Shown: positions 1 to 64,000 of the stretch, piece by piece
Layout of the letters: every line of letters begins with the position of its first letter
Position numbering within the stretch: the first letter of the stretch is position 1
Source of the DNA: Streptomyces sp. SID14478
GTDB lineage: Bacteria; Actinomycetota; Actinomycetes; Streptomycetales; Streptomycetaceae
Length of the DNA stretch: 64,000 nucleotides
NCBI RefSeq assembly: GCF_010548525.1
Contig: NZ_JAAGMG010000100.1
Coordinates: forward strand, 53,309-117,308
Reading direction: 5' to 3'
The notes under the pieces: model-generated
Databases searched by the model: none
The model's input: the letters and a program-made list of their open reading frames with translations, nothing else
What the model was told of the DNA's origin: nothing
Made by a program: the position numbers and the translations under genes

Positions 1-144
1 CTCGTTCGCGACGCGGTGCGCTGAGGTCGCGAGGGGGATCGTGCCGACTTCATCGGCTGTGTCTGTCCACAGGACGATCACGGGGACCGGGCCGGTTCGT
101 TCTTCGCCGGCGTCAAGCACCGTGGTGGCGCAGTGCATCGTCAT
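1..144 (-). CDS. Partial hypothetical protein (N-terminus, runs off left edge)
   Basis: An open frame starts at an ATG at 144 (second ATG at 138) and stays open to the window edge, giving about 48 residues beginning MTMHCATTVLDAGEE. Codon use is GC-rich in the third position, as in real genes here. A weak AAGGTG lies just upstream. I recognise no family. It may instead be a chance open frame. Confidence 0.35.
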   Translation of the reverse strand, partial: MTMHCATTVLDAGEERTGPVPVIVLWTDTADEVGTIPLATSAHRVANE

Positions 145-215
145 GAGGGCACCTTAGGACCCCAACGAAGTGATCTTCGAGAAGGTCGGAACTTTCCAGA
201 ACTGATGATCAGGGG

Positions 216-310
216 GTGCGGGCTGGCGCGGCCGAAGCCGAAGTTGACGACGCGCGGTGGGCGGTGATCGAGCCGCTGCGGCCACGGCCGGGCGGCGGCA
301 CCAGAATGCT
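216..310 (+). pseudogene. IS5-type transposase N-terminal remnant
   Basis: Translation gives VDDARWAVIEPLRPRPGG, the usual opening of actinobacterial IS5-family transposases (D/E-x-W-x-x-I-E-P-L-L-P). Similarity stops after about 30 residues, with no catalytic DDE core nearby, so this is a leftover fragment. Confidence 0.5.
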
Positions 311-1056
311 GGCGCGAGTGTCTGAATGCGTGGGCCCAAGAGCTGACCCAGGCTGGCGAGATAAGCCTTGGCGGCCGAGGAGTTGGCCATGCAGGGAACC
401 GGCGGAAAGCTGACACCGCAGCAGACAAGAGTGATGGTTCCGCGCCGACCCCCGGCTTTGCGCGCCTGGTCGGGCTCAGTACGGACACGCAGGGCATACG
501 CCGGTCTGCCGGTACGTGGTCGGCCGGCAGAACTGCCACCCCGTCGCGCGAGAGCGCTGGTAGTTCGCGAATGCGGTGATGACGGCGCTGACGGATCTGG
601 TCAGCCGTTTACCGGCTGGTCATCGCCGCGGTGGCCCTCGAAGGCGTGCGTGGTCGGGTGGCCGAAGGGTGAGAATCCGGCCAGCTCTCGTCCTCGTGCG
701 GCGGAGGTGACGCTGCCCCAGTCCAGAGCCGCTTTGGCGCGCGCATGCGTGCTTTTGGCTGCGTCGCGGCTCTCTTTCAAGACATCTCCGCGCTCCCGTA
801 CCAGCACGTCATAGATGGGGCAGGTGGTCTGGGAGATCTGCGGAGTCGTCACAGACATCCTGGTGCCCGCCCGTCGGCTGCCTAACGTTTCGAAAGGGCA
901 ACGACCTCGACGCTCGCGCTCGAGCCAGAAGTGCGAGGGCCGCTGCCATGGGGCGCGGCGCGCCACAGCGGGCTGTGTCAGTGATTGAGATGCCGTCGGC
1001 GGCGGGACAGGAGGCGTGCCATTCAGGACCGCCGCACCCACATTGCCCGTACCGGC
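311..1056. other. No supported gene
   Basis: Several frames are open on both strands, but none gives a protein with recognisable motifs or a convincing ribosome-binding site. I see only low-complexity Arg/Pro-rich shadow translations. It may be decayed mobile-element DNA following the transposase fragment. Confidence 0.5.
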
Positions 1057-2646
1057 TCACTGGCGGCTGAGGGCTCGGGACACTCCTGCGGTCACCGTGG
1101 TGGCGAGGATCCATCCGGTGGCGGTGAGGGTATAGGCGAGCCATTGCCCGGCGCCGTGCGGTGCGAAGGCGGCTTTCTGGCCGAAGCCGATGACCGGCAG
1201 GAGAAGGTCGAGGGCGTAGAACACCGCGCTGAATGGTGGGGCCTTGTCCTTCTCCAGCGGGGTGGGTGGGTGCGTGGAGAAGAAGAGGGCACCGATGGCA
1301 AGGAGTACGGTGATCCACAGGGCGGCGCGTGCCGGACGGTAGCCGTACCCGACCGTGGCGTCCTGCACGAAGCCCCAGATGCGTGCGGCCGGGGGGAGTT
1401 GGGCGCGGTGGTGGCGCTGCTTGGCCAGCAGGACGGTGCGGGCCTCGTCTTCGTGTCCCAGGCGCCGGTAGGCGGCCGCGAGCTGCTCGTAGGGCTGCGG
1501 GGTGTAGCCCTCACCGCCGCGCTGGATCCAGGCCAGCCGCTCGGTGGCTGTCAAAGGGTCTGCGAGCGCGTCGTAGGTGGTGTCCGTCAGCCGCAGTCGG
1601 GCGGGCCAGGTGGCCGCGGTGTCGTACAGGCTGCCCAGCTGGGCGTTGCCGGCGTCGACCAGACCCTCGACCGGTGTCCGGGTACGGAGGTCGCTCTCGC
1701 GTGCCTGTATCAGGCGCATTGACAGGGCTGTGCCGCCGGGGCGGGCGATGGTGGCGTCGTGAAAGCTCAGGCGGGTGCCGATCCGGGTGCCGTCGAGCTT
1801 GATGCCGCCCTGCACGCTCAGACCCACGCCCAGATCGAAGTTGCGGCTGACGGTGACGTCCACCGCTTCCAGAGCAAGGCCTCCGGGGTTGCGCAGGCGG
1901 GCGCCGCAGAAACCAATGGCCGCGCCCACGGTGGCACCGGAGAGGACGACTTCTCCTTCGGCACTGAAGCCGGGGTGGAAGGTGAAGTCCTCGGTGACCT
2001 GAACATGGTAGGCGTCGAGGACGGTGCGCCCGGGGTTGCTCAGGTGGGCGCCTTCCAGATCGAACTCGCCGGATATGCGCGCGCCGGACAGTCGCGTGCG
2101 GCCGTGCACCGTGAGGTGGGTGCACAGCAGGTCCCCGCCCGTGGTCAGGCGCACGGCGGAGACCGCTTCATCGCCAGGGCAGCTGATCACGCTGTGGGTG
2201 AGATCCAAGTCGCTGCCGACCTCGGCGCAGGTGAGAGCGACCGGGCCTGACAGCCGGCAGCCAGAGAGCGCCAGCCGGCCCTGGACCTGAAGCATGTCGG
2301 CATTCAGTCCCGGTAACACGCAGCCATCGAGGACCAGTTCACGAAACAGGGCTCCCTGCAGAAGCGGAACGTCGGTGAAACGGCAGCCCGTGAGAGCAAC
2401 GGGGGCGGTGATGTCGGCGAACTGGAGATCCAGGGTGCCGGTGATGGTCGCGCCGCTCAAACGCAGCGCGGGACGTCCCCCGGCAACCGGCTCTGGGCCG
2501 GCGCCCAGCAATAGCGCCGCGATGTATTCGGCGCGCAGAGCGGGCGGTTGCTCATGCGGCGCGTCGAGGCTGAGGACCAAGGGCAGGCCTTGGGTGTAGG
2601 AGTGCCACAACTGGCGCTCATTCGGGTTCAGTTCGTCCGGGCGCAT
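1057..2646 (-). CDS. Beta-helix (pentapeptide-like) protein with C-terminal membrane segments
   Basis: A 529-residue protein. Residues about 60-370 carry regular short repeats of the type LxGCxLxGPVxLxxAxVGxDLDL, suggesting a right-handed beta-helix like pentapeptide-repeat or bactofilin-like proteins. A helical stretch with TERLAWIQR and YEQLAAAYRRLGHEDEA (about 370-420) resembles a TPR unit. The last 100 residues contain three hydrophobic segments and probably anchor it in the membrane. Close Streptomyces proteins are commonly labelled 'membrane-associated oxidoreductase', but I see no redox motif. The start MRPDELNPNERQLW fits that group. It stands alone, with no obvious operon partner. 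Confidence 0.8.
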   Translation of the reverse strand: MRPDELNPNERQLWHSYTQGLPLVLSLDAPHEQPPALRAEYIAALLLGAGPEPVAGGRPALRLSGATITGTLDLQFADITAPVALTGCRFTDVPLLQGALFRELVLDGCVLPGLNADMLQVQGRLALSGCRLSGPVALTCAEVGSDLDLTHSVISCPGDEAVSAVRLTTGGDLLCTHLTVHGRTRLSGARISGEFDLEGAHLSNPGRTVLDAYHVQVTEDFTFHPGFSAEGEVVLSGATVGAAIGFCGARLRNPGGLALEAVDVTVSRNFDLGVGLSVQGGIKLDGTRIGTRLSFHDATIARPGGTALSMRLIQARESDLRTRTPVEGLVDAGNAQLGSLYDTAATWPARLRLTDTTYDALADPLTATERLAWIQRGGEGYTPQPYEQLAAAYRRLGHEDEARTVLLAKQRHHRAQLPPAARIWGFVQDATVGYGYRPARAALWITVLLAIGALFFSTHPPTPLEKDKAPPFSAVFYALDLLLPVIGFGQKAAFAPHGAGQWLAYTLTATGWILATTVTAGVSRALSRQ

Positions 2647-3156
2647 GATGCACGATCATTCCAGGGCGGGCTTCCGTCACACAAGATCGTCAGCGGTGAG
2701 ACCGCGACGGCAGGACACCTGTGCGCCGCGGGGCGAGGGCGGGGATGGCTTCGCCGTCACGTCCCGACGCTGACTGCTGAGGCTTGCGTTCGAGAGCAGG
2801 CACTTTTCTCTCGCTGGGTGGGCACGGGGGACTGGCCGCCGGGCGGCCAGGACGGCCCGCATGCCGTGGTGGGCGAGGTGGCGGCGCCCAAGAGCTTGAT
2901 GGCGTCGTACGCGACGGTAAACGTGCGGAGATCACCGAGAGTCAGATGGCGGCGGCGAGCATGTGCGCGCACAGTCCGGCCTGTGCGCCGAGTGCCGCCG
3001 CTCGTCCTTTCTGCGGGTGCTCGGCGGCCGAGCGCAAGGCAGCGTTCGCCCCTTTCTGATGGGTGAGCCGAAGCGCGATAGGTGTCACAGAGCAGGTGAG
3101 CGCCAAGGTTGGTAATGGGAGCCCAGCGAAGTACCAGGCAGGGGTAGCGTTCTGGC
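2647..3156. other. No supported gene
   Basis: About 510 bases without a convincing coding frame. The open frames are short, overlap on both strands and show no motif. Confidence 0.5.
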
Positions 3157-3537
3157 GTGACGTCATTGTCGGCCCGGTTCCCGCCATGCCCGATCCGTGG
3201 TGTACGCGTACTGCATCAGAAGCAGAACTGCGCGCCGCATTTCGCGGAGATAGAGGTGGATTTCGAGCTTGCGGCCGAGGGCTTCGTCTTCGAGGTGGCT
3301 CAAGGGCTCACGGTGGACTACGAGCCGGCCGAGGCTCTGCCGCGCTTCTTCGCGGCAGTCGCCGCGGGGATCGAGGAGCAGCTGAACTTGCCCGCGCACG
3401 GAGTCGTGATCGCCACCCGGGTGGTGCTGCGGCGCGCACGCGCCGATACGTTCGGCTCCCATGTACTGGCGTTCAAGATCGCGGGCTACCTAGCCGCCTG
3501 CAAAGCGTTGGAACGTTCGGGGCTCTCCTGCCTCTGA
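3157..3537 (+). CDS. Stand-alone EF-G domain IV-like protein
   Basis: A 126-residue protein that aligns by eye with domain IV of elongation factor G: HFAEIEVDFE, then GFVFEVAQG, an acidic-to-helix turn, EEQLNLPAHGVVI, and AFKIAGYLAACKAL (EF-G usually has AFKIAASMALK). The GTPase and other EF-G domains are absent and there is no room for them upstream. Domain IV is the tip that enters the ribosomal A site in EF-G and in tetracycline ribosomal protection proteins. A lone copy could be a ribosome-binding factor or a relic of a lost EF-G-like gene. The start used is a GTG; the first 28 residues are not conserved-looking, so the true start may lie inside. Confidence 0.6.
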   Translation: MTSLSARFPPCPIRGVRVLHQKQNCAPHFAEIEVDFELAAEGFVFEVAQGLTVDYEPAEALPRFFAAVAAGIEEQLNLPAHGVVIATRVVLRRARADTFGSHVLAFKIAGYLAACKALERSGLSCL

Positions 3538-3538
3538 G

Positions 3539-3769
3539 TTATTCCTCGCAACGAGGTAAACGGAATCCCACACCCAGCCAGACCTCTGCGGGAATGGTGA
3601 CGGTGAGAGCCTCGGGTCGGGCCACGTCATCGGTGAACGGGAGCAGCGGAAGTTCCTGCCCTCCCCGCGTCACGGCGATCGCGTCATCGTTGAAGCGCCC
3701 CTCGTGCCAGGTGATCTGAACGGCGACTCCGCCTTCAGCGTCGGCCGGGTATAGAACGGCGTCCGGCAC
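3539..3769 (-). CDS. Small hypothetical protein
   Basis: A 76-residue protein converging on the EF-G-like gene, with one base between the two stops. The sequence looks coding (VQITWHEGRFNDDAIAVTRG, then ALTVTIPAEVWLGVGFRLP) and predicts a small all-beta protein. No membrane segment or known motif is visible. Function unknown. Confidence 0.5.
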   Translation of the reverse strand: MPDAVLYPADAEGGVAVQITWHEGRFNDDAIAVTRGGQELPLLPFTDDVARPEALTVTIPAEVWLGVGFRLPRCEE

Positions 3770-4351
3770 TCGGGGAGGGGGGCGACGGCTGGGGGAGCGC
3801 CCTCAACGCGACCAGCAGGATCAGGTCCTCCAGCGGGAGCCTCCGGGGCCGCCCGGGTGTGAGTTCGACAGCCGTCTCACGCCGCGCAGCACACCAACGT
3901 GCCCGAGCAGCGCGGGCTCAGCCCGGTGAACGGCCCTACCTGGGACGGCTCCGACGCCGTGCGCACCAGCCACATCATGATCATCTCGCTCTTGGTCAGT
4001 GGCTCTGGGGCGCCCTTGGTCGCCCTGGAGGTGGAGTTCCAGGCTCGTGGCTTCCGCGCAACACTCGGCCAGCTCGCGAATCTTCTGGAGGATGTCCCGC
4101 TCCCGCTACTGGTTGAGAAGCATCACTTCCTTGGCGAGTGTGTGCACCATCTGGGCGGTCAGCTCCTCCCCGTGCAGGTTCCGGATGCGGTCTTCGCCGG
4201 GCTGTCTGCGGACGCGGCCTGACGGCCCAGGACTGCATAGAGTTCGCAAAGAAGCGGCTCAGTGAGGAGATTCGGCCCCTGACCAGCGGATCTCGTCCAG
4301 TAGCGTCACCTCCGCATTCGACCATGCATGCGAACAACGGGGGAGACAGTC
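3770..4351. other. Decayed region with a possible IS110 remnant
   Basis: No intact gene. On the minus strand around 4070-4250, two frames together read HGEELTAQMVHTLAKEVMLLNQ and then ILQKIRELAECCAEA, reminiscent of the coiled-coil linker of IS110-type transposases, broken by a stop. The resemblance is weak. Confidence 0.3.
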
Positions 4352-5062
4352 ATGGGTAATCTGCTGTTCAACGTGACCACGGCAGCGCTGATGGTGCTGA
4401 TGTTCAAGGCGGGCCTGGCGCTGCTCGGCCCCGACTCGATCCCGAGGCGGCGCATACCGTGGGCCGCCGCGGCCGTGCTGGTAGTGGCGCTCGCCGGCGT
4501 CCTGGTTCAGCTGACCTGGTCGGGAGCCATGGACACCTTCGACGCGGACCCGGACAGGTCCGGGTGGTGGCGCGTGGTCACCTCGGTCTTCATGCAGAAC
4601 GGCGGCTTCCTGGGCGGGGCCTGGAACATCGCGACCCGCGCCGTGATCGCGGCCTTCGCCGACTGGTTCTGGGGCGGGCCCGTGATGCTTGGTCTGTTCG
4701 TGGCCGGGATCCTGCTGCCGCAGCACATCGACGCGCTGTTCATGGACACGAGCCGCAGCACGGATCCCCGTAATTTCGCCGGGAGTTCGGGGGCCACCTA
4801 CTTCCTCGCCGCGACCCTCGCCGCCGCCCTGCTGCTGCGCACCAAGGACAACAGGGACCGGCTGCTCGCCGTCGTGGCGCCGGTGCTCGGCTTGGTGATG
4901 TGGTTCGCCCAGGAGAACGGGCACGGACTGGTCGTCGTGTACGGGTTCGTACTGGGCGCCCTGGTGTGGGCGGTCGGGCACCGGGTGATCCGGTCCGACG
5001 TCGACCCGCAGAGGCCGCCGCGCGTCACGGTGGGTTCCCTGACCGGGACGATCCGGCGCTAG
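4352..5062 (+). CDS. Rhomboid-like integral membrane protein
   Basis: A 236-residue protein with six or seven hydrophobic segments. The order of features follows rhomboid intramembrane serine proteases: WWRVVTSVFMQNGGFLGGAWN matches the loop after TM1, GSSGATYFLAA around residue 150 matches the GxSG serine motif, and ENGHGLVVVYGFVLGALV near residue 195 matches the TM6 histidine with its small-residue helix. It would cleave transmembrane substrates in the plane of the membrane, if active. The ATG at 4352 is chosen because GGGGGAGA lies about eight bases upstream. Overall identity to rhomboids is low, so it could be an inactive homologue. Confidence 0.6.
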   Translation: MGNLLFNVTTAALMVLMFKAGLALLGPDSIPRRRIPWAAAAVLVVALAGVLVQLTWSGAMDTFDADPDRSGWWRVVTSVFMQNGGFLGGAWNIATRAVIAAFADWFWGGPVMLGLFVAGILLPQHIDALFMDTSRSTDPRNFAGSSGATYFLAATLAAALLLRTKDNRDRLLAVVAPVLGLVMWFAQENGHGLVVVYGFVLGALVWAVGHRVIRSDVDPQRPPRVTVGSLTGTIRR

Positions 5063-5571
5063 GACGACCACGGGACGGCGGCACTGATCTGGCCCGTTGC
5101 CGCCCCGAACCGGCGCGTGGCGCCCCGTTGTTGCCGCACGGTGCCACGGGCCTTCAGATGAACGCAGGACGACAGTTGCCGTGGAAGCCGCCGACATCGG
5201 GCCAGTCCCTCGGGGCAACTTCGAAGCCGGGTCAATCCGCGTCCCCGGCTGCCTGGAGGGGGTGCTCCGGTGACCTGCCGGCGAGGCAGGGACACTTGGA
5301 AGGGGCACGCGGCCGCCGTCCCGAACGGCGGCCGCCGCCCGCGTAAACGCCGCGCGCCGCCATCACGCACCGGACGCCGTGGCTGCATGCAGAAGAAGGT
5401 CCGGCACGGCGAGAGCACCGACGCCGAGGCGGTCGGCCACCCGGCCTCGACGCCCTGCTCCGCCGCCCAACAGTGCGACCTCACTGACAACTTGGGGACC
5501 AGGAGCGAGCGTGCGGACATGTTCCCGGGGTAAGGGGAGTTGGTCTCAACGCTTCGAACAAGGGCAGATGG
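5063..5571. other. No supported gene
   Basis: About 500 bases between the rhomboid-like gene and the kinase gene. No frame shows a motif; it probably carries the promoter of the following gene. Confidence 0.5.
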
Positions 5572-6039
5572 ATGTACCTGCATGAACAGGACGAACTGCT
5601 CGACAGCAAATCCCTCACCGTCTCGGCCGCGTTCGAGGGCAGCGAGAAGATCACCGAAGCTCGGCAGCTGACCCGCGACTTCCTTACGTCCGTGCAGGCC
5701 GACCACGGGCTGCCGGTGTCGGCGCAAGCGATGGGCACAGTGCAGCTCGCGGTCAGTGAGCTGGTGACCAATGCTCACAAATACGCGCCCGGACCGTGCC
5801 TGCTGACGTTGACGGTCGAGCACGGAGCCGTGCAAGCAAGCGTATGGGACAGCAACCCCACCCTGCCGCTACTACTGCCCGCAGACCCGACGCGCGTCGG
5901 CCAGCACGGCCTGGAGATCGTGATAGCGGTCTGCCAGACCTTCACCATCCAGCGAGAGCCCGTCGGTAAACGGGTCAAGGTATCCCTCGCGCTCGCGGAC
6001 CACCCCGACGCAGACACCGCCGACCGCCAGGCCACATGA
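5572..6039 (+). CDS. RsbW-type ATP-binding anti-sigma / serine kinase
   Basis: A 155-residue protein with the HATPase_c fold of the RsbW/SpoIIAB group. The N-box is QLAVSELVTNAHKYA (about 68-82), the G1 region is VWDSNP and the G2 region is GQHGLEIVIAVC. Streptomyces encodes dozens of these single-domain kinases, which bind an anti-anti-sigma partner or a sigma factor. No partner gene is adjacent, so its target cannot be read from context. It may be a stand-alone signalling protein. Confidence 0.85.
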   Translation: MYLHEQDELLDSKSLTVSAAFEGSEKITEARQLTRDFLTSVQADHGLPVSAQAMGTVQLAVSELVTNAHKYAPGPCLLTLTVEHGAVQASVWDSNPTLPLLLPADPTRVGQHGLEIVIAVCQTFTIQREPVGKRVKVSLALADHPDADTADRQAT

Positions 6040-6218
6040 CTCACTCTGCAGGGTCCACCATGCAGACCCTGCTGCCTCCTCAGGCGGGTAGGCGATGCGT
6101 ACCATCCCGCGGAGGCGCCGTGGGCGTCGGACACGATCAAGGATCCCAGACCAGCGAGCCTGGCTCCGTACCACGGCCGCCCCCCTGCTGACGGAGGAAA
6201 CAGATGCTGAGTGGCTGC

Positions 6219-6578
6219 TCAGTGGTCGGAGTAGCTGAAGTCGCCCACGGTCCATGCGGTGATGTCTTCGATCGCCACGCGGTACATCCCGCCTGTCTCG
6301 GGAATCCCCACCGTGCCCTGCAGGATCCGGGCGACGTGGAAGTGCAGATACTTAGGCGGCCCGTCCTTCTTCGCCGGGGCATCGAAGACGCCGGAGAACT
6401 CTCCCAAGCGTTCCGAATCCGTCAGCACCTCCGACACCCTCTGCCTCCAGACTGCTTCGGGAGCAAGACGGCCGGTGATGACAGCACCACCGGTGACCAC
6501 GGTCAGGGACATCTGGTTGCTCTGCCCGGATTCCACCAGGGCGGCGACGTCAACGAGCAGCTCGTCAGGCTTCGACAT
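6219..6578 (-). CDS. GvpU-like small protein
   Basis: A 119-residue soluble protein. The pattern SLTVVTGGAVITGRLAPEAV, a central helix with VSEVLTDSERLGEF, then KYLHFHVARI and GGMYRVAIEDITAWTVGDFS follows the gas-vesicle accessory protein GvpU. GvpU is reported to promote clustering or assembly of gas vesicles in Bacillus-type clusters. No other gvp gene is near, and such orphan proteins are common in Streptomyces. The start at 6578 (MSKPDELLVDV) is preferred over an upstream ATG because the extra 27 residues look non-coding. Confidence 0.5.
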   Translation of the reverse strand: MSKPDELLVDVAALVESGQSNQMSLTVVTGGAVITGRLAPEAVWRQRVSEVLTDSERLGEFSGVFDAPAKKDGPPKYLHFHVARILQGTVGIPETGGMYRVAIEDITAWTVGDFSYSDH

Positions 6579-7221
6579 GCGGAAGATTATATTCGCCGCC
6601 CGGCGCCAGCTGCCTGGACGGCGGTGCTGGGGTGCTACCGGGGTACCACCGCCCGCCACCCTTCAAGGAAACCCGGATGAACATCGCACCCGCCCTGGGA
6701 GAAGCCCGCCGAGCCGGGCAGGCTCACCCCCGCCCGCGTCCGCGGCGGGTTCAGGAACATCCGCCCGGACCTGCCCTGTCCGACCCGTGCACCCAAACCC
6801 AACCGGCCAGGCCCCGGACGGCGCCCCGGCACCAATGCTCTCCGGTGCCCGGCCACGACGGCTGCACATCTGACGAGGGCGTCGACGGGTCAGTGATGGG
6901 GGTGGCCCGGTGTCGGATCGTGTCGAGGTGCTGCCAGCCGTGCCGCGTTGCGCCTCGTCGCCCGCGGCACCGGTGGGACTCCCTGGAGCAGGGGTGCCCG
7001 GGAGTTTGTGCGTACAGCGCGGCGCCGGGTAGTGAAGGACATGGCGAGCAGGCCCAGGACGACGATGCCCACGATGATGAGCAGCAGGCGAGCCCGGGAG
7101 GGGGAGGAATCGCAGGAGCCGGCCTGTCTGAACGCTCCACCGGCGCTCTCTGGTCACGTCGTAGCTGACGCGAAGCGACGATATGCAGTGGAGCCGGGGC
7201 GGCCGCGCAAGGCAGAGTGGG
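6579..7221. other. No supported gene
   Basis: About 640 bases. A minus-strand stretch near 7060-7140 could encode one membrane helix (LLLIIVGIVVLGLLAMSF) followed by basic residues, but it has no good start and is probably a remnant. Confidence 0.4.
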
Positions 7222-7896
7222 ATGGTGAGTGAACCGTGGGCACATTCCCTGACGTGGGCAGATGTGGATCCGGCTCGGCATCCGTTCGACATGGACGACG
7301 ATACGGCGGAAGAGTTGGCGCGCCTTCTCGCACCCCTGCTGCCCAGCTCTGAAGTCGCTGGTGAGGATCTCTGGCGTTCGCTGGATCCCGCCTCCAAGTT
7401 CCTGGCTGACCGCTACGGCCGATGGGCCTGCGGATGGAATTGGTCGGTCGCCGAAGGGGACGTCGACGGAGGCGTCGTCGAGGTGTGGTGCTGTTCATCC
7501 CACTCCGTGACGACCCCGGATGCGACTGCCCCGCTGATTGTCGAGGCCCTTCGGCAATGGCGTGGCTGGCTGGAAGATCTGACACAACGGTTCGCGCAAC
7601 TGACCCCGCCGGGGAACGTCCCGGTGGTTTCGACGGACCACTGGTACTGGGAGCGGGCATGCACCCGTCTGGTCACCGTGGTGGCCGAGCGCACTCACGC
7701 CGAGAGCGGCTGGTACCGGCACTGCATGCAAGTCCTCCGATGGTTCCTCGCCTACAGCGGCATCGACGAGGGCCAGGCCCAGGCGATCGTCGAGAACGCG
7801 GTCGGCGGCCGGTTCGGCAGTTGGACCGCGCCTGACGTCCCGGTGGTCGACGCGGTGAGCTCGCGGTTCGCCGGCGGCGTGGGCGAAATCAGATGA
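7222..7896 (+). CDS. Unknown protein paired with Fic
   Basis: A 224-residue acidic, Trp-rich protein without a signal peptide or membrane helix. Its stop overlaps the start of the Fic gene (ATGA at 7893-7896), so the two are translationally coupled. I do not recognise a family. Its position suggests an inhibitor or substrate adaptor of the Fic protein, but it is far larger than the classical small FicA antitoxins. Start choice lies between ATG 7222 and GTG 7225. Confidence 0.65.
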   Translation: MVSEPWAHSLTWADVDPARHPFDMDDDTAEELARLLAPLLPSSEVAGEDLWRSLDPASKFLADRYGRWACGWNWSVAEGDVDGGVVEVWCCSSHSVTTPDATAPLIVEALRQWRGWLEDLTQRFAQLTPPGNVPVVSTDHWYWERACTRLVTVVAERTHAESGWYRHCMQVLRWFLAYSGIDEGQAQAIVENAVGGRFGSWTAPDVPVVDAVSSRFAGGVGEIR

Positions 7897-8549
7897 CTTT
7901 CGGGCCCGGCCAGCCGAAGGACAGCCTCGCCGACTGGCTACGCATCCGGACGAAGATCTCCTGGCCATCCTGGCACGGTGCGCGCCCCGGTTCTGGAGCA
8001 CCGGCCAGTGACGGCTTCCGACACTTGTTCCTGGCGACGAGAGACGGACGGGACAGCGAGGGGACCGCGCGGGTCCTGACCGCCCTCGACGTGGCCTTCG
8101 CTGACGCGGAGCAGGGCAGGCCGCTGACCTTAGCCCTGATGGCGAAGTGGCAGCAGTCCGTGCTGGACCGCGGCCTCGTCCGCTTCCGCACTTTGCCGGC
8201 CTTCGCGAAGGGCGGACGGGAGCGCTACGGACTTGCACCCACTACCCAGGCCCAGTTCGAGCGCTGCCTGTCCGAGAGCTCTCAACCCGATTTGAACCTT
8301 CCGTCACGCACAGCCCGGACCTACCTCGACGTCCTCTTCTTCCATCCGTTCGAGGACGGCAACGCCCGCGCGGCCATGCTGGCGTTGGCCTTCGTCCTGG
8401 CACGCGAAGGCGTCCTCCTCGACCAGGTTCACCCACTGCAGACCACCCGCTGGGCCGACGACGCCGAAGGCGCAGCCGATCTGGCGGTACTGCTCGGAAT
8501 CCTGATCACCGCTGCGGAGCGGCGTCCCTCCCACGCGAGACAGTCATGA
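7893..8549 (+). CDS. Fic-domain protein
   Basis: A 218-residue protein with the Fic signature HPFEDGNAR starting at His151, a variant of HPFx(D/E)GN(G/K)R with Ala in place of Gly. Fic enzymes usually transfer AMP from ATP to a hydroxyl of a target protein (His as base, the Asp/Glu binding Mg, Asn and Arg binding phosphates). All these residues are present, so activity is plausible. The helices before the motif fit the Fic core and the last 60 residues a small C-terminal helix bundle. I see no clear inhibitory S/TxxxE(G/N) helix, so regulation may come from the coupled upstream protein. Confidence 0.8.
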   Translation: MTFGPGQPKDSLADWLRIRTKISWPSWHGARPGSGAPASDGFRHLFLATRDGRDSEGTARVLTALDVAFADAEQGRPLTLALMAKWQQSVLDRGLVRFRTLPAFAKGGRERYGLAPTTQAQFERCLSESSQPDLNLPSRTARTYLDVLFFHPFEDGNARAAMLALAFVLAREGVLLDQVHPLQTTRWADDAEGAADLAVLLGILITAAERRPSHARQS

Positions 8550-8659
8550 GCGAACGTGACGTCACCCTCGCCGGGTAGGCGGCATGTTCCCATGCTCAGC
8601 GTTGCTGAGGGCCGCCCCCAATAGTCTCCAGGGTGCCGACGAAGGGAACCGGCTTGACG

Positions 8660-8691
8660 GGTGACGGCCCGCTGAGCCAGGGGCCGTCACC
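8660..8691 (-). terminator. Intrinsic-type terminator of the monooxygenase gene
   Basis: A perfect 11-bp inverted repeat (GGTGACGGCCC at 8660-8670 with GGGCCGTCACC at 8681-8691) and a ten-base loop, placed 16 bases after the stop of the minus-strand monooxygenase. There is no clear U-tract, as is usual in Streptomyces. Confidence 0.65.
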
Positions 8692-8706
8692 TGTCCAGTA
8701 CGGAAC

Positions 8707-9834
8707 TTACAGTTCTTGCTCGATGAGCATCTTGAGCATGGTCTGTGCCGTGTTCTTCTCCGATTCAAGCCCGTGTACCTCAGTGCCCTCGAACTCGACA
8801 GGTTCGGCGTTCCGGGCGAACAGCGTCTGCTCGTAGGCGGTGAGTGCCGGCTCCACGTCCGATGCGGCGGCGAGGGCCTGGCCGAGTTCGGCTGCGTCGA
8901 GCATGGCCGCATTGGCACCTTCGCCGTTCGGGGCCGTGAGGTGGGCCGCGTCGCCCAGCAAGGTCGCCCCGGGCACGTGTTCCCACTGGTGGCCGGACGG
9001 CAGCGCGTGATGAGGGCGCAGGACAGGCGCGGTGTCGGAGTCCGTGATGAGTGCGGTGAGGGCCGGCGCCCAGCCGTGGAACTCCCGCGCGATGCGTGCT
9101 CGCGGATGGGAGGCATCGGTGAAATCGATGGCCGCGAACCACTCCTGTGACCTGGCCAGCGCGATATAGGCGTGCAGGGTGTCGCCCGTCTCCCGGTGAA
9201 CGAAGATCTCTTTGCCCGGGGAGGGGGCGATCATCGAGCCGTCTCCGACCAGTTGTGCGGTGGCCGTGTGCCGGGTGTCGGCGTCGAAGAGGTAGGTCTC
9301 CACAAAGGAGGTGCCGACGTATGCGGGGGTGGCGTCGCAGAGCGCCGGTCGCACGCGTGACCAGGCGCCGTCCGCGCCGACCAGCAGGCTCGTGACGATG
9401 CTGCTGTCGTCGCCGAACGTCACCTCATACTGTCCTTCGCCGCAGGGGCGGACGGCACTGACCTTGTGCCCCCAGCGCACGGTGTGGGCGGGGAGCGCGT
9501 CGAGCAGGATCCGGCGCAGTGCGCCGCGCTGCACCTCGGGGCGTGTTCCTGTCTCGTCGTCGGGTATCTCGTGCAGGACTGTGCCGTCCCGCTCGACGAG
9601 GCGCATCGTCTGTCGGCCTGTCATGACGATGGCTTGGAACTCGTCCGTGAGGTCTGCTGCTTGCAGAGCGCGCTGTCCGTTGTAGTCGTGGATGTCGAGC
9701 ATGCCGCCCTGGCCGCGGTCGGTGGGGGAGGGCTCGGCCTCGTAGACGGTGAACGGGACGTTGTTGACGTGCAGCACCCGGGCCAGGGTGAGTCCGCCGA
9801 GCCCGGCTCCGATGATGGTGACGGGAGTACGCAT
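8707..9834 (-). CDS. TetX-like FAD-dependent monooxygenase
   Basis: A 375-residue class A flavin monooxygenase of the TetX/PHBH group. The N-terminal dinucleotide motif is GAGLGGLTLARVLH (residues 8-21), the middle GADGAWSRVRPALC is the DG motif, and GDAAHLTAPNGEGAN is the C-terminal GD motif that binds the FAD ribityl chain. Such enzymes use NAD(P)H and O2 to hydroxylate aromatic or polyketide substrates; some inactivate tetracyclines. The start ATG at 9834 has GGAGGA six bases upstream. A partial, damaged copy of the 3' third lies inverted at 52.7-53.0 kb. Confidence 0.9.
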   Translation of the reverse strand: MRTPVTIIGAGLGGLTLARVLHVNNVPFTVYEAEPSPTDRGQGGMLDIHDYNGQRALQAADLTDEFQAIVMTGRQTMRLVERDGTVLHEIPDDETGTRPEVQRGALRRILLDALPAHTVRWGHKVSAVRPCGEGQYEVTFGDDSSIVTSLLVGADGAWSRVRPALCDATPAYVGTSFVETYLFDADTRHTATAQLVGDGSMIAPSPGKEIFVHRETGDTLHAYIALARSQEWFAAIDFTDASHPRARIAREFHGWAPALTALITDSDTAPVLRPHHALPSGHQWEHVPGATLLGDAAHLTAPNGEGANAAMLDAAELGQALAAASDVEPALTAYEQTLFARNAEPVEFEGTEVHGLESEKNTAQTMLKMLIEQEL

Positions 9835-10214
9835 GAAGGCTCCTCCGAAGCGGGGCTGCCGGCAGGGCCCGGCAGCCGTTACCGCGACGGTGTCAACGCT
9901 TGCCGACAGGCCACCGACATCGGACATACAGCCCCGTACACGCGACCGACAACGATCCAGCGCAAGATCGGTCGGGAGGGCGCCAGGGCGACGCCCGCGC
10001 TGCGGACCGGGCATACCGCCAGTTCGCTTTGGTCGACGCCGACGCGCCCTTCCCGCCCGGTCCTTACGCGTTCCGAGGCCGACGGCGACCAGCCGGAGCA
10101 CACCGGGGCCCTGCCACATGCACTGCACGGCGGAGCCCAATGTCGTCTCCGGTCCTGGTTATCCCGGCCATGGTGTAGGGCCCGAGCCGGTCGCGGTTTG
10201 GGCGCAGCGGTTGG

Positions 10215-10877
10215 TCATCCGCCTTGGCCGGCGCTGCCGATCGGGCCGACGCGTACGGCGCTGGAGGTGTCGGAGGCGGGCAGGGTGGCGGCGCCGGGCC
10301 AGTTGACGTGGGCGGGTTTCGTTTCGCCGGGCGGGGTGACGAGCATCCCGGTGATGCGGACGCCTGAGCCGCCTGTTTTGTTGAGGGGGTAGGTGAGGCC
10401 GAAGTCGATCTCCTTGCCGACTTGCAGGGTGACCGGTGTTGCGGGTTGCCCTTCGCGCGCGGCGGAGATGGGTCCTCCGTTGGTGGTCAGGTCCACGCCT
10501 GCGAATCCGGAGAGTATGCAGGGTGTGCTGCCGTGGTTCGTCAGCCCGAGGGCGATGAAGCCGTTGTCCTCGTCGCCGCCGCCGGCGCTGTCGACGGCCG
10601 TGAATGTCAAGTTGTCGGTACGGCACTTGCCTGTACCGCCGCTTTGGGCCGGAGGCTTACCCGCGCTGGTCTCCTGCCCGCCGGATCCTGTCCCGTCGTC
10701 CTGGGGCGAACCGCTCGTGGGGTCGGAGGCGTTCGATGGCGCGGAGGAATCGGAGGGGGCGGAGCTCGCGGGCGGCTGGCTGTCCTGGGCGCTGTCGCTG
10801 TCGTTGTTCTGGCAGGCGGAGAGCGAGATGCCCGCTGCGAGGGCCAGTGCGGCGAAGGTCAGCTGCTGGACGCGCAT
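10215..10877 (-). CDS. DUF4232 lipoprotein
   Basis: A 220-residue secreted lipoprotein. A short hydrophobic signal ends in the lipobox LSAC, followed by a long Ser/Asp/Pro/Gly-rich linker (about 60 residues) typical of cell-wall spanning. The C-terminal domain starts at KCRTDNLTFT and contains the paired cysteines and TNHGSTPCILSGFAGVDL of DUF4232. The domain is common in actinobacterial surface proteins and its function is unknown. The start at 10877 has GAGGAAA upstream. Confidence 0.85.
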   Translation of the reverse strand: MRVQQLTFAALALAAGISLSACQNNDSDSAQDSQPPASSAPSDSSAPSNASDPTSGSPQDDGTGSGGQETSAGKPPAQSGGTGKCRTDNLTFTAVDSAGGGDEDNGFIALGLTNHGSTPCILSGFAGVDLTTNGGPISAAREGQPATPVTLQVGKEIDFGLTYPLNKTGGSGVRITGMLVTPPGETKPAHVNWPGAATLPASDTSSAVRVGPIGSAGQGG

Positions 10878-11569
10878 CGTTGTTTCCTCAGTGTCGGCGG
10901 ATGACTCGCTCAGTCCGTGCGGGGCTGAGCGGGCCTTGCTGACGATGAGGACCCGCTCGGGCCGCCGAACCGTTCCGATCAACTCCCCTCTAATACCTGC
11001 CTGTTACAGGAAGCTAAAGGGAATCTCGGACAAACAGCCAGCGCATGCGGCCGCTCCCGACTCATGCACCTTTCACGGTCAGGTACCTCCCCAGCCGTGT
11101 CCCGTGGGGGATTCCCGGGCTCGTACGTGCCGTAAGCGGGGCCCTTGACCGCACCGCGGCGCCGGTTTGCGAGACTGTCAGCCCCTGGGACAAACCCGTG
11201 ACCTAGAGGATCTTGACCGACGCGGACTGGGCAACGCCAGACCGGCCCCAACTGTCGCCGCTGTATAAGCGAAACGCTCCGATCGCGCGGCGCGAGGGCG
11301 GCGCGGAGGCATGGCACTGATGGAGTTCGATAGCCACGAGTCAGGTGCGGTCGGTCCAGTCGAGAGTGGTTGGCTGTCGCGGCGGATCCCATCGATACAG
11401 GTGCGGCCTGCCTCCGCCCTGCTACTGCGGGCACAATGTTTTCCGTACGCCGAGCGGGGGCGCCTGGGTCTTGGCGGTGGCGGAAGGGGCAAGGGGATGG
11501 GCTGGGGCGGAGGGCGGGTCTTACGCGACCGCAATGTGGTGTTTTACCTGAGCGGTGTCGTGGTCCTGG

Positions 11570-11880
11570 ACTTCGGCAGCTCTGCTGTGGCCCTGGCAGC
11601 CGGTGTTCCGCCTCCAGCTGGGCAAACTGCTTCTCACTGAGCCTGAGAAGCGACGCCGGCCCCTGCGAGCGCCGGGCCCTGGGACCGTCTTCCTTCCCTG
11701 CCCGCCGCCAGCGCTGGACCGACCGGACGCTGACGCGCAAGTCCTTGGCGATCGCCGAACCGCCCTCACCCCGGGCGAAGCGCTCCGCGGCCTGGCCCCC
11801 GTAACTCCTCGCGGAACTGACGTCGTTCGGCGCTCAGCCCGCCACCCTGTGGATACCGCACACCTCGGTCATACCGCAGA
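11570..11880 (-). pseudogene. IS630-family transposase N-terminal remnant
   Basis: Two minus-strand frames joined by a frameshift read RRQFREELRG, then AAERFARGEGGSAIAKDLRV and SVRSVQRWRRAGKEDGPRA, ending in SEKQFAQLEAEH. This is the helix-turn-helix half of an IS630-type transposase. The DDE domain is absent. Confidence 0.6.
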
Positions 11881-11994
11881 CGGACGACCCTCGACAGCCC
11901 CTATGACACTACGAGTTCAACCTCAGTAACACGATCTTGCGATTGCTGACTGGCAGGGCGTTGCCGGTGTGATGATTCGGTCGTTCGTGAGGGT

Positions 11995-12078
11995 GTGGGT
12001 ACTCAACCGTGGATCGTGGATGATGAGTTGTGGGCGCTGACCGAGCCGTTTTTGCCGCCATCGTCGCTGCTGCACTGA
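11995..12078 (+). pseudogene. IS5-type transposase N-terminal remnant
   Basis: A GTG-initiated 27-codon frame reads GTQPWIVDDELWALTEPFLP and then stops. This is the stereotyped start of IS5-family transposases, interrupted early. Confidence 0.55.
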
Positions 12079-12195
12079 CGGCGTAGCCGTGACCAGAGGT
12101 CAGGGGCCCGCAGCTTCGCTCGGCGCGCAGGTAGCACCTTCGCCCCCTTCAAGTGATGGTGAAACGACGTCAGGATGCACCTTCGGCAACCCTCC

Positions 12196-12495
12196 CTAGG
12201 GCAGGGCGAGTGCGACGACCGGGGCGGCGTACATCAGCGGAAACGGCACGTGGGAGAACCAGCGCGCCCGCACCACCGTGACCACGGCCCCGGCGAAGTA
12301 CAAGGCGAGGCCGATCGCGGCCGCGGCGCCGACGGCAGGCACGGCGAGTCCGACGAGCAGGCCGACGGCGCCCGCAGCCTCGGCACCGCCCAGCCACGGT
12401 ATCCACGAGGCGGGCACATCGTAATCCGCCATCGGTTTGATGACCCACTCGGCGCGGGCGAACACGGAGTAAGCGGAGGAACCGGCCACGACCAC
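12196..12495 (-). CDS. DoxX-family membrane protein, probably N-truncated
   Basis: A 99-residue protein with three or four hydrophobic helices. WIPWLGGAEAAGAVGLLVGL matches the second helix of DoxX-like proteins, and the loop RARWFSHVPFPLMYAAPVVA the end of the family. The usual first helix (about 25 residues) is missing or replaced, so the gene may be damaged. DoxX proteins are quinone-linked membrane subunits in some systems; most actinobacterial ones have no assigned role. Confidence 0.55.
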   Translation of the reverse strand: MVVAGSSAYSVFARAEWVIKPMADYDVPASWIPWLGGAEAAGAVGLLVGLAVPAVGAAAAIGLALYFAGAVVTVVRARWFSHVPFPLMYAAPVVALALP

Positions 12496-12919
12496 CCTCG
12501 CCGGGTGTGCAGCCGTCGCGGCCGGGCATGGGAGAGCAGCTGGCCGGGCCGGGTGTGGCCGGCCAGCAGGGGCGAGTGGTCCTTGTCCTGTCCAAGCGCC
12601 GCGACCGCTCGCCCCCTTGCACTGGCTTCGCCGACCTGCGGTTGCCGATCGCCGCGGACGGAGCTGTCCGGTACATCTCCCGCAAGCACGGCAGAAGCAC
12701 GTCGAACGAGGGCCTGTCCCTGCGTGCTGGGTCGGTGATGCCGTGCAGTGCGAAACCGGCGCCTACCCGACGCGACAGCGGGCTACCACCCTGCCCACGA
12801 TCACTCCAACAAACCGAAGCAGCCAACCAGTGGAACTGATGAGCCGTCACAAAGGGCGAGGTCAAAGCACTTTGCACCAGGCCGTATTCGAGCAGATCGA
12901 GGAGACAACGGCAATGCGG
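12496..12919. other. No supported gene
   Basis: About 420 bases with only short frames. Some resemble transposase debris, but nothing can be assigned. Confidence 0.4.
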
Positions 12920-13258
12920 CTACGTCCATGCCACGGCCACGACCGCTGCGGCCGCGGTAAACGTCGCGACGGCGTAGAAGGCCCAGGGTCCCTTGTTGCG
13001 CATGCCGACCAGCGCTGTCGCCGCCACCAGGAGGTCAAGAGCCAGTTTTACACCCATCTTGGCGTGAGGCACAGGCAGGTCAAGGGATATGCGGGTCCAG
13101 ATCAGCCCGGCGCCTGTAACCAGCTGGACTACCGCGCTGGTCACCATGTAGCTGCCAGTCACCGGGTCTTTGCCTCGTACCTGGTAGAAGATGCCACCCA
13201 GGAGAGCGGCGAATCCGAAAAGGTGAAAGATGAGGAACGTGTAGCGAAGGGATTCCAT
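12920..13258 (-). CDS. Small integral membrane protein
   Basis: A 112-residue protein with four predicted helices: YTFLIFHLFGFAALLGGIFY, a second with SYMVTSAVVQLVTGAGLIW, then KLALDLLVAATALVG and FYAVATFTAAAAVVAVAW. It starts at MESLRYTFL. Similar proteins in Streptomyces are annotated only as integral membrane proteins. It is transcribed in the same direction as the ECF41 operon to its right, 185 bases downstream, and could be co-transcribed. Confidence 0.7.
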   Translation of the reverse strand: MESLRYTFLIFHLFGFAALLGGIFYQVRGKDPVTGSYMVTSAVVQLVTGAGLIWTRISLDLPVPHAKMGVKLALDLLVAATALVGMRNKGPWAFYAVATFTAAAAVVAVAWT

Positions 13259-13442
13259 AAGAAGGATCTTTCCGAAGAGACAGGACGGGACGACGGTCTT
13301 TTGCATGCAACTCGGCTGCCTACATGACCTGGCGCATGGGCGTCGGCATGCAGTCAGGTGGTGTGGCGGCGAGGCGGCCCTGGGTGGCGAAGGCGGCAGG
13401 CACGGTGCCTGACCTCCAGGTGGCTGATGCGCCACCGCTCAT

Positions 13443-14342
13443 TCATCGCAGGGCCAGCGGGGTCTCGGATGCGATGCGGGACAGCTTTTCAGGGTTGCGG
13501 ACGACGTAGATACCGGTGATGCGGCCGTCCTCTACGCGGGCCGCGAATATCGCGTCCAGCTCACCGTCTAGGTGGATCGCCAGCGCTGGACTGCCGTTGA
13601 CCGCGATGGGGCTGAAGGTGATCGGGACTGTGTTCTTGCCGAGGCCGCCGGCGAACAGGCGGGACACCTTGTCGGCGCCGAGGATCGGCCGCAGCGCAGC
13701 GTGCTTGACGCCGCCGCCGTCGCCCATGTACACGACCTCGGGCGCGAGGACGTCGAGCAGCGCCTGCGGGTCTCCGCTCTCCAGCGCGTGCACGAACGAC
13801 TCCAAAGCCGCCCGAGTCTGGCTCTGAGAGACCACTTTGCGCGGGTGCCGGGCGTCGACATGCCGACGGGCCCGGTGTGCGATCTGGCGGACCGCCGCCG
13901 GGGTTTTGTCGACTGTCGTAGCGATCTCGTCGTAGCTGACGTCGAAGACCTCGCGCAGGACGAAAACGGCCCGCTCGGTCGGCGACAGCGTCTCCAGGAC
14001 CAACATCACCGCCATCGAAACACTCTCGGCGAGTTCGGTGTCCTGGGCCACGTCCGGCGCTGTGAGCAGGGGCTCCGGCAGCCACGGGCCCAGGTATGAC
14101 TCCTTGCGCCGATTCATCGTGCGCAGTCGGTTGAGTGCTTGTCGTGTCGTGATCCGGACCAGGTAGGCGCGTTGGTCGCGTACCTGCTCCAGGTCGACCT
14201 TGATCCACCGCAACCAGGTCTCCTGCAGGACGTCCTCGGCATCGGCCGCCGAGCCGAGCATCTCGTACGCGACGGTGAAGAGCAGATTGCGGTGGGCGAC
14301 GAATATCTCGGTCGCCTGGTCAACTGCGTGATCATCACTCAT
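13443..14342 (-). CDS. ECF41-group sigma factor (SigJ-like) with SnoaL-type C-terminal domain
   Basis: A 299-residue ECF sigma factor. Region 2 runs from AHRNLLFTVAYEMLGSAADA to WLRWIKV and region 4 carries LSPTERAVFVLREVFDVSYD with the helix-turn-helix DEIATTVDKTPAAVRQIAHR. The extra 110-residue NTF2/SnoaL domain contains the ECF41 hallmark YMGDGGGVKHA. In ECF41 proteins this extension controls the sigma in place of a separate anti-sigma factor. It lies 41 bases downstream of the oxidoreductase gene in one operon, the standard ECF41 arrangement with an oxidoreductase-type partner. Confidence 0.9.
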   Translation of the reverse strand: MSDDHAVDQATEIFVAHRNLLFTVAYEMLGSAADAEDVLQETWLRWIKVDLEQVRDQRAYLVRITTRQALNRLRTMNRRKESYLGPWLPEPLLTAPDVAQDTELAESVSMAVMLVLETLSPTERAVFVLREVFDVSYDEIATTVDKTPAAVRQIAHRARRHVDARHPRKVVSQSQTRAALESFVHALESGDPQALLDVLAPEVVYMGDGGGVKHAALRPILGADKVSRLFAGGLGKNTVPITFSPIAVNGSPALAIHLDGELDAIFAARVEDGRITGIYVVRNPEKLSRIASETPLALR

Positions 14343-14383
14343 GGCCTGATCATCTCCCCCTTGGCAGCCGGTCCGGTCCGAAA

Positions 14384-15589
14384 CTAGGAAACCCGGGCGA
14401 CTACGAGCGGGTCCTCGGCACGCATGGCCTCCAGCGCCTTCTGGCGTCCGGCACCCCCCTTCATACGGTGCAGGCTGTACCGGCCAGGCTTGTGCGCCTC
14501 ATCGGCCAGGTGCTTCACGATTCCCTTGCACACAGCCTCCTTCATCTTCGCGCCGAGGCGGCCGTCGATGTGGAACCACACCGCGACATCGGACCTGTTG
14601 CCGAACTGGAAAATGCCGGTGCCCCGGCCCAGGCTGATGCACTGCGCTCCGAACGACTGGTTCAGAGTCTCGGGCTCTTCTCCTGCCAACCGGCTCAACA
14701 CCGTGTCAGCGGCCGCCGCACCCAGCGGCATCGCAGCCTGGCAGCTCATCCGCAGCGGCAGGCCCGAAGGCGCCGCCGAGTCCCCGGCCGCGACGATGTG
14801 GTGGTCATCCATGCTCGTCAGCGTCTCGTCCGTGATCAGGCGACCCAGAGCATCGGTGCTCAGCCCACTGCGCGCGGCCAGGTCCGGCACGCCGAAGCCG
14901 GTGGTCCAGATGGTCACCGCGCTCGGCAGCTCCCGGCCGTCAGCGAGCCGCACCGCATGACGCGTCACCTCCGTCACCTTCGCGGCAGAACCTTCCACCA
15001 CCTTCACCCCGAGCGCCGCCAGGCGCCCGGTCACCGAACGGCGCCCCCGCCGGTGCAAGTACGGCCCCAGCACCCCGCCGCAGACCAGAGTCACTCTTCG
15101 CCCCTGCTCCGCCAGCTCGGCAGCGGTTTCAATACCCGTCGGACCGGCTCCGACCACCGTCACCGCGGCCGATGCAGGTGCGGCATCGAGGGCCGGCAGC
15201 AACCGTTGCGCCTCCTCCAGAGCGGCGATCGGGTAGGCGAACTCGGCCGCTCCGGGCACCTGCGGGTCGGCACTGCCGCTGCCCACCGCATAGACCAGGT
15301 AGTCGTACCCGACCTGACCACCGCTCGCAAGCTCCACACTGCGCCCGGCTGTGTCGATCCGCGTCACGCTGCCGACGACCAACCGCACCCCCTGCGCCAG
15401 GACTTCCTGGTATCGGACCACGGCGGCGTCGGTTCCGCCCACCAACTGGTGCAGGCGGACCCGGTGGACGAAGGCCGGTCGGGGATTGATCAGCGTCACG
15501 CTCACGTCGCCGCGCTGCGTCAGACGGTTTGCCGCCATGACGCCGGCGTATCCGCCGCCAATAACCACCACATCGGTGTTCACAGCCAT
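14384..15589 (-). CDS. NDH-2-like FAD/NAD(P)-dependent oxidoreductase
   Basis: A 401-residue pyridine nucleotide-disulfide oxidoreductase-type flavoprotein, closest in layout to type II NADH dehydrogenases. The FAD motif is VVIGGGYAGVMAANRL (residues 7-22), the NAD motif VVGAGPTGIETAAELAEQG lies near 150, and HIVAAGDSAAP near 290 is the second FAD contact. The start MAVNTDVVV at 15589 is preceded by GAGGGAGA. It is the first gene of the operon with the ECF41 sigma and sits behind a promoter of the ECF41 type (15624-15650). Its substrate is not known. Confidence 0.88.
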   Translation of the reverse strand: MAVNTDVVVIGGGYAGVMAANRLTQRGDVSVTLINPRPAFVHRVRLHQLVGGTDAAVVRYQEVLAQGVRLVVGSVTRIDTAGRSVELASGGQVGYDYLVYAVGSGSADPQVPGAAEFAYPIAALEEAQRLLPALDAAPASAAVTVVGAGPTGIETAAELAEQGRRVTLVCGGVLGPYLHRRGRRSVTGRLAALGVKVVEGSAAKVTEVTRHAVRLADGRELPSAVTIWTTGFGVPDLAARSGLSTDALGRLITDETLTSMDDHHIVAAGDSAAPSGLPLRMSCQAAMPLGAAAADTVLSRLAGEEPETLNQSFGAQCISLGRGTGIFQFGNRSDVAVWFHIDGRLGAKMKEAVCKGIVKHLADEAHKPGRYSLHRMKGGAGRQKALEAMRAEDPLVVARVS

Positions 15590-15623
15590 GATGTCTCCCT
15601 CGGTTCGAGCGGTTCGAGCACAA

Positions 15624-15650
15624 GACACCGCTTGACTGACCCCTGTGACA
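15624..15650 (-). promoter_or_regulatory. ECF41-type promoter
   Basis: Reading the minus strand, TGTCACA (15650-15644) is followed after exactly 16 bases by TGTC (15627-15624). The published ECF41 promoter is TGTCACA-N16-CGTC, so only one base differs. It lies 35 bases before the ATG of the oxidoreductase gene, which fits autoregulation of the operon. Confidence 0.75.
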
Positions 15651-15699
15651 TCGTGTGAGCCAGATCACTGCACAGGTCGATGAGCGGCAGTGACAGTGG

Positions 15700-16570
15700 C
15701 GGACCTTGAACCCGTGGACCGTCGCGGAGTCGAAGTGCGGGTGCTGCGCGGTCACTTGCTGTCCTCTTCCTGTATGAGGCACGGATCTGCGCCATGGACT
15801 CCTCGGCGGGGACGGCTACCGAGCTGAGGCGGCATAAGACTGTGGTGAAGGCGTCCACCTGGGCCGGCTGCTCGTAGAAGACGGTGCCCATGAGGCTGGC
15901 GCAGTAGACGACGTACATCTCGGCCCGCTCGGGGAAGGGGAGGTCGCCGAAGGGCCCGTACAACGCGGCGTTGAGGGGTGCGGCCTGGGGGAGTTCTGGA
16001 TCTGGATGTTGAATTCCTGCGCCGTGATCAGTAGGTGCTGGAGCTGTTGCTGCTGGACGTCGTGTCCGCGGACGCGGTGGAACAGGGCGGATTCCGCGGC
16101 GATCGCCCACAGGCGCAGGGGTGCGCTGCGGGCGAAGACTTGTCGCTGTTGGCCGCGGACCTTGACCTGGCCTGGACGTAGTCGAAGACGTCGGCCCGTT
16201 GCTGGTTGTGGAGGCGGATGACGGCCTTGGTGTAGTCGGAGGTCTGGAGCAGTCCGGGGACGAGGAGGTATCGACGACGTAGAGGTCGGAGGCGTCCATT
16301 CCAGGGCGATGTAGTCGGCGTGCAGCGAGTTGAGGGTGTCCTCGTGCTGTGCCCGCCACCCCCGCTCGCGTCCGTAGCGGGCGAGTTCGTGCAGGCGGGC
16401 GCGCAGGGCTTCGCCGGTGACGTTGTAGAAGTCGAGGAGCACGCGCAGGTCGAGGGGCGTGCTCCTGGCTGGACGGCTTCGATGCGACTCATCTTGGATT
16501 CGGCGAACTGCAGTTCTTCGGCGGCTTGGGCCAGGGTTTTGCCTGCGGTGGTGCGGAGGTCTTTGAGCAC
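15700..16570 (-). pseudogene. Shattered XRE/DUF5753 regulator
   Basis: Three minus-strand frames together restore a Streptomyces helix-turn-helix/DUF5753 regulator. They are DLRTTAGKTLAQAAEELQFA (HTH), LLDFYNVTGEALRARLHELA with YIALEW, then a frame with LWAIAAESALFHRVRG and HLLITAQEFNIQIQ, and finally PERAEMYVVYCASLMGTVFY. At least three frameshifts separate them, so no functional protein is expected. Intact relatives usually come with a DUF397 protein, which I do not see. Confidence 0.7.
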
Positions 16571-16620
16571 GCGTCCGAGGCGGCGCTGTGGAACGGTGGG
16601 GTTCCTAGTGGAAGGGCCTG

Positions 16621-16923
16621 GTGTCCCGACCAGTTCGGCTCCTGGTTCGGCCTCAATCTCGCCACCGAGGGACAGGCCGCGACGGTCCTGTTCCCGGAGA
16701 TCGGCCCCACCGACGGTCCGGGCGCCACCGCCCGGCGCCGCTTTCTGGCGAGGCCGAGGACCGCTACCCAGACATCCTCCAATTCGCCCTCACTGCGAGT
16801 AGCTCTGACCGAGTCGGCCAGGCCCTCGCAGTCCGCCTGGCCGAGTTGCTCCACCACGGCGTGCGGCTCGGCCATGACCTCAGCGCGAACGCCGAATTCC
16901 TCGCCAAGCACCTGCACACCTGA
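16621..16923 (+). pseudogene. Degenerate unknown gene
   Basis: Two plus-strand frames joined by a shift look coherent (FGLNLATEGQAATVLFPEIG, then ILQFALTASSSDRVGQALAV and ELLHHGVRLGHDLSANAEFL). I recognise no family. It may be the 3' part of a broken gene truncated by the neighbouring regulator fragment. Confidence 0.3.
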
Positions 16924-17048
16924 CGGCCGGCCGGCGTCGACGTGTGGCAGGCCTCACGTCGACGAGGGTAGGGTGCGGATCCTGTCGGGGGATGGCTGAG
17001 CTGGGGAGAAGCTGATCGGCGTGGAGTCGGTGGCGTCGTGCTTCTACC

Positions 17049-17970
17049 GTGTTCGGGGTGGAGGCGGCCGTCATGGTGTCGTTGCCGCAAGAACTCCAGG
17101 CGCGGGAGGCGGCGGCCCGCGGTCGCGTGGAAGAACTCCAGGATGAGGCTGCGGAGTTGGCCGTCCACCTGGACAAGGCGGGACGACCGGCTCATCTTTC
17201 TCGGTCATCGGTCCATTACGTGGGCAGATGCAAGCGGCGGTCGATCAACGTCCGCCCGCGAGCACCGGCATGACCGAGGAAGACACCGACCTGGCAGTTC
17301 TCCGTGCGGTCCCGGGTCCCTACATCAATAGGTGCACAGTGGAAGACGAGTTGGCGGGAGTCGGAACCTTGGCTCTGCTTCTGGCTGACCGCGACGTCGC
17401 CCGCGTGTTGCGGTCCAAGTCCGATCAGACTGTGCCGCACTTCGATGAGCGTCGGCGCCGGTTGTACCTGGCTTGCGAGGCAACTGCTCCCGGTCATGGC
17501 CTTTTGTCCCGCGATTTCCGGCACCAGTCCCGTCACCCTCACGCGTGGTGTCGCCGAGTTGGCTGATGGCTCCGTCCCAACTCTTCGAATCCGGGCCCCA
17601 GGAGCCCGCCGCAAACGTCTGGCAGACACCGATCCCGACCTGGTTCCCGCACTGGAGTCGTTGATCGAGCCCCACACGCGCGGTGATCCCGTCTCTCCAC
17701 TGCGGTGGGCCACGCTGTCGCTGCGGGCCCTGGCCTCGGCCCTCGTGGCGCAGGGCCATCCCGTCAGTGCTTCCACCGTCGGGTACCTGCTGCATACCTT
17801 GGGATACAGCCTGCAGGGGACCGAAGACGACGGAGGGCATCAGCCATCCAGACCGCGGTACCCAGTTCACTCACCTGAGCACCACCGTCGCCGCCTTCCT
17901 CGACGATGCTCAGCTGGTGATCAACGCCGATACCAAGGGCAAGGAATGGCTCAGCAACAGTGACCGGCTG
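17049..17970 (+). pseudogene. ISAzo13-family transposase, frameshifted, with coiled-coil fragment
   Basis: From 17073 a short frame encodes a coiled coil (LQAREAAARGRVEELQDEAA). From 17270 several frames restore an ISAzo13-like transposase: DERRRRLYLACEATAPGHG, then RIRAPGARRKRLADTDPDL with EPHTRGDPVSPLRW and STVGYLLHTLGYSLQ, then in another frame HPDRGTQFTHLSTTVAAFL and INADTKGKEWL. At least two frameshifts and a missing C-terminus make it inactive. Confidence 0.65.
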
Positions 17971-18066
17971 GTCGATTCGCCGGGGCTTCGTCCACTTCTA
18001 CGGACACGCCCCCCGTCGCCGGCCGTAAGCCAGGCCTGTCTCCTGTGTCGTTTGGGCGGCCCTTCA

Positions 18067-18951
18067 TCAGAGTGGTCCCGTGTCCCGCGCTGCCTTGGCG
18101 AGTGCACGGACCAGTTCCGTCTCTCCGGCTGTCGGCCAGATCAGGGCCCAGCTCGCCATGGGGGCGTCGTGTGGGTGGAGATAATGGAGGCCGTGCCACT
18201 GGTAGTAGCGTGCGGCATCGCCGTGGACGAGGCTGATCGCCTCACCTGCCGCCACCACGGCGGCGAGCTCTTGGAACGAGGAGACCTTCGGGCCGCGCCG
18301 GATGGGCCGACCGCCGGGGGTGTGGGTGGGGACGAGTGTCTGGAGCCAGTAGTCGGGGACCGGTGTGGCGGAGTGGGGGAGGGGCCAGTCGGCCAGGTCC
18401 TCCATGCTGACGGTTTCCCGGCGGGCGAGGGGGTGGTTGGTGGCGACCATGAGAAGCAGGGGTTCGGTGATGACGATCGGGCCGACGGTGAGATCTGGTT
18501 CCCGGACGGGCAGCCAGGCCGTCGCCACGTCGACGGAGCCGTTCCTCAGGGGGCCGAAGGGGTCTGTGAAGATGATCTCTTGAATGCGGAGGTCGACCTC
18601 GGGGTGCCGACTCCGGAACAGGTCAAGTATGCGTACTTGGTCGTGTGCCTGGGGGCCGTGCAGTCCGAGGGTCAGAGTGCTGGTGGTGCCGCGGGCGGCA
18701 GCGGTCGCCGCGCGGGTGCCTTCGAGTATCTGCTGGTAGCCCGCGCTGAGGTTTTGCCGCAGTTGTGTGCCTATGGCAGTGAGCTCGACCTGGCGGCTGT
18801 TTCGGGCGAAGAGGCGCGCGCCGATCTGCCGTTCCTGTTTGGCGATCGACTGGCTCACTCGCGCCTGTGACACGTGCAGGCGGTCCGCGGTCCGGCCGAA
18901 GTGCAGTTCCTCGGCCAGCGTCAGGAAGATCTCGATGTCCCGTAGTTCCAT
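18067..18951 (-). CDS. LysR-family transcriptional regulator
   Basis: A 294-residue LysR regulator. The N-terminal winged helix is MELRDIEIFLTLAEELHFGR with TADRLHVSQARVSQSIAKQE, and the effector domain includes STLTLGLHGPQAHDQVRILD and the typical LLMVATNHPLARRETVSMED. The start at 18951 gives the standard LysR N-terminus; an upstream in-frame ATG adds 30 non-conserved residues. It is divergent from a broken cupin gene, its likely former target, because LysR genes usually regulate the divergently transcribed neighbour. Confidence 0.88.
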   Translation of the reverse strand: MELRDIEIFLTLAEELHFGRTADRLHVSQARVSQSIAKQERQIGARLFARNSRQVELTAIGTQLRQNLSAGYQQILEGTRAATAAARGTTSTLTLGLHGPQAHDQVRILDLFRSRHPEVDLRIQEIIFTDPFGPLRNGSVDVATAWLPVREPDLTVGPIVITEPLLLMVATNHPLARRETVSMEDLADWPLPHSATPVPDYWLQTLVPTHTPGGRPIRRGPKVSSFQELAAVVAAGEAISLVHGDAARYYQWHGLHYLHPHDAPMASWALIWPTAGETELVRALAKAARDTGPL

Positions 18952-19081
18952 TGCCCCCGCCTTCAGCGATAACTCCTCGGTTATCAGACCATATGAAGCC
19001 GGGGATTGTTCGCGCGTTTCCCGCGCTGCATCCTGGGTCACGTCCTCTCCGAGGGCATCCCATTGGTAATCAGCTCAGGCG

Positions 19082-19445
19082 CAGGGAGATGCCGTGCTCA
19101 CACCGCCGGGTACGGCTTGGCCGTGGTGCTCGACGTCCTGGTCGTCTTCATCGGGCTCCGCTTCTTCTTCCAGTTGCGGGCCGCTGCCGCTGGCCACGGT
19201 GTGCCGGTCAAGGAGAACGGCGACCCCCCGTCCCGCCGAACGTGCCGCACGCCTTCGCGGCCGCGTCTGGTGAGGGCGCGGACGTCCTCATCGTGATCAC
19301 CCCGGGGGTGGAGCGCTTCGAGTACGTTCGTCATCTCGAGCGCATCGCGTACGGCAAGATCCCGCCGGAAAGCCTTCTGGAAATACAGGAGTTGTACGAC
19401 ACCTACTTCCAGCAGAGCGAGGCCGGGAACGCCGCTCGTGCCTGA
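19082..19445 (+). pseudogene. Broken cupin-domain gene
   Basis: The last frame reads PPNVPHAFAAASGEGADVLI with TPGVERFEYVRHLERIAYG and PPESLLEIQELYDTYFQ, the C-terminal half of a small single-domain cupin. The upstream half lies in other frames (a hydrophobic FIGLRFFFQL stretch), so the gene is frameshifted. It lies divergent to the LysR gene. Confidence 0.55.
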
Positions 19446-19524
19446 ACTTGCGAAGTCAGGACGCGAGCTCCCGGCGGCCGGGACCGGGCCCACAGCACTT
19501 GATGTATTGCGGCAAGGAGAAGAG

Positions 19525-20112
19525 ATGCGGTTGCGGAACATGATGGCGGTCGGTGCGGCAGTACTGGTGCTGACGGCGGTCAGCGGCTGCGGTAGCGACG
19601 AGGGCGGGGAGAAGAGCAGCGCGACCGGCGGTGACGGCTACGGGCAGTCGGCTGGCAGCGGGGGGCGGCTCACGGATACCGAGACGAACGGCCGTCCGAG
19701 CGCCGGGACCATGGCGGACATCGAGACGTTCGTCAGCCAGCGCACCACGTGCACCGATCTGCACCCGGAGGACAAGGACTCCGACCATGAGGACGACCCG
19801 GATGCGGAGTCGGTCGGCAAGCTGTGGGGCATCAAGGAGCGAGCCGTCTGCTGGGACGTCAAGGGCAACGGAGTCACGCTCATATCCATCAACGACATGA
19901 AGAGCTTTCAGACCCAGGCCGAGCAACGCGGTCCCGCCGGATACCTCCTCGGAGAGGACTTCGCCGTCACGGGCGGCCCCACGACCAGGGCCGGTCTCAA
20001 GGATTCCGGGCTCCTCGCTCTCGTCTGCGACCCGGAGACCCAGATCCCGAGTGGCTACACGAAGGAGAAGGGCCTCGTGGACGGTTGCACCTTGACCGAC
20101 TTCGTCTCATGA
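19525..20112 (+). CDS. Secreted lipoprotein of unknown function
   Basis: A 195-residue lipoprotein. A signal peptide ends with the lipobox VSGC, followed by a Ser/Gly-rich linker and a domain with several cysteines (RTTCTDLHPED, RAVCWDVKGNGVTLISIND, LLALVCDPE, VDGCTLTDFVS). The ATG at 19525 has AAGGAGA four to five bases upstream. Streptomyces encodes many related orphan lipoproteins. No pathway context is visible. Confidence 0.75.
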   Translation: MRLRNMMAVGAAVLVLTAVSGCGSDEGGEKSSATGGDGYGQSAGSGGRLTDTETNGRPSAGTMADIETFVSQRTTCTDLHPEDKDSDHEDDPDAESVGKLWGIKERAVCWDVKGNGVTLISINDMKSFQTQAEQRGPAGYLLGEDFAVTGGPTTRAGLKDSGLLALVCDPETQIPSGYTKEKGLVDGCTLTDFVS

Positions 20113-20214
20113 CGTCCCTCGGCCGATGAGCGTGCGGCGGTACGGGGGCAGCTGCGGCTGACCGCCACCTCGCTCCGCCGCGCGCAGCCGCCGCATTGGC
20201 GGGCTCGCTGGGCG

Positions 20215-21222
20215 GTGAGGAGATTCTCGATCGGCCGGCCACCTGCCGCTACGGCCTCCGTCGTCTCCGCGATCACCTCGGAGCCCGTCTCCCGCGATAC
20301 CCGCAACCGAGACCACGCCTCCCGCTCGGCCTTCGTCGCGGGGGACCTCGCCGGGGTACGGGGCCTGTTCGTCGGGCAGACGAGCGACGGCGTGGTGTGG
20401 GGGAGCCAGGCGGCACGCCTCGCTGCCGCGATGGGATCAGCGCCCGACCTCCCGCTGCTGACCGCGCACCTCGTGGCAGGCGGCGAGCACTGGCCCGATC
20501 GCTCCGTCTACCAGGGCGTGCACCAGGTGATCGGCGGCCGGGGACTGCTGCTGGAGGAGGGCCGGTGGACGAGCGTGGACATCACCGACCTGCCCACCCC
20601 GGTCACCTTGTCCCAGGGCGCGCAGCGGGTCGGGCAGGCACTGCATGAGGCGACCGAGGCGTATGTGGGCGAGCACGAGGAGGTAGGGGCGGATCTGTCC
20701 GGCGGTCTGGACTCCTCGACGCTCGTGCTGCTCGCGGCAAGCCGACGCCGGGTACGAGCGGTGTCCTACGGCGGGCCGCTGGCCAGTGCGGAGGACAGCC
20801 GGTTCGCCGACCGGGTCGCCGCGCACGCGGGTGTCGCCCATCACGTGTGCCGGGGCGGCCCGGACACGTGGCATTTCGCCGTCGCGCCGCCGGCCGCCAC
20901 GGACGGGCCGACCCTCTCCTCGGCGATCGCGGGCATGGACGCCGCCTACCTGGCCCCGGCGGCCGGGCTGGGGGTGCACCTGACGGGGCATGGCGGCGAC
21001 GTGGTGCTGGAGTCCTCCAGCGCCGCCTTCACCGGTCTCCTTCAGCACGGTGACCGCCGGGAAGCGAAGCGGCAGTTGGCGTCCTGGGCCCGGCTGCGTG
21101 ACCAGGCACCGGGGCCGCTGTGGCGGCAGGTGAAACAGGCGGCGGCGGCCTACGAGCGTGCTCACGACCGTAGGCCGAGATCCACCGGGAGCAGGAGGCA
21201 CCCGGTGGCGTCCTCTCGGTGA
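20215..21222 (+). pseudogene. Truncated asparagine-synthetase-like (lasso peptide cyclase-type) gene
   Basis: The frame contains a degenerate glutaminase-like N-terminal part (GLFVGQTSDGVVWGSQAARL, DRSVYQGVHQVIGGRGLLLE) and the ATP pyrophosphatase signature ADLSGGLDSSTLVLL, plus LTGHGGDVVLESS. This layout fits lasso-peptide macrolactam cyclases more than housekeeping AsnB. Such cyclases are about 600 residues; here the first 30 residues look foreign and the C-terminal third is missing, ending just before an IS remnant. No lasso precursor or leader peptidase is adjacent. I call it a remnant. Confidence 0.6.
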
Positions 21223-21253
21223 ATCTGCACTTGCCGGTGCTCGTATAGCGTGG

Positions 21254-21480
21254 ACCGTCCGCACCCCCTACTAGCACCACAGCGAACAACCCGCGCGGTA
21301 CCAGCAGTTCAACCGCGACCACGCCTGGCTGCGAGTCTCCGGCGAACGCGCCTTCGCGCAACTCAAGTCCTGGCGGCTCCTTCGACGGGCCAGATGCTCC
21401 ACCTGCCGCATCGGCACCATCGTCCAAGCCGTGCACACCCTGATGACCTGCGACTATTCAGGATGAAAGAGGTTCAGTAA
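21254..21480 (+). mobile_element. 3' remnant of an IS5-type element (same family as the one at 41.4-44.0 kb)
   Basis: One plus-strand frame encodes the transposase C-terminus (YQQFNRDHAWLRVSGERAFA, LKSWRLLRRARCSTCRIGTI). It is followed by the terminal repeat TTCAGGATGAAAGAGGTTC, which matches the right end of the element ending at 44038. The 5' part is gone. It abuts the last gene of the minus-strand biosynthetic operon, six bases away. Confidence 0.75.
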
Positions 21481-21486
21481 CGTCTC

Positions 21487-21729
21487 TCAAGCCTTATCCA
21501 CAGCCCACCGAGCGAGTACGTGTTGGGGGTGGTCCTGGGCCAACTCTGACAGCAGCCGAGAGACGTGACGTGCCTCGCGCACGCGGGTGATCGGGCTGCA
21601 GCGATGCGTGATGGTCACCGTGCCGTCGAGATGCTTCTGGTATCCGAAGGGCCGGTCGGGTGGGAGACGGCGAGGTGTTGTCATAGGTGCGGTGCGGGGC
21701 CTCACGGTGGCCAGGTCAGCGGCGCTCAT
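21487..21729 (-). CDS. Small basic unknown protein, end of the minus-strand operon
   Basis: An 80-residue protein whose start overlaps the end of the BFD-like gene by 14 bases, so it belongs to the operon. It is basic in the N-terminal half, contains YQKHLDGTVTITHRCSPITR in the middle and ends in a helix (HVSRLLSELAQDHPQHVLAR). No family is recognised. It ends six bases before the IS remnant, so its 3' end could have been altered. Confidence 0.55.
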   Translation of the reverse strand: MSAADLATVRPRTAPMTTPRRLPPDRPFGYQKHLDGTVTITHRCSPITRVREARHVSRLLSELAQDHPQHVLARWAVDKA

Positions 21730-21919
21730 GGTGGTCCTCCCTTGCTTCCAGGAGTTCTTCCAGGTCGATGATGCAGTCTCCGCATCCGGTGTTCGCGCTG
21801 GTGGTCTCCCGCAGTGTGGGGATGTCGCAGATTCCTGCCGCTATGGCGGAGAGCACCTCACTTTCCCGGACATCGGCGCACAAACAGATGACGGGGTCCT
21901 CACTCGTGTAGCTGGTCAC
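21716..21919 (-). CDS. BFD-like [2Fe-2S]-binding protein
   Basis: A 67-residue protein with the cysteine spacing of the bacterioferritin-associated ferredoxin/BFD domain: VICLCADVRESEVLSAIAAG, then TANTGCGDC-like SANTGCGDCIIDLEELLEA (C-x-C ... C-x2-C). BFD domains carry a [2Fe-2S] cluster and often serve as electron-transfer modules of amine or proline dehydrogenase-type enzymes. The GTG start at 21919 overlaps the aminotransferase stop (GTGA). Its coupling to the aminotransferase suggests a redox partner for a nearby step, but no flavin amine oxidase is in the operon. Confidence 0.75.
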   Translation of the reverse strand: MTSYTSEDPVICLCADVRESEVLSAIAAGICDIPTLRETTSANTGCGDCIIDLEELLEAREDHHERR

Positions 21920-23250
21920 GATGTCACCGTTGCGGCGGCCAGCTGTTGCAGGGCGAGGTCGAGGATGTCGGTCATGACGTCGAGGTCGCTGTCCTCGATG
22001 ACCAGCGGCGGGTGGATGTTGATGACGTTGGGAGCCATGCCGGTGGAAGCGACGATCAGACCCGCCTGGTGGGAGGCAGTGAGGCACAGGCGCCGCAGGG
22101 CGGGTGCGTGGTCGCCGGTGAGAACGAGCCTGGCGGCGCCGCCGAACGCTTGGACGCTGTGCACGAACTGGGGGTGCTGGAGGCGGAGTTGGTCCAGGCG
22201 TTTTCTGATCTTTCCTTCGAGGGAGAGGATGTCGCCTTCGGGGTCGGCCCACTGCGCCCAGCGGTCGAGGACGGCCCGGGTCACTCCCAGGGCGTGCGGC
22301 ATGCCGATGTAGGTGGAGGAATGGCTACCGGGCCGGTATGTCTGTGGTGCTGCCAGCGGTTCACGGGCCCAGATGGCGCTGAGGGCTGCGGCTCCGTTGG
22401 TGAGCGCCTTGCTGGCGACGATGATGTCGGGGGTTACTCCGGAGCGCTGGAATCCCCAGCGCGGGCCGGTCCGGTGCATGCCGGTGAAAATTTCGTCGGC
22501 GATCACAACGGCGCCATTGGAGCGGGCGTGGTCGACCGCAGCCCGCAGGAGGGCGTGGTCGGGTTCGGCCATGCCGCCGACGTTTTGCACGGACTCGAAG
22601 ATGAACGCGCTGACCTTGCGGCCGAAGCCGGCACCGCCCACGCCGGACAGCTCGGAGCCCCATCGGGTCGCCGCGCTGATGCAGCCGGTCGCGCAGCTGG
22701 TCTGGCTGGCGGCGGCGTGGGGGCACCGGCTGCAGTCGGGGCTCGGCAGGCGTACGACCTCCAGGCCCCATGCGGCCAGAAGTTCGCGGTAGCGAGGGCT
22801 GGAGCTGAGCATGCTGGTGACTCCGGACCTGCCGTGGAAGGAGCCTTCGAAGACGACGATGGTCCCTGGGCCGACAGCGCTGAACGCGATGCGTAGCGCT
22901 GTCTCCATGCCTTGCGCCCCGCCCAGGTCGAGCTCAATGCGTCCCGGAGCTCCAGTGGCTTCGCTGAAGAGCCGTTCTAGCCGAGCGAGTACGTCGAGCC
23001 GCAGGTCCGACTCGCAAAAGGAGGGGAGGGCAGGGAGCTGGTGGCAGTGGTCCAGGGCTTCGTGAAGGATCTGGCGGTCGTAGCCCCAGGCCACCATGCC
23101 GTTGGCGGCCTCGGCGTCCAGGTAGCGGCGGCCGTCGGCGGCCTGCAGATAGGAGCCCTCGGCGCTGACGAAGCGTGGCACGTTGTCTGCGCGGTAGATG
23201 AGGTTGCCCGCGCCGACGTGGTCGGGGATTCCAGGGTGGGTGTGGGTCAT
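21916..23250 (-). CDS. Class III PLP-dependent aminotransferase
   Basis: A 444-residue fold-type I class III aminotransferase (ornithine/GABA/glutamate-semialdehyde group). VVIADEIFTGMHRTGPRWGF is the conserved PLP-Asp region and IIVASKALTNG contains the Schiff-base Lys281. The N-terminus has the typical DGRRYLDAEAANGMVAWG. An insertion with four cysteines (CSRCPHAAASQTSCATGC) after residue 170 is unusual and could bind a metal. It overlaps the NDP-kinase-like gene by four bases (ATGA). It probably adds an amino group to an aldehyde or ketone made by the locus, or acts as a mutase. The substrate cannot be read from sequence. Confidence 0.88.
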   Translation of the reverse strand: MTHTHPGIPDHVGAGNLIYRADNVPRFVSAEGSYLQAADGRRYLDAEAANGMVAWGYDRQILHEALDHCHQLPALPSFCESDLRLDVLARLERLFSEATGAPGRIELDLGGAQGMETALRIAFSAVGPGTIVVFEGSFHGRSGVTSMLSSSPRYRELLAAWGLEVVRLPSPDCSRCPHAAASQTSCATGCISAATRWGSELSGVGGAGFGRKVSAFIFESVQNVGGMAEPDHALLRAAVDHARSNGAVVIADEIFTGMHRTGPRWGFQRSGVTPDIIVASKALTNGAAALSAIWAREPLAAPQTYRPGSHSSTYIGMPHALGVTRAVLDRWAQWADPEGDILSLEGKIRKRLDQLRLQHPQFVHSVQAFGGAARLVLTGDHAPALRRLCLTASHQAGLIVASTGMAPNVINIHPPLVIEDSDLDVMTDILDLALQQLAAATVTS

Positions 23251-24215
23251 GCGTGTGCTGCTTTCGGTCGCCAGTCCTCAGAGGTGCCTGTGGAGATGAG
23301 AGGGGTGACACCGGGTTCGTTGCAGTTGATCCAGCCAGTGAGGACAGTGAGTACGTCCCAGCGCGCCCGTCCCTCGGGCAGGGCGCAGCACGCCAGCAAA
23401 CCAAGCCATTCGTCGATCTTGTCTGCTGTCCGGTGCCGTACGGCGCACTCGCCCCATGCGTCGTTCCGCGCGGCCAGCCGGGCCAGACTCTTGCCGATGT
23501 CGAGATCGTGGGCGGGGATCTCGGTCTCGAGTTCCTGGATGAGTTGGGTGAGGTGCTGCTGGCGGTGCTCGCCTGCGTCCGTCCGCTCGTCGAAGAGGCT
23601 CTCGGCACACCAGGACCATCCGGCCTGGTAGGAGAAAAGCTGGAGCTCGCGCACGACGTCTGCTGGGTCGTCTGCGGTGTGCATGAAGTTGAAGAGACCG
23701 TTGACGCGCCCGATGCGCGTCCGCAGGTCGGTCTTGCGCGCAGCTGTTGGCTCGGCGGAGCCCTTGGCTGCGGTGAGGCGGGCACTGGCCGGCAGCCAGC
23801 GCGGCCGAGCGCGGTCTTCCACCAGAACCAGCAGGCTCCGTCCTGATCCCAGTAGATGGTCTACCACTGCGATCCGCTGCTGGGAGGCTGCGTTGAACTG
23901 ATAGCGCCACAGTTCGCGGGTCAGCAGGGGAGTGAAGCCGACAGGAGTGGCGGCGACGGGATGCCAGCCCTCGGAGCGCAGGGTGTCCAGGATGAGGCCG
24001 CAGCGGCGCCCGGCGACGGCGTCCGGCTTGAGGACGACAAAGGTGTGGTCGTACAAGCGGCCGGCGTGCAGCGGCTTTGTGAGAGAGACCAGCCCCTCAC
24101 GCATGTAGGTGTCGTGCCGGTAGGCGACACGTTTGGCGGTGTTCGGTGTCAACGGATCGAGGACGTTGGCCCCGATCGCGCTGCGCGGCTCAGCTGCGCT
24201 CGCTACCAGCTGCAT
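23247..24215 (-). CDS. NDP-kinase-like protein with a novel C-terminal extension
   Basis: A 322-residue protein. Residues 30-195 follow nucleoside diphosphate kinase: HTFVVLKPDAVAGRRCGLIL is the beta1/Kpn-start region and GLFNFMHTADDPADVVREL matches the active-site loop NVIHGSDS, with the catalytic His at position 179. A 60-residue insertion separates the two. The last 125 residues (QHLTQLIQELETEIPAHDLD, ECAVRHRTADKIDEWLGLLA) have no known family. It could phosphorylate an unusual nucleotide or sugar phosphate. The start at 24215 overlaps the upstream gene by 26 bases; a longer frame reading from 24356 is judged antisense noise. Confidence 0.7.
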   Translation of the reverse strand: MQLVASAAEPRSAIGANVLDPLTPNTAKRVAYRHDTYMREGLVSLTKPLHAGRLYDHTFVVLKPDAVAGRRCGLILDTLRSEGWHPVAATPVGFTPLLTRELWRYQFNAASQQRIAVVDHLLGSGRSLLVLVEDRARPRWLPASARLTAAKGSAEPTAARKTDLRTRIGRVNGLFNFMHTADDPADVVRELQLFSYQAGWSWCAESLFDERTDAGEHRQQHLTQLIQELETEIPAHDLDIGKSLARLAARNDAWGECAVRHRTADKIDEWLGLLACCALPEGRARWDVLTVLTGWINCNEPGVTPLISTGTSEDWRPKAAHA

Positions 24216-25035
24216 GATCCAGCTTCTTTCCGCCGAGTGGCATTGCGGTTCCGTCCACGAGGACGATGGGACTTCCGTCGTTGTGTTGGTGCTCGACCAA
24301 GGACAGGCGGCCCGCGGCAAAGGCGCGCACCGTCCACTCCAGACAGGGTCTGTCACTCAACTGTTTCTGCCTGAGTTCGTGGCTCCAGGCATCTGGCGGC
24401 TGTGGGCCCTCGGCTTCGAAGGGCACGGCAGGCCCCTGGCACAGGACCGCTCCGCCGTCCTGACTCGCGTCGACCAGGAAGCACGAGGTGCGGGTCGAGG
24501 CATGGCCCAGTGTGAGGGCGGAGTTGACGGGGTCCTTGCCCACGAGCGCCCGCTGGCCGGCTTGGTCCAAAATGCTGAGGTCGCCTGGATGCTGGTTGAT
24601 CATCCGTCCCCGGTACCGGGTGAGAAGGTCGCCTTCGATCCAGCGGTGGTAGGCCAACACCACGAGGTCGAGCGGTCCGTTGGCCGACTCCCACTCGATC
24701 AGACGAGTGTTCAGATCGTCGTGCCAGGCGCGAGCGCGACGGCGGTAGAGCGAGCGGGTCTGAGCATCACGTGAGTGCGACGCCAGGCCGCAGCGGGTGT
24801 CGAAGTCGCCAGGCCATGCCTCGATGCCGTGGGCTCGGGCGACGGCCAGCGCCGGCGACCGGGTGCCGTGAGAGACAACGAGGCTGACAGCAAAGCTGTC
24901 TGGATCCTGCTGTTGCAGATCGATCAGGGTCTGTAGATTCGCGCCAGTGGCCGACACGAGCACTCCGATGCGCAGCGGGCCGGAGCGTGAGACCCGGGTG
25001 AGAGCACGACCAGCCGACGCGACGTCGCTCAGCAC
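24190..25035 (-). CDS. PurN-like formyltransferase
   Basis: A 281-residue protein of the formyltransferase (PurN/Fmt) fold. IGVLVSATGANLQTLIDLQQ matches the glycinamide ribonucleotide formyltransferase start, MINQHPGDLSILDQ replaces the catalytic INIHPSLLP region with the His kept, and DASQDGGAVLCQGPAVP matches the DxGPII loop. It is longer and more diverged than housekeeping PurN, with an insertion around residues 95-125. Its place in the operon suggests N-formylation of an amine produced by the locus. The GTG start overlaps the NagA-like stop by seven bases. Confidence 0.75.
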   Translation of the reverse strand: MLSDVASAGRALTRVSRSGPLRIGVLVSATGANLQTLIDLQQQDPDSFAVSLVVSHGTRSPALAVARAHGIEAWPGDFDTRCGLASHSRDAQTRSLYRRRARAWHDDLNTRLIEWESANGPLDLVVLAYHRWIEGDLLTRYRGRMINQHPGDLSILDQAGQRALVGKDPVNSALTLGHASTRTSCFLVDASQDGGAVLCQGPAVPFEAEGPQPPDAWSHELRQKQLSDRPCLEWTVRAFAAGRLSLVEHQHNDGSPIVLVDGTAMPLGGKKLDHAAGSERS

Positions 25036-26216
25036 GCGTCAGCCGCCGACTGCAGGGCTCCCCAGCTGGCGTGCGTCGCCTGGAGTACACCCTCAGGAAG
25101 CTCATCTTGCTGGGGCGCGGCGAGCCCGAAGGCACGGTGAGCGGTCCCTGCAACCAGGTCCCAGAGGGCGTCGCCGGTGATGCTCTGCTCGGCCGCATTG
25201 GTCATCTGCTGGGCCAGGGGCTGAGATCCGGCGGCCACGATGCCACCCTCTTGGTACCAGAGCCCGTTCTCTTGGCCGACCGTGAGATCCTGCCCACCCA
25301 GCCGAGCGGAGTCACACCGGTCCGTCATCATCATTGAGTTCTCCAGGCCCATCAGTTGGACCGCGCGGCTGGCGATGGCCAGGTCGACATGCTCACCATC
25401 GAAGTTGATGCACGCGGCGATGCGGCCCGAGGCCGCCTCGTGCATGATCGCGGCCGGCACCGGTCCGGCTATCTGGTCCATGGTGTCCAGAGTCCAACCC
25501 GGCAGGTCGTAGGACCGCAGCGTCGCCTCCCTTGCCTCGCGGGCGCGCGAAGTACGGAACGCGTGACGGATGTTGAGCGGCATGTCATTGAAGAGATGGT
25601 CCGTCACCACCCGCGCGCCCTTGCCGTTCCACTCCGCTGCCCAGGCAAGATCAACGATCTCGGTCACCAACTGCGCGCTGTGGTGCGGATCGCTGCGCGT
25701 GAAGTGACCGAGCGCCGGACGCACACCGTGACCGAGGAGCGTGGGCACGATCCACTCGAAACCCGGGTGCCGGTCGTAGACCTGCCCGAAGAAGTCGGAG
25801 GCGGGCGTGAACGCGTCGGGGGAGAGGACCATGTAGACGAGGCCCAGATCGCCGAGACGGGCCAGACGCTCCCACTCGCTGCGGGTGGGAGCCCAGACGG
25901 TGGATGCAGGGGTGCCGCCGTGGCTGGAGAGCAGTGGCCCCTCAAGGGCGATGCCCACGACATGCGGGATGCGCCCGGCGCGCCGCATCCGGTCGTAACG
26001 CTGCATGAAGCGTTCGAAGTCGCCCAGCCTGTCGTGGTGCAGATAGAGCGTCGGAATACTCAGCACGCCTTCCTGCGTGCATACCTGCTCCAGACGTTCC
26101 AGATCGAGCTGAGAGAACTCCGAGAAGTCCACCCCGGCGAATCCGTGGCAGTGGACCTCTACGGGGAGCAGCGGCTGCGAGTGAGTCTGCTCAGCTGAGT
26201 CGGCCAGGATCTCCAT
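25029..26216 (-). CDS. NagA-like amidohydrolase
   Basis: A 395-residue amidohydrolase-superfamily protein resembling N-acetylglucosamine-6-phosphate deacetylase. VEVHCHGFAGVDFSEF is the HxH metal motif with the Gly-rich turn of NagA, GIALEGPLLSSHGGTPA matches the LEGPF metal-binding Glu region, and PALGHFTRSDPHH and TDHLFNDM fall where NagA has its His ligands. It may remove an acyl or formyl group, or open a cyclic amide, in the pathway. The first gene of the minus operon. ATG 26216 is chosen because GAGGAC lies seven to eight bases upstream; ATGs at 26231 and 26249 are less well placed. Confidence 0.75.
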   Translation of the reverse strand: MEILADSAEQTHSQPLLPVEVHCHGFAGVDFSEFSQLDLERLEQVCTQEGVLSIPTLYLHHDRLGDFERFMQRYDRMRRAGRIPHVVGIALEGPLLSSHGGTPASTVWAPTRSEWERLARLGDLGLVYMVLSPDAFTPASDFFGQVYDRHPGFEWIVPTLLGHGVRPALGHFTRSDPHHSAQLVTEIVDLAWAAEWNGKGARVVTDHLFNDMPLNIRHAFRTSRAREAREATLRSYDLPGWTLDTMDQIAGPVPAAIMHEAASGRIAACINFDGEHVDLAIASRAVQLMGLENSMMMTDRCDSARLGGQDLTVGQENGLWYQEGGIVAAGSQPLAQQMTNAAEQSITGDALWDLVAGTAHRAFGLAAPQQDELPEGVLQATHASWGALQSAADAC

Positions 26217-26279
26217 CAATAAAGTCCTCATCCTCTGACCCGACAGCATAGAGGCACTGCCAGGAATTTCTAGTCGGGG

Positions 26280-26310
26280 ACCCTAGCAGAGGAAGCCGAT
26301 GCAACGGCAA
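26280..26310 (-). promoter_or_regulatory. Possible promoter of the minus-strand operon
   Basis: On the minus strand TTGCCG (26310-26305) is followed after 19 bases by TAGGGT (26285-26280), about 60 bases before the NagA-like start. The spacing is one or two bases long for a housekeeping promoter, so this is tentative. Confidence 0.3.
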
Positions 26311-26743
26311 ATCGTAAGAGGCGGGCTTAGGCGGAAGTGAAGTGCTAGCGATCGGGCATTCGGGACGGGGCGGCAAGTGGTGTCGAATGCGTATCGCGAG
26401 GCGATTTGCGTAACCTCCGTTCGGCGCTTAAGTGAGGCTTGCCTAAGTCGATTCCATGGCGCAAAACGGACGTAACTTGGGCGCAATGTTGGATGTTCTC
26501 CAGTTGCGAATTGATACCTCTGGAGGTTCCTCTGAACTTCGCGAGCCGTCCCACGTAAGCGCAGGTGAGAGGGGTTGTAAGCAGCCCTGACCGTAGATCT
26601 TCCGGGCTTCAAGGCTCAGTTGCGGGCGAAATCCTCCGAGCGGGGCAGCATGGGCGATATTCTCCCGACGGCTGGTCGTGGAGGGCAAGAACCTGCTGCT
26701 CAGATGGGGCGCGATGGGAGAGTGTGACCTATGCCATACAAGG
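26311..26743. promoter_or_regulatory. Divergent intergenic control region
   Basis: About 430 bases between the two divergent biosynthetic operons, visibly richer in A/T than the flanking genes. No coding frame is convincing. It probably binds the regulator of the locus, but I found no clear long palindrome, and no regulator gene lies inside the cluster. Confidence 0.45.
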
Positions 26744-26771
26744 TTGACGCGTTTGCTCGGCGATGCATAAC
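26744..26771 (+). promoter_or_regulatory. Promoter of the plus-strand operon
   Basis: TTGACG (26744-26749), a 16-base spacer and CATAAC (26766-26771) form a good sigma-70-type promoter. It lies downstream of an in-frame ATG at 26731, which argues that translation of the first gene begins later, at the TTG at 26848. Confidence 0.55.
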
Positions 26772-26847
26772 GTCATGGCCGAAAGTTCACCTTGTGTCGA
26801 CGGTTATTCGGCACCGTGTCTCGCGTGTATCTGTTTCGGAGAGTTCC

Positions 26848-27513
26848 TTGAAGCCCGATTTGGTAATCTTCGATAACAGTGGCGTGCTCGTCGACAGCGA
26901 ATCTCTCGGAAACGAACTGCTAGCTGCTATGCTCACCCTCCGAGTGACGCCAACATCTTTCTCTTATGCCGTAGAGAACTATCTTGGAAAGTCGTTCGAG
27001 CACGTCAAGGAAATCGTCCGTCAGCGGAGCGGTAAATCCGTTCCAGACGGATTCCTGGAAGAATTTCATGCGCGGCTCTTCAGTGTTTTCGAGCAGCGGC
27101 TCAAGGCTGTGCCTCACGTCGAAGGTGTACTGGACGAACTCGACGCGCTGCGCGTTCCCTATTGCGTGGCATCCAACGACACGCGCGACCGGGTTGCTGC
27201 CTCCTTGCGGATAGCCGGGCTGCATCGGCGGGTTGCGGGCCGCGTCTTCACCGCCGACATGGTCCGTCGCGGCAAACCGTCTCCGGACGTCTTCCTGCTG
27301 GCTGCCAGGCAGAGCGGCGTGCCGCCCGAGCGGTGCCTCGTCATCGAGGACAGCCCCAGCGGGGTCACCGCCGCACGAGCAGCTGGAATGACCGTGTACG
27401 CGTTCTCGGAGCTCACACCGCAGTCTCGCCTGCAACATGCCCACCTCACGTTCGACAGCATGGCCGAACTACGGTCGCTGCTCACTTCCGCGCTCTCTGG
27501 AGCAACCCGATGA
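26848..27513 (+). CDS. HAD phosphatase/phosphomutase-like protein (beta-PGM type)
   Basis: A 221-residue HAD subfamily IA protein of the beta-phosphoglucomutase/phosphatase kind. Motif I is VIFDNSGVLVDSE, motif II is VASNDT, motif III Lys is in VRRGKPSPDVFLLAA and motif IV is CLVIEDSPSGVTAARAAG. Motif I has Ser where almost all phosphatases and phosphomutases have the general acid/base Asp (DxD), so chemistry may be altered. The TTG start has GGAGAG four bases upstream and follows the predicted promoter. First gene of the plus operon; its stop overlaps the next ATG (ATGA). Confidence 0.8.
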   Translation: MKPDLVIFDNSGVLVDSESLGNELLAAMLTLRVTPTSFSYAVENYLGKSFEHVKEIVRQRSGKSVPDGFLEEFHARLFSVFEQRLKAVPHVEGVLDELDALRVPYCVASNDTRDRVAASLRIAGLHRRVAGRVFTADMVRRGKPSPDVFLLAARQSGVPPERCLVIEDSPSGVTAARAAGMTVYAFSELTPQSRLQHAHLTFDSMAELRSLLTSALSGATR

Positions 27514-28391
27514 CCAGTTGCCAACCCCGCCTCTACGTATGCGATTTGGACGGAACCCTGCTGCGTTCGGACGCCACCTTGAGCAGGTACGCACGCGACG
27601 GCCTCAACGCACTCACCGACGCCGGCGTCCCGCTCACGATCGCCAGTGCCCGCAGCGCTGCGGCGATGCGCTCCCTCCTGGACGGTCTGCGGCTCAACCT
27701 GCCGGTGATCGAACTCAACGGAGCCTTCATCACTGACCTGGCCACGGGCGAGCATCTTGACCACCGGACGCTCATTCCTGGCGCGGTTCGCACGGCGTTG
27801 AACACCCTCAGGGAGCTGGGCATCGAACCCGTGCTCACCAGCTGGGACGGCAGCGAGGACCACGTCGTCCACGGGACCAGTCCCAACCACGGGACCACCT
27901 GGTACATCGACGAAAAGCGCGCCTACGGTGACCCGCGCCTGCGCCGGTCCGCTGACATCGAGGCTTCCGCAGCCACGGAGAAGGTGGCAAACATCGTCTC
28001 CTTCGTCCCCGAGCCGCAGGCCGCAGCTTTGGTCGAGACGCTGACGGCCCTCCTGGGTGACCTGGCAAAAGTCAGCAGCACGGCCAACCTTTACGTCCCT
28101 GGCTGGCACGAAGTGGAGATTGCACACCCCCAGGCCGAGAAGGGCCATGCGATCCAGCGCCTGTGCAGCCTTAGCAAACTGGACGGCGCGCAGCTGACCG
28201 TGTGCGGAGACCACCTCAACGACCTTCCCATGTTCGCTCTCGCGCACCGTCGTGTGGCCCCCTCCAACGCGCATCCTGATGTTCGCTCCGCAGCCACCCA
28301 CATCACCGCCGCCAACGACGAGGACGGCGTCGTCCGATACCTCTTGCAGGACGCGGGGCTGAACAGCTGGGGTGGCATGTGCTCATCGTGA
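27510..28391 (+). CDS. Cof-type HAD phosphatase
   Basis: A 293-residue HAD subfamily IIB protein. Motif I YVCDLDGTLLRSD is intact, motif II is TIASARS, the cap domain follows GAFITDLATGEHLDHRTL, and motif IV is VCGDHLNDLPMFALA. Members dephosphorylate sugar phosphates and small phosphorylated metabolites. It is coupled to the preceding HAD gene by ATGA and overlaps the next gene by 13 bases. With the oxidoreductases and aminotransferase it recalls amino-sugar pathways such as NtdABC (HAD phosphatase, Gfo/Idh/MocA dehydrogenase, aminotransferase), although the aminotransferase class differs. Confidence 0.85.
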   Translation: MTSCQPRLYVCDLDGTLLRSDATLSRYARDGLNALTDAGVPLTIASARSAAAMRSLLDGLRLNLPVIELNGAFITDLATGEHLDHRTLIPGAVRTALNTLRELGIEPVLTSWDGSEDHVVHGTSPNHGTTWYIDEKRAYGDPRLRRSADIEASAATEKVANIVSFVPEPQAAALVETLTALLGDLAKVSSTANLYVPGWHEVEIAHPQAEKGHAIQRLCSLSKLDGAQLTVCGDHLNDLPMFALAHRRVAPSNAHPDVRSAATHITAANDEDGVVRYLLQDAGLNSWGGMCSS

Positions 28392-29074
28392 TCGAAGGCA
28401 TTGACGGCAGCGGAAAGAGCACCGCGGCCGCCATGGTGGCGGAACGTCTCAGCACAGGGCGGGCTCCCTCGTCTCCAACCCCGGGCGGCAAAAAGGCAAT
28501 CGGGCCAACCGACCGGGAGACCGAGGCGCGAGCTGTCCGGCTGCGTGACCTGATCTGGTCATCACCGGAGTCCGCGGGTGACACATTCGGCGCCACCCAC
28601 TGGATCTTGCTCATCGCCTCCTGGTACGCGGGCCTCACCCGGCTGCGGCCAGATCTGCAGCCTTCGCATCCCGGAGTGTGCGTGATGGACGGATGGTTCT
28701 ACCGCAACATCGCAAAGACACTGGTGCGAGAACCCCTGGACCCCCAGTGGGTCGAGTCGCTCTTCGCGCCGGCTCCTGAACCGGACCTCGTTGTTCTCCT
28801 CGACGTCCCGCCCGACGTCGCCTGGGAGCGCCGGGAGACATTCAAGGACACCGAACTAGGCCGCTGGGACGGCTTCAGCGGGCCGGCCCGCGAAGCCTTC
28901 TGTGCCTATCAGTCCGTCATTCGCCAGGAACTGATGCGCATGGCTGACCAACGAAAGTGGCTGGTGCTCTCCCCGGACCGCCACACCACCGCAGAACAGA
29001 CAGCCGCAGCCGTCGTCGAGCACGTCACGAGGGCCGAGCGCACGGCCGCCGGCGCGCAGGAGGAACGAGCATGA
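28379..29074 (+). CDS. Thymidylate-kinase-like P-loop kinase
   Basis: A 231-residue protein. The P-loop IEGIDGSGKSTAAAMVAERL is that of dTMP kinase, and DLVVLLDVPPDVAWERRETF matches the strand and LID start. The usual DRY motif is replaced by VMDGWFYRNIAK, and the TPGGKKAIGPTDRE stretch replaces the EPGGT region, so the substrate is probably not dTMP. It could phosphorylate a modified nucleotide or another small molecule in the pathway. The GTG start lies inside the end of the preceding gene. Confidence 0.8.
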   Translation: MLIVIEGIDGSGKSTAAAMVAERLSTGRAPSSPTPGGKKAIGPTDRETEARAVRLRDLIWSSPESAGDTFGATHWILLIASWYAGLTRLRPDLQPSHPGVCVMDGWFYRNIAKTLVREPLDPQWVESLFAPAPEPDLVVLLDVPPDVAWERRETFKDTELGRWDGFSGPAREAFCAYQSVIRQELMRMADQRKWLVLSPDRHTTAEQTAAAVVEHVTRAERTAAGAQEERA

Positions 29075-29352
29075 GCCCAAGCCGCGACGTCGTCGGCATC
29101 TCAGACCTGGACGTCATGGCGGACGCCCTCGCCAACGTCATCGCCGGAGAGCCCGTGGAGGACGCGCTGCGCGCGTTTCCCGCCGCTGCCTCGCCCCTCG
29201 CCGTGTCGATTCTGCTGCGGGCCATGAACCGGGCCGACCCGCAGGCCGCTGATCGGATACGCGTGTTCTGCCAGGTACCCACAGCCCGATTCGGCGCTCA
29301 CGCCGCCACTTCGAACCCACAGCACCCTGCCGACCAGGAGGAACAACAGTGA
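29071..29352 (+). CDS. Small unknown helical protein
   Basis: A 93-residue protein overlapping the kinase stop (ATGA) and the next start (GTGA). The sequence is helical and Ala-rich (SDLDVMADALANVIAGEPVE, VSILLRAMNRADPQAADRIR) with one cysteine and no known motif. Tight coupling on both sides indicates a real gene, perhaps a small subunit or carrier-like helper. No Ser-based phosphopantetheine site (GxDS) is present. Confidence 0.65.
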   Translation: MSPSRDVVGISDLDVMADALANVIAGEPVEDALRAFPAAASPLAVSILLRAMNRADPQAADRIRVFCQVPTARFGAHAATSNPQHPADQEEQQ

Positions 29353-30053
29353 TCGACTATCTGGACAGTCTCACCATCGACTGGAACGACTTCGAGAAGG
29401 CCGGTGAGGTGACCCGCGAGGTAGTCCACCGGCTCTCCGAGGACAAGGAATCGCTGCGCAAGCTCGTCTACGACGTGGAGAACAAGCCAGAGCTTCTGGC
29501 CATGTGCGAACGTCATCAGCTGCTCGATTACATCGTCATCTACGACGCGCTGGACCGCGGTATCCGACTGCGCCTGCACCTGTCGACCGACGACCACTAC
29601 GACCGCCCTCACGACCACAGATTCTCCTTCTCCAGCCGCATCCTGGCCGGCGGGTACACCCACACCTGGTACCACATGGACGGTGACGTCTACGGCGAAG
29701 GCCCCGACCCGGAGGCCCGTCAGTACCTCAACCGGTACAACCCGGATCCCCGCGGTCAGGCGCACCTGGACAAGCTGACGCCACACGTCACTCGCTGGGA
29801 GGCGCCCGGCAGTTGCTACACCCTCCACCACAGCGCCATTCACACCACGTTCACGACGCCGGACACCGTCTCGCTGTTCTTGCGAGGGCCGGTCGAGAAG
29901 GACCGCTCAGTGATCATGGACAAGGAAGAGGGCACCCTGTGGTGGCGCTTCGGCCGCCAGGACGAGCCGGAAGAGCGACGCCAGCAGAAGGCCATGGGCC
30001 TCGACGCCTACCGCCAGATCCGCGACCGCCTGGAAGACCTCGGCGTTATCTGA
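29349..30053 (+). CDS. Cupin-like putative metal-dependent oxygenase (paralogue 1)
   Basis: A 234-residue protein. PHDHRFSFSSRILAGGYTH gives an H88-x-H90 pair with a following hydrophobic strand, and CYTLHHSAIHTT gives H160, H161 and H165, the two-motif pattern of a cupin metal site. The N-terminal 60 residues are helical. It is clearly homologous along its whole length to the next gene, including the ends RDRLEDLGVI and CRRLEELGII. Cupin-fold Fe(II) enzymes include the asparagine hydroxylase FIH, which makes Asn residues of the peptide core a reasonable but unproven target. The GTG start overlaps the preceding stop. Confidence 0.6.
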   Translation: MIDYLDSLTIDWNDFEKAGEVTREVVHRLSEDKESLRKLVYDVENKPELLAMCERHQLLDYIVIYDALDRGIRLRLHLSTDDHYDRPHDHRFSFSSRILAGGYTHTWYHMDGDVYGEGPDPEARQYLNRYNPDPRGQAHLDKLTPHVTRWEAPGSCYTLHHSAIHTTFTTPDTVSLFLRGPVEKDRSVIMDKEEGTLWWRFGRQDEPEERRQQKAMGLDAYRQIRDRLEDLGVI

Positions 30054-30118
30054 GAGCCAGAAGCAGACCACACCAAACCATCTGAACTGGTGACTTTGAT
30101 GAGGAGAAGAAACCACCT

Positions 30119-30895
30119 ATGAGCACCGAGACGGCAGACCGCGTCCACGTCAACAACACCCGGGTAGAGCTGTTCGACAACGTCGACCCCATCGACTGGG
30201 ACGACCTGCCCTCCGCGGCCGCACTCACCCAGCGCCTCATCCGGGAGTTCGCCGAGGACAAGACGCTCTTCAAGCGGCTCCTGCTCGCTGTCGAGCACGA
30301 CCCCTACCTTTGGGCCAAGTGCGAAGAAGACGTCGTCGAAGACAAGATCGTTCTGTGGGACGACGTCGAGAAGGGCCTGCGCATCCGGCTGAGGATGTCC
30401 ACCGACTACCAGCAGCAGCTTGCGCACAACCACCGCTTCTCATTCACCAACCTGGTCCTCCGAGGTACCTACCTGCACCGCAACTACGTGGCACGCAACG
30501 GTTTCAACGAGGACACCCTCCCTGAGGATGTGCAGCCGGTCATGCTGCACGAAGACCGCGCGGGCGAATGCTTCACAATTCACCACAACGCTCTGCACTC
30601 CACACCGTTCACCGAACTGGGCACGATCTCCCTCGTACTGCGTGGAAACCCGGTCAAGGACCGGGCGCCGGTCATGTTCAAGGAGGCGCGCGGGCGAGAG
30701 GAGGCGCTCGCCCAGCAGACGGCCGACCGACACGCAGGACTGTCCGAGATCGAGCCCGAGGCCGCCGGAGTGGGCACGATGTTCTGGCGAGTGGGCGAAG
30801 ACCTCGAGTCCACCGAGCGCCGCGCCGAGCGCCAGATGACCAAGGAGAAGTACCACTTCTGGTGCCGCAGGCTGGAAGAGCTGGGGATCATCTAA
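30119..30895 (+). CDS. Cupin-like putative metal-dependent oxygenase (paralogue 2)
   Basis: A 258-residue paralogue of the preceding gene. It keeps HNHRFSFTNLVLRGTYLH (H103, H105) and CFTIHHNALHSTPF (H155, H156, H160), and adds a 20-residue insert after VMFKEARGREEAL. A 65-base gap with GAGGAGA before the ATG separates the two, the only notable gap in this part of the operon, so the pair may be independently translated. Two diverged copies kept side by side suggest either a heteromeric enzyme or two sequential reactions. The family is not one I can name. Confidence 0.6.
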   Translation: MSTETADRVHVNNTRVELFDNVDPIDWDDLPSAAALTQRLIREFAEDKTLFKRLLLAVEHDPYLWAKCEEDVVEDKIVLWDDVEKGLRIRLRMSTDYQQQLAHNHRFSFTNLVLRGTYLHRNYVARNGFNEDTLPEDVQPVMLHEDRAGECFTIHHNALHSTPFTELGTISLVLRGNPVKDRAPVMFKEARGREEALAQQTADRHAGLSEIEPEAAGVGTMFWRVGEDLESTERRAERQMTKEKYHFWCRRLEELGII

Positions 30896-31933
30896 ATGCC
30901 GCTTCACCGTCTCCAGGACGGGGAGCCGACGGTGCGCTACGGCCTCATCGGCCCTGGCGAGCACGCGCAGGAAAACCTGTTGCCCGCTCTGTCAGGCCTA
31001 CAAGGAGCCCGGCTCGAAGCCGTGGCGGCCCGTCGACTCAGCTCAGCCCGGGCCGCGGCCCGGCGTTGGGGAGTTCCCGCCTTCACCGACAACTGGACCG
31101 ACCTGGTCGACTCCGACCAGATCGATGCACTCATCGTTGCAGGCTCTCCCCACCTGAACGCCGACGTGACCGCGCGAGCCCTCTCCCGAGGGCTGAGCGT
31201 CTTCACAGAGAAGCCGCCCGCCCCGGACGCCCCGGCGCTCGACAAGCTCATAGCCCTCGAGGCGAGTGCACCCGCCGGAACGGTCGCCTTCGTCGGCTTC
31301 AACTTCCCCTACGGGCAGCCCTACCGCCAGTTGCGCACGACACTGCGGCCGCATGGCGAACTGCGCAGTCTCGATCTGCGGATGGTTTCCGCCAAGCCCA
31401 CCACAACCGCCTGGCACTGCTCCACCGTGCTGGAGAGCCTGCTTCAAGGGCTCGGCACACACGCTGTCGATCTGGCCATTCGCGAACTCGGCCCCCCGGA
31501 CGCCGTGCATGCCCACACTGCCCGGATCGACGACGTCCGCATCGCCGTACGCATCACCATGTCCTACGCGGACGGACGCCTGGCAACGCTGCTCCTGGGC
31601 AACTACTCCAACCGCCTGGAGTGCCGCTGGGAATTGGTGACCGACACAGCAGTCGTGGGTGTTCTCGACCAGCTCAGCACGCTGACGCTCAGCCGTCCCG
31701 CGGGGACTCCGGGTGCTGGTCTCCTCGACCGCAAGGAGGTCCTCCGGCACGACTGGCCCAGCCGGCGCGGCGGGTACGGACGCACAGGATATTCCAGCGA
31801 GCTGGAGTCCTTTCACCACTCCGTCCTCAACGGGGCGCCGAGCACCTCGCCGCTCTCGGCCTGCCGGGATGTCTACCGCGTACTCGACGAGGTGCTGCGG
31901 CAGGTCGACAACCCCCTCGGAGAGGCATCGTGA
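30896..31933 (+). CDS. Gfo/Idh/MocA-family oxidoreductase
   Basis: A 345-residue NAD(P)-dependent oxidoreductase. The Rossmann start is VRYGLIGPGEHAQENLLPAL, DALIVAGSPHLNADVTARAL follows, and SVFTEKPPAPDAPALDKLIA holds the EKP motif whose Lys helps catalysis. The C-terminal sheet domain includes GLGTHAVDLAIRELGPPDAV with the family's His/Asp. Members oxidise or reduce carbonyls of sugars and cyclitols (for example NtdC with glucose-6-phosphate). It starts directly after the preceding stop and overlaps the SDR gene by four bases. Confidence 0.85.
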   Translation: MPLHRLQDGEPTVRYGLIGPGEHAQENLLPALSGLQGARLEAVAARRLSSARAAARRWGVPAFTDNWTDLVDSDQIDALIVAGSPHLNADVTARALSRGLSVFTEKPPAPDAPALDKLIALEASAPAGTVAFVGFNFPYGQPYRQLRTTLRPHGELRSLDLRMVSAKPTTTAWHCSTVLESLLQGLGTHAVDLAIRELGPPDAVHAHTARIDDVRIAVRITMSYADGRLATLLLGNYSNRLECRWELVTDTAVVGVLDQLSTLTLSRPAGTPGAGLLDRKEVLRHDWPSRRGGYGRTGYSSELESFHHSVLNGAPSTSPLSACRDVYRVLDEVLRQVDNPLGEAS

Positions 31934-32691
31934 AGGTGGAACCCGCGCCCCGTGCCGCGCCCCCTCTGACCGGCCGGACAGCCCTGGTCACCGGCGGTAG
32001 CACCGGAATCGGGTGGGCCGTGACACAGGAACTGTCCCGGCTGGGCGCCCACATCGCGGTCAACCATCCTCCAGCCTCGTCACCTCCTGCACTTGATGCG
32101 CTACCCACCCCGTGCATGACCGTGGAGGCGGACATCAGCGACCGCCGACAGGTGGCCGCCATGTTCGAGGCGATACGTCGGGAGCTGCCCCCGCTTGACA
32201 TCCTGGTGAACAACGCCGGCATTTTCCCCCGTGCCGCAGTACTCGACCTCGATGAAGCAACGTGGGACCGGGTCATGGGAGTCAACCTCAAGGGTTCCTT
32301 CTTCTGCGCCCAGGAAGCGGCGGCCGTCATGATTGCCAACGGCGGTGGACGAATCATCAACGTTGCCTCCAGCGCCGCTCTCACCGGATCCCCACGGGGA
32401 GCTCACTATGCAGCCAGTAAGGCCGGGCTGATCGGGCTGGGTAAGTCGTTGGCTCGCGCGTTGGCCGAGCACAACATCACCGTCAACACCGTGGCTCCAG
32501 GCGTGACCGAGACCAGCCAACCAGGCCTGACAGAACAACAGTTCAGGGAGAAGGGAAGCCGCATCCCCCTGGGGAGGGTCGCGCGTCCCCAGGACGTGGC
32601 ACGCGCGGTCGCGTTCCTCGCCAGTGAGGACAGCGACTACATCACCGGCCAGACACTCAGTGTCAACGGAGGGTCGGTGATGGTGCCATGA
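31930..32691 (+). CDS. Short-chain dehydrogenase/reductase
   Basis: A 253-residue classical SDR. TALVTGGSTGIGWAVTQELS is the cofactor motif (TGxxxGIG), DILVNNAGIFPRAAVLD the NNAG motif, INVASSAALTGSPRGAHYAA the catalytic Ser with YAASK (Tyr and Lys), and the end ITGQTLSVNGGSVMVP is typical of FabG-like proteins. It would interconvert an alcohol and a ketone using NAD(P)H. The GTG start at 31930 overlaps the preceding stop. Together with the Gfo/Idh/MocA protein it gives the locus two dehydrogenases. Confidence 0.9.
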   Translation: MKVEPAPRAAPPLTGRTALVTGGSTGIGWAVTQELSRLGAHIAVNHPPASSPPALDALPTPCMTVEADISDRRQVAAMFEAIRRELPPLDILVNNAGIFPRAAVLDLDEATWDRVMGVNLKGSFFCAQEAAAVMIANGGGRIINVASSAALTGSPRGAHYAASKAGLIGLGKSLARALAEHNITVNTVAPGVTETSQPGLTEQQFREKGSRIPLGRVARPQDVARAVAFLASEDSDYITGQTLSVNGGSVMVP

Positions 32692-33257
32692 GCGACGAGG
32701 GTCTCGCTCCTTCACAAGATGTGGCCGATCTCATCGGGGCCCCGCTCGACCGCGTACGCAGAAAGATATCTCCAGTCCTCCATGAGTGGCTTCAACACTT
32801 TATAACGCTGTCCCCATATGTAGTCGTGGCCAGCACCGACGGCAACGGAAACTGCGACGCCTCCCCGCGCGGCGGTGTGCCCGGATTCGTGAAAATAATC
32901 GACCGGCAGACACTCTTTCTTCCGGAGGAATCCGGAAATCGTCTCCTCCAGACCTTCCACAACATCCGGGAGAATCCCGGGGTCGGACTGTTGTTTCTTA
33001 TCCCAGGAATGCGCGAAACGGCACGCGTCAACGGATCCGCCGAGCCTGTTATGCGTGGCACTCCCGACTGGGACTTGCTGCCACTCGACGGTGATGAGCG
33101 GGACCGGTACGTCTGGGGAAGTCGGATCGAGATAAATGAAGCCTACTATCATTGCGGGCGCGCCACTAAATTCAGCAACCTTTGGAATCTGGAAGATATA
33201 GCAGGAAATCTTGCGCAGCCGCCCCTCTCTAAAAGGCCGAGTCAGGGCACATCCTGA
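32688..33257 (+). CDS. PPOX-type FMN-binding protein (MSMEG_1061-like)
   Basis: A 189-residue split-barrel flavoprotein. YVVVASTDGNGNCDASPRGG with VPGFVKIIDRQTLFLPEESG and NIRENPGVGLLFLIPG is the signature of the pyridoxamine-phosphate-oxidase-like MSMEG_1061 group, which binds FMN (sometimes F420 in related groups). It may catalyse a redox step on the peptide or the small-molecule partner. The start overlaps the SDR stop (ATGA). Base composition becomes A/T-richer in its second half, and the gene ends 162 bases before the peptide gene. Confidence 0.8.
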   Translation: MSDEGLAPSQDVADLIGAPLDRVRRKISPVLHEWLQHFITLSPYVVVASTDGNGNCDASPRGGVPGFVKIIDRQTLFLPEESGNRLLQTFHNIRENPGVGLLFLIPGMRETARVNGSAEPVMRGTPDWDLLPLDGDERDRYVWGSRIEINEAYYHCGRATKFSNLWNLEDIAGNLAQPPLSKRPSQGTS

Positions 33258-33419
33258 TTGATGGACTGCTTGCAGGTTCCGAGTGTGTGATTTTCTCTGA
33301 TAGGTTTCAGTTCGCTTAGGATCGATTCTGATTCCGGGCGACTGAAGAGGGCCGGACGGACTGTGTCCGGTTCTCCAATTAAACCCCATTTCGGGGAACG
33401 CGAAAATAGGAGGTCTGCA
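33258..33419 (+). promoter_or_regulatory. Leader region of the repeat-peptide gene
   Basis: An A/T-rich gap of 162 bases. It holds a hairpin CCGGAC/GTCCGG (33352-33357 with 33365-33370) and a perfect AGGAGG at 33408-33413, six bases before the ATG, the strongest ribosome-binding site in the cluster. A separate promoter here is likely, with TAGGAT at 33317-33322 as a possible -10, but I cannot fix the -35. Confidence 0.5.
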
Positions 33420-33560
33420 ATGCAGGACGTTATCGAGATCGACGAAGACATCGTTGAGTTCGACTCCGTTGACGTTGAGAACATCAACAACATCAACAAC
33501 ATCAACAACATCAACAACATCAACAACATCAACAACATCAACAACATCAACAACATCTGA
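33420..33560 (+). CDS. RiPP-like precursor peptide with eight Asn-Asn-Ile repeats
   Basis: A 46-residue peptide. Residues 1-20 (MQDVIEIDEDIVEFDSVDVE) have nine acidic and no basic residues and look like a leader. Residues 21-46 are Asn-Ile followed by eight perfect Asn-Asn-Ile triplets. There is no Cys, Thr, Lys or Arg anywhere, and the only Ser is in the leader, so thioether, azole and lanthionine chemistry on the core is impossible; only Asn side chains, Ile C-H positions or the backbone are available. The AGGAGG site and the hairpin after the stop fit high expression relative to the downstream genes. The next gene carries a PqqD-like domain, which normally binds such leaders. An earlier in-frame ATG at 33363 is rejected because it lacks a ribosome-binding site. 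Confidence 0.85.
   Translation: MQDVIEIDEDIVEFDSVDVENINNINNINNINNINNINNINNINNI
33486..33557 (+). repeat. Eight perfect tandem copies of AACAACATC
   Basis: Eight 9-base units without a single mismatch encode the Asn-Asn-Ile triplets, preceded by AACATC. Synonymous codons (AAT, ATT) are never used, so the array has probably expanded recently by slippage or unequal crossing-over. It stays in frame and ends directly at TGA. Confidence 0.95.
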
Positions 33561-33566
33561 TGTGAT

Positions 33567-33602
33567 ACCGCCGGCGGGGGCTGCTGGGCCCCCGCCGCCG
33601 GT
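33567..33602 (+). terminator. Attenuator-like hairpin after the precursor gene
   Basis: A 15-bp stem with one mismatch (33567-33581 with 33588-33602) and a six-base loop starts seven bases after the peptide stop and ends before the ribosome-binding site of the next gene. Partial termination here would give much more precursor than enzyme mRNA, as in many RiPP operons. Confidence 0.75.
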
Positions 33603-33620
33603 CCTTGGAGGAGCAGATCC

Positions 33621-34724
33621 GTGGGACAGTCAGTGATCGACGAGAAGCTTGCGGCAGCACGCGAGCTGGCGAAGGAACTCGCCGATGGTGAAGCAGTCAA
33701 CTCCATCTACATTGCCGGCAGCCTGACCGCGGGATTGGGTAATCCCACCAGTGACGCGGACCTTTTCATCCTGACTGGCGAAATGCAGACACCAGGCGAC
33801 GATGTCACCCAGTTCAACGTCTCAGGGCATCGCGTCGATGTGGAACGCTACAGCCTCCAGGACGCCCGGGACCTCGTCGCTGCGGTCGTCAGCTTCGAAA
33901 CGCGCAGGGACAACCTGACATCCGTGCACGGCCTGCTCAAGAAGCTGGACTTCACGGTGCGACTTCTCAACAGTGAGACGGTCGTCGATTCCGCGGAACT
34001 CGTGGCACTCAAGCAGCAGATCGTCGATAATCTGCCTACGGTGCAGCGAGCCGCCATCAATTACGCGGCCAGTACCATGAACGGGCATCTGGAAGATTTC
34101 CTCGGAGCAGTTGCCGACGAAGACTTCGATACCGCCGCGTTCGTGGGACACCGTCTCGTCGGACAGGCCGGCAAGGCCCTCGCCGCAGCCGCCGGAGACC
34201 TCTATGTCAGCGAGAAGTGGGTTTACAAGCAGCTGCTGCGAAATTCCATTGAGGAGTTCCCGCTGGAAGAGTTCACCGCATATCAGCGCGGCTCGTGGAT
34301 TGAAGGCGGAGCGGCAGCAGCCGACGATCTCCTGTTTTTCGTGCAGACATGCATGGCTGCCAGCCAACTGCTCGGCGCAGCCCGTGTCCCTCTCAATGCG
34401 TGGCCTGCGCGGTTCGGAACGCACAAGGAACAGGATGGCGGCCTGTGGCGCCACCCTTCCTTCAATGTCTTCCAGGTGAACGACGGCGTACTGCTGCACT
34501 GGGAGCTCCACCGCCAGCTCGTGCTCAGGACACCCGCAGCCTTCGTCTGGGCCCTGTGCGACGGGCGGCACCGAGAAGACATCTTCGAAGCGCTCCAGAC
34601 ACTGTCCGAGCACATCCCAGAACTCAGTGGCCTCACCGCAGAGCGGGTCGACCGCATTGTCGCGGCCCTGACCGACAGGGGCCTGGTGAACACGGCACCC
34701 AGTTCCGCCACGGCATGGGTCTGA
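33621..34724 (+). CDS. Nucleotidyltransferase fused to a PqqD-like RiPP recognition element
   Basis: A 367-residue protein. The N-terminal domain has the polymerase-beta-type nucleotidyltransferase motif: IAGSLTAGLGNPTSDADLF, with Gly33-Ser34 and the metal-binding Asp45 and Asp47. Residues about 130-250 form a helical domain (HRLVGQAGKALAAAAGDLYV) like those of kanamycin- or HEPN-type nucleotidyltransferase partners. Residues about 285-360 (NDGVLLHWELHRQLVLRTPA, LTAERVDRIVAALTDRGLV) look like a PqqD/RRE winged helix, which binds RiPP leader peptides. It would move a nucleoside monophosphate onto the bound peptide or a building block. GGAGGAG lies seven bases before the GTG start. Confidence 0.75.
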   Translation: MGQSVIDEKLAAARELAKELADGEAVNSIYIAGSLTAGLGNPTSDADLFILTGEMQTPGDDVTQFNVSGHRVDVERYSLQDARDLVAAVVSFETRRDNLTSVHGLLKKLDFTVRLLNSETVVDSAELVALKQQIVDNLPTVQRAAINYAASTMNGHLEDFLGAVADEDFDTAAFVGHRLVGQAGKALAAAAGDLYVSEKWVYKQLLRNSIEEFPLEEFTAYQRGSWIEGGAAAADDLLFFVQTCMAASQLLGAARVPLNAWPARFGTHKEQDGGLWRHPSFNVFQVNDGVLLHWELHRQLVLRTPAAFVWALCDGRHREDIFEALQTLSEHIPELSGLTAERVDRIVAALTDRGLVNTAPSSATAWV

Positions 34725-34729
34725 GCCCG

Positions 34730-36103
34730 ATGAGAACAGCCGTGAACGAGGGCGGGCCGGACGCTGTGGCGACCCCTGCGGCGGCCGAACGGCTGACGGC
34801 GCTCGCCGATTGGGCACTTGGCCAGCTGGCGCCGCGTGCCGACTACGTCCAGGTGTTTGCTGAACAGACCCTCGAGATACGCACCGAGACTCTCGACGGC
34901 CGGGAGCTGGCCACCCGCCTCGAGCCGCACGAGGGTCTCGGATGCATGGTGCTTCAGAACGACCGCTGGCGCTACCGGCATGTCGCGGCGTCCGAACTCC
35001 CCGCCCTGGCCCATTGGTTGCGCGGACCGGAACAGCGAGCCCAGCCATCCCTTCCGTGCCGCTGGCCAGACCTACCTGAAACAGGCTTCGTGCCCGTTGC
35101 GGCCAAAGACTGGCGCGTCGCCGGAGCTGATGTGCCCTACACCCTCCGGGCGATGGAAGACTTCACGGCGCGAACCATCGCAGTGGCAGACAGCGACGGG
35201 CTCCGCGCATCGTCCAGTTCACAGCGCACTCGCCAGCGTCTCGAAGCGACCGTGTCCGACCACGGCGCCCGTTCACGCGGGCTCAGCCGCTATGTGCTGC
35301 ACGAGACGTCACAGCGTCCATATCCGGGCGCGGGCGCCGTGGCGCGACAGGCGCTCGACAACGCCCTGCACGCCTCCCGAGCCGCGGTAACGGGCCAGTT
35401 CTGCACACCTGTGGTCTTCGGACCCTCCGCCGCAGCCGGATTCCTGCACGAGCTGATCGGCCACGCGCTCGAAGGAGACAACTTCGCACTGGACAGCGTC
35501 TACCTCGCTGCGTTGCGCCGCGGTCCCGCGATCACCGACAAACTGACAATCATCGACGATCCCAGCCTCGCGGACGGACACGGTTCTCGCCCGATCGACG
35601 ACGAAGGCATGCAAACCCGGCCCACCACCCTGCTGGCGCAGGGAAAGATCGTTTCCCCGCTGACCAGCGTGCGGACTTCGCGGCGCAACGGCTATACCCC
35701 GAGCGGGAGCGGCCGGCGCATGGACTACCGGCACCTTGCCCTACCACGCGCGAGTAACACGGTCGTTCTGCCAGGGACCGAAGAACCCACGGAGATGCAT
35801 CGAGACACCCGCGCCGGCGTCCTGATCGTCGACTGCCTCGGCGCCGGCATGATCAATCTGGCCACGGGGGAGTTTTCTTTCGCCGGACTCAACTGCACCT
35901 ACGTGACACCGGGCGGGGAACGGATTCCCGCGCGCGACGTGAGCCTTGTGGGCGACGCACTCGATGCGCTCAGCCGCATCGACGCCATCGGATCCGACAT
36001 GGGCGGAGACAGCAGCACCTGCGGCAAGCAGGGACAGCTGGTAGGCATCGGAGTCTTCTCGCCGTCGATGCGCTTTACCGGATTGAAGTGGACCGCCTCG
36101 TGA
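34730..36103 (+). CDS. TldD-family metalloprotease subunit
   Basis: A 457-residue TldD homologue. The zinc site FLHELIGHALEGDN (His240, Glu241, His245) and the C-terminal CGKQGQ motif (Cys431) are intact, so it should be catalytically active. In microcin B17 and related systems a TldD/TldE heterodimer threads unfolded peptides and removes the leader. Start choice lies between ATG 34730 and ATG 34715, the latter overlapping the preceding stop. The N-terminus DAVATPAAAERLTALADWAL and the segment YVQVFAEQTLEIRTETLDGR are typical of the family. It overlaps the TldE gene by four bases. Confidence 0.9.
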   Translation: MRTAVNEGGPDAVATPAAAERLTALADWALGQLAPRADYVQVFAEQTLEIRTETLDGRELATRLEPHEGLGCMVLQNDRWRYRHVAASELPALAHWLRGPEQRAQPSLPCRWPDLPETGFVPVAAKDWRVAGADVPYTLRAMEDFTARTIAVADSDGLRASSSSQRTRQRLEATVSDHGARSRGLSRYVLHETSQRPYPGAGAVARQALDNALHASRAAVTGQFCTPVVFGPSAAAGFLHELIGHALEGDNFALDSVYLAALRRGPAITDKLTIIDDPSLADGHGSRPIDDEGMQTRPTTLLAQGKIVSPLTSVRTSRRNGYTPSGSGRRMDYRHLALPRASNTVVLPGTEEPTEMHRDTRAGVLIVDCLGAGMINLATGEFSFAGLNCTYVTPGGERIPARDVSLVGDALDALSRIDAIGSDMGGDSSTCGKQGQLVGIGVFSPSMRFTGLKWTAS

Positions 36104-37443
36104 AGACATTGACCGAAAGAGCTTCAGAAGCTCTGGCGCTAGCGCAGCACATCAGCCAGGCGGCAAGGGCTGCGGAGACGACGCACACCTACCTCGACCG
36201 GCAGGCACATCGCCAGCTCACCGTGGACACCACCGGTGCCAAGCGCCTGCGCGTCGACGACGGCGGCTTCGGCGGCTACATACGGCTGGAACAGCGAGGT
36301 CGTGAAGTCCACCTGTCGGCACCCGACATGAACCACGACTCTGCCGAGCGTCTCCTTCACGCCGGCCGTTTTCACTGCGCCCTGACCCCCGCAATAGCCG
36401 CTGAGCGCCGTGACGGCAAAGCCACCGCAGGCGGATGGGAGAACACCAGTAAGCGCCTCGACCTCAGTGCCACGGTCCATGACACCGACGCCATGCTCCG
36501 CGGCCTCGGCGACTCCTTGGGCGCCGATGGAACCGTGGGACAGCTGGCCATCACCGACATCCTCCACGAGGCAGTGTTCGCGGAATCAGGCCGGGACCCG
36601 AGCTGGTCCCGGAACTATGGCGTCGAGGTCGGTGCGACGGCCCACAGCGCCGACACATCCCGCGGTATAACCCTTACCCGCTATGCGAGCACCCTGGATG
36701 CGATCGATCTCGATGGCCTCGGGCGGGAACTGCGCCTACGTCTTGCAGCCACCGCTGGCGCAACCCGTACCTGGGCACCTGCGACGGCAACATTCACCCC
36801 AACCGCCAGCGCCCAGATACTGCGCAATCTCGTGAGCACTCTTCTGCTCAACCCGCTGCCCCCGCACGTAGATATGCACGCCGCCCTCGTCGACGAGGGC
36901 CGTGCCCCCGATGCCTACCACGCTCAGGCATTTGACTGTGAAGGCGTGGCTACAGGCCGCCGGGAACTCGTCTCAGCCACAGGTAAACAGAACCACATCG
37001 CCACACGCCTCGAGCACTCCAGCGAGAACATGCACGAGGCGCCCAACTGCGCGACCGGTCATGCCCGTTGGGACCGCACCAAAAACTTCCCGCAGATGTC
37101 CGCCACCAATGTGTCCCTCACCGCAAACAGCGACGAGAGCGACCTACTCGCCGGCGAACGACACGTGGTAGTCGACGCACGCAGTCTGGGAGTCGAGGAG
37201 AACCGATCCGGTGGCCACATCGCTTTCCGGCTCATGACAGTGCGCGCCGTGGACGGTCGGCCTGTGGAGCCACTGGCCCCCATCACCCTCAACGGCACAG
37301 TCGGTGACTTCCTCGCAGCCATACGCCACGTCGGCCCCACGGTGACCCACTACCCGGGCATGTTCTCCGTGGCCGGCGCCTATCTCGAAATGTACCTGCC
37401 GACCGTCGGCGGAGAAGGAGGAATGTTCGATGACATCCGCTGA
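36100..37443 (+). CDS. TldE/PmbA-family partner subunit
   Basis: A 447-residue TldE (PmbA) homologue without the HExxxH zinc site, as expected for the non-catalytic partner. The C-terminal part holds CEGVATGRRELVSATGKQN, NFPQMSATNVSLTANSDES and the glycine-rich MFSVAGAYLEMYLPTVGGEG close. It is slightly diverged from housekeeping TldE. The GTG start at 36100 overlaps the TldD stop (GTGA) and is preferred to an in-frame GTG four codons upstream. With TldD it most likely matures or degrades the Asn/Ile peptide. The stop lies inside the ABC ATPase gene (14-base overlap). Confidence 0.85.
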   Translation: MKTLTERASEALALAQHISQAARAAETTHTYLDRQAHRQLTVDTTGAKRLRVDDGGFGGYIRLEQRGREVHLSAPDMNHDSAERLLHAGRFHCALTPAIAAERRDGKATAGGWENTSKRLDLSATVHDTDAMLRGLGDSLGADGTVGQLAITDILHEAVFAESGRDPSWSRNYGVEVGATAHSADTSRGITLTRYASTLDAIDLDGLGRELRLRLAATAGATRTWAPATATFTPTASAQILRNLVSTLLLNPLPPHVDMHAALVDEGRAPDAYHAQAFDCEGVATGRRELVSATGKQNHIATRLEHSSENMHEAPNCATGHARWDRTKNFPQMSATNVSLTANSDESDLLAGERHVVVDARSLGVEENRSGGHIAFRLMTVRAVDGRPVEPLAPITLNGTVGDFLAAIRHVGPTVTHYPGMFSVAGAYLEMYLPTVGGEGGMFDDIR

Positions 37444-38377
37444 ACCAGGCTTGCACGTCGCCCAACTGAGCCGAGACTTCACCGCCAAGGACGGTACGAT
37501 CCGCCAGGCCGTGCGCAACGTAGACCTGGCCGTGCGCCCTGGCGAGCTCGTCTCGGTCCTGGGCCCCAATGGCGCCGGCAAAACCACCACGGTCCGCATG
37601 CTGACCGGTCTTCTCCTGCCCACGTCCGGCCGCATTCTCATCGACGGCCACGATGCAGTGCGCAACCGCCGCAAGGCAGCGTCCGCCTGCGGCTTCAGCC
37701 TAGGCGGGGACAGCGGACTCTACCCTCGCCTGACAGCACATCAGAACCTCACGTTCTTCGGTCTGATGTACGGGCTGAGAGGCGCCCGCTTCGAAGCACG
37801 AGCGGCAGAGCTGCTCGAAGCGGTGGATCTCACCTCCCGCGCGGGAGACCTGGTGGGATCCTTCTCCCGGGGAATGAAGCAACGGCTGCACCTGGCGCGT
37901 GCCCTCCTACATGACCCTGGTGTCCTCATCCTCGACGAGCCGTCAGCTGGACTCGACCCGCAGTCCGCTGCCGCCATGCGCGTGCTGGTTGCCGGCCTCG
38001 CCAAGCAGGGACGCAGCATTCTGCTGACGACCCACGACATGCGCGAAGCCGAGGAGCTCAGCGACCGGATCATCTTGATGAAGGACGGGTCCATCAGGAA
38101 CGAGTCGACAGCGACCGATCTGCGTATCGCAGCCGGCGAGCGCATGGGCCACAGAATCGAAGCGGTCTTCACCGACGGAACCATCCCCCCGCAGCTAGCC
38201 GACTGTCCCGGACTGCTGAGTCAGGAAGGGCAGGCCGGCAGCGCAACGCTCCGCGTCGCCGACGGCGCCGCTTCGGTGGCGTGGATTCTCGCTGCTTTCC
38301 CCGGACAGACCACCAGCGTCGCCGTGACACCACCCACGCTGGAAGAAGTCTTCCTTGAGATGGTGAGCACCTCGTGA
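37430..38377 (+). CDS. ABC transporter ATP-binding protein
   Basis: A 315-residue DrrA/NatA-type ATPase. Walker A LGPNGAGKTTTVRML, signature FSRGMKQRLHLARAL, Walker B VLILDEPSAGLDPQSAAA and switch His in LLTTHDMREAEELSD are all present. The C-terminal 90 residues form the usual DUF4162-type extension. It pairs with the two following permease genes to make a heterodimeric exporter, likely for the mature product or for self-protection. The permease gene starts four bases before its stop. Confidence 0.92.
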   Translation: MTSAEPGLHVAQLSRDFTAKDGTIRQAVRNVDLAVRPGELVSVLGPNGAGKTTTVRMLTGLLLPTSGRILIDGHDAVRNRRKAASACGFSLGGDSGLYPRLTAHQNLTFFGLMYGLRGARFEARAAELLEAVDLTSRAGDLVGSFSRGMKQRLHLARALLHDPGVLILDEPSAGLDPQSAAAMRVLVAGLAKQGRSILLTTHDMREAEELSDRIILMKDGSIRNESTATDLRIAAGERMGHRIEAVFTDGTIPPQLADCPGLLSQEGQAGSATLRVADGAASVAWILAAFPGQTTSVAVTPPTLEEVFLEMVSTS

Positions 38378-39177
38378 GCATTTCACTCGCTCCAGCACGC
38401 GACCCGAAGGGAACGCTGCGGTCAGTGACCCTGCCCACGTTCGCCCGGGCTCTACGCGATCAGCTGCGCATGCACGCCACCAGCCCCATGGCGATTTTCT
38501 CTACCCTCGCTATGCCCTGCGTCTTCGCATTCATCGTGAACCGTAACGCGACGGGCTCCGAGCACGTCGCGGGCATGAACAGCGGGCTCGCAGTAGGCAC
38601 TGCAGGAGTCGGGATGCTTGACTCCATCATCGTGCTCGTCGTGGTCAGCATGATGGGCGAGAAGAAGTGGAAAACGCTGTACGCCGCGTTGGGCAGCCCG
38701 GGCAGTCTCGTTCCGGTGGTCCTGGGACGCCTTGCGGGCACTGCACTGCAGTCGCTCACCGCCCTGCCAGGCACCTTGGTCATACTCGCCGTGATGTGGG
38801 GAATCGGTGAAGCCTTCGACTGGGTTCGATGGATCGTGGGCGGTGTTCTCCTGGCGGCATCCACCGCTTCACTGGTGGGCCTGCTTGGGTTTGCAGTTCT
38901 TCGGTACCCCTACTCCGCTGGCATGACCAATGGTCTCACCGGTCTGGTCATGGCTCTGAGCGCTCTCATCGTTCCGCAGTCTGCACTGCCGGGCCCCGTC
39001 GCCAAGCTAGCGATGCTGCTGCCGCAATCCCATGCCATGGCATGGGTGCGAGGCGGCAATTCCATCCAGGTTCTCTGGGCCGTCCTTCTCACCGCGCTCT
39101 ACAGCGGGCTGGTCGTGCTCAGCATCAAGAGGCTGGAGAAGACCGCCCGCGACCAAGCACTGCCCCTGGAGATGTGA
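38374..39177 (+). CDS. ABC-2-type permease subunit 1
   Basis: A 267-residue membrane protein with six predicted helices, including SPMAIFSTLAMPCVFAFIVN, MLDSIIVLVVVSMMGEKKWK and a C-terminal ALYSGLVVLSIK. The conserved region after helix 2 (KTLYAALGSPGSLVPVVLGR) matches ABC-2 exporters, as does the LVMALSALIVPQSALPGPV turn. The GTG start overlaps the ATPase stop (GTGA). Confidence 0.85.
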   Translation: MSISLAPARDPKGTLRSVTLPTFARALRDQLRMHATSPMAIFSTLAMPCVFAFIVNRNATGSEHVAGMNSGLAVGTAGVGMLDSIIVLVVVSMMGEKKWKTLYAALGSPGSLVPVVLGRLAGTALQSLTALPGTLVILAVMWGIGEAFDWVRWIVGGVLLAASTASLVGLLGFAVLRYPYSAGMTNGLTGLVMALSALIVPQSALPGPVAKLAMLLPQSHAMAWVRGGNSIQVLWAVLLTALYSGLVVLSIKRLEKTARDQALPLEM

Positions 39178-39182
39178 AGGCG

Positions 39183-39974
39183 ATGACTGCACGATCACGC
39201 TCACCTCTTGCCGAAGCCGCTACCGTCCACATGCGCGGCGCACTTCTGTCCTACCGGGCGCTTTTCACCTGGCTCAACCCCCTGGGGTACGTCAGCTCAC
39301 GCATCGTCCGCCCCATCGGCATGGCCATCGCGTTTACCTCCCTCTCGTCGTACTACGGGGAAGGCGGCGGCAGAATGCTCGTCGGAGCAAGCCTTCTGGC
39401 AGGAGCGGGAGCGGTGCTCTACGGCATGGCACTCTCCGTCGGGAACGAGCGCCTCTTCGGCACGCTGGATACCTGGCTTGCCTCGCCGCAGCACAAGCTC
39501 GGAGCCATAGTTCAGCGCGCCGTCCCCCATGTTGCCGACGGGTTCATCGGCGGGCTCTGCACCTACTTGATCTGCTGCCTCCTGTACGGGACCATGCCGA
39601 TCCCCTTGTTGCTGTTCAGCGTGCTGTTGGTTGTCGCCGTGGTCAGCTCCGTGGGCTTCAGCCTGTCGCTCGCAGCTGTCGCCCTGATCATCGAAGATGT
39701 CTTTGTCGGCCCCAACGCAGCTGAACTCGCCTTGATGATCTTCTCTGGCACGCTCGTTCCGCAGGGACGCCTGCCGGCAGGACTCCGAGAGGTCTCAGAG
39801 ATCTTTCCCCTCACCCGCGTCATGAGCATCGTCGACGATCAACTGGCACGCAGAGCCTGGTCATCGGGCACGATGCTTGCCGAGATAGGCGTTGCGGCAG
39901 TGTGGTTCGCCGTCAGTAGCGCGCTGGTATCTCTTGCGGTCCGTCGAGCCTCTGCCCGTACCCAGGTCGATTAA
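39183..39974 (+). CDS. ABC-2-type permease subunit 2
   Basis: A 263-residue membrane protein with six helices. ERLFGTLDTWLASPQHKLGA is the ABC-2 coupling segment, and LMIFSGTLVPQGRLPAGLRE with FPLTRVMSIVDDQLARR is the late loop of drug/polyketide exporters. It should form the second half of the pore with subunit 1. Start could also be the GTG at 39174, which overlaps the preceding stop; ATG 39183 has GGAG at a better distance. Confidence 0.85.
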   Translation: MTARSRSPLAEAATVHMRGALLSYRALFTWLNPLGYVSSRIVRPIGMAIAFTSLSSYYGEGGGRMLVGASLLAGAGAVLYGMALSVGNERLFGTLDTWLASPQHKLGAIVQRAVPHVADGFIGGLCTYLICCLLYGTMPIPLLLFSVLLVVAVVSSVGFSLSLAAVALIIEDVFVGPNAAELALMIFSGTLVPQGRLPAGLREVSEIFPLTRVMSIVDDQLARRAWSSGTMLAEIGVAAVWFAVSSALVSLAVRRASARTQVD

Positions 39975-40004
39975 CGATACGACGCCAGTTCGCGAGAGGA
40001 CCCG

Positions 40005-40514
40005 ATGAGCCAAGAGATCGAACGCCGCTTCCTGATCCAGTACCCCTGGGACCAGAAGCACTTCACCGCTTCCATTGCGATTCGGCAGGGTTATCTCCGG
40101 CTCGGAGATTCTGATTCCCGTGAAGTACGAGTGCGCGAAAAAGAACGAAACTTCTGGCTGACTGTCAAAGACGGTAGCGGACTCTCACGATTTGAGGTAG
40201 AGCAGCCAATCTCGCCGGAAATGTTCGAGGCGCTGTGGCGCTTGACTATCGGGCGCAGAATAGAAAAGACGCGGTTCATCCTGTCCGACGCGGAGCGCAA
40301 GATCGAGATCGATGTGTTCCGGGGAGCACTCCACGGCCTCGTGCTCGCCGAGGTCGAATTCGGGACATTGGAAGAGGCCCACGCCTTCATCGCACTCCCG
40401 TGGTTCGGTCCAGAAGTCACCGAGGACATCAGATACCAGAACCGCAACCTTGCCGCACAGACAAGCCCGCCACAGGGGCCACTGAGCGTTTTCAGCGTTG
40501 CCTCTCCAGGGTGA
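40005..40514 (+). CDS. CYTH-domain protein with IS-derived C-terminal tail
   Basis: A 169-residue CYTH protein: [41 protein letters not shown] and [20 protein letters not shown] supply the charged tunnel residues of the triphosphate tunnel enzymes. CYTH enzymes hydrolyse inorganic or organic triphosphates or act as adenylate cyclases; here it could use a triphosphate formed by the kinases. The last ten residues ([10 protein letters not shown]) are encoded by the end of an inserted IS element (from 40484), so the original C-terminus is lost. The core fold looks complete. GAGAGGA precedes the ATG. Confidence 0.8.
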
Positions 40515-41367
40515 GGACGGCTTTGGTGATGACGCTCATGCGGTTGGGGCTGATGCGGGGTCTGCGGAAGATCTGCCAGGACTTCAGTCGTGCCATGCCT
40601 CGTTCGGCAGGTGCCCGGGCCGCGGGCAGGGACCGGTTCTCGGTCTGCTCGGTAAGGGTGAGTTCACCGCCCGGCGGCCGGCGCCTGGCGGTGGTGACCC
40701 AGCCGCCTGCACCGATGTAGGCCATGTCGGCGAGGATCGGGACGGCCTGGCGCTCGTAGATCCGGAGGATCTTGTGGGTGCGGGCTGCCGTCAGGTCGTG
40801 GGTGCGGCCCGGCAGTGCCGGCGACAGCCACAAAATCTCCCCGGCCGGGTCCGTGACGACCTGCACGTTCACGCCGTGCCGCTTGTGTTTCGCCGAGTAG
40901 TCCGCCCTGCCGTCCTCGACGCGGTCGCACTCGGCGAGCGTGCCGTCCAGGAGAACGAAGTCCGGATCGTGCACGCGCAGCGTCTTCAGCAGGCCCGGTG
41001 CCTGCTCGGCGAGTAGTTCGGTGACCGCGGTGACGTAGACGTGGGCGGTACCGACGGATATCCCGAAGGCCGCGGCGATGCGGGCGAGGGTTTCATGGTG
41101 GCGCAGGTACATGAGTGCGACCAACGCACGGCGGTGCGGCGGAAGTTTGCACCGCCGGTCACCCTCGCGAGTGACGATGAGCATCGTGACCCACTCGACC
41201 AGGGCGTGGGGCAGGTCGAGTGCGGCAGGATACGGAACCAGCAGGGCTCCTGTGCTGCTGAGTTGAGACGTCGAACACCTCACTCAACGGCACGGGAGCC
41301 CTGTCCGTTGCGTACCCCAACGTCACGCCGTCCCGTCACCCGATCAGTAGCGACACTGAAAACGCTC
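40484..41367 (-). mobile_element. IS5-type insertion sequence, intact-looking, 884 bp
   Basis: Terminal inverted repeats GAGCGTTTTCAG (40484-40495) and CTGAAAACGCTC (41356-41367) flank one transposase gene. ACT lies on both outer sides (40481-40483 and 41368-41370), consistent with a 3-bp target duplication. It has inserted exactly where the end of another IS5-type element meets the CYTH gene. Confidence 0.85.
40492..41283 (-). CDS. IS5-family transposase (DDE_Tnp_4 type)
   Basis: A 263-residue transposase. [20 protein letters not shown] is the helix-turn-helix, the catalytic triad lies in [26 protein letters not shown] and [19 protein letters not shown]. No frameshift is present, so it may be active. 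The frame ends inside the left inverted repeat. The GTG start at 41283 is used because the reading stays coherent to that point ([20 protein letters not shown]). Confidence 0.88.
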
Positions 41368-41431
41368 ACTGAACCTCTTTCATCCTGAGGTTGAGGGGTG
41401 AAATGGGCTGGTCAGCAGGGGTGGTGACATG

Positions 41432-42031
41432 ACGAAGCCCCTCGTCGTTGGTGTGGTGATCTCACTCAACACGCCGACGGCCGGGGGGCTTCGTTGGTTC
41501 CGTATCCTTCCAATACGGGGTGTCAGCCCCGGATGGGAAGCCTTGAAAAGGTCTCTGCTGAAGGCTGGCTGTTCGATCGAGTGCAGTGGCTGCGGGACTC
41601 CGGTGGATGCTTCGTATCCTCCCGGCTCGATGAAGCCCAAGCATGGACTGGCACCTCTTGGTGATCTGTGGCTGCTGTCCTCGGTCGGGTGTGGTGGGTC
41701 CGTGGGTGCCGGGTGGACGCTTCGACTACTTCCGGCTCGCGAGGCCTCTTGTAGGGACCGGCGCCTCCCGGCGCTCTCGGATCTGCCATCACCCGGACGG
41801 GTGCTTCTCGTTGGTGTTTGTGGTGTGAGCCCGCTGCACGGTGACCTCTCGAAGCTCTCGGCGCCAGACGCCTCAGACGGACCGAGGCCCGCGCGGTGCG
41901 CTGGTGCCACGAACGGCCAGTGAGAGGGAGGGCCGGTCCCGCGTGAACGCGTAGGGAGAGCCCCAGTATTGGAACGCCGCGTGGCCCGCTTGGGCTCCTG
42001 ACTAGCGCATACGAGAGGAAAGGGGGGCCAG
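41432..42031 (+). ncRNA. Candidate bridge RNA region of the IS110 element
   Basis: About 600 non-coding bases directly before the IS110 recombinase gene contain several strong stem-loops. CGAAGCCCC (41432-41440) can pair with the GGGGCTTCG near 41486-41494, and CCGTAT with ATACGG follow around 41500-41517, then further GC stems. IS110-group elements encode a guide (bridge) RNA with two binding loops in this left end. The exact RNA ends are not visible. Confidence 0.45.
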
Positions 42032-43261
42032 TTGACCATCTACTGCGGGATCGACTGGGCCGAAGGGCACCACGATGTGGCTCTGGCTGACGACAGCGGG
42101 AAGCCAGCGGCCAGACTCAGGATCGACGACACGCTGGCCGGCTATCAGCAGTTACTGGAGCTGTTGGCCGAGCACGGTGACAGCGAAGCCAGCCCGATAC
42201 CGGTGGCCATCGAGACCGGCCGCGGTCTACTCGTGGCCTTCCTGCGGCAGGGAAAACGGCAGGTCTATGCCCTCAACCCGATGTCCGTGGCCCGCTATCG
42301 GGACCGGCACAGCGTCTCGCGCAAGAAGTCCGACCCCGGCGACGCCCTGGTCCTGGCCAACATCCTCCGCACCGACGCGGACATGCACCGGCCGATGGCG
42401 AATGACTCCGAACTCGCCCAGTCTGTCGCCGTGCTGGCAAGGGCTCAGCAGGATGCGACGTGGAACCGGCAGCAGCTGACCAATCAGCTCAGGTCGCTAC
42501 TGCGGGACTACTACCCGGCGGCCCTGGAGGCTGTCTCTGCCTGGCAGAACGGTCTGTGCCGGCCGGAGGCCCGCGCGATCCTGGCAGCGGCCCCCACCCC
42601 GGGCAAGGCGGCGGCGATGAACCGCAAACGGCTCAGCACTGCCCTGAAGCGGGCGGGCCGTATCCGGGGCATCGAAGCCGAGGCCGAACGATGGCTGGCG
42701 ATCTTCCAGCGGCCCCAGGCCCGGCATCTGAAGCTGGTCGAGGACGCACTGGGCCAGCAGACGGTCGGGCTACTGCGGCAACTCGATGCCGCCTGCCGCA
42801 CGGTCGACGAGCTCGCCGTCGCGACGGAGAAGGCGTTTCGCCAGCATCCCGACGCCGAGGTGATGCTGAGCTTTCCGGGCCTGGGCGTCCAGCTCGGGGC
42901 TCGCATCCTCGCCGAGATCGGTGACGACCGGTCGCGATTCGACGACGCTCGAGGGCTGAAGGCATACGCGGGTGCGGCCCCCATCACCAGGGCCTCCGGC
43001 AAGCACCATTACGTCGGCCGCAGAAGGGTCAAGAACAACCGACTGCACGACGCGGGTTTTCTCTGGGCGTTCTCCGCTCTGACCGCTCCCGGCGGCGCGA
43101 ACGCACACTACCGACGCCGCCGAGCACGGGGCGACTTCCATGCTGCCGCCCTCCGGAACCTGTTCAATCGCATGCTCGGACAGCTTCATCACTGCCTCCA
43201 GACGCGGACTCTGTTCGATGAAACGGCCGCGTTCCCGATGCCGCTTCTCGCAGTTGCTTGA
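42032..43261 (+). CDS. IS110-family recombinase
   Basis: A 409-residue IS110 recombinase. The RuvC-like N-terminal domain starts IYCGIDWAEGHHDVALADDS, with VAIETGRGLLVAFLRQGKRQ and KSDPGDALVLANILRTDA supplying the DEDD acidic residues. The C-terminal transposase_20 part holds MLSFPGLGVQLGARILAEIG and LKAYAGAAPITRASGKHHYV with the catalytic serine region. No frameshift is present. The start is a TTG behind a purine-rich GAGAGGAAAGGGGGG stretch. It has inserted inside an IS5-type element. Confidence 0.9.
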   Translation: MTIYCGIDWAEGHHDVALADDSGKPAARLRIDDTLAGYQQLLELLAEHGDSEASPIPVAIETGRGLLVAFLRQGKRQVYALNPMSVARYRDRHSVSRKKSDPGDALVLANILRTDADMHRPMANDSELAQSVAVLARAQQDATWNRQQLTNQLRSLLRDYYPAALEAVSAWQNGLCRPEARAILAAAPTPGKAAAMNRKRLSTALKRAGRIRGIEAEAERWLAIFQRPQARHLKLVEDALGQQTVGLLRQLDAACRTVDELAVATEKAFRQHPDAEVMLSFPGLGVQLGARILAEIGDDRSRFDDARGLKAYAGAAPITRASGKHHYVGRRRVKNNRLHDAGFLWAFSALTAPGGANAHYRRRRARGDFHAAALRNLFNRMLGQLHHCLQTRTLFDETAAFPMPLLAVA

Positions 43262-43284
43262 CAAGTAGATGCCGTGAGAGGTCC

Positions 43285-44029
43285 ATGCTCGACGTCCCAC
43301 ATGAGCTGGTTGAGCATGTTTCCTGGCTCATCTACGCCCGAAGGCGTGAACTACGCTCCCCCTGGCGGAAGTTGAGCTGCTTCAAGCAGGCCCTGCTGAC
43401 GCTGGCGCATCTGCGTAAGAACGAAACGTATCGGCAGGTCGGCGCCGGATTCGGGATCTCAGAAGCGACGGCCTGGCGCTATGTGGACGAGACCCTCGAA
43501 GTCCTGGCCGCCTGGGCACGGGCCTGCACGAGGCCCTCGTCGGGCTGGGCGAGGGCGACTTCGTCATCGTCGACGGGACGCTCATCCCGACCGACCATGT
43601 CAGGGCGGACGAGCCGTACTACTCGCAAAAGCACGGCGGCACGGCATGAACATCCAGGTCATTGCACGCCCCGACGGCACACCATTGTGGTTCTCCCGCG
43701 CGACACCAGGCCGCACTCATGACCTGACCGCGGCCCGCGCCCACGGCATCATCCAGGCATGCCTCACCCGGCAGATCCTCATCCTGGCCGACCGGGCCTA
43801 CCAAGGCGCCCGCGCCACCGTCCGCACCCCCTACAAGAACCACCGCGAACAACCCGCCCACTACCAGCAGTTCAACCGCGACCACGCCCGGCTCCGCGCA
43901 CCCGGCGAACGCGCCTTCGCACAACTGAAGACCTGGCGGATCCTGCGCCGGGCCAGATGCTCCACCCGCCGCATCGGCACCATCATCCAGGCCATCCACA
44001 CACTCCTGACCTGTACGTATTCAGGATGA
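43285..44029 (+). pseudogene. IS5-family transposase with two frameshifts
   Basis: The first frame gives MLDVPHELVEHVSWLIYARR and a helix-turn-helix (RQVGAGFGISEATAWRYVDE). A single-base shift near 43515 moves the DDE domain start (EGDFVIVDGTLIPTDH) to another frame, and a second near 43633 moves the rest (MNIQVIARPDGTPLWFSRAT, ILADRAYQGARATVRTPYKN, GERAFAQLKTWRILRRARC). Two separate one-base losses make it inactive. Confidence 0.8.
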
Positions 44030-44041
44030 AAGAGGTTCACT

Positions 44042-44485
44042 GATTCCGCATTGCTTTCTGGCATCGGAGATGGCGTCCAGGACGCCGTCCATGACGGTGC
44101 TGGCGGCGATGTTCCGGTCGGTGAAGCTTTGCGGGCCGAGGAAGATCTCGCAGTGAACGACACCGTCTGCGTGCGCGCGCTCCAGGTAGGCGGTGGTGAG
44201 GTCGTAGAAGTCCTGGCGAGTGCAGAGGACTTGGCAGCCGGCAAAGTACAGGTCGAGGAATGAGGAGAGGTTATTGAAGCGATAGGCGGCGCGAAGCTGT
44301 TCGGCTGTCTTCCACGGCCCGGTGACGTTGTTGCGCCGGGCCAGCGTCATGAGGAGGTCAGGTTCGAGGCATCCCTCGAGGTGGACATGGAGTTCGACCT
44401 TCGGCAACGCCCGGCAGAACAGCAGCATTTCGGCGTCAAGGGCGCCTGGTGCAGAGCTGCTTGGCACGGCATCGGTGTCGTTCAC
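44042..44485 (-). pseudogene. add: Adenosine deaminase, N-terminal fragment
   Basis: The frame begins at a GTG at 44485 and reads RALPKVELHVHLEGCLEPDL with the HxH zinc motif of adenosine deaminase, then LSSFLDLYFAGCQVLCTRQD and HCEIFLGPQSFTDRNI. After about 147 residues it is cut by the right end of the IS5-type element. The remaining 200 residues with the other zinc ligands are absent, so the gene is dead. The missing half is not on the far side of the IS, so DNA was also deleted. Confidence 0.8.
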
Positions 44486-45312
44486 GTGGGAATTCTCTTT
44501 CTGCCCAGGCCGGCGCCCCTGGGGACATACGTCAGTCAAAACTGGCCATGACGCCGTACCCGACCTCACAGGCAACTCCGGTCCGTTTCAGTTCGTCTGG
44601 GCAGACAAGCCGAACGTGTCGAGGCATGTCACAGCTACGCCTCCAACGCGGCGAAAGTGCGCTCCTCCTCGTCCTCCTCCGCCTGCCTGCAAAGCTAGGC
44701 ATACGGAGCAAGGTCCGGTAGAGGAGCGCGCTGAATCACGCCGTAACTCGCGCCTATCACTGCCAGGCAGTCGGTGACCGCGATGCGGCGGCTGCCAGGG
44801 GCGGCAGGCCGGCGGACGCAAAGGTCGGGCGGCACGTACGTGCGCCAGAGGAATATGGGGGAAGGAAGGCGTGGGCCATCGCCGCACCCACGTCCAGCCG
44901 TTTTTGCAGGAGCCGAAAGCCCATGCCTCGGCGGCCTGGCCGCACGGACGCGCCCTGGCCCACGCCGAGACAACTGCCGATCCGCCCCATTTTGATGCCT
45001 CGTACGCTGATCAAGTACGCGTGCTGTTCTTGCCCAATTGGAAACGAAGGTCCCCCATGCTCGATCCCACCGTGTCGCCCAGCGAGCTGACCCGGGCGGA
45101 GACCCGTCTGCTGGAGCGGGCCCGGGAGGTCGCGCCCCAGGCCTCGCTCCCGGCAGCTCCCACCGGCCCCGCACCGAGACTGGCCCCGCATGCTCGGCAT
45201 CAGCATCCACCCTTGCTGACGCGACGACACTTCGGTGCTGCGTCGAAGGTGAAGCGGCGGGGCGGCGCGCGTCCCGCTGCGAGGCTGCGTGGGTTGCGAC
45301 GTGCCTGTGGGA
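44486..45312. other. No supported gene
   Basis: About 830 bases. A plus-strand ATG at 45057 with GAAGG upstream opens a frame starting MLDPTVSPSELTRAETRLLE, but it degenerates quickly and may be the start of a lost gene. Nothing else is supported. Confidence 0.4.
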
Positions 45313-45771
45313 TCAGACACTGCGAAGAACCCCGAGATCAGCCCGAGCCTGCTCGTGGTATCTGTTCAAGAGTCCCACCAGATCGACTTCCGCCGGTGCG
45401 TGGTCGCCGGTGCGGGCCGCGTCCAGCTGCTGCCACAGGGCGCGGTTCACTTCGTTCGCGGCGTTGACCACACCTGGTGACGTCAGAAGAACGAGTGTCT
45501 CGAACAGCACACTTCTCCTCAGCTCTGCGGTTTCCATCGCGCTGAGGAACTCTCGTCCCTCGTCCGTTCCGTAAGCCTGACGGGCTCGCTTGACGGTGCT
45601 GGAGATCTCCTTGACGCAAGTCGCGTACTCGATGCACGTATCGAGCTTGCGCTCGTCCCAGCGTGTCGACATGGAGCGTCGGTGCCGAGTGCGTTCGGCC
45701 ATGCTTGTGGCGAGGAAGGTTGCCAGGGCGCCGATGAGGACTCCGGTGAGCGTCACTATCTGAGCGATCAT
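45313..45771 (-). CDS. Unknown protein with one N-terminal membrane helix
   Basis: A 152-residue protein. Residues 4-24 (QIVTLTGVLIGALATFLATS) form one membrane helix, followed by a basic stretch and a long helical cytoplasmic domain (ELRRSVLFETLVLLTSPGVV, LVGLLNRYHEQARADLGVL). Similar orphan proteins are frequent in actinobacteria. No neighbour suggests a function. Confidence 0.7.
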   Translation of the reverse strand: MIAQIVTLTGVLIGALATFLATSMAERTRHRRSMSTRWDERKLDTCIEYATCVKEISSTVKRARQAYGTDEGREFLSAMETAELRRSVLFETLVLLTSPGVVNAANEVNRALWQQLDAARTGDHAPAEVDLVGLLNRYHEQARADLGVLRSV

Positions 45772-45949
45772 GAGGACAGATGCTGGCCCCGGCCTCGGTG
45801 GGGCGGCAAGGGGCAGAGGCGACCTCGGTCCCGGTCACCCCTGCGACGGCACCTCGGCCAGCGAGGTTACCGAACAGATTCGGGGCGAGTCCGGCGCCTG
45901 GCCGCTCCTTCCTGTCCCGTATGCCGGCAAGCGGGCCCAAACGCTCTGG

Positions 45950-46594
45950 TCAGGCGGGCGGTTTGCGGTGCTGTTCGTCATGCAGGCCGGCGGCGTATGC
46001 GGATGCCAGGACGAGGAAGGTGACGGGCAGTCCCAGTGTGATCTTGACGCTCAGCAGCCAGGCTACGGGTTCGTGGTTGAGGTAGACGATGGTCAGCGCG
46101 AGTGCCCGGGCGGACAGGGCCGCTGCGCCGAGTGCGGTGGCCAGGTCGTAGGCGCGGTGCGCGGAGCGGTCGGTGCGCCAGAGCAGTGGTTCGCGGCGCG
46201 CGGCGCTCCACAACACGCCGATCAGGGGGCGCCGCACAGCGAGGGAGATGGCCAGGGCGGCGGCGATCGTGAGGTCGACGCAGATGTCGGCGAGCAGGCT
46301 GCTCGCGGCCGAGCCGGTCTGGTGGGCGATGGCCGCCGCCACGGCCAGGCCGACGCTTCCACCGAGGACGGGGCGCTTCGACAGCCCGCGCCGGTTCCGT
46401 GAGATCAGTACCCCTGCGACGGTGAGCACGCCCGCGCCCAGGCCCCACCAGAAGCCGGTGCCGGAGGCCACCGCGACGAACACGATCGCCGGGAGTTCCG
46501 GGGCGACGGCTCCCGAGCGCCGAATCGACTGCCACGCCGCGCGCACCGTTTGGCGCGCGGTGTGCTGCCGGGCGGCAGTGCCGGCGGGCCTCAT
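45950..46594 (-). CDS. DUF3159-like multi-pass membrane protein
   Basis: A 214-residue protein with six hydrophobic segments, including ELPAIVFVAVASGTGFWWGL, VLGGSVGLAVAAAIAHQTGS and SVKITLGLPVTFLVLASAYA. The pattern LPAIVFV, RRPLIGVLWSAAR and RAYDLATALGAAALSARA fits DUF3159 membrane proteins. The ATG at 46594 overlaps the stop of the TetR gene (ATGA), so the two form an operon and the membrane protein is probably controlled by that regulator. Confidence 0.7.
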   Translation of the reverse strand: MRPAGTAARQHTARQTVRAAWQSIRRSGAVAPELPAIVFVAVASGTGFWWGLGAGVLTVAGVLISRNRRGLSKRPVLGGSVGLAVAAAIAHQTGSAASSLLADICVDLTIAAALAISLAVRRPLIGVLWSAARREPLLWRTDRSAHRAYDLATALGAAALSARALALTIVYLNHEPVAWLLSVKITLGLPVTFLVLASAYAAGLHDEQHRKPPA

Positions 46595-47247
46595 TCGGGG
46601 GCGCCCGGGGGCGTGAGGGCGTGGCGCAGTGATCGCCGTGCGGCGGCCGGGTCGTCGCCGTAGCCGATTAGCAGGCGCAGGGTCATGTCCGACAGGACAT
46701 GGCGTGCTTGCGGCTCGGGCAGGGCGCCGGACAGGACCATGGTGACGATGCCGTGCCGCATGCTCCACAGCTGCGCGGCCCACATCAGTACCATGGCCGG
46801 TTCGATGCTCGGCAGCCGCTGCCCGTCGATGCAGCGGCGCACGGCCTTCACGATCCGGTCGAAGGCGGCCGTGCCGGCGTCGTCGTCCTGCACCGGCCGG
46901 TCGATGAACATGGCCCGGTACAGGTGCGGTTGGCTGAGCCCGAAGGAGAAGTAGACGTCGCTGACGCGGGCCAGGTCTGCTACCGGGTCTGGTGAGCAGG
47001 AAACCGCGTTGACGGCGGCGGCCAGCCGGGCGAAGCCGTCCACCCGCACCGCGTGCTGGACCCGCTCCATGCCGCCGAGGTGGGTGTAGATCGCCATCGT
47101 CGAACGCGAGGTCTCCGCCGCGAGTCGCCGGGTCGTCAGGGCGGCTGTGCCGCCCTCGGCCAGGATGCGTGCGGCTGCGTCGATGAGCAGTGCACGGATG
47201 GCGGGATCGCGTCGTTGTGGACTCACCCCTCCACCATTGCATAACAT
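46591..47247 (-). CDS. TetR-family regulator
   Basis: A regulator of up to 218 residues. RALLIDAAARILAEGGTAAL with LTTRRLAAETSRSTMAIYTH is the TetR helix-turn-helix, and the C-terminal part (YRAMFIDRPV, VLMWAAQLWSMRHGIVTMVL) is the TetR_C domain of the WHG type. Start could be ATG 47247 or GTG 47226. The GTG is favoured because a palindrome (47243-47256) covers the ATG. It probably represses its own operon with the membrane protein. Confidence 0.85.
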   Translation of the reverse strand: MLCNGGGVSPQRRDPAIRALLIDAAARILAEGGTAALTTRRLAAETSRSTMAIYTHLGGMERVQHAVRVDGFARLAAAVNAVSCSPDPVADLARVSDVYFSFGLSQPHLYRAMFIDRPVQDDDAGTAAFDRIVKAVRRCIDGQRLPSIEPAMVLMWAAQLWSMRHGIVTMVLSGALPEPQARHVLSDMTLRLLIGYGDDPAAARRSLRHALTPPGAPE

Positions 47248-47256
47248 TGATATGTT
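47243..47256. promoter_or_regulatory. Candidate TetR operator
   Basis: The palindrome AACAT-N4-ATGTT lies directly before the TetR coding region in an otherwise GC-rich stretch. TetR-family repressors commonly bind such sites over their own promoter. No binding data. Confidence 0.45.
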
Positions 47257-48020
47257 TTCCAGATGGGCCGTCCGACGGCACTGGCAGCGTCTGTCTCGTC
47301 CGTGCCGGTGGGAAGCCCACGAGCACGGGCGGGCTCAGGGCAGGGGCGGCCGACGGCGACTGCGCAGCCGGCGGTGCCGGATCGGCGTCAGGCGCCCTCG
47401 CGAGACGCGAAGCTGATCTGCCCGGTGGCCCACTGCTTGCCGGGGGGTCGGCATCTGGTCGACGGGCCAGGAAGGGATGGGGCCCAACGGCCGCCAGCGA
47501 AAGGCAGCCTGACCGTCCCCGATCAGGAAGCGTGAACGGCGACCGCTGGTCGCAAGGACGACCGCCCGCGATCGGCCCGCGCCGCTTGACTGCCGGGCCA
47601 CCGTTCACCACGTCGTCCCCGTCGTTGCCGTTTGCTGTCAGTGCGGGGCGGCGGTCTGCTGTGACCATGTTCGGACCGCTTCAGATGCGCTGCACCGGCT
47701 GGCCGGCATGGGCGTGAGCACCCTGCCGAGGACAGCACGACGGATCACCTGCAGCATCTGCCGGGGCGCAGAGACCTCGCGATAGTCGCCGACGGACACG
47801 CAGACACCCTGCCCCGGACTCGACGCCACGGGGAGTTGTCCGACGGCGTTCCACGTGTGCGCCTGGTGCGCGGTAGCCTGACCGTATGCGGTGCTCTTGA
47901 GTGCTGCGCGGCGGTGGGGCTCGCCGTACCCGAACCGCGGCGATGCTGCCGCCAACAGTCCCTACTCGTGACTCACCCCTGTCCGCGAACGCGTACAGGG
48001 CACCACGTGTAGGGAGAAGC
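47257..48020. other. No supported gene upstream of the fluoride exporter operon
   Basis: About 760 bases. Frames are open on both strands without motifs. GGGAGA at 48011-48016 is the ribosome-binding site of the next gene. Confidence 0.45.
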
Positions 48021-48515
48021 ATGCGTTCGGACGAGACCGGGTTGTCGATAGCGGCAGAGCCCACTGATGCCGATATTGACCTGTCCGATGCCGTGCAGCG
48101 CCAAGAGCTGCGGAGTTCGCACTACGGCGTCCTGATGGTCATCGCGGTCGGCGGTGCTCTGGGCGCAGTCGCCCGCTTCGGGGCCTCTCGGATATGGCCG
48201 ACCGCGGCCGACAGCTTCCCCGTCACCACTCTGGCGGTGAACGCCGTCGGCTGCCTGGTGATCGGCATCTTCCTCGTCGCGGTCACCGAGGTCTTCTCCG
48301 CCCACGCGCTGCTGCGGCCGTTCTTCGGCACCGGGGTGCTGGGCGGGTTCACCACGTTCTCCACCTACTGCGTGGACATCGAGCGCCTGGTCACCGGCGG
48401 CCGTGCGGGGATCGCACTCGCCTACCTGGCGGCAACAGCCGTGGCCGCGGTGACCGCGGTGACCGTGGGCGCGTGGAGCACGCGCCGCATCCTGGCGAAG
48501 TGGAGTGAATCATGA
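48021..48515 (+). CDS. crcB: CrcB/Fluc fluoride channel subunit 1
   Basis: A 164-residue protein with four membrane helices after a 35-residue acidic N-terminal tail. [40 protein letters not shown] and [20 protein letters not shown] are the conserved Fluc segments, including the Asn and the FTTFST motif that line the fluoride pore. Actinobacteria often use a heterodimer of two subunits in antiparallel orientation, and a second copy lies two genes downstream. It is coupled to the next gene by ATGA. Confidence 0.92.
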
Positions 48516-48862
48516 GCTGGACCTCACAGGCGGCGCTGCGGCTGACCGTTCTGGTCGACGACACCGACCTCTGGCACCACAAGCCCGTGTGCAGCGAGAT
48601 CGTTCACCGGGCTCACGCCGCAGGACTTTCCGGCGCCTCGATCTTCCACGGAATGGAAGGGTTCGGCGGCCGGCAGATCGTGCACACCACCCGGCTGCTG
48701 TCCATGGCCGACGATCTGCCCGTAGCGGTGGTGATCGTCGATACCGAAGAGCGTATCCACGCGTTCGTCCCGCAGTTGGAGGAGATGAACATCGGGGGTC
48801 TGATCACCCTGGAGCCCGTCCAGGTCGTCCGCTTCAACGACATGCAGGCGGCCGACCGGTGA
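48512..48862 (+). CDS. DUF190 protein of the fluoride operon
   Basis: A 116-residue soluble DUF190 protein (P-II-like ferredoxin fold): [37 protein letters not shown] and [20 protein letters not shown] are the family blocks. DUF190 genes frequently accompany crcB genes; the role is thought to be regulatory. It overlaps both flanking crcB genes by four bases, making a tight crcB-DUF190-crcB operon. Confidence 0.9.
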
Positions 48863-49236
48863 GTGATTTCCTGCTGGTGGCCCTCGGCGGCGCTGTCGGC
48901 GCACCTTTGCGCTACCTCACCGACCGAGCTGTCCAGAGCCGCCACGACACTGTCTTTCCCTGGGGCACCTTCTCCGCCAACGTCATCGGCTCCCTGATCC
49001 TGGGCACCCTCACCGGCGCCGCTCTTTCCGGTACCGCCGGCCATACGGTGCAACTGCTCCTGGGCACCGGCCTGTGCGGAGCCCTGACCACCTATTCGAC
49101 GTTCTCCTACGAGACACTGCGCCTGGCCGAGAGCGGTGCGAAGTTCTTCGCCGCGGCCAATGTCGTCGTCTCCATCGCGGCCGGCCTCGGCGCGGTCTTC
49201 GTCGGCGTCGCCCTCGCCCAGGCCCTGTTCGGATAA
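48859..49236 (+). CDS. crcB: CrcB/Fluc fluoride channel subunit 2
   Basis: A 125-residue four-helix Fluc subunit. [40 protein letters not shown] and [20 protein letters not shown] carry the conserved Arg, Asn and TYSTF motif. It lacks the N-terminal tail of the first copy. The GTG start overlaps the DUF190 stop. It likely forms a heterodimer with subunit 1 to export fluoride. Confidence 0.92.
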
Positions 49237-50650
49237 CCCGGGCAGCCACTCCCGCCGGTCGGTGCCAGCCGGGCCCGGCCGCGAGGTGGTTCTTGTTCCC
49301 CGTCGGAACCACCACCCTGATGGGTGGCTTCGTCTACAAGGAGGCACCCTCCACTGCCGTGGTCAGAATAGTCACCGCAGCGGCGAAGCCGCGCGAAGCA
49401 ATGCGGGGCATGCCGACGCTGCCGGTTTCCGTCGTGCCGGTGCAGCCTCTGAAGGCCGAGACACCATTCCTGCAGCAGGATCGACGCCCGTAAGCATCAG
49501 CCGGTCCCGCGCCGACCACGACTCGAAACCGACGTGCTGCCCCGTCGACACCTCCCAGCGCCATCCGGGAAGACCGGGGCCCACCTCACGACCACCGGAA
49601 CGGCCGGACCGGCATCGCGTCTTCGCCTTCGAAACGGGACGTCGCGCAGTCCAGCATCGGATGTCGATGATGCCGCTCGTACTGGCTGTCGTGCGCCGGT
49701 AAGAGCACGGCCGGGATGCTTGACCTTCGAGCCAGGTAGAAGGTCTACCGTCGGAATGTGAGCACGATGTGGATCTCCCAGCTTGTACATCGGGCGCGGG
49801 AAGCGGCCGGGGCAGGGTCCGACACGACGATCTCCAGGAAGGCTCAGACGAGTGGTGATGTTCCGTGCCGGTCGCGGCGTTGCCGCGCGGCCGGTGACCA
49901 GCGCGAACCAGCTACACATCTGTAGCCGTTGGACAGTGGACCGGATGGCAGCGCAGGCATCGCCCGAGCCCAGACGTGAGCCGGACGTAGCGGTCCTCAG
50001 GCGCCGCCAATCCGACGAGGCTGCTGAGACCCTGGCCGCAACATCCAACCGGGGCTTACCCGGAGCGCAGTGGTCTTCTTTTCAGCCACCGATACGCAAG
50101 GGCCGTTGTTGTCGACGCCCAGATTCGTGGTTCGGAGCCGTTACGTGCGAGCTTTGAAAGGCAGGTGCGCTCACTGGCGTAGCCGCTTCGGCGGCGGGCA
50201 CAGTAGTGGCGCCCCCTGCCCGCTAGCGAACAAGGGCGGCACGCGTGATGACATTCGAGGAGCATCCTCCCAAGGCAAGCTCTGCGCGTGCTCGGGCCCG
50301 TGCGCGGCACCGGATCCTGGTCAGCGACGCCGTGCGGATGCAGCGCGCCGCACGGCGGATGCGCCAGCGGACAGTAGCAATGCGTCTGCGGATAGCTGCT
50401 CGCCGTGCAGAGCTTGGCCGTTGAGGTCCACCGCCATCGCGGCGCCCACCGCCCGTAGCAACAGGCGCGGCGGAGCCGCGTCGGCGCTCCTCCTGGTGGT
50501 GGGCGAGTTGGAGAAATCGAATCGATCACCCGGCCAGCCATCACTCGTGTTCAGCCGGTCGGACGAGGGTACCCCCCACGGATACAGTCGTTCACGCGAC
50601 CATGACTCGGCGGCCCCAGACCTAGGCCCCCATCGGAGGAGGGAGCCGAT
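49237..50650. other. Long region without an intact gene
   Basis: About 1.4 kb. Apart from the TnsA-like fragment at 49462-49584, frames on both strands are short or low-complexity with no motif, suggesting decayed genes. The end carries the ribosome-binding site GGAGGAGGGAG of the GAF/ANTAR gene. Confidence 0.45.
49462..49584 (-). pseudogene. TnsA-like endonuclease fragment
   Basis: The frame reads GLPGWRWEVSTGQHVGFESW and SARDRLMLTGVD, which matches the N-terminal part of the TnsA-like nuclease domain found in actinobacterial transposon-associated proteins (usually TGxHVGYESWLERDxLMxLDFD). Similarity ends after about 40 residues, so it is a remnant. Confidence 0.5.
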
Positions 50651-51427
50651 GTGCTGCTCAGGACCACCGAAATGGCTAACGTTTACGCGCAGCTAGTGGA
50701 GCAGAGCTCCCGTACGCCACACGACCCGCGGCCCGTATTGGCCGCGCTCGCGCAGAGCGGGCGATGGATCGGCAACGCCTGCGGGGCCATCGCCTACTAC
50801 ACGCCGCCGGCTACCGAGGCTGTCTACGCGGCGGCCACCAGTCACGAGTTGCAGTGCCTGGCCATCGACACCGCTGCCTGGAATGAGGGACCTGCCTTCG
50901 AAGCACGGTCCACGGGACGGATCCTGCTCGACGTCGACATCACGACCCAGCCTCTTCACGTGCGCTGGCCCCGCTGGGCGCCTCGGGCACTACAGCTCTC
51001 GATGGACCGAGTCACCGCTCTCCCGCTCACCGTCGGCGCCGATTCCTCCTGTCTCCAAAACGACCTCTCTGAGGGGGCGTTGGTGCTGTTCAACGCAGCG
51101 GGACGTCCCTGGGATCGGGAGTTGCTGACACATGTGCCGGGACTGGTCCGCACTGCCGCGCACTTGCTTTCCCTCCAGGCCCAAGTAGCCGAACAGCGTG
51201 TCCTTGCCGGGCAGTTGCAGCACGCGCTGGACAGCCGCGTCGTCATCGAGCAAGCCAAAGGCATCCTTGCTGCCCGTCACGATCTGACGTTGGGGGCCGC
51301 CTTTGGACGACTGCGCACATATGCCCGCTCCCATGGACTGAAGGTCGCAGAGGTGGCCCGCAGAATCACCGAAGAAGGAGCCGATCCCACGCTGCTGTCC
51401 AAGGAGTCAACTCCCGCCACCAAGTGA
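50651..51427 (+). CDS. GAF-ANTAR regulator
   Basis: A 258-residue protein. Residues 15-180 form a GAF-like sensor (AYYTPPATEAVYAAATSHEL, ALPLTVGADSSCLQNDLSEG, EGALVLFNAAGRPWDRELLT) and residues 190-245 an ANTAR domain (ALDSRVVIEQAKGILAARHD, AFGRLRTYARSHGLKVAEVA). ANTAR domains bind paired hairpins in nascent RNA and prevent termination. The ligand is unknown and no target RNA was identified. The GTG start has GGAGGGAG upstream. Confidence 0.85.
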   Translation: MLLRTTEMANVYAQLVEQSSRTPHDPRPVLAALAQSGRWIGNACGAIAYYTPPATEAVYAAATSHELQCLAIDTAAWNEGPAFEARSTGRILLDVDITTQPLHVRWPRWAPRALQLSMDRVTALPLTVGADSSCLQNDLSEGALVLFNAAGRPWDRELLTHVPGLVRTAAHLLSLQAQVAEQRVLAGQLQHALDSRVVIEQAKGILAARHDLTLGAAFGRLRTYARSHGLKVAEVARRITEEGADPTLLSKESTPATK

Positions 51428-51808
51428 CCGCAGACCGAGCGCCTTTGCGCCGTTTGGTCCCCAGAGAGTGGGGGACTCGCCCCGTCCAGACGTCGATCTG
51501 GTGAAGCGAAAACCCCGTGACTCCGGGTTTCCTGGACTGCTGTACGTGCTTGGTACGTGCGTCCTGCCAGCTGTTCCAAGCCGGGAGAGAGCATCCACCC
51601 TTGCCCTTCCGGAGCTGGTGGAGACGCATGCGTGCACGGCTCCTGGCCAGTGGGGACTGACCAGAACCGTGCACAGCGCGCAGCCGCCGCTCGCGGGCAC
51701 CTCGGCCCGGAGCCCCGGCGGCGGCTGCGCCCCTCTCTGACTGCACCGTCGGCCGTCCTGGGGGGTGTCCCTATGTGTTTGGTCAAGGTGGTGGGCCAGG
51801 ATGGCGGC

Positions 51809-52132
51809 ATGACGACCTGGATCCGCACCTACTACGAGGACGAAGATCTGTGGCTGTACTTCGAGGCCGATGACGAGGGCTGGGCGGTGCGTCAGGTTGA
51901 GGTCCGGGGGCAGGACTCGCGGGCGGTGACTGCGGCTTCCTTGGCGGAGGTCGTGCACTTGCGCGACCCTGCCGATCTTGCGTCGATGGGCCGCTATGAA
52001 CGGCAGTACGGCGTTCTCGCCGAAGGTCCCATGGACGGCTGGCAGGACCAGCCGCAGGCAGCCGAGATCTCCGCGGAGGAGTTCGAGCGGCTGTGGACTG
52101 AAGCAAGGCAGGCTCTCGGCGACTCAGCCTGA
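51809..52132 (+). CDS. Conserved actinobacterial hypothetical protein
   Basis: A 107-residue acidic protein: TTWIRTYYEDEDLWLYFEAD, EGWAVRQVEVRGQDSRAVTA, AEVVHLRDPADLASMGRYER and ISAEEFERLWTEARQALG. This pattern is familiar from unassigned Streptomyces proteins. No membrane segment or catalytic motif. Function unknown. Confidence 0.65.
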   Translation: MTTWIRTYYEDEDLWLYFEADDEGWAVRQVEVRGQDSRAVTAASLAEVVHLRDPADLASMGRYERQYGVLAEGPMDGWQDQPQAAEISAEEFERLWTEARQALGDSA

Positions 52133-52138
52133 CCTGAC

Positions 52139-52530
52139 CGGCTGCGGTTCGTGGAGGGTGCCGTCGCGGAGCATCGCGAACAGGACGCCGGCCCGGCGCC
52201 GGGCGAGACAGAGCAGTGCCTGGGTGGGGTGCCTGCCCTGGGCGATCTTCTTGTCGTAGTAGACCCTCGACGCCGGGTCGCTCAGAGCTGCGAAAGCGGA
52301 GAGGAAGAAGGCCCGTTTGAGCTGCTTTTTCCTCTCCGGGAGGGCTGTTCGCCGCGGATTGATGAGCCTGAGCTGCGGGTCGCCGGGGCGAGTCCTGCGT
52401 AGGCGGCGAGGTGGCCGGCGGTCGGGAAGGTGCTGCCGTCGCCGACCTCGATCAGGATCCTGGCTCCGGTCCTGAATCCGACTCCAGGCATCGAGGTCAG
52501 GACCTTCGAAAGACATCTCACGGCGCTAAG
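52139..52530 (-). pseudogene. IS110-family recombinase fragment, frameshifted
   Basis: One frame gives KVLTSMPGVGFRTGARILIE with GHLAAYAGLAPATRSSGSSI. After a shift near 52330 another gives KKQLKRAFFLSAFAALSDPA and KIAQGRHPTQALLCLARRRA. Together they are the C-terminal transposase_20 domain of an IS110-type element, without the N-terminal half. Confidence 0.75.
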
Positions 52531-52532
52531 AG

Positions 52533-52664
52533 TCAAGCCGGGGCGGCTTCGAGCAGCGGGGCGAAGGCGCGGCGTTCGTCGTAGAGCACCTGGTGTTGCA
52601 GACAGTGGAAGAGCATTCCCAGCATCCGGTTGAACAGGTTGCGTTGAGCTGCTGCGTGCCAGTC
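52533..52664 (-). pseudogene. C-terminal tail of a second IS110-type recombinase
   Basis: The frame reads DWHAAAQRNLFNRMLGMLFH and CLQHQVLYDERRAFAPLLE, the same tail as in the intact IS110 recombinase of this window (HAAALRNLFNRMLGQLHHCL). It joins directly to the monooxygenase fragment. Confidence 0.65.
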
Positions 52665-52674
52665 GCGAGCAACT

Positions 52675-53046
52675 GTCGGCTGGGCGCCGGCCCTCACCGC
52701 ACTCATCACGGACTCCGACACCGCGCCTGTCCTGCGCCCTCATCACGCGCTGCCGTCCGGCCACCGGTGGGAACACGTGCCCGGGGTGACCTTGCTGGGC
52801 GACGCGGCCCACCTCACGGCCCCGAACGGCGAAGGTGCCAATGCGGCCATGCTCGACGCAGCCGAACTCGGCCAGGCCCTAGCCGCCGGATCCGATGTGG
52901 AGCCCGCGCTCACCGCCTACGAGCAAGCGCTGTTCGCCCGCAGCGCCGAGCCTGTCGCATTCGAGGGCACTGAGGTACACGGGCTTGAATCGGAGAAGAA
53001 CACGGCGTAGACCATGCTCAAGATGCTCGTCGAGCAAGAGCTGTAG
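52675..53046 (+). pseudogene. Partial inverted copy of the TetX-like monooxygenase gene
   Basis: The plus strand repeats the last 370 bases or so of the gene at 8707-9834 with scattered substitutions: HHALPSGHRWEHVPGVTLLG-type sequence, GDAAHLTAPNGEGANAAMLD and FEGTEVHGLESEKNTA, then an amber codon at 53008 where the intact gene has Gln, then TMLKMLVEQEL. The 5' two thirds are missing, cut at the IS110 tail. Confidence 0.85.
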
Positions 53047-53074
53047 GTTCCGGGCGGGACAGGTGCCGGCCCTT

Positions 53075-53840
53075 GGTTGAGGGTGAGAGCGTCGAGTTCG
53101 GGGCAGTGCCTCCGGACGGCTTTGAGCTGGAGCTGCTCGGACTCGGCGAGGGTGTCCGGGCGCCGGAGATCCATCCGGCGACGGCTCGGGGTGAGGGTGG
53201 CCGGGCGGTCACCGGGCGTGGTGAGGTGCGCTTCTCGCGCAGGTAGGCGCGAACGCGCTGGTAGCTGCCCTTGTAGCCGAGCGGCACGATCTCCTCCCAC
53301 AGCTTCCACGCGTGGGTGGAGCCCTGGTTCCAGCGGTCGTCCAGGTACGGCTTGGAGTCGTCGAGGACCGAGGACCGGTTCTGCCACTTGCCGGTAAACA
53401 GGTCCTCCGGCTTCGCGGCGTCGGCGAACCGCTTGACGGTGTGCCAGGCCATGCCGCGCTGTCGCTGGACCGAGCGTCGGCTGTGGCCTGCCTCCAGCAG
53501 GGCGTGGACGGCTGCGTGCCGGCCCCGGGTCCGGTCGGCGAAGCGGTGGCCTGTCGGCCATGGCGAGGTGGACGGGTCTGGGGCGGCAGTGGTCTCGGGT
53601 TCGGGCTGAGCGGGTGCGGGCGTCAGGACACGAAGGCAGAGGCGGTGCTGGGCGACACTGCGCTCGGCGGCCTCGCTGAGGTTGTGCCAGAGATGCCACC
53701 GGTCGGCGACCTGCACCGTTTGCGGCGCTCCGGCAGCGGCGCCTTCGGCGAAGAACGGCGCGCGGTCCCGTCAGACGACCTCGATACCGGGTCGTCGGGC
53801 GAGCCTCGACGGCGCGAAGTGGGTGGACAGCGTAGGGACG
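53075..53840 (-). pseudogene. ISL3-family transposase, damaged
   Basis: Frames on the minus strand contain RDRAPFFAEGAAAGAPQTVQ after an in-frame stop, then VADRWHLWHNLSEAAERSVA, HAAVHALLEAGHSRRSVQRQ, YLDDRWNQGSTHAWKLWEEI and, after a frameshift, DTLAESEQLQLKAVRRHCPE. This is the middle of an ISL3 transposase (WHLWHN is diagnostic), with both ends missing. Confidence 0.75.
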
Positions 53841-54105
53841 CGCCGCTGCTCCTACGAGGCCGTGCAGCTGTGTCTGGCCGCCCTGGCAGACACAGCTGCA
53901 CAGCTGGAACGCCAACAGCAGCCGCCCGCACCCGACGATCCGCACCCGGAACTCCTCGCGTGATTTTTGGCGCGCGAGTCTCGCCAGGCATCGCGCTGCG
54001 TGCTGCCCGGCGTTCTCGCAGATCACGCAGGCGAGTACTAGGATTGTTGTGCGTGCCCCAGCCCTGGCCGTTGACCATGTCAGCCGGCTACAGGCGGTGG
54101 AGATC

Positions 54106-54669
54106 ATGAACCAGAGTCTTCGCGGGGCGAACAGTGCGGCTTCGGGATATTACGGCGGCGGTGACGAACCGATCTCGCTTGCTCAGAGCCGGGGCAGCGC
54201 ATCAGCCGATGCCCTTGGCGCACTGTATGACCAGCATGCGGCAGAGCTGTATACCCTCGCGTGCCTGCTGTGTGAAGACGACAACTCTGCTGAGGACGCG
54301 TTCGTCGAGGCCATGGCTCACGAGGCACTCCTGGGACGCGACGATGCTGGTGTGCCCGAACAGAGGCGGCAACTTGTCGTTGAGCTCTGGAATGTGATCT
54401 GCGCGCGATACGTACGGAGTCGCCCGTCGAGCCGAGACGGTGCCAACGCCGCGCCCCGCACCCGGGTAAGGCTCAGTGGAGACAAACAAGGGAATTCACT
54501 GTGTCCAGCTCCGGCGTGTGGCATCAAGAAGGCGCTTCTCGGAGTGACGCTCCTGGGCTGTCATACCTATCGGGAAGCCGCTGGACTCCTGGGCCTGGAC
54601 GCCGGTGTTGCGGCCCGACTCCTGCGTGAGGAACTCCGGGCACGTAGCAGGGAACGAGTCGATCACTGA
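54106..54669 (+). CDS. Divergent sigma-70 (ECF-like) protein
   Basis: A 187-residue protein. ALGALYDQHAAELYTLACLL with CEDDNSAEDAFVEAMAHEAL resembles sigma region 2, and the C-terminal KKALLGVTLLGCHTYREAAG with LLGLDAGVAARLLREELRAR a region 4 helix-turn-helix. The middle DNA-binding parts of region 2.3-2.4 are poorly conserved, so it may be a sigma-like regulator rather than a true sigma. The ATG at 54106 follows GGTGGAGA. Confidence 0.6.
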   Translation: MNQSLRGANSAASGYYGGGDEPISLAQSRGSASADALGALYDQHAAELYTLACLLCEDDNSAEDAFVEAMAHEALLGRDDAGVPEQRRQLVVELWNVICARYVRSRPSSRDGANAAPRTRVRLSGDKQGNSLCPAPACGIKKALLGVTLLGCHTYREAAGLLGLDAGVAARLLREELRARSRERVDH

Positions 54670-54733
54670 TTCCTGACCGGATCCGAGCCCGGGGTGGAGA
54701 AGACCTGCGCCGACTGCTCGACTCCTGTGCCGG

Positions 54734-55108
54734 TCAGACTGCCGAGTTCGGCCGATCTGCGGCGCCGGTCTCCACTGTGTCGGCCGCGTTCTCGCCGTCG
54801 GCGGCAGCGGACATGGGGTATGCCGACGACGTCAGGACTACCAGGTCCCGGACGGTCAAAGAGGCTTCTGCCGGGTGCCGCAAGGGCCTGTCGAGATCGA
54901 GGACGTACCGGCTGCGTCGCCCGGCCCGGCGCCGCTGGAGAAATCCGGCGTGTTCCAGGTCGTTGAGGACGACCTGCACGCGCCGTTCCGTGATCTGGCA
55001 GTCGGCCGCGATAGTGCTCAGCAGCGCGCGCTGGTCGCGTGCGAGTACCAGCAGGACCCTGGCGTGGCTGGTCAGGAAGGTGCAGCGTCCGTCCTGGTGC
55101 TTGTCCAT
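54734..55108 (-). CDS. Winged-helix (MarR/ArsR-like) regulator
   Basis: A 124-residue protein. TFLTSHARVLLVLARDQRAL, IAADCQITERRVQVVLNDLE and HAGFLQRRRAGRRSRYVLDL make a clear winged helix like those of MarR/ArsR or TrmB-type proteins. The C-terminal 45 residues are acidic. No sensor cysteines are visible. The target is unknown. Confidence 0.75.
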   Translation of the reverse strand: MDKHQDGRCTFLTSHARVLLVLARDQRALLSTIAADCQITERRVQVVLNDLEHAGFLQRRRAGRRSRYVLDLDRPLRHPAEASLTVRDLVVLTSSAYPMSAAADGENAADTVETGAADRPNSAV

Positions 55109-55391
55109 GGTGCTCCCCGCTCCGTCTCCTCACGTGCACAAACTAGCTGAGGGGACATCGGGAGCCAATTCCGCCGGCATGACGTCTGCCGCTTCGCTGT
55201 ATCCGGCGCTGGTGACGGGAGGAGTCACCAGCGGCTGCTGCTCGGTTCGGTAGCGATGCCACCTGCCGGACACGCTGCTCTGCCAGCCCTTGCGTGGTCG
55301 CGCCGTCCCAGCTGTCCAAGGAGGCCACACGTGTGAGGTGTGCGAAGGCGGTGGGGATGCAGGCATGGGGGCCGGCCGTCTGCGGGGTGTG

Positions 55392-56042
55392 TCAGCTCTT
55401 GGGCATCAGGACGCTGTCGATGATGTAGACGTTCGCATTGGCCGTCTTGACGTTGCCGCACACCACGTTGGCGGTGTCGTTGACCTTGTAGCTTTCGCCG
55501 GAACCCGAGGTCGTCAGCTTCGACTTCTCCAGAGTGTCGAACGAGCCGTTGCTCAGGTCCTTCGGCGCAAGCTTCTGCCCCACGACGTGGTAGGTGAGGA
55601 TCTTGGTGAGCTGGGCCTTGTCGTTGAGGACCTTGTCCAGATCAGCCTTCGGGATCTTCGCGAAGGCGTCGTTGGTGGGGGCGAACACGGTGATGTTCTT
55701 TGCGTTGTTCAGCGTGTCGACCAACCCGGCCTTCTTCACTGCGGTGACCAGTGTCGACAGGGCCGGGTTGTGGGAGGCAGCGGTGGCGACGGGGTCCTTG
55801 GCCATGCCGTCGAAGGAGCCCGCTCCGTCCTTGGGCACCGTGGAACAGGCCGGGCCGAACGGCTCGTTCATCGCGTTCATGTCGTGCGAGGGGCTGGCCA
55901 TGTCCGAGCCCTTCGACGCGGCTGATGACGTGCTGTCAGATGCATTGTCCTTGGAATCGCTGTCCGAGCAGGCGGTCAGGGCCAGGGGCAACATGGCGGC
56001 AGCAGCGACAGTAACGGCAAGACGACGGACTCGAGTCTGCAT
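55392..56042 (-). CDS. Fasciclin-domain lipoprotein
   Basis: A 216-residue lipoprotein. The signal ends in lipobox LTAC, followed by a Ser/Asp linker and a fasciclin (FAS1) domain: NPALSTLVTAVKKAGLVDTL, NITVFAPTNDAFAKIPKADL, KILTYHVVGQKLAPKDLSNG and YIIDSVLMPK. It resembles mycobacterial MPT70/MPT83, which are controlled by SigK. It lies 190 bases downstream of the rskA-like gene on the same strand, which fits a SigK-type regulon. The start at 56042 has GAGGGA upstream. Confidence 0.88.
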   Translation of the reverse strand: MQTRVRRLAVTVAAAAMLPLALTACSDSDSKDNASDSTSSAASKGSDMASPSHDMNAMNEPFGPACSTVPKDGAGSFDGMAKDPVATAASHNPALSTLVTAVKKAGLVDTLNNAKNITVFAPTNDAFAKIPKADLDKVLNDKAQLTKILTYHVVGQKLAPKDLSNGSFDTLEKSKLTTSGSGESYKVNDTANVVCGNVKTANANVYIIDSVLMPKS

Positions 56043-56232
56043 GACATCCCTCAACGATCAGATCCGTGAAGGCGGTCCGCCTCCATCGTGGGGAATCCGG
56101 CGCGGCTGGGGAGACGGATTGGTCGCTTCCTCAAGACACTGATCTTTTTCATTCCGCCGAGGCGTACGGAGGAACTGAAGACACCGGTGCTGACCGTGGC
56201 ACAAGACCAGCACCGGGCCCCCGCGAGAGCCC

Positions 56233-56979
56233 CTAGGCAGGCAGGGACAAAAGAGCGAGTGGCTGAGTAGTGGGCTGTTTCGAGCCACCGCCCGGCTCTA
56301 GGGTGATGCCCATGCCGGATGCTTCGGCGACGGAGCCCGTCATCAGCACGCTTTGATCGGTGCGCGAGGGGCTCATCAGCCCGGCCGGGCGCATGTGGTC
56401 CCCGTCGGCGAACCACAGTTGGTAAACCTTGCCCTTGGGCGGCTTCGCCATGCCAGAGGCGATGAAGACAGCCTTGTCGCTGTCATGGGAGACGACTACC
56501 GAGCCACGGGCACCGCCGGCGATCGTTGTCGCCGTCGCCTTGGCGTCCGCGGCGCTGAGGACCTGGGCGATCTGGTCGGCCTGATGCTGCGCGGCCTGGG
56601 CGTCGTGGCGGGCCTGGTCGGTCTGCTGATGCTGCCGCAGTGTCGTGGCGCCCAGGGCGGCTACTGCGGCGAGGCAGGCGGCCAGAGCCCAGCGCAGGGC
56701 GTGGCTGCCTCTGACGGCACCGGGCGAGGACGGCGAGACGTGCGGTCCGTCTTGGCGGACGGCGTCGATCTGTGCCATCACCTGGTTCTTGAGCTGAGGG
56801 GGCACCGGCATGGTGGCCGCCAGTGCGAGGCGTCCCGCGGTGGCAGTCAGCTCACGCACCTCCTGAGTGCATGACTGGCATGCGGCCAGGTGCTGCTCGA
56901 ACGCGATGCGTTCGTCTTCCTCTAGTGCGTCGAGCGCGTAGGCGCCGGTCAGAGTGTGCAGGTCGGGCGCGGCGGTCAT
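56233..56979 (-). CDS. rskA: RskA-like anti-sigma factor
   Basis: A 248-residue anti-sigma factor. The N-terminal zinc-binding-type anti-sigma segment is HTLTGAYALDALEEDERIAF with EQHLAACQSCTQEVRELTAT. One membrane helix follows (LRWALAACLAAVAALGATTL) and the C-terminal RskA domain ends with VYQLWFADGDHMRPAGLMSP. It should hold SigK at the membrane until cleaved. The ATG at 56979 overlaps the TGA of the sigma gene's region-4 frame (ATGA), the normal sigK-rskA coupling. Confidence 0.88.
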   Translation of the reverse strand: MTAAPDLHTLTGAYALDALEEDERIAFEQHLAACQSCTQEVRELTATAGRLALAATMPVPPQLKNQVMAQIDAVRQDGPHVSPSSPGAVRGSHALRWALAACLAAVAALGATTLRQHQQTDQARHDAQAAQHQADQIAQVLSAADAKATATTIAGGARGSVVVSHDSDKAVFIASGMAKPPKGKVYQLWFADGDHMRPAGLMSPSRTDQSVLMTGSVAEASGMGITLEPGGGSKQPTTQPLALLSLPA

Positions 56980-57429
56980 GCGATCACCCCCAGGCAGTCG
57001 CGCAGTCGGATGAGGCCGTCTCGCAGCCGCGTCTTGATCGTGCCCAAAGGAGTCGACAGGTGCTCGGCGACCTCTGGGGACTTGTTCCAACAGCGCCGCT
57101 TTGTGGTCTCGGGTGGCCGCAGCCTCCACCGACCGGATCCGGTCCACGCTTCGTCGGTGGGCCAGGGTGAGAAGCCAGTTGATGACCGTCCCGCGGTCGG
57201 CCCGGTAGCGGACTGCGCCGCGCCACGCCTCCACCCAGACCTCTTGGGCGACTTCTTCGGCCTGGGCGTGATCGCGCAGCACCCGGTACACGGTGCCGAA
57301 CACCGCTCCGGCAGTGGCGTCGTAGATCGTCGCGAAGGCGTCCTTGTCGCCGAGCGCGACCTGTCCCATCAATGTCGTCAGGTCTGGGCCGTGTTCGGGG
57401 TGGCGTCCGATGTGGATGGCTTCGGGCAT
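56976..57429 (-). pseudogene. sigK: SigK-type sigma factor gene with internal deletion and frameshift
   Basis: The frame from 57429 gives a good region 2 (LMGQVALGDKDAFATIYDAT, YRVLRDHAQAEEVAQEVWVE, WLLTLAHRRSVDRIRSVEAA). After ALLEQVP the sequence jumps to region 4.2 in another frame (PEVAEHLSTPLGTIKTRLRD, GLIRLRDCLGVIA). The first part of region 4 (normally about 35 residues with ExxAVxLAYxxG) is missing. In the original frame the ORF runs on into rskA. A working sigma is unlikely unless the sequence is in error. Confidence 0.8.
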
Positions 57430-57543
57430 GTGCCGCCTTTCCGGGTACCGCTGGAACGCGGCGTGAACAGATCGAAGTCACCAGTAACTCATGCGTCCCT
57501 CCGCTTTCCGGCAGGAGGCTCATGTCCGGTGGGGCCTGTCCGG

Positions 57544-59223
57544 TTAGTCGACGGTGACAACGACGGAGTGCCAGCCCGAGGCGCCGTCGGGGATCGTCGA
57601 GGTGCGCTTTTCGGTCTGGGTCTGGCCGGTACGGTCGGTGGCCCGCACGGTCAGTGTGTGCCCGCCCTTGCCGGCGTCCCAGGGATACGACCACTGACGC
57701 CAGGTGTCCCTGGTGTCCTCGGTGGCCAGTCGGGCTGCTTCCCACGGGCCGTCGTCGACACGGACTTCGACCTTGTCGATACCGCGGTGCTGGGCCCAGG
57801 CGACCCCCGCCACCATCACGGTTCCTGCTTTCGGCCGCCCGAACGGCTTGGGGGTGTCGATACGGGACTCGGTTTTGATCGGGGCCTTTTGTGCCCAGTC
57901 CCGCTTGACCCAGTAGGAGTCGTAGGCATCGAAGGTGGTCAGTTCGATGTCCTGGATCCACTTGCACGCCGATACGTAGCCGTACAGGCCAGGGACCAGC
58001 ATGCGTACCGGGAAGCCGTGCTCGAAAGGCAGGGGCCGGCCGTTCATGCCCAGGGCGAGCATCGCGTCACGGCCGTCCAGCACGTCCTCGACGGGGCTGC
58101 CGATCGTCATGCCGTCCACCGACCGGGCGACCAGTTGATCGGCAGGACCGCCTTGGGACGGTGGTTTGACTCCGCACTCCTTGAGCAGGTCGTCCAAGCG
58201 GACACCGATCCAGCGGGCGTTGCCGACGTAGGGACCACCGACTTCGTTGGATACACAGGTCAACGTGATGTTCCGCTCGATGAGCGGCATCTTCAGCAAG
58301 TCGTCGAAGGAGAGCGTGCGTTCACGTGTCACGCCCTTGCCATGGATGCGCAGCTTCCAGGAAGTGGCATCGACCTTGGGCACGACCAGCGCCGTGTCGA
58401 CCCGGTAGAAGTCCCCGTTGGGAGTCATGAACGGGCTGACGTCTTTGATCCGTAGTGCTGCGCCTTTGGGGACGGGTGCGGCAGCCGACGAAGGTGCGGG
58501 GATCACTACGTCCTTGCGGGACGCGACAGCGTTCTGCCCCTGTGAACCGTTCAGTGCCCGTCCCGCCAGGCCGATACCAGTTGATGCCGCGGCCGCCGCC
58601 GTGGCGGCGAGAACAAAACCGCGCCTGTCCCAGCCCGACTCCGCCGGGTCGGCTGCCACTGGTGTGCGTGACGTACCCATGTGCTGTCCGCCGGCTGCAG
58701 CGGGCTTGCTGTCGCCGGCCGTGATCACCGCCGGCTGCTCTGCCGTGGCACGCCGCCCCTGTCCCAGGCGTCCGGTCAGCCAGTACAGCAATCCGGCGCC
58801 GACGACGGCTCCGGCGACGGAGGGCAGGGCGTCGCTGATGCTGGTCGAGTCCGGTCGACTGGTTGCAGCCAGTGCTCCGACCACGCCGAAGGCGAGCACG
58901 CCGAGGGAGCCGATCCGTCGCCACCGTGTCGCCAGCATCCCCAGCACCAGGGCCAGCACAGTGAGGACGGCGAGGATGCCCAGTTGCAGGATGAGCTTGT
59001 CGTTGGTGCCGAAATGGCGAATCGCCCAGTCCTTCACCGCGGGCGGTGTGCGGTCGATCGCCGCCCCGCCGACGGCGATGACGGGCCCGGACTCGGGTCG
59101 TACGGCAGCAGAGACGCACTCGGCCACCGCAATCGCGGCATATCCGGCCAGCAGACCGCTCAAGGCACCCAAGGACAAGCGTTTGATGCCGCGCAGCGGC
59201 TTGCGTGAAGCGTGGTGGTCCAT
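57544..59223 (-). CDS. Membrane-bound molybdopterin oxidoreductase (sulfite-oxidase fold)
   Basis: A 559-residue protein. The first 170 residues hold four membrane helices (LGALSGLLAGYAAIAVAECV, ILQLGILAVLTVLALVLGML). A second hydrophobic stretch after WDRRGFVLAATAAAAASTGI resembles a Tat-like signal. The catalytic domain carries ERNITLTCVSNEVGGPYVGN, whose Cys ligates molybdenum, and LPFEHGFPVRMLVPGLYGY; the C-terminal Mo-co dimerisation domain follows (GVAWAQHRGIDKVEVRVDDG). It lies 114 bases upstream of the damaged sigK on the same strand, and such genes often accompany sigK-rskA. A longer upstream frame is rejected. Confidence 0.88.
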   Translation of the reverse strand: MDHHASRKPLRGIKRLSLGALSGLLAGYAAIAVAECVSAAVRPESGPVIAVGGAAIDRTPPAVKDWAIRHFGTNDKLILQLGILAVLTVLALVLGMLATRWRRIGSLGVLAFGVVGALAATSRPDSTSISDALPSVAGAVVGAGLLYWLTGRLGQGRRATAEQPAVITAGDSKPAAAGGQHMGTSRTPVAADPAESGWDRRGFVLAATAAAAASTGIGLAGRALNGSQGQNAVASRKDVVIPAPSSAAAPVPKGAALRIKDVSPFMTPNGDFYRVDTALVVPKVDATSWKLRIHGKGVTRERTLSFDDLLKMPLIERNITLTCVSNEVGGPYVGNARWIGVRLDDLLKECGVKPPSQGGPADQLVARSVDGMTIGSPVEDVLDGRDAMLALGMNGRPLPFEHGFPVRMLVPGLYGYVSACKWIQDIELTTFDAYDSYWVKRDWAQKAPIKTESRIDTPKPFGRPKAGTVMVAGVAWAQHRGIDKVEVRVDDGPWEAARLATEDTRDTWRQWSYPWDAGKGGHTLTVRATDRTGQTQTEKRTSTIPDGASGWHSVVVTVD

Positions 59224-59849
59224 GTCCGGAATCCGTCCTGAGGGTGCGCTCGGATTGGTCGTACACGCCCTCGGTCGACAAGCGCGATGCGGCAGCAGTA
59301 CCAATTCGCATCGTGTCCGTGCCGTCGCAGCTCCGATGACGGTGACTGGTTCCGCTGATCGGACGCACCCGCTCCCGCACACGGGCCCTGGAAGCGCGCC
59401 GCTGACCAAGCCGCATCGTGCAGGGCGCCGGATTCCCGACATGTAAGAGCGCTGCGCGAGTACGCCCATGGGAGAGATGCCGTGAAACGACGCTGGACGC
59501 CACGCACCACCACGGATTGGCTGCGCCGCTGGAACGCGACCTGTAACCGACCCCGCTGGCGGTTCCGCTCTGGCACGACGACAAGTGCCTTCGACAACAG
59601 CGCCCCCGCACCATCCTGCGGAGATCGGCTGCCCCGGCAAGAAGCTGAGCCGCCGGCCCGGATGCGGGCCGCTGTGCTGGACGCCATCTGCTCCGTACCG
59701 CAGAACCGGTCGGAGGGCGAGGGCCGGGACGGGACAGCGGGCGGCGACCAATCCGACCGCGGGATGTCTCCGAAATAAGAGAGTCAGAAGCTCGTGAGTT
59801 CCGAAGCCGGTCGGCAGGTTCGCTGAGCGGCGCTGGAAAGAGGCTTGTT
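59224..59849. other. Intergenic region, no supported gene
   Basis: About 625 bases between the divergent oxidoreductase and CHRD genes. Open frames show no motif. It presumably holds both promoters. Confidence 0.5.
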
Positions 59850-60656
59850 GTGATAGCCCGACACGCCGCTCGACTGACCGCTCTCGCCGCCGTCCCCGCG
59901 GCCCTCGCGTTCGCATCGTTCCCCGCAGCCGCGCACACCGGCCATCCGGCGAGCGCGTCCGGCGACAGCTACCAGGTCGACCTGACGTCGCTGAACGGGT
60001 CCGGTGCCAAGGGCACGGCGATGCTCAGCCTGGACGGCACCCGGCTCACGGTGAAGATCGAGGCCTCCGGCCTCGTGCCCGGTCAGCCGCACGCGCAGCA
60101 CATCCACGGCTCCACCAGTGGGCACGACTTCCACTGCCCGGACGCCTCCGCGGACAAGAACCAGGACGGCATCGTCACCACGGCGGAGGGCATCCCGGCC
60201 TACGGCGACATCAACATCTCCCTGACCACCAAGGGAGACACGTCCAAGAACAGCGGGCTGGCCGTTGACCGGATGCCGACCGCAGACAAGGACGGCAAGC
60301 TCTCCTACGAGCGCACGCTGACCGTGTCGCAGAAGGTCGTCGACCACATCAAGGACCTCCACGTGGTCCAGCACGGCATCGACCCCAACCGCAACGGCAA
60401 GTACGACTTCGGCAAGGGCAAGAGCGAACTCGACCTCAAGCTGCCCCAGGAAGCCACCGCTCCCGCGGACTGCGGCATGCTGCAGGGCGCGTCGGTGGGT
60501 TCCATGCCCTCGGGCGGCGTCGAGACCGGCTCCGGCAGCACGGCAGGCATCGAATCACCCGGCCTGATCGCCGGCGGCGGCGTCGCGATCGCCGCGGCGG
60601 CGGGTCTGATGCTCGTGCGGCGGCGCCGCACGCACCAGATCACCGACAGCCGCTGA
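59850..60656 (+). CDS. CHRD-like surface protein with C-terminal anchor
   Basis: A 268-residue exported protein. The signal peptide covers residues 1-28 (ALAFASFPAAAHTG). The CHRD-like domain includes DSYQVDLTSLNGSGAKGTAM, GLVPGQPHAQHIHGSTSGHD and NISLTTKGDTSKNSGLAVDR, with several His that could bind a metal. The C-terminus is ESPGLIAGGGVAIAAAAGLM followed by RRRR, a sorting-type tail (hydrophobic helix plus basic end) without a clear LPxTG. The class F sortase gene follows 12 bases downstream and probably acts on it. GTG start. Confidence 0.82.
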   Translation: MIARHAARLTALAAVPAALAFASFPAAAHTGHPASASGDSYQVDLTSLNGSGAKGTAMLSLDGTRLTVKIEASGLVPGQPHAQHIHGSTSGHDFHCPDASADKNQDGIVTTAEGIPAYGDINISLTTKGDTSKNSGLAVDRMPTADKDGKLSYERTLTVSQKVVDHIKDLHVVQHGIDPNRNGKYDFGKGKSELDLKLPQEATAPADCGMLQGASVGSMPSGGVETGSGSTAGIESPGLIAGGGVAIAAAAGLMLVRRRRTHQITDSR

Positions 60657-60668
60657 GAGCCTGTCCCT

Positions 60669-61343
60669 ATGACGCAGCGCATAGTGCGTCGGGCGCACGG
60701 TGGTCGACAGCGCTGGCTGTCGGCCACCGTGGCCGCGGTGCTGCTTGTCGCAGGTATTACGGCCCTGGTGCTAGGTCTGTCACGCCAGCAGACGGCGCCG
60801 CCGAGTGCTCCTGCAGGCCACGCTTCCAGCCCTGCCCATTCGGATGCACCGTCGTCGGGAAAGAACGGGCCCGCATCTTCTCAGCCTTCCGTCATGGAAG
60901 CATCCGCACCAACTCGCCTGTCCATCCCTGCTATCGGCGTCAACACCTCTCTGGAACGCCTGGGGCTCGACAAGAGCAGGGCGATGGAGACTCCGAAGAA
61001 CCCTGCCAAAGCGGGGTGGTTCACCCCTGGGCCCACTCCCGGCGCGAAAGGCCCGGCAGTCATCGCGGGACACGTCACGTGGAACCAGACCAAGTCCGTC
61101 TTCTTCAACCTCGCCCGCCTGCGCCACGGCGACCACATCGCCGTACAGCGCAACGACGGCTCCACCGCTCGCTTCACCGTCACCCGCACCGAGCAGTACG
61201 CCAAGGACCACTTCCCGTCCATAGAGGTGTACCGCAACATCGACTACGCCGGACTGCGCCTGATCACCTGTGCGGGCACCTACCGCGACCATCACTACGC
61301 GGACAACGTCGTGGTCTACGCGACCCTCGACCCAGCGAACTGA
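60669..61343 (+). CDS. Class F sortase
   Basis: A 224-residue sortase. An N-terminal membrane helix (TVAAVLLVAGITALVLGLS) and a Ser/Pro linker precede the catalytic domain: TRLSIPAIGVNTSLERLGLD, NPAKAGWFTPGPTPGAKGPA, VIAGHVTW (catalytic His) and LRLITCAGTYRDHHYADNVV (catalytic Cys and Arg region). Class F sortases of Streptomyces are poorly characterised transpeptidases. It forms an operon with the upstream CHRD protein. Confidence 0.88.
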   Translation: MTQRIVRRAHGGRQRWLSATVAAVLLVAGITALVLGLSRQQTAPPSAPAGHASSPAHSDAPSSGKNGPASSQPSVMEASAPTRLSIPAIGVNTSLERLGLDKSRAMETPKNPAKAGWFTPGPTPGAKGPAVIAGHVTWNQTKSVFFNLARLRHGDHIAVQRNDGSTARFTVTRTEQYAKDHFPSIEVYRNIDYAGLRLITCAGTYRDHHYADNVVVYATLDPAN

Positions 61344-61473
61344 TCACCATCCGGGAGGAGCGCCCCCTGGCCGTCTGGCAAGGACACTTGTCCGCGCCCC
61401 GCAGGGCAGGGCGGGCTCCGGCTCCTGCCGAAATGCGTTGGCCACGGCTATGGAACCGCTGTTATGCAGAGGC

Positions 61474-61947
61474 ATGACGTCTTGGACCCTGACTCCTGAA
61501 GCCTTCGACTCGGTCAACGCGAGCAGTCTGCGCCGCGACTACTACGACGAGGTCGCGAGCCGCTACTGGAAGCGGCCGGCAACGTCCGAGGAGATCGATC
61601 AGGGCTTGGCCGGGGACGGTGTCGAGCTGCTCACCCCGCCCACCGGCCAGTTCGTCGTCGGTCACTACGGCGAAGAGGCTGCCGCCTGTGGTGGGGTACT
61701 GGTACTGGACGCCGAGCGCGCTGAGCTCACCCGCGTCTACGTGCGCCCCGCCTTCCGCGGCAAGAACGGCGCGAGCCTCTTGCTGGACCTTTTGGAGGAG
61801 GAGGCCCGCACACTCGGTGCCTCTCAGATGGTCCTCAACACGCGCCTTGCACTGTACGTGCGCCACGGCTATGCCGAAATCCCGGCGTACTGCACGGGTG
61901 CGTATATGGAGGTCTGGTACGGCAAGGACCTCAGAGCGGATCGTTGA
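61474..61947 (+). CDS. GNAT-family acetyltransferase
   Basis: A 157-residue GNAT. FVVGHYGEEAAACGGVLVLD, ELTRVYVRPAFRGKNGASLL (motif A with R/Q-x-x-G-x-A-like RGKNGAS) and LYVRHGYAEIPAYC (motif B) are present. It transfers an acetyl group from acetyl-CoA to an amine; the substrate is unknown. AGAGG precedes the ATG at 61474. Confidence 0.85.
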   Translation: MTSWTLTPEAFDSVNASSLRRDYYDEVASRYWKRPATSEEIDQGLAGDGVELLTPPTGQFVVGHYGEEAAACGGVLVLDAERAELTRVYVRPAFRGKNGASLLLDLLEEEARTLGASQMVLNTRLALYVRHGYAEIPAYCTGAYMEVWYGKDLRADR

Positions 61948-62041
61948 TCAGCCCGACCATCGTGCTGACGTCGTTCGGCCTGGCCAGCCCTCAGTCACCT
62001 GAAGTGCGACGGACGCCGCGAGCACGTCGGCGGTCGCGACC

Positions 62042-62506
62042 GTGACCGCTACGTGGGCCTTTCGGGGGTTGCGAGTTGGCGTGCTCAAGCAGAGAGTAGG
62101 AGGATCGATTGTCGCTGTAGCGCCCTTGACCCCGGGGCTGTGGCCCTCGCTCCGGAGGGACGTTTTGTTCCTGGATACACGGAAGGCTGATGTTGAGGCG
62201 GCGCTGCGTGCGAAGGTGGAGGTGCTGGAGAAGGAGAACCTTCAGCTCAAGAATGCGCTCGTCTCTCATGCGGTGATCGATCAGGCGATGGGAGTCATTC
62301 TTGCCGCTGGACACCTTTCACCGGCCGAAGCGTGGGATGCGCTGCGCGAGATCTCCATGCACACGAACATCAAGGTGCGTCTGGTTGCCCAGTCGCTGGT
62401 GGAGTGGGGGGCTACCGGCCAGATCTGCACGGAGATCTCCACGGAACTCGAGCGGCAACTGTGCGGTCGGCGGATCACCGCAGGTGAGCCGGAAGGGTCG
62501 CTGTAG
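62042..62506 (+). CDS. ANTAR-domain protein
   Basis: A protein of up to 154 residues. ALRAKVEVLEKENLQLKNAL is a coiled coil leading into the ANTAR domain (VIDQAMGVILAAGHLSPAEA, WDALREISMHTNIKVRLVAQ). The start is uncertain: AGGAGG near 62098-62103 suggests initiation well after 62042, perhaps at a non-standard codon. It would act as an RNA-binding antiterminator like the GAF-ANTAR protein at 50.7 kb. Confidence 0.75.
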   Translation: MTATWAFRGLRVGVLKQRVGGSIVAVAPLTPGLWPSLRRDVLFLDTRKADVEAALRAKVEVLEKENLQLKNALVSHAVIDQAMGVILAAGHLSPAEAWDALREISMHTNIKVRLVAQSLVEWGATGQICTEISTELERQLCGRRITAGEPEGSL

Positions 62507-62584
62507 ACGAGCACGCCGACCGCCTGTGGTGGCCTGGCCGTCGGAGACCGCGCGGTCATGGCAGCCGCCGACCCACTCCTCGTG

Positions 62585-62745
62585 GTGCGCTTCGAGGCCG
62601 ACACACCTGTCCATCCCGGCCATCGGTGTCGCCACCGCTCTGGGGAGTCTTGCCTGGACGCGTACCGGGCCATGCAAGTCCCCGAACCCGGCTGTGGCAG
62701 GCTGGTTCACTCCGGCTCCCGCAACACCGTCGCCTACGCACGTCC
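62585..62745 (+). pseudogene. Class F sortase remnant
   Basis: One frame reads PTHLSIPAIGVATALGSLAW and SPNPAVAGWFTPAPATPSPT, matching the first third of the sortase catalytic domain at 60.7-61.3 kb. The His and Cys motifs are absent, so it is a leftover duplicate. Confidence 0.7.
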
Positions 62746-62869
62746 TCCCTCTGCCCCGAGGTCTCGTTCGGTGAATGACCGCGCCCCCATGGTGGATTAG
62801 ACCAATCCGGCGTGGCTGGGGCGCCGAATTCCCCGGGACGGGACATGCAGACGGCGTGGGGGAGCGGAA

Positions 62870-64000
62870 GTGGACGAGCGTGACGTGCGGTTGGTGCAGG
62901 ACAGCTTGCAGCGGGCCGGGGCTCGCGGTGTCCATGTGGTCCGGTTCTTCTACGCGCACCTGTTCGGTGCCAGGCCGGATCTGCGGCGGCTCTTCCCCGC
63001 CGAACTAGGTGAACAGCACGAGCGGTTGTTGAACGCATTGGTGCACGTCATCGATCATCTCGACGCCCCCGGCACACTGTCCTACCTGGAGCGGCTGGGC
63101 CGTGACCATCGCCGCTACGGCATTACCCGGAGCGATTACCTCAGTGTCGGCCGGAGCTTGATCGCATCCATCGCCGAGCACACGCCGCGCACGTGGAATG
63201 AGGACACCGAGCGGGCGTGGACCAACGTGTACACCCTCGCCATGAACACCATGCTGGCCGCGGTTAAGCGCGACAATGCCGCAGGTATTCCGGCGAGTTG
63301 GCGGGCCACGGTGGTCTCCCGCCGTCTTGACCGCACCGGACACACCGTGGTGCTCCAGGCGGTCCCTGACCAGTTCTACCCGTTCCGCGCCGGCCAGTAC
63401 GCGGCCGTGCACCATCCGGAACTGCGCGGCATCTGGCGCCCCTACTCCCTCGTACGACCGGACGACGATGCCTCACGCGGCGAGGTGGAACTCCACGTCG
63501 CCCGCACCCCCGACGGGTCACTGAGTACCCTCCTGTGCGACCAGGCGTCTCCCGGACACACCCTCACCCTCTCCGCGCCCGCCGGCGACGGCTGGTGCGC
63601 GCAAGACGAGGCGCCCCTGACGGTCATCGCGGCAGGCACCGGCTGGGCTCCGGCCCGCGCCATCGTCGCCGAACAACTGCGCCGTTGCCCGGCCCGCATC
63701 ATCGATGTGCACGTGGTGGCCCGCAGCCGCGACCACTTCTACGATCAACAGCACCTCGCCGGCCTTGAGAGTCGGCACCGCCAGCTGACCTGCCATCGGT
63801 GGTACCCGCCGGACCCGCATCGTGTCCGCGGCTTTCACGACCAATTCCAGCAGCATCTCGCTGAGGGGCCGTGCCTGGCCGATCGGCATGTCTATGTGGC
63901 TGGACCGCCCGCCCTCGTCAGCACAACCATCGAGACCCTTGAACAGCGCAATGCGCCACGCAGTTTGACGCACGATCCGCTGCTCTCCACCAGACAGGAC
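62870..64000 (+). CDS. Flavohaemoglobin-like protein (partial, runs off right edge)
   Basis: From the GTG at 62870 (GGGGGAG about six bases upstream) 377 codons stay open to the edge. Residues 1-130 are a globin: SLQRAGARGVHVVRFFYAHL, ALVHVIDHLDAPGTLSYLER and LGRDHRRYGI with the proximal His. Residues 145-250 are a ferredoxin-reductase FAD domain (YPFRAGQYAAVHHPE, IWRPYSLVR) and from 265 the NAD domain (LTVIAAGTGWAPARAIVAEQ). Such proteins dioxygenate nitric oxide to nitrate or act as oxygen/NO sensors. FAD-binding RxYS (RPYS) is present. Confidence 0.88.
   Translation, partial: MDERDVRLVQDSLQRAGARGVHVVRFFYAHLFGARPDLRRLFPAELGEQHERLLNALVHVIDHLDAPGTLSYLERLGRDHRRYGITRSDYLSVGRSLIASIAEHTPRTWNEDTERAWTNVYTLAMNTMLAAVKRDNAAGIPASWRATVVSRRLDRTGHTVVLQAVPDQFYPFRAGQYAAVHHPELRGIWRPYSLVRPDDDASRGEVELHVARTPDGSLSTLLCDQASPGHTLTLSAPAGDGWCAQDEAPLTVIAAGTGWAPARAIVAEQLRRCPARIIDVHVVARSRDHFYDQQHLAGLESRHRQLTCHRWYPPDPHRVRGFHDQFQQHLAEGPCLADRHVYVAGPPALVSTTIETLEQRNAPRSLTHDPLLSTRQD

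What the first reader, a model, noticed from the sequence alone, without database searches (positions are those of the whole stretch)
21487..40514. A previously unfamiliar RiPP-like biosynthetic locus built around an (Asn-Asn-Ile)8 peptide
Seen: two divergent, tightly overlapping operons encode a 46-residue peptide ending in eight perfect Asn-Asn-Ile units, a PqqD-like domain fused to a nucleotidyltransferase, TldD/TldE, an ABC exporter, and a large set of small-molecule enzymes (class III aminotransferase, PurN-like, NagA-like, NDPK-like and dTMP-kinase-like proteins, two HADs, Gfo/Idh/MocA, SDR, PPOX, two cupins, CYTH). Known: RRE, TldD/E and ABC genes next to a short acidic-leader peptide are hallmarks of RiPP loci. 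Inferred: a new class in which an amino-sugar- or nucleotide-like moiety is built and attached to, or templated by, an Asn/Ile core. I know no described family with this combination.
Basis: partly seen in the sequence, partly recalled or inferred. Interest (0 to 1): 0.96.

Follow-up and report, generated by a model that had tools for sequence, protein, structure and literature searches.

The report
Triplet-repeat peptide with nucleotidyltransferase
This gene cluster encodes a small peptide ending in eight identical Asn-Asn-Ile units beside a predicted nucleotidyltransferase that carries a predicted peptide-gripping domain, and all ten related clusters compared keep such a three-residue repeat, so it likely makes a new class of peptide natural product in which every third residue would be chemically decorated.

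Summary
Window 33420-33560 encodes a 46-residue peptide: acidic leader, ENI, then eight perfect, DNA-identical NNI units; the pattern occurs nowhere else in the genome held. It lies directly upstream of a nucleotidyltransferase-PqqD fusion, TldD/TldE and an ABC exporter.

Ten of ten clusters whose DNA I held with a close relative of that fusion carry a short peptide with leader motif D-I-[V/L]-E-F and a core of X-[Asn/Asp]-[Val/Ile/Ala] triplets. In the nine others, adjacent units differ by 139 synonymous versus 26 non-synonymous codon changes: the triplet itself is under selection. The enzyme's predicted fold is kanamycin-nucleotidyltransferase-like plus RRE-like. Asn- and Asp-core enzymes fall in separate clades that differ at an otherwise conserved acidic residue.

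The 12-gene small-molecule cassette is not specific to the repeat peptide: the three other genomes found with all of it pair it with a 22-residue peptide, a discrete RRE and a discrete nucleotidyltransferase.

Best reading: an apparently unreported RiPP class in which an RRE-guided nucleotidyltransferase likely modifies the Asn/Asp of each triplet with a phosphoryl-linked group, supplied by swappable donor cassettes. Acceptor atom, donor and product are inferred.

The parts
33420..33476 (+). leader of the precursor peptide (residues 1-19), with motif DEDIVEF
   Evidence: V, E and DIVEF invariant in the 8 Asn-core precursors; D-I-[VL]-E-F in all 10
33477..33560 (+). core of the precursor: ENI then eight NNI units, ending at the C-terminus, plus stop codon
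33621..34430 (+). nucleotidyltransferase domain of the fusion (residues about 1-270), GS...DxD motif (D45, D47) and D73 kept in all 10 repeat clusters
34431..34724 (+). PqqD/RRE-like C-terminal domain of the same protein (residues 271-367)
34730..36103 (+). TldD-like metalloprotease with HExxxH
36088..37443 (+). TldE-like partner, no HExxxH
37430..38377 (+). ABC exporter ATPase
   Evidence: 60-72% identical to its counterpart in 8 of the 9 other repeat clusters, none found in Cpin
38374..39177 (+). ABC-2 type permease 1
39183..39974 (+). ABC-2 type permease 2 (start approximate)
40005..40514 (+). CYTH / triphosphate-tunnel-type protein
   Evidence: profile to 3typ E 4.6e-46 and 2fbl; no Pfam match
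26731..27513 (+). HAD phosphatase-like protein with unusual DNS motif (start perhaps near 26818)
27510..28391 (+). Cof-type HAD
28379..29074 (+). thymidylate-kinase-like P-loop kinase
29349..30053 (+). thiol-dioxygenase-like cupin 1 (H88, H90, H165 invariant in 17; start may lie upstream)
30119..30895 (+). cupin 2, paralogue of cupin 1
30896..31933 (+). GFO/IDH/MocA oxidoreductase; nearest NCBIfam model inositol 2-dehydrogenase, below cut-off
31936..32691 (+). short-chain dehydrogenase
32688..33257 (+). PPOX-type flavoprotein
25029..26249 (-). NagA-like amidohydrolase (weak profile match)
24190..25035 (-). PurN-like formyltransferase
23247..24215 (-). nucleoside-diphosphate-kinase-like protein with the His in LFNFxH kept (start revised)
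21916..23250 (-). class III aminotransferase
21716..21919 (-).
   Evidence: tblastn E 9.9e-09; translation
21487..21729 (-). 80-aa protein of unknown family at the left edge; membership unsure
   Evidence: no Pfam match

Best explanation
This is a RiPP-type cluster whose 46-residue precursor ends in eight Asn-Asn-Ile units and is predicted to be bound through its acidic leader by the RRE-like domain of a predicted nucleotidyltransferase, which likely transfers a nucleotide-type (phosphoryl-linked) group to the side chain of the Asn of each triplet. Shown: the peptide, its repeat, the gene order, the predicted folds, the catalytic motifs, the coupling of repeat peptide and NTase-RRE in ten of ten clusters, and selection for the amino-acid triplet. 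Inferred: (1) leader binding by the RRE. (2) Catalysis on the core: Asn, or Asp in two clusters, is the only functional side chain shared by all ten cores, and the NTase is the only likely core-modifying family of the window found in all ten. (3) Donor supply: the NDK-like, thymidylate-kinase-like and CYTH proteins would handle mono-, di- and triphosphates and charge an unusual monophosphate, built by the aminotransferase, formyltransferase, NagA-like, GFO, SDR and cupin enzymes, to the triphosphate that the NTase uses; clusters without a cassette would use a common NTP. (4) TldD/TldE would remove the leader, perhaps cutting the core into tripeptides, and the ABC transporter would export the product.
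Confidence: 0.5

Rival explanations
1. Multi-core precursor: the repeat array is cut by the cluster's own TldD/TldE into many copies of a decorated tripeptide (Asn-Asn-Ile here, Ala-Asn-Val, Gly-Asn-Ile, Val-Asp-Val elsewhere), which is the exported product. It shares the NTase step with the best explanation and differs in the final shape.
For: [quoted passage not shown] the Asn/Asp is the second-last residue in all ten precursors, so each array ends with a whole unit; unit number varies freely, 5 to 19 by the script's count.
Against: Precursor length modulo 3 is not constant (1,2,2,2,2,1,2,2,0,0), so there is no fixed phase from Met1; modifications (heterocycles) stop TldD/E in microcin B17 (same passage).
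Confidence: 0.25
2. Scaffold: the repeat peptide is a multi-site carrier; a small molecule is assembled on the Asn/Asp side chains and released by TldD/E, the NagA-like or an esterase-like hydrolase, and the peptide is reused, as in pearlins.
For: Rich small-molecule enzymes and several hydrolases; pearlin clusters encode TldD/E-like or M50 proteases and reuse the scaffold peptide (PMC10885120 passage); the same cassette occurs with an unrelated 22-aa peptide.
Against: No PEARL/LanB-like family among the 19 window proteins scanned with Pfam; Svir, Cpin and Ndes show little or no cassette; an ABC exporter is kept in 9 of 10.
Confidence: 0.15
3. The NTase only activates the side-chain carbonyl with AMP, and the mature residue is a nitrile, amidine or substituted amide without phosphorus.
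For: Works for both Asn and Asp cores with one chemistry; nitrile formation on a RiPP by an asparagine-synthetase-like enzyme is reported (PMC13060819, abstract and first of seven parts).
Against: Would not need NDK-like, kinase and CYTH proteins; no example with a KNTase-fold enzyme known to me.
Confidence: 0.15
4. The short ORF is replication slippage or a structural/regulatory peptide unrelated to the enzymes.
For: In the window itself the eight NNI units are DNA-identical, as slippage would give.
Against: 10 of 10 clusters keep leader and triplet; 139 synonymous vs 26 non-synonymous changes in the other nine; ribosome site and constant position.
Confidence: 0.03

Closest known systems
Microcin C-type peptide-nucleotides (MccA/MccB)
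   Same: Ribosomal peptide, nucleotide attached at Asn, TldD/E can mature the product (PMC9239234, PMC10885120 passages).
   Different: MccB is ThiF-like and acts on one C-terminal Asn; here a KNTase-fold enzyme with a C-terminal RRE-like domain faces 5-19 triplets ending in Val/Ile/Ala.
Lasso peptide pseudomycoidin with PsmN (annotated nucleotidyltransferase)
   Same: A nucleotidyltransferase-family protein tailoring a RiPP.
   Different: PsmN puts hexoses on a phosphorylated C-terminal Ser (PMC9266682 passage); no lasso cyclase or leader peptidase family here, and no Ser in the repeat units.
TvgA/TvgB poly-cyclopropylglycine peptides
   Same: Short repeat core (TVGG) modified at repeats (PMC9062424 passages).
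   Different: Radical SAM chemistry on Val; no radical SAM family among the window proteins scanned.
Pearlins / ammosamide cluster
   Same: TldD/E-like proteins inside a RiPP cluster (PMC10885120 passage) with small-molecule enzymes.
   Different: No PEARL family found; the window's precursor is repetitive.
Daptide clusters with nucleotidyltransferases
   Same: Some daptide clusters list nucleotidyltransferases (PMC10036551 passages); the window aminotransferase also hits the daptide aminotransferase model far below cut-off.
   Different: Nucleotidyltransferase is an ancillary gene there; here an RRE fusion is the only likely core-modifying family shared by all ten clusters.

Membership tests
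RiPP (general) | genetically encoded precursor next to its modifying enzyme | tested here: met
   short repeat ORF directly upstream of the NTase-RRE in 10 of 10 clusters; that the NTase modifies it is inferred
RiPP (general) | RRE or other leader-binding element | tested here: inconclusive
RiPP (general) | mature product derived from the precursor | not testable with these tools
   needs expression and mass spectrometry
KNTase/ANT-like nucleotidyltransferase | fold and GS...DxD plus third acid | tested here: met
KNTase/ANT-like nucleotidyltransferase | nucleotidyl transfer activity | not testable with these tools
   no assay
Microcin C | MccB ThiF-like enzyme | tested here: not met
   no ThiF family among the 19 window proteins scanned with Pfam
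Microcin C | precursor with C-terminal Asn | tested here: not met
   the ten precursors end in Ile, Val or Ala
Lasso peptide | asparagine-synthetase-like cyclase and transglutaminase-like peptidase | tested here: not met
   neither family among the 19 window proteins scanned
Pearlin | PEARL (LanB-like) enzyme | tested here: not met
   no such family among the 19 window proteins scanned
TldD/TldE (M103) | HExxxH in TldD, absent from TldE | tested here: met
   window; TldD motif in 9 of 9 checked; Svir's TldE has an HELYVH somewhere
Nucleoside diphosphate kinase | NDK domain with catalytic His | tested here: met
   PF00334 7.8e-07; H226 of the long reading invariant in 8 of 8; that it is the catalytic His is recalled

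The most novel reading that the evidence does not exclude
A gene-templated nucleopeptide: an RRE-guided, KNTase-fold enzyme hangs a nucleotide or nucleotide-like phosphate on the Asn (phosphoramidate) or Asp of every third residue, giving a ribosomally encoded rail of 5 to 19 identical nucleotide groups, with interchangeable donor cassettes supplying different, non-canonical nucleotides. It would be a RiPP class, and a peptide-nucleic polymer, with no described counterpart known to me.
Probability: 0.28. Interest if true: 0.96.

Novelty: new variant of a known kind. Interest (0 to 1): 0.83.

Why it matters
If right, it adds to RiPP biosynthesis a class-defining enzyme (an RRE fused to a KNTase-fold nucleotidyltransferase) and a class-defining core (X-[Asn/Asp]-[Val/Ile/Ala] triplets), seen here in four named actinobacterial genera (Streptomyces, Kitasatospora, Catenulispora, Nonomuraea). 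It makes a concrete question testable: can a nucleotidyltransferase modify an Asn side chain repeatedly along a peptide, and does the Asn/Asp switch in the core follow a change in the enzyme? The cassette swap between two peptide frameworks also gives a handle on a group of uncharacterised clusters that combine NDK-like, nucleotidyltransferase and RRE genes.

Tried and rejected
Slippage or artefact: rejected by the codon test and the ten-cluster conservation. Microcin C, lasso and pearlin membership: defining families not among the 19 window proteins scanned with Pfam (the twentieth item was the misframed peptide, and permease 2 and the BFD were not in those scans). Fixed tripeptide phase from Met1: not seen. 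Mobility of the NTase: no phage hit and one 25.5% plasmid hit. A search for shared short ORFs in distant NTase clades gave noise, and its output was cut; I claim nothing on their precursors except one candidate. NagA-like and cupin profiles found no PDB sequence relatives; cupin 1 was then placed by fold. ANT/KNTase entries did not appear in the sequence-profile search of solved structures, only by fold.

Literature: ten searches of open PMC papers, judged by listings (titles, starts of abstracts). None listed a paper on the RRE-nucleotidyltransferase/TldDE/triplet-repeat combination. 'nucleotidyl' has 0 occurrences in the main texts of PMC7470986 and PMC12710340; the latter reports 1,158 Pfam domains retrieved, whose lists are in supplements that I could not search, so the fusion may be listed there. 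Subscription papers were not searched. Papers were seen as passages only, except PMC13060819 (abstract and first of seven parts).

Mistakes of mine: read the peptide from 33421, one base out of frame; corrected. My gene caller is crude and starts are approximate; outputs were cut, and the counts for one search's loci rest.
Full report
What is there. The 46-residue peptide is encoded at 33420-33560 (+), with AGGAGG six bases before the ATG. It reads as an acidic leader with DEDIVEF, then ENI and eight NNI, and stops at the end of a unit. The array is a perfect 9-bp repeat, its codon pattern occurs only there in the 9.07-Mb genome held, and it far exceeds shuffled sequence. Downstream lie, in order, a nucleotidyltransferase-PqqD fusion, TldD with HExxxH, TldE without it, an ABC ATPase with two permeases, and a CYTH-type protein. 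Upstream on the same strand lie HAD, HAD, thymidylate-kinase-like, two cupins, GFO/IDH/MocA, SDR and PPOX. The genus is Streptomyces by inference: G341, 'same genus', has a contig of the length of the S. seoulensis record.

The peptide belongs to a family. A search of 5.8 billion proteins found 37 proteins, the window's own included, related to the fusion; I held DNA for only some. From six named loci and three genome surveys (11 of 392 genus, 14 of 394 family and 3 of 394 class genomes matched, the window's own genome counted in each) I assembled ten distinct close clusters: the window, S. seoulensis, S. abyssomicinicus, S. viridochromogenes, Kitasatospora xanthocidica, Catenulispora pinisilvae, Nonomuraea deserti and the unnamed G365, G414 and G313. 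Their NTases are 38-59% identical to the window's. All ten have a short ORF within about 140 nt upstream of the NTase-RRE, with D-I-[VL]-E-F in the leader and a triplet core: NNI, ANV, ANI/GNI, VNV, VDA or [V/I]DV, 5 to 19 units by the script's count (first atypical units included). In 16 loci with distant NTases (about 27-35% identity) the same periodicity scan found no such peptide beside the NTase. A profile search with eight precursors gave six proteins, five of which show leader plus X-N-[V/I] triplets; one of these ends in what looks like a translated sequencing adapter.

The amino-acid triplet is selected. Between adjacent units the nine clusters other than the window show 139 synonymous and 26 non-synonymous codon changes, some of the latter at the first, atypical unit. 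Random single changes in GCC-AAC-GTC would be about 26% synonymous (hand arithmetic). In the window the eight NNI units are DNA-identical, so there the array looks recently expanded and the test is silent.

The donor cassette is swappable. A profile of the NDK-like protein matched 42 of 392 genus genomes, including all four that carry a close NTase-RRE. Of the NDK-like loci read, those of G111, G319 and G078 hold all 12 small-molecule genes of the window (AT3, NDK, PurN, NagA, HAD1, HAD2, TMK, both cupins, GFO, SDR, PPOX) at 53-86% identity, higher than in the repeat clusters for the genes shared. There the genes after PPOX are an AurF-like oxygenase, a discrete nucleotidyltransferase, a discrete PqqD/RRE, a 22-residue peptide (for example MKQYNKPQAKKIDFTRVMMVNR), an asparagine-synthase-like protein and an ABC exporter. 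A pattern scan found such a 22-residue peptide in 9 of the 12 loci in which I had seen an AsnB-like gene. The window thus looks like a chimera (inferred): the cassette of one lineage joined to the peptide/NTase-RRE/TldDE module of another at the same junction. What stays constant is cassette + peptide + RRE + nucleotidyltransferase.

NDK-like and nucleotidyltransferase genes go together. Of 43 further loci fetched around NDK-like matches, 25 hold an NTase gene within the 20 kb, against about 9 NTase places in about 176 Mb of 20 relatives, which would predict about 0.04 in 43 loci. Caveats: 18 of the 25 look like one cluster type (three of them were read; one carries a ScbA-type gene by NCBIfam); three of the 25 contributed sequences to my NTase profile; the 20 relatives include other families; and the two searches differ in sensitivity. 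Eighteen of the 43 show no NTase match in the 20 kb; three of these have one in the next flank, and one has an NTP_transf_5 protein instead. In the window, kinase-, NDK- and CYTH-type proteins all point to phosphate-ester and triphosphate handling (inferred from families).

Comparison. Microcin C is the closest functional analogue (nucleotide on Asn, TldD/E), but its MccB is ThiF-like. PsmN is the closest precedent for a nucleotidyltransferase-family RiPP enzyme, yet it adds hexoses to a phosphorylated Ser. TvgA is the closest repeat core. None fits by its defining enzyme. Ten searches of open papers, judged by their listings, showed no report of this combination; supplements of the two RRE surveys were not searchable here.

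Noticed in passing
L081:2763-2831(+), L082:17667-17735(-), L083:2792-2860(+), L077:18171-18239(-), L080:14374-14442(+), L071:17451-17519(+); also L087, L088, L120: A second uncharacterised peptide family: exactly 22 residues, M[KR]xYxKPxxKx..., found by a pattern scan in 9 of 12 loci with an AsnB-like gene and just upstream of it in the six listed with coordinates; discrete RRE and nucleotidyltransferase and often an AurF-like oxygenase nearby.
   Followed up: partly
L090-L096, L098-L108: Eighteen Streptomyces loci pair an NDK-like gene with a nucleotidyltransferase gene two or three genes away; in the three read an SDR-like and a ScbA/AfsA-like gene sit beside them (one confirmed by NCBIfam).
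   Followed up: partly
window 26731-27513; L073, L074, L075: The first HAD of the extended cassette has FDNSGVLVDSE in the window and three sister clusters where clade-A clusters have FDCDG: the second Asp of the motif is Ser, conserved, suggesting altered chemistry.
   Followed up: no
L060:17943-18095(-); L034, L035, L036, L038, L060: A distant NTase-RRE clade sits with what looks by eye like a B12-type radical SAM protein and a roughly 740-aa protein; L060 has a 50-aa acidic candidate precursor.
   Followed up: no
L042:18114-18323(+), L079:11896-12108(+): A 69-70-aa peptide ending [G/A]SCETGAQ next to an about 400-aa protein (80% identical between the two loci), near NDK-like genes: possibly another RiPP family.
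   Followed up: no
window 40492-43261: Transposase-like genes by eye (IS5-type look at 40492-41283, IS110-type look at 42032-43261) abut the right end of the cluster, fitting a mobile or chimeric origin.
   Followed up: no
L074:12212-15733(+): QueD-, QueE-, FolE- and IMPDH-like genes (by eye), a 7-deazapurine route, lie beside the cassette in G319.
   Followed up: no
P0038: A precursor hit ends in EIGRASCRERV, which looks like translated sequencing adapter rather than peptide.
   Followed up: no
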